Of a stretch of DNA of 28,794 bases, positions 1 through 28,794 are shown one piece after another (position 1 is the first letter of the stretch; each line of letters starts with the position of its first letter). The notes under the pieces were generated by a model. The model worked only from the letters and a program-made list of their open reading frames with translations, was not told where the DNA came from and ran no database searches. The position numbers were made by a program, and so were the translations under genes. This DNA comes from a virus: positions 1-28,794 of IMG/VR virus record IMGVR_UViG_3300047457_000717. One strand, written 5' to 3'.

Positions 1-1652
1 GGATAATGCGGAGCCGCGAAGATACACTCATCGCCAACCTGTAGACTCGCCGCACTCGATGTGCCAATGATAGACACATCCGCCGCCTGCGCACCACGAC
101 CAAATCGAGAATAGATAGGTACCGCAATAGACTGAAGCATTGCGGCTTCCGCAGACAACCAACTGTCTACGTTATGAATCATCCCATTAATCGTGAATGA
201 AATTTCACGACCCGCAAAAACCGTCGTGTCTCCGTTGTACCCAACCGCCTTTACCTCGTTAACCAACACTCCGTCAGTCGGCGTCGTACTCGTGACAACA
301 TCGGCAGACTTTGCGGTATAGTTTGTCGAGAACAGTTGCGCGTTAAGACTAACCGTAGAGATAGCCGTACTCTCATCAAGGTCGAATACTACATCCGACC
401 CGTTTGTCATATCCGCCGCCGTAATCGTCACGCTCGGCGTTCCCGTTCCTCTACCGCGAACGTCAATCAATTCGAGCGCACCACTCGCACTATTTACGCG
501 CGCCGAAATACCGAATGGCCCAAAAATAGTTTCTTCAAGAAACTTACTAATGACAGGCGGTTCCGTTAGACGAATCGCCAATCGCGTATCCGCACCGAGC
601 AACGCGCGAATCTGCGCAACCCACGCAGGGTCAGGTGCCGCAGGGTCCTTCCAATACATCCGCGCTTCATCCCAAATCTGCGTAACGATATCAACGGGAT
701 GAGCATCGATATACAACGGACACGCCGCCGACACATTGCGCGTGTACAGACTGACGTAGAGATACGAATTGTTTGCCGGAATTGTCGCGGGATTGCTCCA
801 CCACACCGACAACGGCCCATATCCGGGCGATGAATACGCCTGTCCGTACTCATTTGCCAATAGGATATGCGACGTCGGAACCGCATTGGTGTCCGTCGTT
901 CCTACATGAAGAACGATGTCGCCATACCCAACAGGATATCCAAGCGACGTCTCCGTAATGATGCGCGTACTCTTGGTGATTTCATCAACTACCGACTGAC
1001 GAACTAATTTCTTCCAATCGGAAACGACAGGTGAATTAGCGAAACTGTCATACCCGGAAACAAAATACAGCGCAATGTTTTGATTGCCGGGAACAGACTT
1101 GACTTGGTAATACCACCCGCCACGCGAAACAACTGGTCCCCACGTTTTCGTAACAGGTCCACCCGTCAGACATCCGCGCGTCGTAAACGTGCCGAGTGTA
1201 TTACCCGTGAAGATAGTCCTCGTTTGTTCCACGCGACGCGAATCGGCAATGCCAATTTCAAACGTCGCCGCAGAAACAAGACGAATAGCACTCACGTATC
1301 CCGCATACATCTGTGTCCACGACACGCCCTCATTGCCAGACACATACAGGTATGCGCGACGCGACAGCAACTGCTGTTGGTAATTCCCGTCCTCAAGTTT
1401 GTTCGTAAAAAACCGAACGGTGCCAGTCCCATCGGAACCAGTCACCGCATCGACAACCTGTACCGTATACGAACCAGACCGAATCGCGCCCGTAATTGCA
1501 TCAACTTCGTATCCGTCACCAGATGGCGGACTCGCAATGTACGTGTTCGCGCCAGTACGAAGCGACGTAATGGTAATTGCGTCCGTGGTCCCATTTGGAT
1601 TGGCAACCGTGGACGCATCACGAATGACGAGTTTGTAATTGAGTGATGGCAT
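1..1652 (-). CDS. Putative tail hub / baseplate-type protein, C-terminus cut by window edge
   Basis: An open minus-strand frame runs from an ATG at 1652 to the window edge, 550 codons with no stop, so the C-terminus is missing. The start overlaps the previous stop by one base (TAATG). The protein begins MPSLNYKLVIRDAST and is rich in beta-strand-like segments and Ser/Thr/Gly, with no predicted membrane segment. Its position directly after the tape measure and a short tail-tip protein is where siphoviruses encode the tail hub or tail-associated fibre-anchoring protein. That role is inferred from order and composition; I see no diagnostic motif. A larger receptor-binding or tail lysozyme protein remains possible. 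The frame is certain, the function moderate. Confidence 0.68.
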   Translation of the reverse strand, partial: MPSLNYKLVIRDASTVANPNGTTDAITITSLRTGANTYIASPPSGDGYEVDAITGAIRSGSYTVQVVDAVTGSDGTGTVRFFTNKLEDGNYQQQLLSRRAYLYVSGNEGVSWTQMYAGYVSAIRLVSAATFEIGIADSRRVEQTRTIFTGNTLGTFTTRGCLTGGPVTKTWGPVVSRGGWYYQVKSVPGNQNIALYFVSGYDSFANSPVVSDWKKLVRQSVVDEITKSTRIITETSLGYPVGYGDIVLHVGTTDTNAVPTSHILLANEYGQAYSSPGYGPLSVWWSNPATIPANNSYLYVSLYTRNVSAACPLYIDAHPVDIVTQIWDEARMYWKDPAAPDPAWVAQIRALLGADTRLAIRLTEPPVISKFLEETIFGPFGISARVNSASGALELIDVRGRGTGTPSVTITAADMTNGSDVVFDLDESTAISTVSLNAQLFSTNYTAKSADVVTSTTPTDGVLVNEVKAVGYNGDTTVFAGREISFTINGMIHNVDSWLSAEAAMLQSIAVPIYSRFGRGAQAADVSIIGTSSAASLQVGDECIFAAPHY

Positions 1653-2089
1653 TACGTCGTCGCGTATTCGCAGAGCATATCTGCGCCATTGAGGTTAATA
1701 ACCGAAACACTCAGCGTGTACGTCAACTCCACATTGTCCTGCATCGCTAACGTCACATTCCCGTCAGGTGCCAATACGCAATTCGTGTATGGTCCATTGA
1801 CTCCATCTCCAACATCAACGGACACGACGCCACCGTTTTGCAAATGTCGAAGCAACGCCAACGCCACATCGAGTGACGTATTCGGAATTTCTCGCATTTC
1901 AAACGACGCGCCGTAATCAATACGAAACGTAAACATCGTACGCGCGCCCGTTCCCAACGCTATTGCTGTATCGCCAACACGATTTGTAAACGGCAGATAG
2001 TTAGCAAACCGTGATGCCACTCCATCCGCGATGCCAGTATATCCGTTGGTTAGCGTCTGTGTTGGCGAACCCCATGTAATCTGAGCCAT
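1652..2089 (-). CDS. Minor tail / distal tail-type protein
   Basis: A 145-residue protein that starts MAQITWGSPTQTL, with the start codon overlapping the tape measure stop by one base. It is mostly predicted beta structure, with no transmembrane segment or signal peptide. The gene lies immediately after the tape measure and before the long hub-like protein, the usual place of the distal tail protein that caps the tail tube and links it to the hub. It is shorter than typical Dit proteins (about 200-250 residues), so it could equally be a small minor tail protein covering only the N-terminal ring domain. The assignment rests on synteny, not on a motif. Confidence 0.6.
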   Translation of the reverse strand: MAQITWGSPTQTLTNGYTGIADGVASRFANYLPFTNRVGDTAIALGTGARTMFTFRIDYGASFEMREIPNTSLDVALALLRHLQNGGVVSVDVGDGVNGPYTNCVLAPDGNVTLAMQDNVELTYTLSVSVINLNGADMLCEYATT

Positions 2090-3924
2090 TACACATTCCC
2101 CCGACGATTCGCCTTCATCATCAACTCTTGCATCGCGCGCTGTGCCGTCGGGTCATTTGGTCCGATAACCGTGATGTTCATCGGTGCAATCGGCGCAACA
2201 TTTGTTGTCGCGCCAGCCGCCGTTCCATTGAACACCATTCGCGTCGTAGGGATAGGCGCATTGATGGTAGACGTTACACCGCTTGCACCACCCGCAATCG
2301 TATTGCTTCCAACGCCCGACTTCCCACCGTTCGCATATGCAAATGCGAGCAACGCTCCCGCCGCCAACACCGCGCCAGCCCCATTACCCAACATCAACAG
2401 TCTTTTGATGTTTGCCATCAACGTGGCAAACACTCGTGTCTTAATTGCAAACTCGACCATAACATTGGCAATCTTTCCAACCAATGTTTGCGCCATAGTC
2501 TTCCACAACGTATCAATGCGCCCAGACTGAATGGCACCCATCAACCCACTTGCAATCCCATCTTCAAGCGACTCGGTAATACCAGTTGCCAATCTATTCT
2601 TTGCGCTTCCTTCCATCTGTGCAACCAAACCTTCAATACGATTTTTAAATGCCTCTGCCGTATCGCGATAGTATTGGTCGTCCATTTCCCTCAACGCATC
2701 CGCAAACGCTCTGTTCTCATCCTCCTGCGCTTGCATACGTTGATTAAAAAACTCCTGATTTATTTCCAACCATTGCTTATTGAAATCTTCCATCGCCTTC
2801 TTTTCATCTTCGAGTCGTTGCTTCATTGACTCATCAACGGTCATGCCCGTCGTATCGACGTCATCCGTAGGCAATCCAAGACCAGTTCCGCGCTCCTTCT
2901 TCTGCGGCGTTGCAAATCCCATCAACACTTGCGCGCGGAAATCAGCCATGCGTTCCTGTAACTGCGACAGGTTAGCATCGGACGCGTTGATGTCCGTATT
3001 GAAGGTGTCAAGAAACTGTCGAACCTTCTCGCCGACACCACCGGGAAGAAACGTTGCAAATGCGCCGCCAAGATTGATGGCAACGGCCCCTATCATTTGA
3101 AAGAATCGCGCAACCGCCAACGTCACCTGACCAATCAACGTTCCAACAGTCACCAAACCCTTAACAAAATTATCAAAGACATATGCAATAATCGGACGAA
3201 GGCCGCTCAACATACCAGCAATTTCCTTCAATCCGCGAATCATTGATTCGGATGTCTTGTCCTCCGCTTCAAACAGATTCAGGAACTCATTCTTGACCTG
3301 TTGAAGTGCGCCACCGAGTGTATTGGCATATGCCTCCGCCGAACCACCCGCCGCGCGTCGCAATGCATCCAACACCACCCGCTGTGCTTTGGCAATATCA
3401 TTTAGGCCAATAAACTTTTTAATAAGGTCTTCTTCGTCCTTACCAAGTTTAATTTTTGCGCGACCCAATGCGCCCACCGCATCCAATGGCGACTGCAACG
3501 CCTTGCCAACCAACAGGGCGGCACTCGACAAATCCATCTGCATTTTTTGCGCAAGGTCCAACACAACGGGAATGGTTTCTGCAAATACCGTTCGAACGTT
3601 GGTAAACCCAAGTAACATTGCCTGCGCGCTACGAATCGCTTCATCTCCGAACGCGGTGACCTTCATCAGCGCATCGGCCTGACGATTCAACGTTTCAATT
3701 GTTTGACCACTCACGCCATTGGTACTTTCTAGCGTGGTTATCAACTGCGCTTGCATCGCCTGTGCATCGGCAGTTTCACGCACCATTGTCGTGATTGCCT
3801 TAGTCAGACCACCAAACTGCGCAACCGTTAGTGCCACTTCTGCGCCCAACTTTTTGAGCGACGATTGAAGTGCCGCCGACCCTTCTTCCTTCAAGAGGAG
3901 TGACAACGCCATCACATCAGTCAT
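2089..3924 (-). CDS. Tail tape measure protein
   Basis: About 611 residues. It spans the tail lumen, sets tail length and is ejected ahead of the DNA. The N-terminal half is long, helical and coiled-coil-like with heptad patterns; hydrophobic stretches lie near the middle (around residues 250-300, LIGQVTLAVARFF and neighbours) and again toward the C-terminus (around 505-530, AGAVLAAGALLAFAYA), as expected for tape measures. An acidic, Gln-rich helical segment lies between them. I chose ATG 3924 because GAGGG sits 9 nt upstream; ATG 3933 would have that SD touching the start. The gene overlaps the chaperone frame upstream by 8 nt. By the family rule of about 1.5 angstrom per residue, the tail would be roughly 90 nm. 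Confidence 0.9.
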   Translation of the reverse strand: MTDVMALSLLLKEEGSAALQSSLKKLGAEVALTVAQFGGLTKAITTMVRETADAQAMQAQLITTLESTNGVSGQTIETLNRQADALMKVTAFGDEAIRSAQAMLLGFTNVRTVFAETIPVVLDLAQKMQMDLSSAALLVGKALQSPLDAVGALGRAKIKLGKDEEDLIKKFIGLNDIAKAQRVVLDALRRAAGGSAEAYANTLGGALQQVKNEFLNLFEAEDKTSESMIRGLKEIAGMLSGLRPIIAYVFDNFVKGLVTVGTLIGQVTLAVARFFQMIGAVAINLGGAFATFLPGGVGEKVRQFLDTFNTDINASDANLSQLQERMADFRAQVLMGFATPQKKERGTGLGLPTDDVDTTGMTVDESMKQRLEDEKKAMEDFNKQWLEINQEFFNQRMQAQEDENRAFADALREMDDQYYRDTAEAFKNRIEGLVAQMEGSAKNRLATGITESLEDGIASGLMGAIQSGRIDTLWKTMAQTLVGKIANVMVEFAIKTRVFATLMANIKRLLMLGNGAGAVLAAGALLAFAYANGGKSGVGSNTIAGGASGVTSTINAPIPTTRMVFNGTAAGATTNVAPIAPMNITVIGPNDPTAQRAMQELMMKANRRGNV

Positions 3925-4270
3925 TCGTTGCATCCCTCATTACAGGTTGCACATGACGATGCGCCTCAACCATTCGCGCTATACGGTCGCGCGCATCATC
4001 TATCATACTCGACAACTTTCCTGCCGCTCGCAGATACCGCATTTCCATCTTCTGCAAGTCTTGTGGTTGGTGAAACGCAACGGCAACCATCCCCGCCATA
4101 TCCGTTCGTTCTCCTAACCGCTCGACTGCTTCCTGCGCCTTCATTTCTTGCAATTCGTAATACGTCCACAACAACACCGCAAATGACGTTTGTGCTATCA
4201 CCTCAATTCGTTGACCCATTTCTCGCGCACACACCACCATAATGCGTCGAACGAATTGCTCGTGCGTCAT
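3917..4270 (-). CDS. Tail assembly chaperone, frameshift (gpT-like) part
   Basis: This frame of 117 residues from its own ATG is helical and basic/acidic mixed, with no membrane segment. It is probably made mainly as the C-terminal part of a -1 frameshift fusion with the upstream chaperone gene, as lambda gpGT is. The frame is open back to the shift site: after slippage at 4315 the fused protein continues for about 132 codons without a stop, giving a fusion of about 237 residues. In the family, the T part recruits tail tube subunits to the tape measure bound by the G part. Position between the major tail gene and tape measure agrees. A separate start at 4270 lies inside the 3' side of the recoding hairpin region and lacks a good ribosome site. 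Confidence 0.82.
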   Translation of the reverse strand: MTHEQFVRRIMVVCAREMGQRIEVIAQTSFAVLLWTYYELQEMKAQEAVERLGERTDMAGMVAVAFHQPQDLQKMEMRYLRAAGKLSSMIDDARDRIARMVEAHRHVQPVMRDATND

Positions 4271-4275
4271 CTCAA

Positions 4276-4321
4276 CCGCAACGGAACGACCATGCTGTTC
4301 CGTTGCGGGTGTTAGTTTTTT
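4276..4321 (-). promoter_or_regulatory. Programmed -1 ribosomal frameshift signal
   Basis: On the minus strand the heptamer A AAA AAC occupies 4321-4315 in the zero frame (GAA AAA AAC) directly before the TAA stop at 4314-4312. After a 6-nt spacer (TAACAC) comes a perfect 12-bp inverted repeat, arms 4308-4297 and 4287-4276, with a 9-nt loop. Slippery site, spacer length and stem all match the classical -1 recoding design, and the downstream chaperone frame is exactly in -1 phase. Confidence 0.9.
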
Positions 4322-4629
4322 TCCGCCGCCTCGGACAACATCTTTTCAACTTCTGCAACGCCATTACGCGACAACTGCACAACGGCAACAAGTTGCTCTA
4401 GCGACAATCTCTCCACTTCCTCACTCGTCAAATCCGGCACCGACGTTTTTGCCACATCTAAAAGTGCCGCCAACATTGCCGTGCCATCATCGTTTGGCTT
4501 CGCATACACAATTGCCACACGATGCGCCGCCGCACCCGACATCGGATGCACGACCACTTCACGCCCGAACAACTTGACGCGCGGCAACCGCGCCGGATTA
4601 ATAAGAGAATCGAGGTCGATGAGAGTCAT
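4312..4629 (-). CDS. Tail assembly chaperone (gpG-like)
   Basis: A 105-residue protein between the major tail protein and tape measure genes, the canonical place of the tail assembly chaperone that coats the tape measure and keeps it soluble while tail tube protein polymerises. It has an N-terminal strand region (VKLFGREVVVHPM) followed by helices and ends SEAAEKN. Its last sense codons form the slippery site, so most ribosomes stop here and a minority shift -1 into the next frame to make the longer fusion. Family identity rests on position, size and the recoding signal rather than on sequence motifs, but those three together are strong. Confidence 0.87.
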   Translation of the reverse strand: MTLIDLDSLINPARLPRVKLFGREVVVHPMSGAAAHRVAIVYAKPNDDGTAMLAALLDVAKTSVPDLTSEEVERLSLEQLVAVVQLSRNGVAEVEKMLSEAAEKN

Positions 4630-4643
4630 TGTCTCGGTGTAGG

Positions 4644-5219
4644 TTACGGAGTCGGGTTGACGGAAGTGAGGTACTCAATACGATACGGCGCAGTACCAGT
4701 CCCATCGTATCCAGCCCAAGCGGTGTCGAGCCGCGCCTCAATCTCAATGGCAATGGCAATCTCCGCGCCATCCTGCGAAGTAATGTCATACTTCGTGCAC
4801 ATCGACGACGGGAATCGCACCTGCACATAGTCGCCGTTGCCGCGCAACCAAATCGCGCGCACATCGTCGAGGTACGACGCCATCAACTCACCCGCCGCCA
4901 CCGGAGCGTACGACGACGACGCGCCCGTCCACTCACCCGCCGCCGTATCAACCGCTCCCGGCTCAATCTGAGTAACATTGGTGGTCGAAAGCTGAATGAC
5001 CGTGCCGCTAATCTTCGGAGCCATCGCCGTCTTGCGGTCGAGCCCCTTCACAGGCGAACGCTTGCCATCAAAATCGACATTGCGATAGGTGATGCCCGGG
5101 TCGAACTTCAGCCCACCCGTGAACGCACCAAAGACATTAGTACCAACATACAGCACCCCAGAATCCAGCACGACATCATCGGGGAAGTTGGTATTGTAAC
5201 CAGTAAGAGGAGCCGCCAT
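4644..5219 (-). CDS. Major tail tube protein
   Basis: A 191-residue protein that starts MAAPLTGYNTNFPDDVVLDSG. It is beta-rich with no membrane segments, and the N-terminal 'LDSGVLYVG' pattern followed by 'G..KFDPG..YRN.DFDGKR' is typical of siphovirus tail tube subunits. An AAGGGT ribosome site precedes the ATG. It lies between the tail terminator and the tail chaperone genes, the standard order. The product would form stacked hexameric rings around the tape measure. The codon choice (many C- and G-ending codons) resembles the capsid gene and fits high expression. Confidence in the role is high from position and composition. Confidence 0.87.
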   Translation of the reverse strand: MAAPLTGYNTNFPDDVVLDSGVLYVGTNVFGAFTGGLKFDPGITYRNVDFDGKRSPVKGLDRKTAMAPKISGTVIQLSTTNVTQIEPGAVDTAAGEWTGASSSYAPVAAGELMASYLDDVRAIWLRGNGDYVQVRFPSSMCTKYDITSQDGAEIAIAIEIEARLDTAWAGYDGTGTAPYRIEYLTSVNPTP

Positions 5220-5255
5220 GTTAGTACCCTTGTGAAAAAGTGAAACGCTTTGCGC

Positions 5256-5753
5256 TTACGCGCGTGAAGTCAGAACCACAGGCCACAGAAACAAATCATA
5301 CACACCCAATACACCAACGACGTTGCTATCTGCCGGAGTAGAGAACTGCGGAATGGTCTGTCGATTTCTCGACCGCCCAACCGTCAACCCCGACCGCGCA
5401 TCCGTTAGTGATGTCAGGCATTGGTCGACGATATCCATTGCCGATTCAACCAACGGCAACTGCGATTCCGGCTTTCCAATGCATTGCACCTCTAACGTCG
5501 CAACCTCCCTATATCCATTATAAGCCGACTGGCTCGTTCTATTCAATAGCAACGTGATATAGGGAAACGCAACTGGCGAAGGAACCGCGCGGATGTAGAT
5601 ACGTTCTGGCTCTCCGATGTAGTCCTCCAATCGGTCGCCACACGACGATGTATACTCAATCAACGACTTGCGCAACGTTGCATATATCTGAACGGTCGAC
5701 GCCGTAGATGGCAACTGCAACGTATTAGGTACGACGTATTTGGGTTTACTCAT
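5256..5753 (-). CDS. Tail terminator / tail completion protein
   Basis: I place the start at ATG 5753, giving 165 residues (MSKPKYVVPNTL...), because this ATG overlaps the previous stop in an ATGA; an upstream in-frame start would run deep into the preceding gene. The central part (YIRAVPSPVAFPYITLLL) followed by strands resembles the fold of tail terminator proteins, which cap the finished tail tube and form the tail side of the head-tail joint. The gene sits between a gp10-like gene and the major tail gene, exactly where this protein is encoded in HK97-like phages. The evidence is mainly synteny plus size. Confidence 0.75.
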   Translation of the reverse strand: MSKPKYVVPNTLQLPSTASTVQIYATLRKSLIEYTSSCGDRLEDYIGEPERIYIRAVPSPVAFPYITLLLNRTSQSAYNGYREVATLEVQCIGKPESQLPLVESAMDIVDQCLTSLTDARSGLTVGRSRNRQTIPQFSTPADSNVVGVLGVYDLFLWPVVLTSRA

Positions 5754-6157
5754 CGCAACGCTCCGAGCGTACGTTTGACTGTCGCCGCAAAAAGAGCCTT
5801 GCCATTCTCGCGTTGCTCTAGCAAAGTCGGCATCCAAATTTTAACTGGTGGCTCGTTCTTTCCCGTGAATACGTTGTAATGACCCAACTCCCAATACAAC
5901 GCCTCGATAAACTTCGTGCCTACTCGAATTTGATATGACCCACCAACTTTTTCCGGCTCCGTTCTTCGAATACTATTTCTGACGCCGAGCGTATTTCGAA
6001 ACGCGCCGCCCTTGTAGTAATTCGCCTCGGTGTGCGCTTTCTTCACTTCGCGTACAAGCATATTGGCGACCGCCGTAATGCCATTACGCGACGCCTTATC
6101 ATACGTCGCAAGCACCTGACGCGACCTATCAATCAACTTGTACCCGAGCCTTTTCAT
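5750..6157 (-). CDS. HK97 gp10-like head-tail joining / tail completion protein
   Basis: A 135-residue protein (MKRLGYKLIDRSRQ...). The N-terminal helix, the central 'RNSIRRTEPEK' segment and especially the conserved 'YWELGHYN' patch followed by 'P.KIWMPTLLEQ' are recognisable from the HK97 gp10 family, whose members act at tail completion or head-tail joining. ATGA overlaps join it to genes on both sides. In most phages this gene directly follows head closure; here it is separated from it by about 6 kb of fibre genes, yet keeps its normal position before the tail terminator. Family call is good; exact role within the neck is inferred. Confidence 0.8.
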   Translation of the reverse strand: MKRLGYKLIDRSRQVLATYDKASRNGITAVANMLVREVKKAHTEANYYKGGAFRNTLGVRNSIRRTEPEKVGGSYQIRVGTKFIEALYWELGHYNVFTGKNEPPVKIWMPTLLEQRENGKALFAATVKRTLGALR

Positions 6158-6510
6158 TGCGCGTATCGTGGTTCCGTGACCACGAGCGGCGTGACCACCT
6201 GTAGGTCGTTGAACGCACCCGCGCGCACGATTTGATAAATCGTCTGTCCGATATACGGCGTCAAGGCAGGCTGAAGCAATGGCGTATGCACCACAAGGTA
6301 GTAGATGCCCGGATGGTCTACCGCCTCCGACATAACCAACATGTTAAGCGTTGCAATCGGCGTGTCGCCATTCGCATCCTCCGCAAACGTCACCGTTGCA
6401 TCCTGCTCCGTCCACAACTCATAGCAATTGGTCGCGTCGTCGTAATACCGCAACTCCTGACGAACCAAATAGCTATTGTCCGGCTGAATTTGCTTGCTTA
6501 CCGTCGTCAT
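6154..6510 (-). CDS. Hypothetical structural protein, end of fibre module
   Basis: A 118-residue protein (MTTVSKQIQPDNSYLVRQEL...), translationally coupled to the repeat protein upstream (TAATG) and to the gp10-like gene downstream (ATGA). It is mostly beta strands with repeated YY/Y motifs, acidic, with no signal peptide, no cysteine cluster and no membrane segment. I do not recognise its family. The middle portion (TVTFAEDANGDTPIATLNMLV) looks like a small beta-sandwich, as in minor virion proteins decorating capsid or tail. Its position at the end of the inserted fibre block suggests a virion or host-contact role, which is inference only. Confidence 0.6.
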   Translation of the reverse strand: MTTVSKQIQPDNSYLVRQELRYYDDATNCYELWTEQDATVTFAEDANGDTPIATLNMLVMSEAVDHPGIYYLVVHTPLLQPALTPYIGQTIYQIVRAGAFNDLQVVTPLVVTEPRYAQ

Positions 6511-7706
6511 TACGGCTTCCCCTCCGACCTATCGAAAGCAATGATGTACGGTCCGCTCTCATCATTTGACCGCACGTAGGCACCCGACCCCTCAATCAAC
6601 TGCACATATTCGTCCGACATATCACGACCGCGCGCGCGATAAACCTTTTGCTTCAGCAACGTCGCATCGTATCCCGTCAACGCAAACGCACCCGCGCCGT
6701 GCGCAATAGTCCAATGCGCCGCCGCCGTATTACCCGTTAGCGCAAATGCACCCGCCGCCGCCTTGATTGAGATGTGCGCTTCAAGGTTGACCGCCTGACC
6801 CGTCAACGTATACGACGTTCCTTCACTCGCGCGAACAATACTTTGCGACGCTGTATTACCAGTCAACGTAAATGCACCAACGCTACCCGTTCGCGTCGTG
6901 TGATATGACGCGCTATTCCCCGTTAGGGTATACGCACCCGCACCCGACGCGCGCGACGCGCTCTGTGAGGCAACGAAGCCCGTCAGCGCGTACGTTCCGC
7001 CGTCGCTTACTCTCGTCGTATGCTGACGCGCGACATCGCCCGTCAACACAAACGCGCCCGACGCATTGACACGCGACCAATGCGCCGACGCTGTATTACC
7101 AGTTAACGTATACGACGCACCATTAGACGCGCGCGTCAGTATCGCATAACTCTCGTATCCCGCCAACGCATACGAACCAACGTTCGCCCGATGGTATCTA
7201 TCCGACCGCAGAATCGCCGCCTGACCCGTAAGGTAAAAGACCTCCGGTATCGGGTTGATTTCGCGCGCCGTTGCCAATCCCGCAGGCCATCCTTCCCAGA
7301 CGAACGAACCCACGCCGCCCAATCGCGACGCATGCCACAGGTTGTTATATCCCGTCCACGCATACGCGCCGACGTCCGACGTCACCACTCGTTGCGTATT
7401 GATAGCCGCCGCTTCACCCGTCAACGTATACGACGCCGCTCCACCGTATACAACGCGGTCCGCTTCCAACGTCGCGTCGTATCCCGTGAACGTGAAAGAG
7501 GCGGCACCACTCGCGCGCGTTGTTGATTGACGGGCCGCTTGCCCACCGACCGTAAACGCGCCCACGGACGCCGAAACTTTGCGTCCCGTATTGAGTGATG
7601 CCGCCTGTCCCGTTTGACTAAAGACTCCCGCCGCGCACGACAACGCAAATGCGACACCGCCAAGTGCCGATATAGGTGCCGCGCTAATCGGGAGTAATCC
7701 GAGCAT
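6510..7706 (-). CDS. Virion-associated repeat protein with about 16 G-x-(Y/F)-x-L-T-G repeats
   Basis: A 398-residue protein. After a hydrophobic, Ala-rich N-terminus (residues 1-26) come about 16 degenerate repeats of 20-22 residues, each built on GA(F/Y)xLTG(N/Q/Y)xA followed by a variable Thr/Ser/Arg turn. A non-repeat tail of about 43 residues (from YRARGRDMSDEY) closes the protein. Similar short LTG repeats occur in uncharacterised proteins beside fibre genes of other phages; no enzymatic motif is present. The alternating aromatic/aliphatic pattern predicts a regular beta-solenoid or stacked beta-hairpin rod. It lies in the fibre block, so an adhesin or fibre-shaft role is plausible but not shown. 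The first 26 residues could be a membrane or signal-like segment, or an assembly tag. Confidence 0.72.
   Translation of the reverse strand: MLGLLPISAAPISALGGVAFALSCAAGVFSQTGQAASLNTGRKVSASVGAFTVGGQAARQSTTRASGAASFTFTGYDATLEADRVVYGGAASYTLTGEAAAINTQRVVTSDVGAYAWTGYNNLWHASRLGGVGSFVWEGWPAGLATAREINPIPEVFYLTGQAAILRSDRYHRANVGSYALAGYESYAILTRASNGASYTLTGNTASAHWSRVNASGAFVLTGDVARQHTTRVSDGGTYALTGFVASQSASRASGAGAYTLTGNSASYHTTRTGSVGAFTLTGNTASQSIVRASEGTSYTLTGQAVNLEAHISIKAAAGAFALTGNTAAAHWTIAHGAGAFALTGYDATLLKQKVYRARGRDMSDEYVQLIEGSGAYVRSNDESGPYIIAFDRSEGKP
6642..7628 (-). repeat. In-frame tandem repeats (about 16 units of 60-66 bp)
   Basis: DNA encoding the GA(F/Y)xLTG units of the repeat protein, roughly residues 27-355. 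Units are diverged in sequence (for example TGNTAS, TGNSAS, TGYDAT, TGQAAS variants), indicating old duplication with selection for the fold. Closely similar units (LTGNTAS) occur several times in the C-terminal third, where recombination between copies would be easiest. Confidence 0.8.
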
Positions 7707-7709
7707 TGC

Positions 7710-7910
7710 TTACTTCGCGCCCTCTGGCTCGATGTCAGGCTTCACGTACGCGCCGTTGAATACATCAAGACGCCAACCGTCCTCCTTCTTGATTCCGTCC
7801 GTCTCGAACGCAATCTGCCCAAGCTGTTCCGCCTTCTGCGCAAACTCGGCGACCAACTGCTGACACAGCACCATAACAGCGGGGGACGGCTTCTTCGGCT
7901 CTACTGACAC
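7710..7910 (-). CDS. Small protein of fibre module, GTG start
   Basis: I place the start at GTG 7910, giving 66 residues (MSVEPKKPSPAVMVL...), because AGGAG lies 5 nt upstream and overlaps the end of the preceding gene, whose TGA is 2 nt away. A longer frame back to 8003 would overlap the proline-rich end of that gene. The protein has one helix (QQLVAEFAQKAEQLGQIAFETDG) and a short acidic tail ending EPEGAK. I do not recognise it. Small proteins of this kind often sit next to fibre genes and may act as fibre assembly helpers, but nothing in the sequence proves it. Confidence 0.6.
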   Translation of the reverse strand: MSVEPKKPSPAVMVLCQQLVAEFAQKAEQLGQIAFETDGIKKEDGWRLDVFNGAYVKPDIEPEGAK

Positions 7911-7912
7911 AA

Positions 7913-8341
7913 TCACTCCTGTGAGGTGGGTGGAACGTAGGGTGTAACGGGAACAAGCGGTAGCGACGACGGCTGTACCGGAGGCGTCGGCGAAGGCGTC
8001 CACGGCGCAGGCAACGTCACGACAGGCGGATGAATCTGCGCCTCAATCGATGACGTAATATTCTCCTGCATCCGAGCAAACTGCTCCGGTGGAATGGTCG
8101 CCTCCATCCATCCCTGCACAATCTCAGGCGTCAGGTCGGCGAACGGCACAAACGGCGTTCCCTCCTGATACTGAAACTGTTGCGCACCACCCCACGACGC
8201 CGAATAAAACTCGCCGCTTGGCTTCGCGACATCCGACGTTCCGATGTAATTGTAATTCACCTGAAACACCACATCGGTGTATCCATCCATCTCGGGGTAG
8301 GCATTAAACTGCCAAAAGTTCCACGAATACGTCACGGTCAT
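7913..8341 (-). CDS. Small fibre-associated protein with proline-rich tail
   Basis: A 142-residue protein preceded by GGAGAG 6 nt before the ATG. The N-terminal half starts MTVTYSWNFWQFNAYPEMDGYTDVVFQVNYNY (residues 1-32) and continues to a 'FADLTPEIVQGWMEATI' helix near residues 66-84. This layout, short strands about tryptophan-asparagine-phenylalanine, then an acidic turn and 'DLTxExVxGW', is familiar from small phage proteins beside fibre genes, some annotated as DUF7936-like; I am moderately sure of that family. The last 40 residues are proline-rich (PAPWTPSPTPPVQPSS) and probably disordered, perhaps a tether to a virion partner. No enzymatic motif is seen. Confidence 0.68.
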   Translation of the reverse strand: MTVTYSWNFWQFNAYPEMDGYTDVVFQVNYNYIGTSDVAKPSGEFYSASWGGAQQFQYQEGTPFVPFADLTPEIVQGWMEATIPPEQFARMQENITSSIEAQIHPPVVTLPAPWTPSPTPPVQPSSLPLVPVTPYVPPTSQE

Positions 8342-8343
8342 TG

Positions 8344-11300
8344 TTAACTCTCCAATTGCGCCACGCGCGCTTCGAGTTCTTTGATTGCCTGCACTAGCAC
8401 GGGTACCAATCTGTCGTAATTCAACGTCAGGTAATTTTCACCAGACTTCGAAAACTGACGCGGATTCTGTTCGTCGCTGAAATCCGTATCAACATCAAAC
8501 GGAGCCAACGTAACCAACTGCGGAAACGTTGCCTGAATCTCCTGCGCACTCAATCCAATTTGTTCTTGCGGGTTAGCAAACCCAAACGAATTGGCAACAT
8601 CATTGTCCATGTATCTAAACGGCACCCAAGATTTCACCACATTAAGCGCGCCGTCAAGAGTACCCGTCTTTCTTTTTAGTCGCTCGTCAGAGTAATACTC
8701 ATTAACCGCCTGAATGACGTTGAGGTTTTTATTATACGTCAGCGTCATACCAGTCGCACGATTATCGGGATAACCAGAGCCAACGAATCCAGTTGCAAAC
8801 GTGGTCTGAATCGAACCGATAGTCATGCCACCACCAGACGTAAAGCAAATTTGCGCCGTATTGCTTCCGTCCTCGTTTTGGTCCTGTCCCTCGAAATAAT
8901 GACGACCCGTCGTGGTCAACTGATACAGTCGAGTCCCATTGTTTGGATACATATAGAAGCTTGACGGCTCATCGCGGTCAAGGAATCCATACGAGCGCGT
9001 ATACGCACTATACAGATTGCCATCGCTTCCAAAGTACTTATCGCCTATCCAAATGTTTTCCTGAAGAACTCGCGTCGCACTTCCGCCGTATGTGCCAGTA
9101 CCCGCATACGTTCCTCCATTTGAAAAATACAACTGCCAACCATACGAATTGTTATGAAAACCAGATTCGGATGATGCGCCGCCTATCATCAACGAAACGG
9201 CACCATTCCCACCATTTCCAAACTCAATTCCACCCCAACCATTACGACTACCAGTTATGCGCCACGAGCCATACGAACCATCGTTTGGATAGAAGTGCGC
9301 TCCATTGGTTCCAGTATACAGACCATGAATACCTTGCAGATATACCCAATTAGTAATCGACGCATAACTTCCAGAACCCTGCTCTAACTGAAAACCATTA
9401 TTCAGTCGCAGGTAACTGGCATTGTAAAGCGCATTATTGGAAAGATATACAGTACCATAAAGCCAATTCGTGCCACCGCTATAAATACCAGCCGGATGCC
9501 ACGACGCTTCGCCCGTACCGCCGACGTTGCCCGTTCCTCTGTACGCATACGCATAAGAGGTTCCAGCAATTGTCTGATTGCCTGACATATCCAACTGCCA
9601 ACGATTTGCGCTCGCAGACCAACCGCCAATGCGCATTACGTTGTCAGGGTCCAAACCCATATTGACCGCGTAATATCCACCACGATGAAACGACATCATC
9701 GCCGTGCCGCTGTCACTTGAGTAGGCTTGCAGTCTACCGTTACTTGAACTGCCGCAATATACGCCACTCCCCATATTGCCGAGGAAGTACGTTACTCCGG
9801 TTACAGTACCACCGCTCAACGGAAGAGCGTAGGAGCCGTAGTTAGAAGTGGTCAACGCTCCCATTGCCGCCGCAACAGCCGCAGGAGTGTAATTCGTAAG
9901 TTGGTCCGTGCCGGGGTAGATAGCAACCAGTCGCGTTGGTGTTGCGCTATTGGTTCCACCAGTTAGCGTAATTTCGCGCGCGGCGATATCACCACTACCA
10001 TTGCGATACGCGATAGTGTTTGCCGTTGCCGCCGTCGTCGGGTTGTTGTAACCACTAATCGAACCAGACGTCCCCGTTACGTTGATGCCCCACGTTCCGT
10101 CAGCAATGCCGCGAATCTGATTCTTAACGTGAGCAAGAGATGACTTGCGAGACCAACCATCGCCATTGTCAGTAATAAAATTGGCAATGGTTGGGTTTTC
10201 GACGCCCGTGTTAAAATTGACATGATTGGCGTAGATGTATCCCTCAGCACTACGCCGCACAATATCATTTCCGTTTACGCCTTGCGAAGCATTAATTGTC
10301 GCCGAGTTTGCTTGACTTGTAATTGTCGCCGCATTTCCCGTGATATTAATGCCCCACGTTCCCGACGCGCTTCCACCCGTCAGGGTAGGTGCATACGAGT
10401 TGTAGTTGCTACTATCGAGTTGCGTACGCCACGCCTGCCACGTGCCATTATTTTTTCCGCGCGTCGCAATCTGACCCGTACGATAATCGCCGTAAATCTG
10501 ATGTTGCCACGACGACGAATAAGCCTGACTATACAACGCGCCATCCGTCTGACCGAACAACGCAATGTTGCCCGTCACGTAGGAAATGCCGTTCGCGTTG
10601 ATTGAATCCGCCGCCGTCCCGCTATTGCTTCCCGTATTGACGAACTCCACGCCGTCAATCTGGCTCGCCGTCGTCGCGCTCGCCGCCGTGGTTGCGCTCG
10701 TTGCCGTTGCCGCATTACCGCTAATCGAGATACCCCACGTGCCAGACGCGCCGCTTCCTGTCGTGGAAGGCACCGACAGATTCGACCGCGCCGTCGCCGC
10801 ATCCGTCGCACCCGTTCCGCCGTTCGCAATCGCTACGGTTCCCGTCACATTCGCGGCATTGCCCGTAATGTTGCCGGAAATCTTTGACCCCGCGAGTGCC
10901 GTAATCCAAGACGGATTCGAATACGACCCGCTGGTCGACACGCCATCCGTAATGCCATAACCGGAAAGCGTGGTCGGCGTCGAGGTAATCTTGCTCCACG
11001 CGAGCGACGTCAGCCATGATGGGTTCGCGTACGACCCCGATGTGCTGACGCCATCCGTAATACCGAAACCGCTCAACGTTGTTGGCTTGCTTGTAATGCC
11101 AGACCATGCCACGTTGGTCGCCGTCGTTGCCGTGGTCGCCGTCGTTGCGCTCGACGCATTACCCGACAGACTTGCGGTAATCGTCCCCGCCGAGAAGTTC
11201 CCCGACGCATCGCGGGTCACCACCGTGTTACCGACGTTGCTTGACGTCTCAACAGTTAATGGCGCGCTTGCGTCAATAAGCAAAACGCCATTGTTCAACT

Positions 11301-11979
11301 GTGACCGCAATACCAACGCAACTGCCTGATACGTTCCGCTTACAGGCTTCGTTGACGTCAATCCGCCCGATGTATTCGGATACAGAATTGCCCCAACAGA
11401 GAATCCGTTGGTATTGATATCATACAATTCGCCCTTGTTAATACACGTTCCAAACTGTCCAATCGTCAACGTGTCATCGGACAATCCAAGCGCAACGTCT
11501 GACGCTGACGAAACCTTCAATACTTCGACCGCTTGTTCACCCGCGTTGTAGCCAACAATCTTTAGAACATTACCGCGAACGATGTTTTCGTTCGCTTTGA
11601 TTTTGAAGTGAAGCTGATTGGCTCCAACAAAGTTGCTATAATCGTCGATGGTCTTGTTGGTCAGCGTCGCCGCATCACTCGTCGTGACCGCACGACCCGC
11701 CGCATAGGTGCAGAATACGTCCTTTACTCCCGCACTCAACGGCACCAACGCGCCGCCATTACTGGACGCCAGCACGGTACTACGGGTCAACGTTGTCGCG
11801 CCCGTAGTACCGATACCGACTTCCCACTCATCGCCCCCGGCAATCGCGTAATACACCGCGACACCACTACCGAACGCATTGCTAAACGTTTGGTAGCCCT
11901 CGTACGCGCCAAGCAACGTGAGCGTTCCCGTCCCCGTCGTCGAGGTACTTTCCTTTACACGGTCAGCAAGTAGGGGCAT
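8344..11979 (-). CDS. Tail fibre with C-terminal S74 intramolecular chaperone
   Basis: A 1211-residue trimeric fibre. The N-terminal 130 residues (MPLLADRVKESTSTTGTG...) form the virion attachment part. Residues 270-300 and several later stretches are low-complexity Ser/Ala/Thr (GNAATAT-type) shaft; two near-identical 36-residue units (GITSKPTTLSGFGITDG and GYGITDG versions) lie at about 292-365. The region 700-1080 is Gly/Tyr/Asn/Ser-rich, typical of receptor-binding tips. At residue 1097 the motif SDERLK starts the Peptidase S74 domain, which in the endosialidase and L-shaped fibre families helps trimerise and then cuts itself off just before this Ser; a C-terminal coiled coil (VQAIKELEARVAQLES) follows. 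The gene lies within the head-tail region instead of downstream of the tail hub. Confidence 0.93.
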   Translation of the reverse strand: MPLLADRVKESTSTTGTGTLTLLGAYEGYQTFSNAFGSGVAVYYAIAGGDEWEVGIGTTGATTLTRSTVLASSNGGALVPLSAGVKDVFCTYAAGRAVTTSDAATLTNKTIDDYSNFVGANQLHFKIKANENIVRGNVLKIVGYNAGEQAVEVLKVSSASDVALGLSDDTLTIGQFGTCINKGELYDINTNGFSVGAILYPNTSGGLTSTKPVSGTYQAVALVLRSQLNNGVLLIDASAPLTVETSSNVGNTVVTRDASGNFSAGTITASLSGNASSATTATTATTATNVAWSGITSKPTTLSGFGITDGVSTSGSYANPSWLTSLAWSKITSTPTTLSGYGITDGVSTSGSYSNPSWITALAGSKISGNITGNAANVTGTVAIANGGTGATDAATARSNLSVPSTTGSGASGTWGISISGNAATATSATTAASATTASQIDGVEFVNTGSNSGTAADSINANGISYVTGNIALFGQTDGALYSQAYSSSWQHQIYGDYRTGQIATRGKNNGTWQAWRTQLDSSNYNSYAPTLTGGSASGTWGINITGNAATITSQANSATINASQGVNGNDIVRRSAEGYIYANHVNFNTGVENPTIANFITDNGDGWSRKSSLAHVKNQIRGIADGTWGINVTGTSGSISGYNNPTTAATANTIAYRNGSGDIAAREITLTGGTNSATPTRLVAIYPGTDQLTNYTPAAVAAAMGALTTSNYGSYALPLSGGTVTGVTYFLGNMGSGVYCGSSSNGRLQAYSSDSGTAMMSFHRGGYYAVNMGLDPDNVMRIGGWSASANRWQLDMSGNQTIAGTSYAYAYRGTGNVGGTGEASWHPAGIYSGGTNWLYGTVYLSNNALYNASYLRLNNGFQLEQGSGSYASITNWVYLQGIHGLYTGTNGAHFYPNDGSYGSWRITGSRNGWGGIEFGNGGNGAVSLMIGGASSESGFHNNSYGWQLYFSNGGTYAGTGTYGGSATRVLQENIWIGDKYFGSDGNLYSAYTRSYGFLDRDEPSSFYMYPNNGTRLYQLTTTGRHYFEGQDQNEDGSNTAQICFTSGGGMTIGSIQTTFATGFVGSGYPDNRATGMTLTYNKNLNVIQAVNEYYSDERLKRKTGTLDGALNVVKSWVPFRYMDNDVANSFGFANPQEQIGLSAQEIQATFPQLVTLAPFDVDTDFSDEQNPRQFSKSGENYLTLNYDRLVPVLVQAIKELEARVAQLES
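10882..11106 (-). repeat. Duplicated 36-residue fibre unit
   Basis: Two adjacent copies of a 36-codon unit (tryptophan-serine, then ITSxPTTLSGxGITDGVSTSGSYxNPSW) at fibre residues about 292-365. High similarity at both DNA and protein level suggests a recent in-frame tandem duplication in the fibre shaft. Confidence 0.75.
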
Positions 11980-11988
11980 GATGAGTAA

Positions 11989-12414
11989 TTACTGAAGGGT
12001 GAGAACGCCCGTCGTCGGGTCGAAGTCAACGGTGAACGTATCACCCGCCGACAGACTGATAGACGACCCGTAGTCCCACCACCCAATAAGACCCTTGCTC
12101 GCCGCCGTGTCGTTGTACAGCACCGCATAACGGAACGGACCAAACCCCGCACCGCTTGCCGTCCACGTTGCCGGGTCACCAAGCACCAACTTGTACAGAC
12201 CACCCGTCTGCGACGAACTGGTCTGCGTCGCCGTATTGCCACCCGCCGTGTACCCACCACCCGTGGTGAGGTCGGTGATGTCCGTATACGACGCATCGCC
12301 TGCGGCGTTCGGGGTATCGTTGGTCAGAAAAACCTTGAGTGTATCCGTCGCAAGGTTGTGTTGCTGTTCCGCCAACGCCTCCACAAACGCATCGAACTTG
12401 TTAAAGGCCGCCAT
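11989..12414 (-). CDS. Conserved virion-type protein upstream of fibre
   Basis: A 141-residue protein that begins MAAFNKFDAFVEALAEQQHN and ends DFDPTTGVLTLQ, with central 'GGGYTAGGNTATQTSSSQTGG' and 'GPFRYAVLYND' segments. I recognise this pattern from proteins that accompany fibre genes in many environmental phages, where it is unnamed or called a putative tail protein. It is beta-rich with an N-terminal helix and no membrane segment. GAGGG lies 6 nt before the ATG, the same leader as the tape measure. It may form a small trimer or an adaptor that holds the fibre; function is inference from position. Confidence 0.7.
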   Translation of the reverse strand: MAAFNKFDAFVEALAEQQHNLATDTLKVFLTNDTPNAAGDASYTDITDLTTGGGYTAGGNTATQTSSSQTGGLYKLVLGDPATWTASGAGFGPFRYAVLYNDTAASKGLIGWWDYGSSISLSAGDTFTVDFDPTTGVLTLQ

Positions 12415-12429
12415 TGCATCCCTCGGCGT

Positions 12430-12687
12430 TTACGCCACTTGTGAAATGTGAATCCGAATTTGTTCGGTTAACTGACGAATAGCTGAAGCAAACGTCTCCG
12501 CTCGCGTCGTGATTTCGCCCAAACCTGACCACGTAACTGCCATGCCATCATCGCGCGGTTCGACCGTGACGATGCCACCATACTGCGCCACAATCGCTTC
12601 CGCGCGCGCTCTATCTTCTGGCGTCATCCGTGGCAGTCGAACCACTTGTCCATCGTAAATACGCACATCGTCACCGATACGCATCAC
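12430..12687 (-). CDS. Small hypothetical neck-region protein
   Basis: An 84-85-residue protein whose start overlaps the head closure stop (GTG 12687 within GTGA, or ATG 12684 within TGATG). It contains a short strand pair (DDVRIYDGQVVRLPRM), an acidic helix (TPEDRARAEAIVAQYGG) and a C-terminal amphipathic helix (TFASAIRQLTEQIRIHIS). I do not recognise the family and see no catalytic residues. Position between the head closure gene and the inserted fibre block suggests a head-tail or fibre-attachment role. Coupling to the head gene implies co-expression with the neck proteins. Confidence 0.6.
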   Translation of the reverse strand: MMRIGDDVRIYDGQVVRLPRMTPEDRARAEAIVAQYGGIVTVEPRDDGMAVTWSGLGEITTRAETFASAIRQLTEQIRIHISQVA

Positions 12688-13091
12688 GCAGGGTCCACCA
12701 GATGTACACCATCCAACACTTCCGTGTCCTCATATAGCACAAAGGTTTCGAACTCTTCAGGTCCAATTTCTTCGAGCCTGATTTCCTGCATACGCAACGC
12801 GCGCACCTTATACACTCCGCGGATGTAATTCATCGTCTCACTTCCAACGACGCGAACCACACCCATCGGGTCTACAGGTACGTAATCGTATACCGTTGCC
12901 TTCATCTCGAACGCCGTATCAACGTGCGCTTGCGGTGACGTCGCGACCGTTTGTGAACTGCTCATCACATCGACGCGCCCCCACCATTCGCCCGTAAATA
13001 CGTAGACGGGACGCATGAACCCATCCGCGCCGCCATCGTGACGCGCATAGAATCGCAACCGCTGGTCGAGCAGACTTGGTGCAACCGTCAT
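12684..13091 (-). CDS. Head closure / neck protein
   Basis: I chose ATG 13091 because it overlaps the previous stop as ATGA, giving 135 residues (MTVAPSLLDQRLRFYARHDGG...); the longer frame would add 24 residues inside the connector gene. The pattern 'DQRLRFY...GG.DGF...VY.....WWGRV' followed by 'VYDYVPVDPMGVVRV' matches the beta-barrel head closure proteins that seal the connector after packaging (SPP1 gp16-like). It follows the gp6-like connector gene as usual. The role is well supported by order, moderately by sequence. Confidence 0.75.
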   Translation of the reverse strand: MTVAPSLLDQRLRFYARHDGGADGFMRPVYVFTGEWWGRVDVMSSSQTVATSPQAHVDTAFEMKATVYDYVPVDPMGVVRVVGSETMNYIRGVYKVRALRMQEIRLEEIGPEEFETFVLYEDTEVLDGVHLVDPA

Positions 13092-13648
13092 AGCATGACC
13101 GGAAGTTTGAGCGTCCGAAGCGTTTTCATAATACGCGCCACCGTTTCGCGACTCGTATCCCACGTGATGCTAGTCCCCGCCGACGTTTCCGTCGACGCTC
13201 CCGGCGTTCTCCGCTGATACAAATCCGCCGCAATATCGATGATGCACTCCGATATCACAGGTTCCCACCGCGCGTAATTCGGCATCAACGACAACCCGCA
13301 CGACGCCGTAATGGTATACGGACCATACGGGAACGTGATGCCTTCCTTTGCGTAAATCATCCCGGCAATACTGTCGACGCTGTAATCCATCGCGCCCACA
13401 GTAGTACCGTTCTTATCAGTAACCGACACATTGCCAATCGGTCGTCGTGGAAAAACCAACGACCGAATTGGCATGCTCTCCGTCGTCGCCCTATCAACAG
13501 CGGTTTGAACTTCCGCCGTAATCGGCACATCAATCCACGCTTCCAACATCGCCTTTGCTCGCGCCATAAGCGCAGTCAAGAGCGTGTCTTCCGCATTGGT
13601 CTCGATGCGTAGATACGTCTTTAGGTCAGTCGCCGTTGGTAGGGCCAC
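13088..13648 (-). CDS. Head-tail connector (gp6-like adaptor)
   Basis: A 186-residue protein starting MALPTATDLKTYLRIETNAEDTLL. The pattern 'LKTYLRIE....DTLLTALMARAKAMLEAWI' (residues 8-39), then an Arg/Pro-rich 'LVFPRRPIGNVSVTDKNG' strand region and a C-terminal helix with 'ADLYQRR', is the signature of the HK97 gp6 / SPP1 gp15 connector family that binds below the portal. Conserved family order: capsid, connector, head closure. It ends with ATGA onto the closure gene. Confidence is high. Confidence 0.87.
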   Translation of the reverse strand: MALPTATDLKTYLRIETNAEDTLLTALMARAKAMLEAWIDVPITAEVQTAVDRATTESMPIRSLVFPRRPIGNVSVTDKNGTTVGAMDYSVDSIAGMIYAKEGITFPYGPYTITASCGLSLMPNYARWEPVISECIIDIAADLYQRRTPGASTETSAGTSITWDTSRETVARIMKTLRTLKLPVML

Positions 13649-13670
13649 GATTCGGAAAGGTTAAGGTGTA

Positions 13671-15017
13671 TTACGCTTCGTCGCCGAGCACGACGAACGG
13701 CGAGTGCGGATTCACCTTCGCGCCAGCCCCATCGACCTTGTACGCATACGTCGAGGTCGGGAGCGGGATACCACCACCACGCGCCACGAAGCGGTAGGTC
13801 GTGATGTCGTTGGTGAACTTGAAGTGAATCGACGACTCGACGGTCAGAGCCTGACGCAGACCCATCGCGTAGAAGTCGCCGTTCACCAGCGCAACGTCGC
13901 CCTGCGTCCCAAGAGCCGGGAGAAGGTCGGTGACCACAACCGGGAGCCCGAGGAGAAGCATCTGCGGCTTATCGCGCAGATTGCTAATCCACGTAACCAT
14001 CGTGTTGTTGGTCGTCTGCATCGCAAAAAGCTGCGGCAGAACGTTACGCGACACCATCCACACGCTGTTCGGGCCGTGGGTGTGCTTCGTGTACATCTCG
14101 AAGGCATCCGCCGCCACGAAGGTACCAGCCGTCGCGCGCGGCACGACGATGAGCGCACCGTTCGACGCATTGAGCGCGCCAAGCGGCTGGCTCGAACCAG
14201 TCCCGTCGATGGTGATGTCTTCGTTCATCTTATTGACAATCTGTCCGCCGACCGCCGTGGTCACCTCCGACGGAAGCTCACCAGTGAAATCGTCAGCAAG
14301 AATTTCGTCGCCGAACTCGGTGATAGCGGCATACTTGTACATAGTGAGCAGACGCTGACCGAACGACGGCTCGCGCGACGGCTTCAGGTCGCCTTCGCCG
14401 ACGATGGTCACGTTCGCAATCTTACCCGCCATCGGACGGTTAAGGGTGCTGGTCCCCTCGTCCTGAATCAGGTAAGGAATGCGAAGAGTCCGGCCCGGAA
14501 CGTTGTACTTCTTGGCAAACTGAAACAGACCGACCTGCGTATTCGACACGCTGAAGATGTCGGGCTCCTGCGTCAGCGGAAGAAGGAACTCGCCGCCGTT
14601 CGTCGAACCCGTGATGGTACGGGTCATAACGTCAAGCTTGCGAAGAGCCTCGGCCTCGCTCGTATTCGCCGCACCCTTCGCCACCGCGCGGATGTACGAA
14701 CCAATCGAACCGAACGACTTAATCACCTCGCGACGCATCTCGCCCTTCGCGTCCTTCATGTTACGGAACTCGGCCTTATCCGTCACATCGAAACGGGTAA
14801 GTTCCGCATCGCCACCCTGACGCGCAATCTCGGCATCGGGGGTAAACTCAGCGGCGGCCTGCGCGCGCATCTCAAGCGCACGAATGTCGGCGGTCCGCTT
14901 CTCGACCTCCTCCGCCGTAAGCGAAAGAGTCGAGTCCATCAGTTCGCTACGAAGCTTGTGCGCCTGCTCGCGAAGTTCGTTCGCGGCGCGGTTCTTGGAA
15001 ACCATCGGGGTCTTCAT
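13671..15017 (-). CDS. Major capsid protein, HK97 fold with scaffold (delta) domain
   Basis: A 448-residue protein with start placed at ATG 15017, immediately after the protease stop; the upstream frame back to 15068 would overlap the protease. Residues about 8-70 are a charged coiled coil (ANELREQAHKLRSELMD...EEVEKRTADIRALEMRAQAA), the delta scaffold domain removed by the protease. The remainder shows the HK97-type 'GGEFLLPLTQEPDIF' segment, the 'FGDEILADDF' spine-helix region and the 'DGTGSSQPLG' P-loop region. No Lys/Asn pair can be assigned as a crosslink from sequence alone. The codon choice is strongly biased to C/G endings, consistent with very high expression. Confidence 0.93.
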   Translation of the reverse strand: MKTPMVSKNRAANELREQAHKLRSELMDSTLSLTAEEVEKRTADIRALEMRAQAAAEFTPDAEIARQGGDAELTRFDVTDKAEFRNMKDAKGEMRREVIKSFGSIGSYIRAVAKGAANTSEAEALRKLDVMTRTITGSTNGGEFLLPLTQEPDIFSVSNTQVGLFQFAKKYNVPGRTLRIPYLIQDEGTSTLNRPMAGKIANVTIVGEGDLKPSREPSFGQRLLTMYKYAAITEFGDEILADDFTGELPSEVTTAVGGQIVNKMNEDITIDGTGSSQPLGALNASNGALIVVPRATAGTFVAADAFEMYTKHTHGPNSVWMVSRNVLPQLFAMQTTNNTMVTWISNLRDKPQMLLLGLPVVVTDLLPALGTQGDVALVNGDFYAMGLRQALTVESSIHFKFTNDITTYRFVARGGGIPLPTSTYAYKVDGAGAKVNPHSPFVVLGDEA

Positions 15018-15027
15018 TGTTGTTGTC

Positions 15028-15837
15028 TCACTTACAAGGTGTATGATACGATTGACGCACCGCCGCAATGCGGTCCGCCATACTAACGCCTCGCATCTCG
15101 TCCGATGCCGGAACGGATAGCGTATCTACCACAGGGATAGACGCGGCCTCCGGTGTGGGCTTCGGGAGGGGAGCAAGGTACTCCGCCAGAAGTGCGGTTC
15201 GCATCTCTGACGACAACGCATCCAACGCGAGCCGTGCCGCCAGCATCAGCACACGCATCGGGTCGGACTCTTCCATCACTTCATCCTCATCATCCATCGG
15301 AGCCACATCTTCATTTCGCGCCGATGTAACCGCCGCTCCCGGCACCGCAGGCATCGGCGTAATGGATACTTCGCGCAACTCAATCTCTGTAAACCGCTCG
15401 ACGTTCGCGCCATCAACGACGACAATATCAGACTTACGCGGCACGAACCCAATCGAAAATCCCGTTGAAGCACCCGCCGCCATGACCGCCTTGACGTATT
15501 CCATCGCCGCGCGCCCTTCCTCGGTATCGAATACTTCCGCCGTCATCACGACCGCATCACCCGCATCCGCCATCGCTGACACCACGCCAACGTGCGCGCG
15601 CGTAGACGCCTCGTGGTCCATCAGGAGTGGAACCTTTCGCGCCGCGACGCGCTGGTCGATAGACCGCTTTGCGCATCCGCGCGCAAACATCGTCCCGTAG
15701 CTATCGACGACATCGTACGTGACCGCCACACCGCTCACGCGCCCTGCAATTCCGGGCGGTAGGTTATCCTCCGCTCGAACCTGAAGCGTAGAGTGGGCAA
15801 CGTGCCACACCTTTGTCGCCTTATTCGTTGCGCTCAT
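15028..15837 (-). CDS. HK97-family prohead maturation protease
   Basis: A 269-residue herpesvirus-assemblin-like serine protease. The N-terminal half contains 'GVAVTYDVVDSYGTMFARGC' (residues 36-55), the histidine region 'LLMDHEAS' (His75) and the serine motif 'STGFSIGF' (Ser124 or Ser128), followed by 'EIELREVSIT' (about 151-160). These are the catalytic positions of the family, which cleaves the capsid delta domain and itself during expansion. The C-terminal 90 residues are acidic and Pro/Ala-rich, probably a tether or scaffold extension. ATGA overlaps the portal gene at its start. It is placed between portal and capsid as in HK97. Confidence 0.9.
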   Translation of the reverse strand: MSATNKATKVWHVAHSTLQVRAEDNLPPGIAGRVSGVAVTYDVVDSYGTMFARGCAKRSIDQRVAARKVPLLMDHEASTRAHVGVVSAMADAGDAVVMTAEVFDTEEGRAAMEYVKAVMAAGASTGFSIGFVPRKSDIVVVDGANVERFTEIELREVSITPMPAVPGAAVTSARNEDVAPMDDEDEVMEESDPMRVLMLAARLALDALSSEMRTALLAEYLAPLPKPTPEAASIPVVDTLSVPASDEMRGVSMADRIAAVRQSYHTPCK

Positions 15838-18752
15838 ATCTCATCCTGTGTGTAATACACTAACGTGCAACGGCAGTTAATAACCTCTGCCGCGTCGCCA
15901 CTTGGGTCGAGTGGGTATTCGAGGTTGTTTGACTGAAACTTATTGTTGATAGGGATGATGCCTTCGTCGCGCGCTTCAAGATGTGTAAGTCGCGTATTGC
16001 CGTCGTCAAACGACAGCCATTCCTTCGCGACAAAGATGCCAGCATCCTTCGCTTGGTCCCACGACCCCTGCGACATCGCGCCCGATGATTCCGTCCGAGC
16101 AATTGCCATCGCGCGCGCGTCCGTATTCGACCGACCGAACGCCGTCTGCTGAACAAGGTCCGCAATCTCACGGAACGAAAGTCCCGCGCGCTCACCCGCC
16201 ATAATCGCCGCCGATATCTGACGGTACGACGTCTTACTTACCTCACCCGCCAACTTATTAGCGCGCGTCTTGATAGCACGTTGCACTTCCTTCGACTGCA
16301 ACGTAAACGACACGGCAAGAGAGCCCACATCTTCCGCGCCCTTGATATACGTCGGCCCAATAAGACGCTGGTATCGCTTCTCCCATCGCGTCCGATACTC
16401 TCCGCCCTTCGCATACTTCGCGCGGATTTCTCCCTTCACCTTATTGAGTTTCGCATCCGCGCGCTGATTTGCCGTGAAAATTCGCTCGACGTCCACCGAC
16501 TCGAAATCAAAGAGCGTCTGCGCTTCCGCCTTATACGCCATCTCTTCCGCGTCGAGTGTCTTCTGCACTCGCTCCCACTTCGCGCGCTTCGCGTCCGTCA
16601 TCTGAATAACATCTGCTGACGACGTATTTCGCTCCGTCTTATCCTTCGCCTCTCGAATGACCGCGCGCATATGGTCAAGGCCACGCGACCCAACCGCGAG
16701 CCACTTGATTTGCGCGACCACTCCCGCGAGTTGGAAGTCACCCTCGTGACGCGCAACCCACGCCTCGCGCAGTCGGATGGCGTTCTCTTCCGCCTCGCCA
16801 TCAGGAACGCCGCCACGCTTTGCCAAAGGTGCAAGCTTTGCGAACTGCTCGTTGCCCTTGATGTTGCCACCCTTCGACCAAATCTCAGGCCAATTTTCTT
16901 TTAGGTCTTCCGCCTCACCGACGGGAAACAACGACCACTGCGAATTGCGGAGTGAGACCTTCTTGTCGTCGCCATCGTTCGGAAAGTTAGTCTTGCCTTC
17001 CGCGCGCATCCCGACGCCCTCGACCTCGGACTCTTCCTCCATCTCTTCTTCGTCGTCGTCCTCTTCTTCGTCGTCCTTTTCCTCGACGACAGGAGCCGCA
17101 ACGGGCGCACTCGCCACAGGTGTCACCGCTCCATCCGTCGCCACCACATTTGGCGTCGTCGTCGCACCCGTACCCGCCGACCCCATCAACGCTTCCGCCA
17201 CATCCGACGCAAGGTTGAAGAATACCTTCAGCATCGCAACGCCAGCATCGCGCGGCATCTGTCCCGCCGCCACCGCCAATACGATGTCTTTCGCGCTTGC
17301 AATCTGCGCTCCATTCAGTACCGTCGCCTCCGTCGTCTGAATCTCGCCAGACGGCGGCACCGTGGCATTGACATTGCCACTTGCAATTGGCGCGGCATCG
17401 AGAGCCGACTCATCTTCCGCCGACAACGCCGGAGCAATGGCAATTGCCGACGGCACCAACGTCGTCGCCGGAGTAATGAGCAACGACTCGGCGGGTTCCG
17501 GCACAGGCGACAACTTCAACGCGCGACGCGATTCTTCGAACGTACGCAACGACGCCGCAAACTCCGCGCGAATACGAGTCGAGGTCGCCTCATCATTCTC
17601 GACCAAATCACGCAACACGTTTGCGTCATACGCGACGTATACGTCACCAAATTCTGGCGCGAGCCAATTGTTAATCTCATCTTCAAAGACGATGAGCATC
17701 GGCTCAATCGTATGCTGAACCAATCGCGCGCGCGCTTCGATGTACTGCACCCCAGATAGTCCCGCATCACTCGACGCCGAACCGATGCCAATCATGCGCG
17801 GGTCAACGCCAAACGCCGCACAGATATCCTCACGCGATACTCGACGAAGGTCGGGGAATTCCAAATCGTTGAGCGTAAATCCGAGCGGTTTGATATCTTT
17901 CACCGCTCCAAAGAACGCAGGCGCGCCACGCTTTCCGCGCTCGACCGTGCGCGCCGTATACCGCTGTTGCATCGAGAGCGCATCATCCGACGTCGCTTCG
18001 TCTGACAGAATCACCGCGAACGTCGGCGTCCCGTCATTCGACACCACCTGACGCACATAGTTCGTCGCTTCGTTATCCGCGACGATGGATTGAATCGCCG
18101 TCGCGCCGCGCGGATACCCGAACACATCGGGGAAATACGGGCGCGGCATATCGAGGTCACGGAAATGCAGAACGTCCTCGACGGGCGCATTGCGCACGAT
18201 GCCCGACCAATCGCTGTAATCGTACCGCGCGGGGTCACCATCCGCATCAACCCACACCGACTGCAACGCTTCGGGATTAATAGACCGGATGCCAATGATA
18301 CGTCCCGTTCCCGTCGCACCCGCGCGCTCAAGGTGGAACATCGAGTTGCCGTATCCCAGAAAATCAACCGCGAATCGCGCGCGCAACTGTCGCGCCGTCA
18401 TCTTGCCCGTTGGTTGGTTGAGCAACTTTTGCAACGGGTGATTGTCGCCTACCGCCGACTCGCGATTCCCTCGCTCCTTCAATACGACAAGAGGTACCGA
18501 CGCGACAATATCCGCCACCGCGCGGATACATGCATGAACGACGGGGTGTTCATTGAATCCGCGCGCGCGCACATTTGCGCCGAGCGGCTTATACTCCTGC
18601 GGGTTCGCCGAACGAACCATCTGCAAACCAGCAACACCAGTTCCCGGCAACGTCGTCGGTATCACACTACGCGCCTCACCATCCGGCGCATTAAACGTGC
18701 GAAGCACTTGAGCGACGCGCGAGAAAATAGAACGACGATTATCTGTCGGCAA
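15834..18752 (-). CDS. Portal protein fused to a MuF-type head morphogenesis domain
   Basis: A 972-residue fusion with a TTG start; no better start exists before an in-frame stop just upstream. Residues about 55-420 form an HK97-type portal (including NEHPVVHACIRAVADIVASVP, DFLGYGNSMFH and GVDPRMIGIG), and 480-527 a portal-type C-terminal helix. A Pro/Thr/Ala-rich linker leads to an extremely acidic tract (557-577, nearly all Asp/Glu). Residues about 597-700 hold a separate compact domain (LRNSQWSLFP, REAWVARHEGDF, AGVVAQIKWLAVGSRG) that I have seen in other phage head proteins without a clear function. Residues about 830-965 show the Mu gpF pattern: ARTESSGAMSQG, 'EWLSFDDGNTR..H' and VINCRCTLVYY. 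Most phages encode portal and MuF as two proteins. Confidence 0.92.
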   Translation of the reverse strand: MPTDNRRSIFSRVAQVLRTFNAPDGEARSVIPTTLPGTGVAGLQMVRSANPQEYKPLGANVRARGFNEHPVVHACIRAVADIVASVPLVVLKERGNRESAVGDNHPLQKLLNQPTGKMTARQLRARFAVDFLGYGNSMFHLERAGATGTGRIIGIRSINPEALQSVWVDADGDPARYDYSDWSGIVRNAPVEDVLHFRDLDMPRPYFPDVFGYPRGATAIQSIVADNEATNYVRQVVSNDGTPTFAVILSDEATSDDALSMQQRYTARTVERGKRGAPAFFGAVKDIKPLGFTLNDLEFPDLRRVSREDICAAFGVDPRMIGIGSASSDAGLSGVQYIEARARLVQHTIEPMLIVFEDEINNWLAPEFGDVYVAYDANVLRDLVENDEATSTRIRAEFAASLRTFEESRRALKLSPVPEPAESLLITPATTLVPSAIAIAPALSAEDESALDAAPIASGNVNATVPPSGEIQTTEATVLNGAQIASAKDIVLAVAAGQMPRDAGVAMLKVFFNLASDVAEALMGSAGTGATTTPNVVATDGAVTPVASAPVAAPVVEEKDDEEEDDDEEEMEEESEVEGVGMRAEGKTNFPNDGDDKKVSLRNSQWSLFPVGEAEDLKENWPEIWSKGGNIKGNEQFAKLAPLAKRGGVPDGEAEENAIRLREAWVARHEGDFQLAGVVAQIKWLAVGSRGLDHMRAVIREAKDKTERNTSSADVIQMTDAKRAKWERVQKTLDAEEMAYKAEAQTLFDFESVDVERIFTANQRADAKLNKVKGEIRAKYAKGGEYRTRWEKRYQRLIGPTYIKGAEDVGSLAVSFTLQSKEVQRAIKTRANKLAGEVSKTSYRQISAAIMAGERAGLSFREIADLVQQTAFGRSNTDARAMAIARTESSGAMSQGSWDQAKDAGIFVAKEWLSFDDGNTRLTHLEARDEGIIPINNKFQSNNLEYPLDPSGDAAEVINCRCTLVYYTQDEI

Positions 18753-18792
18753 TACGCACTCGGCGAAGAGAGTTTACTGGTACTCTATATGC

Positions 18793-18821
18793 ACCATATG
18801 TAAAAACTCATAATAGCGCAA
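18793..18821 (-). promoter_or_regulatory. Candidate promoter for portal and structural genes
   Basis: In the 82-bp gap between large terminase and portal, the minus strand reads TTGCGC (18821-18816), a 17-nt spacer, then TATGGT (18798-18793). Around the -10 is a short inverted repeat (ATATG-GTG-CATAT), a possible operator. This is the only sizeable gap in the packaging-head chain, so it may allow separate late transcription. Confidence 0.5.
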
Positions 18822-18834
18822 CCCCCCTAACTTC

Positions 18835-20079
18835 TTACACGACAAACCCTCCGCCGCCGCGAAGCATTGTCCACGACGCCGCCCACACCATCGCATCCAT
18901 CCGGTCGGGACTGAACGACGTTTCCTCCGGCGTCCACGACGTCATCTGTTGCTCCAACTTGGCAAAGGTTCCAACGTGATGTATTAGTCCTCGCTCATAC
19001 AACGCCGCCACGGGTTCCGCGCGCTTTGCCTTCCCACGCGATGCATGTACCGACCGATACGGTATTCCGTAATCAATCGCGCGCAACGTCGCCTCGACCA
19101 TATCACCACCGTTGTTCGTCTCACCAATGATGCGGTCCGCATTGTATTGCCTATACAACGCGATAGCCTTATTCGCCCATTCGTGTGGCTTATACCTTCC
19201 GCTCGCGTCGTGTAGAACGTATCCGTGTCCGTCTTTGCCGTGACCGAATACAACGATTCCCGTTTCGTCGCTGTCTGGCCCCGACGTCGCCGCAGGGTCA
19301 ATCGCCACGACGACGCGCTTATACTCCGTCGGTCCGTTCGTGACGCGATTTTCGATAATAAGTTCCGGCGTCCACAACGCCCCCGGTGCCGCCGACAACG
19401 AATCCCAATCACCCAATACAAAACGCCTATACTCGCGCTCTGGTAGGTTCTTCAACGCCTCGCGGTATTCGTCAGAGATATGCGGATTATCCGCTACCGT
19501 CGCGGGTTGAAAGTAATACGGCTCGCGCAACGTTCCCGACTTGTGTGGGTCATAGAACGTTTCCTTGACCCAACCCAAGCCCGGATTGCACGTGAGTAGA
19601 ATCAACGGCGACGGTTGTTCCCCATTCGGAACAACCCAAGACCCCGCGCGCTCGACCGCTTTGTACCACGCCGCCTGTGATAATTCGTTTGCCTCTTCGA
19701 GTACGAATCCGTTGACCTCTAATCCCTTCCACGCATCGAGGTCGGGGTCCGCCGTGATGTTTTCGTTGACGAATAGAATCTCCGACCCATTCGCGCACCC
19801 CATCGTCCACGACGCAAAATTGATGTCGCCCGTAAACCCCGGCACCCTGAACTTGCTAATCGCAGGCAATACGTTACGCCGAATACTCGGTATGTCTTTA
19901 CGCACAATCGCCCACCGCGACCGTGGGTAGATACGCGCCAACGCTTGCACGATGATAAGAGCCAACGACGTTTTACCGCTACGAATCCCGCCGCCGTAGA
20001 GCAAATAACGAAAGCGACCGGAGAAGGTCGCTTCCGCAAACTGTCGCTGTGCCGGAGTCTCTTCAAAGAAACGGGTCAG
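18835..20079 (-). CDS. Terminase large subunit (TerL), likely CTG start
   Basis: Packaging ATPase and headful/cos nuclease. With the start at CTG 20079 the protein has 414 residues. Walker A GGIRSGKT is at 30-37, the Walker B-type 'FVLEEANE' at about 125-132, coupling motif LLTCNP at about 162-167, and the RNase H-like nuclease acidic residues at about D261 (AIDPAAT), E320/D326 (ETNNGGDMV) and D395 (DRMDAMVW). I prefer CTG because AAGGAG lies 8 nt upstream and because the 25 residues it adds (ending FAEATFSGRFRY) resemble the conserved lead-in of TerL ahead of Walker A; no ATG or GTG occurs between the in-frame stop and this point. The alternative TTG at 20004 lacks both. Confidence 0.9.
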   Translation of the reverse strand: MTRFFEETPAQRQFAEATFSGRFRYLLYGGGIRSGKTSLALIIVQALARIYPRSRWAIVRKDIPSIRRNVLPAISKFRVPGFTGDINFASWTMGCANGSEILFVNENITADPDLDAWKGLEVNGFVLEEANELSQAAWYKAVERAGSWVVPNGEQPSPLILLTCNPGLGWVKETFYDPHKSGTLREPYYFQPATVADNPHISDEYREALKNLPEREYRRFVLGDWDSLSAAPGALWTPELIIENRVTNGPTEYKRVVVAIDPAATSGPDSDETGIVVFGHGKDGHGYVLHDASGRYKPHEWANKAIALYRQYNADRIIGETNNGGDMVEATLRAIDYGIPYRSVHASRGKAKRAEPVAALYERGLIHHVGTFAKLEQQMTSWTPEETSFSPDRMDAMVWAASWTMLRGGGGFVV

Positions 20080-20432
20080 AACTTAATCTCCTTGCCGCCA
20101 ATCACGATGGTCTGTGTACCGATAGTCTGCTCGTTACTCGTGACATCGAATCGCTCGACGTACCCTCTCGACTTCCCCTTGGTCTTTAGGTAGAAGATGG
20201 TCGCCGCCGTATTGTTGTCCGCGATTTGCGAATGCAACTTGGATTCCGCGAAATCCAACGCCATATCCGCGATACTCTCGACCTCTTCCCTATACGTCGC
20301 GTCCTTCTCCATCCACACGTAATGCGTCGCGCGCGAGACTCCCGCCATCTTACACGCCGTCGTCACAACGCCCAACGACTTTTCAAGGGCAGATATCATC
20401 GCCTTTTTTTTGTGTCTATTACCGTCCGACAT
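20076..20432 (-). CDS. Terminase small subunit (TerS)
   Basis: I place the start at ATG 20432, giving 118 residues (MSDGNRHKKKAMISALEKSLG...). The N-terminal basic part is followed by a helix-turn-helix (TTACKMAGVSRATHYVWMEKD, residues about 25-45) of the Terminase_2/HTH type that recognises the packaging site, then an oligomerisation helix (YREEVESIADMALDFAESKLHSQI) and a C-terminal region 'ATIFYLKTKGKSRGYVER' that is characteristic of the family. It lies directly upstream of TerL, and its stop overlaps the TerL start. The role is well supported. Confidence 0.9.
   Translation of the reverse strand: MSDGNRHKKKAMISALEKSLGVVTTACKMAGVSRATHYVWMEKDATYREEVESIADMALDFAESKLHSQIADNNTAATIFYLKTKGKSRGYVERFDVTSNEQTIGTQTIVIGGKEIKF
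20079..20093 (-). promoter_or_regulatory. Ribosome binding site setting an unusual CTG start for TerL
   Basis: Minus strand AAGGAG (20093-20088), 8 nt, then CTG (20079-20077), overlapping the TerS TGA stop as CTGA. The strong SD and the missing ATG/GTG/TTG in frame nearby make CTG the likely initiator. Confidence 0.65.
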
Positions 20433-20445
20433 ATTGCACCGCTTG

Positions 20446-21162
20446 TTATACGTTGAGTTCAATCGTGAAGGTATTCGCCTTCCGCTTTGCCTTACGAATC
20501 ATTCCCGGATACTGCTTAATAAGACGCTTAATTGCCTCGCGTTCTATTTCGACGGTACGGTAATCCTTGCATCCGCCCTCTGTTGTCCAATGCTCATTCT
20601 GCCAATGCATATAGCGGATGCCGTATATCCCGCCATACTTCTGCATATGTCTTAAACATATCTCATAATCTTCTTTGACGGGATATGACTCGTCGAAAAA
20701 GAATTCCCCATCGTTGACCATCCCCATGCACGACGCGGTGAGATACGTTCGCGTAAGGAACGGTTTGTAAGGATAGACGGAACGTAACGCCGCCTCCGTC
20801 TTTAATCCCCACATCTTATACCCCATCTGTACCGTAACGTCAAACGCCTTGACGAACTCATCGACCCAGAACCCCTCATCCTTGATTTGCTTCTGCTTCC
20901 CGTTGCGCATAAGCAACTTAGTATATCCCGTCGCCATCGCGTCATCGTCGAGAAAGACGACCCACTCATCTCCCGCATTGCGCAGAATCCAATTGCGCGT
21001 CGCCGTAATACCGCGCACCTCCTTCGGTACCGCGACCACGTTTCGCACGTAATTGTATTGGTGGACCTCCGACTCCGGCACGAAAAACGTTCCCGCATTT
21101 GGAACGATTTCGTTGGTCGTCGTACGCCCTGCCCTACTTTTGCTCGGTATTGCGATGAGCAT
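20446..21162 (-). CDS. Phage glycosyltransferase of the TET-associated (GT-A) type
   Basis: I place the start at ATG 21162, giving 238 residues (MLIAIPSKSRAGRTTT...). The N-terminal 'IPSKSRAGRTTT' loop, the strand 'VVFLDDDAMA' with an Asp-rich metal/nucleotide-sugar motif (71-74), and 'KEDYEICLRHMQKYGG' (about 163-178) match GT-A glycosyltransferases known from phages with modified DNA. In published genomics of base-hypermodification systems, such enzymes travel with ParB-like proteins, and a ParB-like gene overlaps this one by 29 nt. It therefore may glycosylate a modified base on phage DNA before packaging; glycosylation of virion or wall polymers is an alternative. No TET/JBP oxygenase is in the window. 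Confidence 0.75.
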   Translation of the reverse strand: MLIAIPSKSRAGRTTTNEIVPNAGTFFVPESEVHQYNYVRNVVAVPKEVRGITATRNWILRNAGDEWVVFLDDDAMATGYTKLLMRNGKQKQIKDEGFWVDEFVKAFDVTVQMGYKMWGLKTEAALRSVYPYKPFLTRTYLTASCMGMVNDGEFFFDESYPVKEDYEICLRHMQKYGGIYGIRYMHWQNEHWTTEGGCKDYRTVEIEREAIKRLIKQYPGMIRKAKRKANTFTIELNV

Positions 21163-21760
21163 CGTATCTCTCTTTGAAATCGTTCCACCACAGGACGCGC
21201 TCCAATCCCAACGCATCAAACGGGCTTCCCTCTTTATACCCGCCGCGCCTTACCATCTTCAGTTTTAGCGTCTCCTTAATCTCTTCCCACTCCAACGAAT
21301 TCGGGTCCGCCAATATGACGATGTATTCGCGCGGTGGTTCTAACTGTACCGATTGTTCCAACTCTAATTCTTCGCCCTCTTCCATCGTATCAATCGGGTC
21401 CGGTACATCTAATCCCCACTCCGCCAACTTCTCGACGTCCCACAAATTCGCCAACGCCTCCCACTCCCATTCTCCGTACCCGACGTTGTCCTTGATGATG
21501 AACTCGCGCTGTTGCTCCTCCGTCAACGACGACGCGCGCACGACGGGAACGTCCACCAATCCCGCCGCCTCACACGCGCGCAACCGCATGTTGCCACCCA
21601 ATACAACGCCGTCACCGTTCACCACCAACGGGCGCAGTTCCAACATTTCCGGGAACTCGCGAATCGACCGAACCAACTTTTGAAACGCTTCATCGCGAAT
21701 GATTCGCGGGTTTTCCGGGTTGGGCTTGATATCCCGAATAGGTACGCGCGTCCACTCCAT
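21134..21760 (-). CDS. ParB/Srx-fold protein, possible DNA-modification partner
   Basis: A 208-residue protein with start at ATG 21760, overlapping the upstream stop as TGATG (a GTG three bases earlier is also possible). The ParB/sulfiredoxin core contains 'IRDIKPNPENPRII' and the hallmark 'GGNMRLRACEAAG' (about 55-67), which binds nucleotide phosphate. Helices with many Trp (GYGEWEWEALANLWDVE) follow, then an acidic stretch and a C-terminal domain 'REYIVILADPNSLEWEEIKETL...ERVLWWNDFKERY' seen in phage ParB-like proteins. These act in phage genomes as NTP-dependent factors and have been linked to DNA base hypermodification loci with glycosyltransferases. The ATPase/CTPase activity here is inferred. 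It is not a chromosome-segregation ParB, as no ParA partner is present. Confidence 0.8.
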   Translation of the reverse strand: MEWTRVPIRDIKPNPENPRIIRDEAFQKLVRSIREFPEMLELRPLVVNGDGVVLGGNMRLRACEAAGLVDVPVVRASSLTEEQQREFIIKDNVGYGEWEWEALANLWDVEKLAEWGLDVPDPIDTMEEGEELELEQSVQLEPPREYIVILADPNSLEWEEIKETLKLKMVRRGGYKEGSPFDALGLERVLWWNDFKERYDAHRNTEQK

Positions 21761-21969
21761 CACGCTTTGTCCTTACCCTTCGCGGAAATAATACGCCGCG
21801 CCGTCTCGTTTTCCTCGCGCGTCACCACGCGCCGCTTCACCTTTGACAACTCCCGAACCATTGTCAGGATTTCATCGACGTACGTATACACCATGATAAC
21901 CAATCCCAACACCATCAAACCCAAAACAAAAAACACCGACGCGATAAGGTGCATTGCCTGACCTTGCAT
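21760..21969 (-). CDS. Small single-pass membrane protein
   Basis: I take the start as ATG 21969, giving 69 residues (MQGQAMHLIASVFFVLGLMVL...), because an extended upstream frame would overlap the zinc-finger gene; GAGAAC precedes it. A single transmembrane helix spans about residues 7-29, followed by a charged, Arg/Lys/Glu-rich cytosolic helix ending AKGKDKA. Such small proteins include holin-like or spanin-like lysis factors and inner-membrane modulators. No endolysin is next to it, so a lysis role is only a possibility. It is coupled downstream to the ParB-like gene. Confidence 0.65.
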   Translation of the reverse strand: MQGQAMHLIASVFFVLGLMVLGLVIMVYTYVDEILTMVRELSKVKRRVVTREENETARRIISAKGKDKA

Positions 21970-21971
21970 TG

Positions 21972-22166
21972 TTAGTTCTCCCAACGGGTGATGTAGGTAC
22001 CGTCTCTTTGTTTCCACTTTCCCCCCACAGGATACGCGCGCTCTCCATGACACGCCACGCGCAGATTGTGAATCTTCACCGCCTCGCGCGTTACGAATCC
22101 AATCTGGCACGTTAGACAATACGACTCACAATAACATGCCACGGGTGATTTCTTTTTAGCCATCAT
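21972..22166 (-). CDS. Cys-rich small protein, possible zinc finger
   Basis: A 64-residue basic protein (start at ATG 22166 or the adjacent ATG 22163), overlapping the end of the nuclease gene. It contains a Cys cluster (CYCESYCLTC) and a later 'HNLRVACH', a layout compatible with a single C2H2- or CCHC-type zinc site. The rest is Lys/Arg-rich, ending GGKWKQRDGTYITRWEN. I cannot name the family; a nucleic-acid-binding accessory role is plausible because it lies between the VRR-NUC nuclease and a small membrane gene. Function is unproven. Confidence 0.6.
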   Translation of the reverse strand: MMAKKKSPVACYCESYCLTCQIGFVTREAVKIHNLRVACHGERAYPVGGKWKQRDGTYITRWEN

Positions 22167-22572
22167 CAATTCCAAGGTGAGATGTCACGACGCGCCACGC
22201 ATCCGCCGCCGTCGTCACAATCTCGACCCTCCACCCTGCATTGCGCAATAGCACATGCCACCGCTTCTGGTTATCGCTCACGCGACCCTTCCCCGTCGGT
22301 GACTTGAATTCAATTGCCAATCCCACCGTGGTATTGTCGCTTGCCGGAGCAAAGCACAACCAATCCGGCACCCCCGCCTCCACGCCCTCCGCTTTCATCA
22401 ACGCCGCTTCGCGCGCCGAACGCCTCCCCCCATTCGGCACCGCACACGCCGCGCGCTCTCTCGTTCGCGGGTCCGTCCGCCAACGACGTATAAACAAACG
22501 CTGTTCTATCGCTTCCAGATGTTGTGGCTTGCGACGAATTGCCATCTTATACAACGACGGTTTATTTGCCAC
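22156..22572 (-). CDS. VRR-NUC domain nuclease, GTG start
   Basis: A 138-residue VRR-NUC (PD-(D/E)XK-type) nuclease, structure-selective in known phage and cellular members (FAN1-like). Visible motifs: an N-terminal Glu helix (EAIEQRLFIRRW), 'NGGRRSAREAALMKAEGVEAGVPDWLCF' around residues 47-73 with the conserved Pro-Asp, then 'LAIEFKSPTGKGRVSDNQ' (about 85-102) with the Glu-x-Lys metal site and Gln. Start at GTG 22572 follows a GAGGAGG ribosome site by 6 nt; a GTG one codon upstream is possible. The enzyme likely processes branched or replication-fork DNA. Placement within the middle gene block, before packaging, fits resolution of DNA before encapsidation. Confidence 0.88.
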   Translation of the reverse strand: MANKPSLYKMAIRRKPQHLEAIEQRLFIRRWRTDPRTRERAACAVPNGGRRSAREAALMKAEGVEAGVPDWLCFAPASDNTTVGLAIEFKSPTGKGRVSDNQKRWHVLLRNAGWRVEIVTTAADAWRVVTSHLGIDDG

Positions 22573-23023
22573 CACGTTCCTCCTCTAATCGTTTGCGCGC
22601 GTAATACTTCGCCCATCGCGCCTCTCTCGCTTTCTTTGCAATCTCCTTTACGCGCTCCGGTCCCAAACTTCGAACGCGCGCCGCCGCTCCTAACGGTCCG
22701 CCAATCTTACCCGCCTGCGCGAGCGTCATCTTCTCCGCAGGCGGTTGCATTCCCTTTTCCTGCCATCGCCGTTTGCGCGCGCCCTCCGCCACCTTATCCA
22801 AATTGTTTTTTTGCCACCGCATACAATCCTTGCGCCTGCGAATCTTCTTGCACTCTTCGCAATAGAACGTCACGCCGACCGTGCCATACACAGGCCGTGG
22901 GCAATACCGACAGACGCCACGCTTCCGACGCTCACATTGCGCACAATGAAACGTGACGCGCCCAATCCTATCGACGCGCTCGACCACGACGCCGCGACAC
23001 GTTGACAACTCGCACCGCATCAT
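22562..23023 (-). CDS. Zinc-ribbon protein with basic C-terminal helix
   Basis: A 153-residue protein starting MMRCELSTC with ATGA coupling to the gene upstream. The first 60 residues hold four Cys-x(2-4)-Cys pairs (CELSTC, CAQC, CRYC, CEEC), consistent with two zinc ribbons. Next comes a strongly basic stretch (KKIRRRKDCMRW...ARKRRWQEKG), then 'GKIGGPLGAAARVRSLGPERVKEIAKKAREARW', a motif repeated in bacterial small proteins of the 'LTPEERxEIARKAAxARW' type. The combination suggests DNA or RNA binding. I do not recognise a function. It overlaps the nuclease gene and may be a partner. Confidence 0.68.
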   Translation of the reverse strand: MMRCELSTCRGVVVERVDRIGRVTFHCAQCERRKRGVCRYCPRPVYGTVGVTFYCEECKKIRRRKDCMRWQKNNLDKVAEGARKRRWQEKGMQPPAEKMTLAQAGKIGGPLGAAARVRSLGPERVKEIAKKAREARWAKYYARKRLEEERGGK

Positions 23024-23199
23024 TCCGCGACTACCTCCCGACCGCCGAACGCATGATGCATGACGGTGTGCGCCATCAACCGCATCCGTTCATGGTGCAA
23101 ACGAACCAACTGTTGCGACACCTTGATAATCTCATCATCGAGCGCGTTCAAACTTTTCTCTGCGTGGTCGTCCATCAAGAGCGGAAAGTTGAGCGTCAT
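23020..23199 (-). CDS. Small helical protein of 59 residues
   Basis: A short frame, ATG 23199 to TGA 23020, fills the space between two accepted genes with a 1-nt gap upstream and an ATGA overlap downstream, so it is part of the chain. It encodes MTLNFPLLMDDHAEKSLNAL and continues as one long helix rich in His, Met and Glu (LDDEIIKVSQQLVRLHHERMRLMAHTVMHHAF), possibly a coiled-coil dimer. No Cys or membrane segment. Function is unknown, but the perfect coupling supports it being translated. Confidence 0.6.
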   Translation of the reverse strand: MTLNFPLLMDDHAEKSLNALDDEIIKVSQQLVRLHHERMRLMAHTVMHHAFGGREVVAE

Positions 23200-23200
23200 G

Positions 23201-23464
23201 TTACATCACTCCCCATTGTTTGTGGTTGTCGCCATACATCGCCGTCGCCAAGACCGATGCACACTCCATGCAATCCGACACGTGTTCCGTGAACGTCCAT
23301 CGCTTCAATACTTCACCGCAAGGCATGTCGATGTAATCGAAAACAAATCGCCCCACATCCGGCATCGTTTCGCGCGCCGCCTGATGCATCGCCTCGCATC
23401 GCTCCGCATGACGCAACACCCCATCATGCATCACACCCTCGCAATACGCGCAGACAATATTCAT
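23201..23464 (-). CDS. Cys/His-rich small protein, possible zinc finger
   Basis: An 87-residue protein with start at ATG 23464, overlapping the HTH gene stop as ATGA. It begins MNIVCAYCEGVMHDGVLRHAERC, a CxxC-x(n)-HxxxC arrangement that would bind zinc, followed by helices and further Cys (YIDMPCGEVLK, HVSDCMECAS). Longer frames would run into the neighbouring gene. Several proteins in this block share such Cys pairs. I cannot assign a role beyond a likely nucleic-acid or protein contact. Confidence 0.62.
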   Translation of the reverse strand: MNIVCAYCEGVMHDGVLRHAERCEAMHQAARETMPDVGRFVFDYIDMPCGEVLKRWTFTEHVSDCMECASVLATAMYGDNHKQWGVM

Positions 23465-23670
23465 GTCGGAATCTCCCGCCGCAATTCGTCGCGCACCTTT
23501 CGCACCGCCTCCAACGCGCGCGGTCCCATCTGTCGACGTCCCGCGCACCAATGCAACACCGTCTGTGGGCAATATCGAATCGCCAACGCCAACCGTGCCT
23601 TTGCCATTGACAGCCCACGCTCATCTGGCATGCGCAACAGTTCCAACACCTCCGCCAATTCTTTCTGCAT
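23461..23670 (-). CDS. Small HTH protein, Cro/CI type
   Basis: A 69-residue protein, MQKELAEVLELLRMPDERGL... The segment 'MAKARLALAIRYCPQTVLHWCAGRRQMGPRALEAVRKV' (about residues 22-58) has the length and pattern of a helix-turn-helix of the Cro/CI or XRE family, with a recognition helix after 'CPQTVLHWCAG' and a dimer-type C-terminal helix. It is coupled at both ends in the operon (TAATG, ATGA). It probably regulates mid or late transcription; target sites are not identifiable here. Confidence 0.68.
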   Translation of the reverse strand: MQKELAEVLELLRMPDERGLSMAKARLALAIRYCPQTVLHWCAGRRQMGPRALEAVRKVRDELRREIPT

Positions 23671-23897
23671 TAGACCTTAACTCCCTCTTTGTAAGAGTAC
23701 TTGGTAATACACACCCGACCAACTGAGTACCAAAACATCGCGCGGAACGTATACTCGAATCGTGACAATTCTCTATGGTCTCTTGCGTTGTCCTCCGCCA
23801 ACTTGCTGTAATAATCCGCGCGCGCTTCCATCTTGAGTGCGCCATCATACGCGCCGTGTCGTTCCGCCATGAGTCGAGCCAATCGTGTGATGTTCAT
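23670..23897 (-). CDS. Hypothetical protein, head of mid-gene chain
   Basis: A 75-residue protein (MNITRLARLMAERHGAYDG...), helical with a charged N-terminal half and an aromatic C-terminal half (FRAMFWYSVGRVCITKYSYKEGV). It is the first gene after the hairpin gap at 23.9 kb and overlaps the HTH gene by TAATG. The C-terminal segment could be a short amphipathic or membrane-associating helix, but I see no clear transmembrane length. The family is unknown to me. Confidence 0.6.
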   Translation of the reverse strand: MNITRLARLMAERHGAYDGALKMEARADYYSKLAEDNARDHRELSRFEYTFRAMFWYSVGRVCITKYSYKEGVKV

Positions 23898-23924
23898 TGG
23901 TTAGTCCGAAGAGGTGATGGTAGA

Positions 23925-23941
23925 GGCCGCACCATGCGGCC
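23925..23941 (-). promoter_or_regulatory. Intercistronic hairpin, copy 1
   Basis: Arms 23925-23931 and 23935-23941 form a perfect 7-bp stem (GGCCGCA with its complement) around a 3-nt loop, in the gap between two genes. The plus-strand flank GCGGCCCGT recurs in two other gaps. No U-run follows on either strand, so it does not look like a simple terminator. Confidence 0.5.
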
Positions 23942-23959
23942 CGTGGGTATGGCGTTCGA

Positions 23960-24349
23960 TTAGTCCACGAATTCAGCTAGGCGCGCAATCACTTGTCGGA
24001 CGTAATCTTTTTGATACTCCATCGCCGTACGCAACGATACGGGGGCCGGAAGGTCATCGTGAAAACCGATGCACTCATCGGGGAAGCGAGTAACGAATGC
24101 TTCCGCCGCTGGCCCTGACTGAAACAGCACCGCGCTTTCCAGCATTGCCGTATTCGAATAGCCAGCGCGCGTAACAAACCGGGGCACCTTGCCGGAATAC
24201 TTCAACACCCACGCGCTCCCCATCGCTTCGCGATTCTCTTTTTCAAAGTCGGACAGGTCTTCCAGATTCTTGCGCATTGCGATAACAAGGTCGCGCATCG
24301 CTTCCTGCGAAGAGACGTGCATTGCGAACGGCTTGGCTAGGTTGGTCAT
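23960..24349 (-). CDS. Hypothetical protein of early/mid region
   Basis: A 129-residue protein with start at ATG 24349 (MTNLAKPFAMHVSSQE...), 9 nt behind a GGAG ribosome site. It is helical at the N-terminus (AMRDLVIAMRKNLEDLSDFEKENREAM), with strands after it and a C-terminal helix (MEYQKDYVRQVIARLAEF). No membrane segment or metal motif. I do not recognise it. The ribosome leader CCGGAGAATACAGCA is shared with the gene before it, suggesting a common expression level. Function unknown. Confidence 0.62.
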   Translation of the reverse strand: MTNLAKPFAMHVSSQEAMRDLVIAMRKNLEDLSDFEKENREAMGSAWVLKYSGKVPRFVTRAGYSNTAMLESAVLFQSGPAAEAFVTRFPDECIGFHDDLPAPVSLRTAMEYQKDYVRQVIARLAEFVD

Positions 24350-24375
24350 TGCTGTATTCTCCGGTGTGTGTGAGA

Positions 24376-24390
24376 GCCGCACCGCGCGGC
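24376..24390 (-). promoter_or_regulatory. Intercistronic hairpin, copy 2
   Basis: Arms 24376-24380 and 24386-24390 give a 5-bp GC stem with a 5-nt loop; together with the flank GCGGCCCGT it repeats the pattern of the hairpin at 23925. It lies between stop and ribosome site of two early genes. Confidence 0.45.
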
Positions 24391-24409
24391 CCGTTGCGTT
24401 GTTGGTTTA

Positions 24410-24742
24410 TTAGAAGTTGAAGTCGTAATACTTGCGCGGCTCATTCGCCAACACAAACCGCCGCTTGCCTACGCCGTACCAGCGACCATCCTTGTGAAGC
24501 CGGATGCGCTCTACCGTTCCGTTCTCATCCGACGTAATGACCCACTTCTGCGACCCCTGATTCGTGCAATGACCAGAGAAACCACCGGGAACGAAATTCG
24601 GCTTGTAATCCGCCGCCATCTCCGCCTTCATCTCCCGCACTTCGATGCACTTGTCGCTGATGTAGCGAACCACTTCGTACGGGTCCGTGTCGCTGTACCC
24701 GCTGTGCATCGCATACTGAAACGTCTCGGTCGTGGTCTGCAT
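24410..24742 (-). CDS. Conserved small protein with Trp/Arg-rich domain
   Basis: A 110-residue protein with start at ATG 24742 (MQTTTETFQYAMHSGYSDTD...), behind CGGAGAATACAACA. The middle (PYEVVRYISDKCIEVREMKAEM), 'PGGFSGHCTNQGSQKWVI' and the end 'RWYGVGKRRFVLANEPRKYYDFNF' resemble a family I have seen in bacterial and phage genomes without a known function. It is beta-rich, with a Cys and a His in the central segment. It has its own promoter of the early type at 24782-24809. A role in host takeover is possible only by position. Confidence 0.68.
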   Translation of the reverse strand: MQTTTETFQYAMHSGYSDTDPYEVVRYISDKCIEVREMKAEMAADYKPNFVPGGFSGHCTNQGSQKWVITSDENGTVERIRLHKDGRWYGVGKRRFVLANEPRKYYDFNF

Positions 24743-24781
24743 TGTTGTATTCTCCGTTGAGTGGTTGACCCTACACAGCTT

Positions 24782-24809
24782 AAAGTATCTACCTTCGTTA
24801 CTACCGCAA
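24782..24809 (-). promoter_or_regulatory. Early promoter, repeated type, copy A
   Basis: Minus strand TTGCGG (24809-24804), 16-nt spacer, TACTTT (24787-24782). The same block with ACTTG ahead, GTAG-rich spacer and CTGTGT just after the -10 occurs twice more (25046 and 26094). It sits about 40 bp before the ATG at 24742. Confidence 0.72.
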
Positions 24810-24818
24810 GTCTGATTT

Positions 24819-24998
24819 TTACGCGCGCCCACTCTTCTGCAAAAACATGCCAAGTTCCATCAGCGCGATTTCTTTCGAGTCAACTTTCCAAACCAACACT
24901 TCGCTTGTATCGACACAGGTGATGTAAAACTTCTCGGTGCCTTCGTTCTTGCTCAGCTTGTAGGTGAAGCCGTCATACTTGAAAGTCTGGGCGCGCAT
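24819..24998 (-). CDS. Small early protein of 59 residues
   Basis: A short frame from ATG 24998 to TAA 24819 encodes MRAQTFKYDGFTYKLSKNEG and continues with a Tyr/Phe/Cys-containing beta region (FYITCVDTSEVLVW) and a helix (KEIALMELGMFLQKSGRA). A purine-rich CCGGGGGA site precedes it, and its own early promoter of the repeated type lies at 25046-25074, so I regard it as a real gene. No domain is recognised. Small early phage proteins with private promoters often target host enzymes; nothing here identifies a target. Confidence 0.65.
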   Translation of the reverse strand: MRAQTFKYDGFTYKLSKNEGTEKFYITCVDTSEVLVWKVDSKEIALMELGMFLQKSGRA

Positions 24999-25045
24999 CG
25001 TCGTGTCCCCCGGTGAATTGCGTGAGCGTCATTGCTCACACAGGA

Positions 25046-25074
25046 AGAGTACCTACCTACGTACCTACGCACAA
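25046..25074 (-). promoter_or_regulatory. Early promoter, repeated type, copy B
   Basis: Minus strand TTGTGC (25074-25069), 17-nt spacer consisting of GTAG/GTACGTAG repeats, TACTCT (25051-25046), then CTGTGT. It is positioned before the 59-residue gene at 24998. Confidence 0.72.
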
Positions 25075-25078
25075 GTCT

Positions 25079-25095
25079 AAAAAAAAGATTTTTTT
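25079..25095. terminator. A/T-tract palindrome, possible terminator
   Basis: Eight A then GA then seven T form a self-complementary block right upstream of the copy B promoter. On the minus strand it gives a U-run after ArdC; terminator function for leftward readthrough is plausible but the stem is A-U only. Confidence 0.35.
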
Positions 25096-25101
25096 CGGTT
25101 T

Positions 25102-25171
25102 CGTAAGTCGTTGATTTACAAGGGGTTAGCCTCCACCCTCCCCGTAAGTTGCTAAAAATCAACAACTTACG
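25102..25171. repeat. Overlapping inverted and direct repeats after the ArdC gene
   Basis: CGTAAGTCGTTGATTT (25102-25117) pairs with AAATCAACAACTTACG (25156-25171) with one mismatch; CGTAAGTTG at 25143-25151 is a direct copy of the left arm start and can pair with CAACTTACG (25163-25171) instead. Two mutually exclusive hairpins are possible. The right arm overlaps the end of the ArdC gene. Confidence 0.6.
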
Positions 25172-26045
25172 CCGCCGCCTCGACGGGGGCCAACCGCTCC
25201 CCCGTCACGTAATCCGCCGCCGCCTGAGCGAGTGACGCCGCGCGCGCCAGCATTTCAGGATTCGCGCGACATGCCGCCGCCCAATTCTTCATATACGCCG
25301 CCGATTGGCTCACCATCTCCATGCCGTACGTCGAGGAAAGAAACGCCGCGCCCAACTCCGCGACCAATTCTTCGAAGGCGTAATCGGGGTTGCCGAACTT
25401 TCCCGTCAGCTTGCGATTGCACCGCGACTCCGCGCCCGTCCAATGCGTAAGTTCGTGAAACAACGTGCCGTAATATTCGCTCGTCCCCTTGAACTCGCCA
25501 CGCTCCGGCATGTTGATGACGTCACGCGCCGGCGAGTACCACGCGCCGCCGTTCGTCTCATTGATGACGACCGCGCCCGTCGCCGCGACCATCGCGTCCG
25601 CATCCTCGACCGCATCGACCTTGTACGTCGTCGTGTCGCCGCTCTTGAGTTTCGCGAGCGCACCCTCCTGCACTTCCTCCAACTGTTCCACGTTAAACAC
25701 GATAAAGAACTTGGCGAGAAAGTAGTACTCCTTCTTCGTGACGTCCTCCGGGTTCCTCTTCTCTACCTTTGACATGTAATACACCGCTGTCCCCTTCTCC
25801 CCCTTTCGCACCATGCACCCGCTCGCCTGCGCCTGCTTAAACGTCACCCAGCCACTCTGCTTGTATCCCTTCTGCATCGCCGCGAACCAAAGAGCGAAGA
25901 CATTGCCACCCGAATACCGCCGCCCCGACGACGCATTGTGCGGCATCCCCGTATCCTTAAACGGGCGCACCCACGGCGCGTTGCCCTTCTCCATCTCGTC
26001 AACAATCGCCCCGAATACCTTCGTGTATACGTCGTTGTTCGCCAT
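25167..26045 (-). CDS. ArdC-like antirestriction protein
   Basis: A 292-residue protein that combines an N-terminal ssDNA-binding ArdC domain (from MANNDVYTKVFGAIVDEMEKG; 'WVTFKQAQASGCMVRKGEKG' around 66-85) with a C-terminal zincin-like metallopeptidase. The metal site is HELTH at 197-201 with a downstream Glu (AFEELVAELGAAF, near 223-233). This is the architecture of ArdC from conjugative plasmids, whose binding to incoming DNA blocks type I restriction; phage copies are likely to act early after injection. It has its own early promoter (26094-26122) and a GGAG ribosome site. The protease activity is inferred from motif. Confidence 0.9.
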   Translation of the reverse strand: MANNDVYTKVFGAIVDEMEKGNAPWVRPFKDTGMPHNASSGRRYSGGNVFALWFAAMQKGYKQSGWVTFKQAQASGCMVRKGEKGTAVYYMSKVEKRNPEDVTKKEYYFLAKFFIVFNVEQLEEVQEGALAKLKSGDTTTYKVDAVEDADAMVAATGAVVINETNGGAWYSPARDVINMPERGEFKGTSEYYGTLFHELTHWTGAESRCNRKLTGKFGNPDYAFEELVAELGAAFLSSTYGMEMVSQSAAYMKNWAAACRANPEMLARAASLAQAAADYVTGERLAPVEAAA

Positions 26046-26093
26046 GTTCTCATCTCCGGTGAGCGCGACGGGTTCATTCCCGCCGACACAGCA

Positions 26094-26122
26094 AGAGTAC
26101 CTACGTCTGTAGATACCCGCAA
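26094..26122 (-). promoter_or_regulatory. Early promoter, repeated type, copy C
   Basis: Minus strand TTGCGG (26122-26117), 17-nt spacer, TACTCT (26099-26094), then CTGTGT, about 50 bp before the ArdC start. It matches copies A and B over roughly 35 bp. Confidence 0.72.
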
Positions 26123-26230
26123 GTCCCCCCCGTTTTTCCTCTGTCGGCGAATTTAGGACGCCCTAACTTACAGCCACGCCCCCGCCATATCCGGTGGTAG
26201 TTCGCGGTTGACGTTCTTACGCGACTACCC

Positions 26231-26302
26231 AACGGATTCGAACCACTCAAACCGCAATCCAGCAGAGGGCGTCGTCTGCAATACCGCGCGGGGCGAGCGC
26301 GG
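26231..26302 (-). other. T-arm-like sequence with two hairpins (possible tRNA relic)
   Basis: The minus strand carries GGTTCGAATCC with a weak 5-bp stem (26231-26247), an 8-nt-loop stem GCAGA/TCTGC (26262-26279) and a GC stem CCGCGC/GCGCGG (26284-26302). The B-box match is complete, but no acceptor stem pairs, so a working tRNA is not supported. Confidence 0.35.
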
Positions 26303-26414
26303 ATTTCCTCGACGAGTTACCCTTCGATACTGCTGTGCTACCGTCCATCTCCCCAATACGCGAACACCACCACCGACCACGTTGTAGGCTGACAGAGCGT
26401 GGGTTTGTTTTTGT

Positions 26415-26467
26415 CGTACGCGATTGAGCACGGTTAGGATTGATGACGTACGCGCGGGAACGTACGC
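26415..26467. repeat. Three CGTACGC repeats
   Basis: CGTACGC occurs at 26415-26421, 26447-26453 and 26461-26467 within 53 bp. CGTACG is itself palindromic. Regular short copies could be protein-binding sites (operator or iteron); spacing is uneven. Confidence 0.45.
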
Positions 26468-26495
26468 AACGGGGAAACCGAGATTAAGCCCCGTT
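26468..26495. repeat. Hairpin AACGGGG / CCCCGTT
   Basis: A 7-bp perfect stem with a 14-nt loop next to the CGTACGC repeats and the tRNA-like fold. Possible boundary or terminator-like element of the structured block; no U-run follows. Confidence 0.4.
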
Positions 26496-26503
26496 CACTC
26501 TAC

Positions 26504-26569
26504 CGCTACCGCCGGAATCGAACCGACGCGCCACTCCCCGTAGTCGTTGTGTGACGTTCCAACGTAGCG
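26504..26569 (-). ncRNA. Candidate tRNA-like three-way junction RNA
   Basis: On the minus strand CGCTAC (26569-26564) pairs with GTAGCG (26509-26504) to close a junction containing a 6-bp hairpin (26556-26551 with 26534-26529, 16-nt loop) and a perfect T-arm (GTCGG TTCGATT CCGGC, 26527-26511). The layout, acceptor-like stem plus T-arm without a D-arm, recalls tRNA-like domains. A canonical tRNA is ruled out by the 66-nt length and absent D-arm and anticodon arm. Confidence 0.4.
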
Positions 26570-26581
26570 CAGAAAACGAAG

Positions 26582-26645
26582 TGGCCCCGACAGAGCACTC
26601 TGGGTCAACCCACCGGAGAAAGTGAGCAGAGTGATATCGGGGCCA
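26582..26645. repeat. Large nested inverted repeat
   Basis: A 9-bp outer stem (TGGCCCCGA 26582-26590 with TCGGGGCCA 26637-26645) encloses a 7-bp inner stem (CACTCTG 26596-26602 with CAGAGTG 26627-26633), separated by an internal loop. The stems are perfect and stable, and no coding frame explains them. Confidence 0.6.
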
Positions 26646-26724
26646 TCTGTCTTCGATTGGCGTGAGGTTGACCGCCTCACCCTTACAACATCGCACCAAA
26701 CTCCTAACTTCGCAACGTAATCAC

Positions 26725-27132
26725 CTATGTACCGCCATCACTACGCAACGCCTTCGTGCGAAAGAACTCCGCGTGTTCCGGAAAATCTTTCATGAACAAC
26801 CGCGCGTAATACGGCGTGTAATTGTTGCTCATCTTGAATTCTTCACCCGCCGTCTCAATCTCGGTATGCCACCGGATACGCTCGAAGATAGCCTTGCTTG
26901 AGTAATGCTTGTGGCCCCTTCGAATGACATCGAACGTGAATTGCTTAAACAACTCATACACGTGCGGATTCATACGATGCCACCGCCACCATTGCCGCTT
27001 GATGGTATCGCTCTCTTCCGCCTCCTTCACCTGTTGTACCGCCACCGCAAACAACCCATCGGTGAACGGCATCTCCGCGCGCATCGAATACTTGCGCTGT
27101 ATCTCGCGCTCCACTTCGTCGCCGTACGTCAT
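26725..27132 (-). CDS. Conserved phage protein of unknown function
   Basis: A 135-residue protein with ATGA overlap onto the gene before it. The C-terminal 75 residues (MNPHVYELFKQFTFDVIRRG, then HYSSKAIFERIRWHTEIET and YTPYYARLFMKDFPEHAEFF) are recognisable as a conserved phage family with many aromatic and charged residues, usually encoded in early or recombination regions. It is helical with no metal cluster or membrane segment. I cannot assign a function. It sits next to the ssDNA-binding gene, so a replication or recombination link is possible. Confidence 0.7.
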   Translation of the reverse strand: MTYGDEVEREIQRKYSMRAEMPFTDGLFAVAVQQVKEAEESDTIKRQWWRWHRMNPHVYELFKQFTFDVIRRGHKHYSSKAIFERIRWHTEIETAGEEFKMSNNYTPYYARLFMKDFPEHAEFFRTKALRSDGGT

Positions 27133-27377
27133 GCCTCCGCCCCCTCATCACTACCCAACGCCGCCGCCTCACAGATATGGCACGGTTGCGCAAGGTAATG
27201 TTGTTGGCAGAACTCGAACCACTCTTCATCCGTCTCGTATTTCTTCTTCGTCCGCTCTTCTTCCGCCAAATACCGACCGCGCCACTCACCAAGTTTCCCC
27301 GTCACCGGATGACGCATCGGGAACGGCTCGAACGATTGACGAATAATTTTCTCCCACCACTCTTCTTTGCGTTCCAT
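27129..27377 (-). CDS. Small charged early protein
   Basis: An 82-residue protein with many Glu, Lys and Trp (MERKEEWWEKIIRQSFEPFP...), a probable helical body and a CxxC (PCHICEAAALG) near the C-terminus. GGAG precedes the ATG, and the stop overlaps the next gene as ATGA. I do not recognise it. The CxxC could bind metal with another protein. It is grouped with the ssDNA-binding protein and is likely early. Confidence 0.6.
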   Translation of the reverse strand: MERKEEWWEKIIRQSFEPFPMRHPVTGKLGEWRGRYLAEEERTKKKYETDEEWFEFCQQHYLAQPCHICEAAALGSDEGAEA

Positions 27378-27404
27378 TGGTTCGCTCCGGTGTTGAGTCG
27401 TTGG

Positions 27405-28052
27405 TTAGAACGGGAGGTCGTCGTCGGTCGGTGGCGGGAAATTGCTATAGTCCGGCTCCTCATACGATGACGGCGGCATGATTCGCTTTCCGCTTGGCTC
27501 CGGCATCTTCACGACAGGTGCCTTTTCTACGCTTTTCACCACACCATCCAATCCATCCGGCTGTATTCCCTTATCCTTCCACGAAATCCAGATGGTCGCC
27601 GTCGCCGCCTGCACCGCGCTGTAATCATTGATACCCAAATCCCTTGCGACCGCCTTAAACAAATCGCAATATGCGCGCGCCACCACCTTACGTCGCGCCT
27701 CGCTCCCCGTCTCAACATTGCCACCAATGATTTCCGTCGGCACTTCCATTCGCTTGCCAGACGACGGCCTCTGTGGTACCGCCGGAGCGATGTTCCAATA
27801 CGGCGCGGCTCCGGGTCGCTTGTTGTTTGCCGTACGCGAGAACGTCAACGAATTCCCGACGGCATCCGTATACGAAAACTCCTCGCCGAAAATTCTCTTC
27901 AACTGCATATCCGCCGATGTCTGCGGAAGGTAAAGCGTGTCGGTACCATCGCTGAATAGCACCTGTTCCCCATACGTTCCCGTGTTTCGCTCACACGTTT
28001 TGATATGCATCGTGTGAGTGTCGCCAACGTTGGGTAGCTTGATAATTGCCAT
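27405..28052 (-). CDS. Single-stranded DNA-binding protein (SSB-type acidic tail)
   Basis: A 215-residue protein. The N-terminal part (MAIIKLPNVGDTHTMHIKTCERNTGTYGEQVLF..., about residues 1-75) has the strand pattern of an OB fold with an aromatic 'EFSYTDAVGNSLTF' region. A Pro-rich linker follows. The helical part 'GSEARRKVVARAYCDLFKAVARDLGINDY' is unusual for SSB and may be dimerising. The C-terminus ends PPTDDDLPF, the acidic-tip form by which SSBs recruit partners (as EcSSB DDDIPF). I infer a phage replication or recombination SSB; the diverged OB core means the call depends heavily on the tail. AGGAGAGG precedes the ATG. Confidence 0.8.
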   Translation of the reverse strand: MAIIKLPNVGDTHTMHIKTCERNTGTYGEQVLFSDGTDTLYLPQTSADMQLKRIFGEEFSYTDAVGNSLTFSRTANNKRPGAAPYWNIAPAVPQRPSSGKRMEVPTEIIGGNVETGSEARRKVVARAYCDLFKAVARDLGINDYSAVQAATATIWISWKDKGIQPDGLDGVVKSVEKAPVVKMPEPSGKRIMPPSSYEEPDYSNFPPPTDDDLPF

Positions 28053-28090
28053 TGCTTGCCTCTCCTACTTGCGTGTGAACTACAATCACC

Positions 28091-28108
28091 GACCGCCGAT
28101 GTGCGGTC
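28091..28108 (-). promoter_or_regulatory. Intercistronic hairpin, copy 3
   Basis: Arms 28091-28096 and 28103-28108 (GACCGC with its complement) around a 6-nt loop, in the gap before the SSB gene. With the flank GCGGTCCGTG it matches the hairpins at 23925 and 24376. Confidence 0.45.
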
Positions 28109-28118
28109 CGTGTCCTAC

Positions 28119-28325
28119 TTATTCGTGGGATGCCGTACCGAGCCAGTTATAACACCCGCGACACACCATCTCCGTATCCGCCACAATATCCCCGTTGTAT
28201 CGATACGCCTTTTCGTATCGATACAAACGCACCGACTCCCCATCACGACAGTAATAGCACTCGCCGTACGTATCGCCGTACGTACCGACGCCAACAGATG
28301 CACCATTCTCTGTAGTACGTTGCAT
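28119..28325 (-). CDS. Small zinc-finger protein, first leftward early gene
   Basis: A 68-residue protein (MQRTTENGASVGVGTYGDTYG...) with two CxxC pairs, CYYC and CRGC, separated by about 28 residues, a typical small zinc-ribbon. The rest contains Arg/Tyr-rich strands (SVRLYRYEKAYRYNG). CCGGAG lies 7 nt upstream. As the first leftward gene from the control region, it may act early on host transcription or phage DNA, but no direct target can be deduced. Confidence 0.65.
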   Translation of the reverse strand: MQRTTENGASVGVGTYGDTYGECYYCRDGESVRLYRYEKAYRYNGDIVADTEMVCRGCYNWLGTASHE

Positions 28326-28350
28326 GAACGCTCCGGTGAAGTTGACCTGA

Positions 28351-28367
28351 TACCCTTATGGTATCGC
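28351..28367. promoter_or_regulatory. Operator-like inverted repeat
   Basis: GATACC-CTTAT-GGTATC in the divergent region, just upstream of the leftward zinc-finger gene. A 6-bp arm with 5-nt spacer is a typical size for a Cro/CI-family dimer site. Confidence 0.45.
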
Positions 28368-28454
28368 CCCCAAAATGATACGTCCGCAACAATTCCGCAA
28401 GCCCCAATTTACCCTTGACAAAAGTTCCCTACGTAACTACGTCCCCCACGGTAC

Positions 28455-28483
28455 TTGCGCTTTACTCGAGAAAGCAGTATGAT
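28455..28483 (+). promoter_or_regulatory. Rightward promoter of the HTH gene
   Basis: TTGCGC (28455-28460), a 17-nt spacer and TATGAT (28478-28483), about 27 bp before the TTG start at 28510. A TTGACA at 28415-28420 lacks a matching -10 at 17 nt. TTGCGC is shared with the portal promoter, and TTGCGG with two of the three early promoters. Confidence 0.55.
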
Positions 28484-28509
28484 GGGCTACACCTTACACG
28501 GAGGTTGTA

Positions 28510-28764
28510 TTGCCACTCGGCAGTAAAACATTGCGCACGGCAATCAAGGTTTACGGTGGTCCCGTAAACGGATTTGCCGCCGACGTATTAGGTCGGTCGC
28601 GCGTCAGCGTATGGCGATGGATAAACGAACGCGAAGCAATACCGCTTGTCGTCATTCATCGCCTCAAGATGTATCTGCAATTTCCTCATCCTACACACGC
28701 CGAACTTCTCGCGCGTGGCACCACCACCGAACCACCCATCACCGAAGAGGTATTAGATGACTGA
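28510..28764 (+). CDS. Cro/CI-like HTH regulator, TTG start
   Basis: An 84-residue DNA-binding protein, the only complete rightward gene. TTG at 28510 has GGAGG 5 nt upstream. The segment 'FAADVLGRSRVSVWRWINEREAIPLVVIHRLKMYL' (about residues 22-56) is a helix-turn-helix of the Cro/CI type, with 'RSRVSVWRWINE' as the turn and recognition helix; the rest is a short acidic tail. Placement at the divergent junction makes it the likely switch between lytic and non-lytic programmes, or a Cro-like repressor of early genes. Absence of a visible integrase leaves lysogeny uncertain. The stop overlaps the next rightward gene. Confidence 0.82.
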   Translation: MPLGSKTLRTAIKVYGGPVNGFAADVLGRSRVSVWRWINEREAIPLVVIHRLKMYLQFPHPTHAELLARGTTTEPPITEEVLDD

Positions 28765-28794
28765 CACCGGAGCCACCTTTACCGTGAGCGATAT
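28757..28794 (+). CDS. Start of next rightward gene, truncated by window edge
   Basis: ATG 28757 overlaps the HTH stop and lies 6 nt after AGAGG; the frame MTDTGATFTVSD continues open to the window end (12 codons). Too short to identify. Confidence 0.55.
   Translation, partial: MTDTGATFTVSD

Follow-up and report, generated by a model that had tools for sequence, protein, structure and literature searches.

Why does a tailed-phage genome fragment lack one tetramer from end to end? The fragment, a linear record of 28,794 bases (IMGVR_UViG_3300047457_000717), is referred to here as the window, meaning the whole stretch of DNA that was analysed. A sequence-only reading had claimed that GATC is missing from all of it, had attributed this to strong selection against the site, probably by host restriction enzymes of the MboI/Sau3AI type, and had offered a methyl-directed nuclease as an alternative.

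GATC is absent throughout the window

A script count found no GATC on either strand of the window (positions 1–28794), where a Markov model based on the counts of GAT, ATC and AT predicted 116.0, confirming the claim of total absence. Comparison of all 256 tetramers with their Markov expectations placed GATC lowest (z = −10.8), followed by GGCC (32 observed, 78 expected). The coding sequence gave the same result: in 200 synonymous shuffles of 34 genes (26.5 kb coding), with protein and codon usage preserved, GATC occurred 107.1 ± 6.9 times and never fewer than 89, against the observed zero. By the definition of site elimination as an observed/expected ratio below 0.1 with at least 15 sites expected, the window is a clear case. 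Words one letter away from GATC were enriched, as seen in the observed and expected counts for GATG (126/56), CATC (300/214) and GATA (110/74). AGCT, GGCC, CCGG, CTAG and CATG also fell below synonymous expectation, yet were present. The earlier statement that other palindromes do occur was therefore correct for the three that it named (GGCC, AGCT at 17 and CATG at 55 copies), all of which are nonetheless under-represented. The hexamers TCCGGA, ACGCGT and CTCGAG were rare, with one copy each. Base counts were C 9294, T 6573, G 6514 and A 6413; the strands are thus asymmetric in C and G, and the minus strand carries nearly all genes.

The genes discussed here all lie on the minus strand. An HK97-like major capsid protein (13671–15068; PF05065, E = 5.5e-21) served as the query for relatives, and a fusion of portal and Mu F-like head domains (15834–18752; PF04860, E = 9.7e-46; PF04233, E = 6.4e-9) as the tree marker. 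These are followed by the terminase large subunit, TerL (18835–20004; PF17289, E = 4.3e-18), the terminase small subunit (20076–20462; phrog_4044, E = 1.7e-5; phrog_4102, E = 1.8e-5), a TAGT-type glycosyltransferase (20446–21219; PF20691, E = 1.2e-11; phrog_842, E = 7.6e-19) and a ParB_N-domain protein without a methyltransferase part (21134–21763; PF02195; phrog_498, E = 1.3e-26). Further along are a VRR-NUC nuclease-like protein (22156–22575; PF08774, E = 1.7e-10) and an ArdC-like antirestriction protein (25167–26045; PF08401, E = 1.8e-32; PF18818, E = 1.6e-37; phrog_7245, E = 2.3e-75). Also identified were a protease-like gene, an S74-domain tail fibre and a tape measure. The methyltransferase profiles PF01555, PF02086 and PF00145 matched nothing in the window, which also has no tRNA genes. 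A DNA similarity search of an annotated phage collection with the window produced no match, and the phages found with the portal protein were all distant (<60% identical).

GATC sites were lost through silent changes

Codon alignments of six window genes with nine relatives were used to locate GATC sites in the relatives at which both encoded amino acids are identical in the window. None of the 151 such sites was kept. The window reads GATT at 59 of them, GACC at 37 and CATC at 26, with other words at the rest. Control words under the same treatment were kept in 36–81% of cases (GATG 105/130, TCGA 84/157, ACGT 81/123, GACC 62/114 and CATC 28/77). Since the amino acids were conserved throughout, selection must have acted on the DNA word itself: GATC sites were lost through silent changes, independently of the protein sequence.

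The purge is shared by the clade and reaches further lineages

Among close relatives (TerL 91–98% identical), GATC counts ranged from 0 to 4 over 4–17 kb. A larger relative (G005, 36.3 kb) has a single GATC where 159 were expected, and its aligned DNA is only 79% identical to that of the window. On a tree of the portal sequences (91 rows), rows free of GATC clustered, as did CATG-depleted rows, and at least four changes were required to account for the GATC purge. The purge is therefore common to the window's clade and extends to further lineages. The earlier claim of strong selection against GATC holds, given the silent loss at conserved residues, the shuffles and the persistence of the purge across a diverged clade.

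High-GC relatives whose capsids are 74–79% identical to the window's have normal GATC. This level of capsid identity is seen with G044 and G047 despite a genome GC of 55% in the window and 65% in these relatives. The same phages bear on one possible cause, namely that the phage encodes its own GATC-cutting nuclease, directed at competing or host DNA, and therefore needs a site-free genome. The VRR-NUC gene at 22156–22575 could supply such an activity, but it is found equally in relatives with normal GATC (G044, G047 and G051), and we regard this explanation as unlikely in the extreme.

Relatives have lost other palindromes

Avoidance within the family is not confined to GATC. CATG is wholly or nearly lost in many relatives (among them L185, L189, L192, L170, L008, L120, G499 and G501), most of which hold GATC at about half of expectation; the counts were 0/101 in both G499 and G501, and 1/99 in G066. 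In one sub-group (L129, L132, L134 and L135) AATT is absent where 11 to 27 copies were expected (0/27 in L132), with GATC mildly reduced and CATG normal. More distant terminase relatives (L014–L080), many with a GC of 45–50%, have almost none of ACGT, AGCT or CATG, in lineage-specific combinations.

Only one bacterial bin contained a relative. This phage (L120, GATC 3/103 and CATG 0/91) was found by genome scan as a contig in a Burkholderiales MAG; the portions of the contig that were read contain genes of phage type without an obvious bacterial flank, and the link is weak evidence for a host. Three short contig pieces of the bin showed normal or near-normal GATC. When 399 genomes of that order were compared with positions 8800–28794 of the window, no convincing CRISPR spacer or prophage match was seen; the matches were to the L120 phage contig of the MAG and were otherwise short and weak.

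These data bear on whether mismatch repair could be responsible. Host MutH, acting in methyl-directed mismatch repair, might nick unmethylated GATC in fast-replicating phage DNA, and has been proposed as one reason for the GATC-free genome of phiX174 (PMC5014478). Similar proposals exist for other phages of enterobacteria. A phage GATC methyltransferase would give protection from MutH too, so that an association of GATC with such genes is compatible with this mechanism. Dam/MutH systems are mainly known in some gammaproteobacteria. No match to PF02086, the Dam family, was found in the Burkholderiales MAG, a bin that may be incomplete and is weakly linked to the phages. The loss of CATG or AATT in relatives is as complete as that of GATC in the window, which is beyond what MutH can explain. 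Because the avoided palindrome switches among relatives, Type II restriction fits the data and MutH alone does not; the purging of CATG or AATT suggests restriction enzymes over mismatch repair, and MutH is improbable as the cause.

In the affected groups, GATC persists mainly alongside a phage methyltransferase gene

The region between the ParB_N gene and the terminase is a variable slot, with the VRR-NUC gene as a conserved flank. In the window's clade the slot holds the TAGT glycosyltransferase. In other relatives it contains a GNAT-ABC protein (L008 and L009), Mom (L010, G044 and others) or a glycosyltransferase, GT2, with or without a methyltransferase, MT1. Some relatives carry the ParB_N domain fused to a DNA methyltransferase, as in the 604-aa fusion of L190. 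Interchangeable genes were noted here in the window (20446–21763) and in L008, L009, L010, L109, L158 and L170; the kinds seen are TAGT, GNAT-ABC, Mom, N6/N4 methyltransferase, ParB–methyltransferase fusion and GT2, several of them of DNA-modification type. TAGT denotes a TET-associated glycosyltransferase, and a general scan of the window's proteins revealed no TET-like or hydroxymethylase gene among them.

The methyltransferase profiles PF01555, PF02086 and PF00145 were then applied to the large contigs. None of the seven purged contigs of 26–36 kb (G000, G005, G052, G054, G057, G059 and G060) carries a recognised methyltransferase. The CATG-depleted set, which was picked after the data had been seen and within which the lineages are related, includes six contigs of 23 kb or longer that keep GATC, and every one of these has a methyltransferase: PF01555 was matched in G053 (where MT1 lies at 1988–3340 on the minus strand), G066, G500, G501 and G505, and PF00145, marking a C5 enzyme, in G499. 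The closest contrast is between G500, which has GT2 with MT1 and 120 GATC sites, and G052 and G054, which have GT2 without MT1 and no GATC at all. These genomes share 84–85% DNA identity over 28 kb, and the approximately 100 aligned GATC sites are all altered, while 46–62% of control words, CATG excepted, persist. CATG differs too (54 in G500, against 20 in G052 and 12 in G054), so the shift is not wholly confined to GATC. CTCGAG occurs ten times in G500 and is absent from both G052 and G054. Eight contigs with TerL 93–97% identical to that of G052 all carry MT1 and all have GATC.

Methyltransferase carriers show GATC at an observed/expected ratio of about 0.5, and either residual selection or a slow return after relaxation could account for this. 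Comparison of MT1 and MT2 with protein families and solved structures identified general N6/N4 relatives (CcrM, DpnA and others), with no indication of specificity; that the phage methyltransferases act on GATC is our inference. The pattern of gene content and word counts suggests that purging and methylating may be two alternative escapes from one defence.

This association also bears on the methyl-directed nuclease that the sequence-only reading had offered. A nuclease of the DpnI type, present in some hosts, would cut GATC that had acquired its methyl groups during earlier growth in a Dam-positive host. Loss of the site would then be favoured in either state, and this would fit total loss in phages that alternate hosts. 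Provided that the phage methyltransferases act on GATC, however, carriers would fare worse, because self-methylated GATC would be harmful, yet the carriers are the GATC-bearing relatives. We therefore consider a DpnI-type nuclease very unlikely.

Relaxation of GATC avoidance is thus strongly associated with phage methyltransferases, but with exceptions and few independent contrasts. Three incomplete contigs (L163 and L221, 22 kb; L230, 16 kb) keep GATC with no recognised methyltransferase. Against the main pattern, L283 and L302 have MT1-like genes yet show 2 of 26 expected GATC sites each in about 5 kb. The portal tree provides only two well-supported independent pairs, too few for significance, although the direction is nearly always as predicted. 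A lineage-level Fisher test gave 8/9 versus 0/6 (p = 0.0014) on our own grouping of lineages and with Mom counted as relief. Mom was also considered as a sole relief. In the affected groups the one contig with Mom by itself is L010 (8 kb), a further exception, and this single case is not decisive.

The exceptions leave some room for a different account of the split, in which purged and unpurged phages met different hosts' restriction systems, the methyltransferases serve some other end and their association with GATC reflects shared ancestry. Such an account would still allow restriction to have caused the purge. In its favour are the small number (two) of well-supported independent contrasts, the GATC-keeping contigs L163/L221 and L230, and the nearly GATC-free L283 and L302. 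Against it, the contrast holds between phages whose TerL are 93–97% identical, and the large contigs divide six of six against none of seven in methyltransferase carriage. We view different hosts as a possible but rather doubtful explanation of the split.

A restriction enzyme as the probable agent

GATC is the site cut by MboI, DpnII and Sau3AI. Restriction of the MboI/Sau3AI type, as first proposed for the window, fits best, with other Type II palindromes purged in relatives and GATC in the affected groups persisting mainly where there is a phage methyltransferase. The agent is, by inference, a restriction enzyme of Type II. We think it likely that the family shows classical avoidance, its members evading a GATC-cutting Type II system by losing the site or else by methylating their DNA. 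Under this model, the hosts would carry an enzyme of the DpnII/MboI/Sau3AI kind that cuts unmodified GATC. Since no methyltransferase that could protect the phage DNA is recognised in the window's lineage, each GATC would be lethal or nearly lethal, and selection would have replaced every one, mostly by silent changes to GATT, GACC or CATC. Related phages under similar pressure would carry a DNA methyltransferase gene beside the terminase or elsewhere, and hold GATC at around half of expectation.

A bolder version, to which we give even chances, is that the choice between purge and methyltransferase flips repeatedly as one gene enters or leaves the variable slot next to the terminase, with some 100 sites per genome then purged or returning. 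If this is true, the words that close relatives avoid would reveal which sequence an uncharacterised phage methyltransferase recognises. Total site loss may be read as a fossil of the restriction enzymes that an uncultured phage has met. With sister phages that share about 85% of their DNA sequence yet differ in a methyltransferase and approximately 100 GATC sites, it becomes testable how costly and how fast each escape route is, and likewise what the specificity of the uncharacterised methyltransferases is.

Comparison with known systems

Elimination of GATC in phages is already known. Rusinov et al. 2018 (PMC6286503) found site elimination complete or nearly so in about one-tenth of viral genomes, with GATC under-represented in each of the 46 phages that infect hosts encoding the enzyme, whereas coliphages that hydroxymethylate their DNA showed no avoidance. 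The window resembles the non-temperate dsDNA phages of that study in the full loss of a short Type II palindrome, GATC being a consistently avoided site there; in that study avoidance vanishes where phage DNA is modified. The host enzymes were known in that work, whereas here such an enzyme is predicted for the hosts; relief there came by cytosine hydroxymethylation in coliphages, whereas the putative relief here goes with methyltransferase genes in close relatives.

Staphylococcus phage K, with a 140 kb genome that lacks GATC and so avoids Sau3A (reviewed in PMC6532042), shares with the window the complete absence of the site and the same presumed enzyme class. It infects another host genus, and the review describes no contrast with GATC-bearing sister phages. 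GATC is wholly absent from phiX174 (5.4 kb; PMC5014478) as well, but this is a small ssDNA phage of E. coli for which the effect on mismatch repair has been measured, and the window's relatives purge further palindromes. A literature search for purge and methyltransferase as alternatives within one family, itself a weak test, found no report. What the present analysis adds to phage K, phiX174 and the survey of Rusinov et al. is a family in which purging of GATC and carriage of a methyltransferase appear to be alternatives between close relatives.
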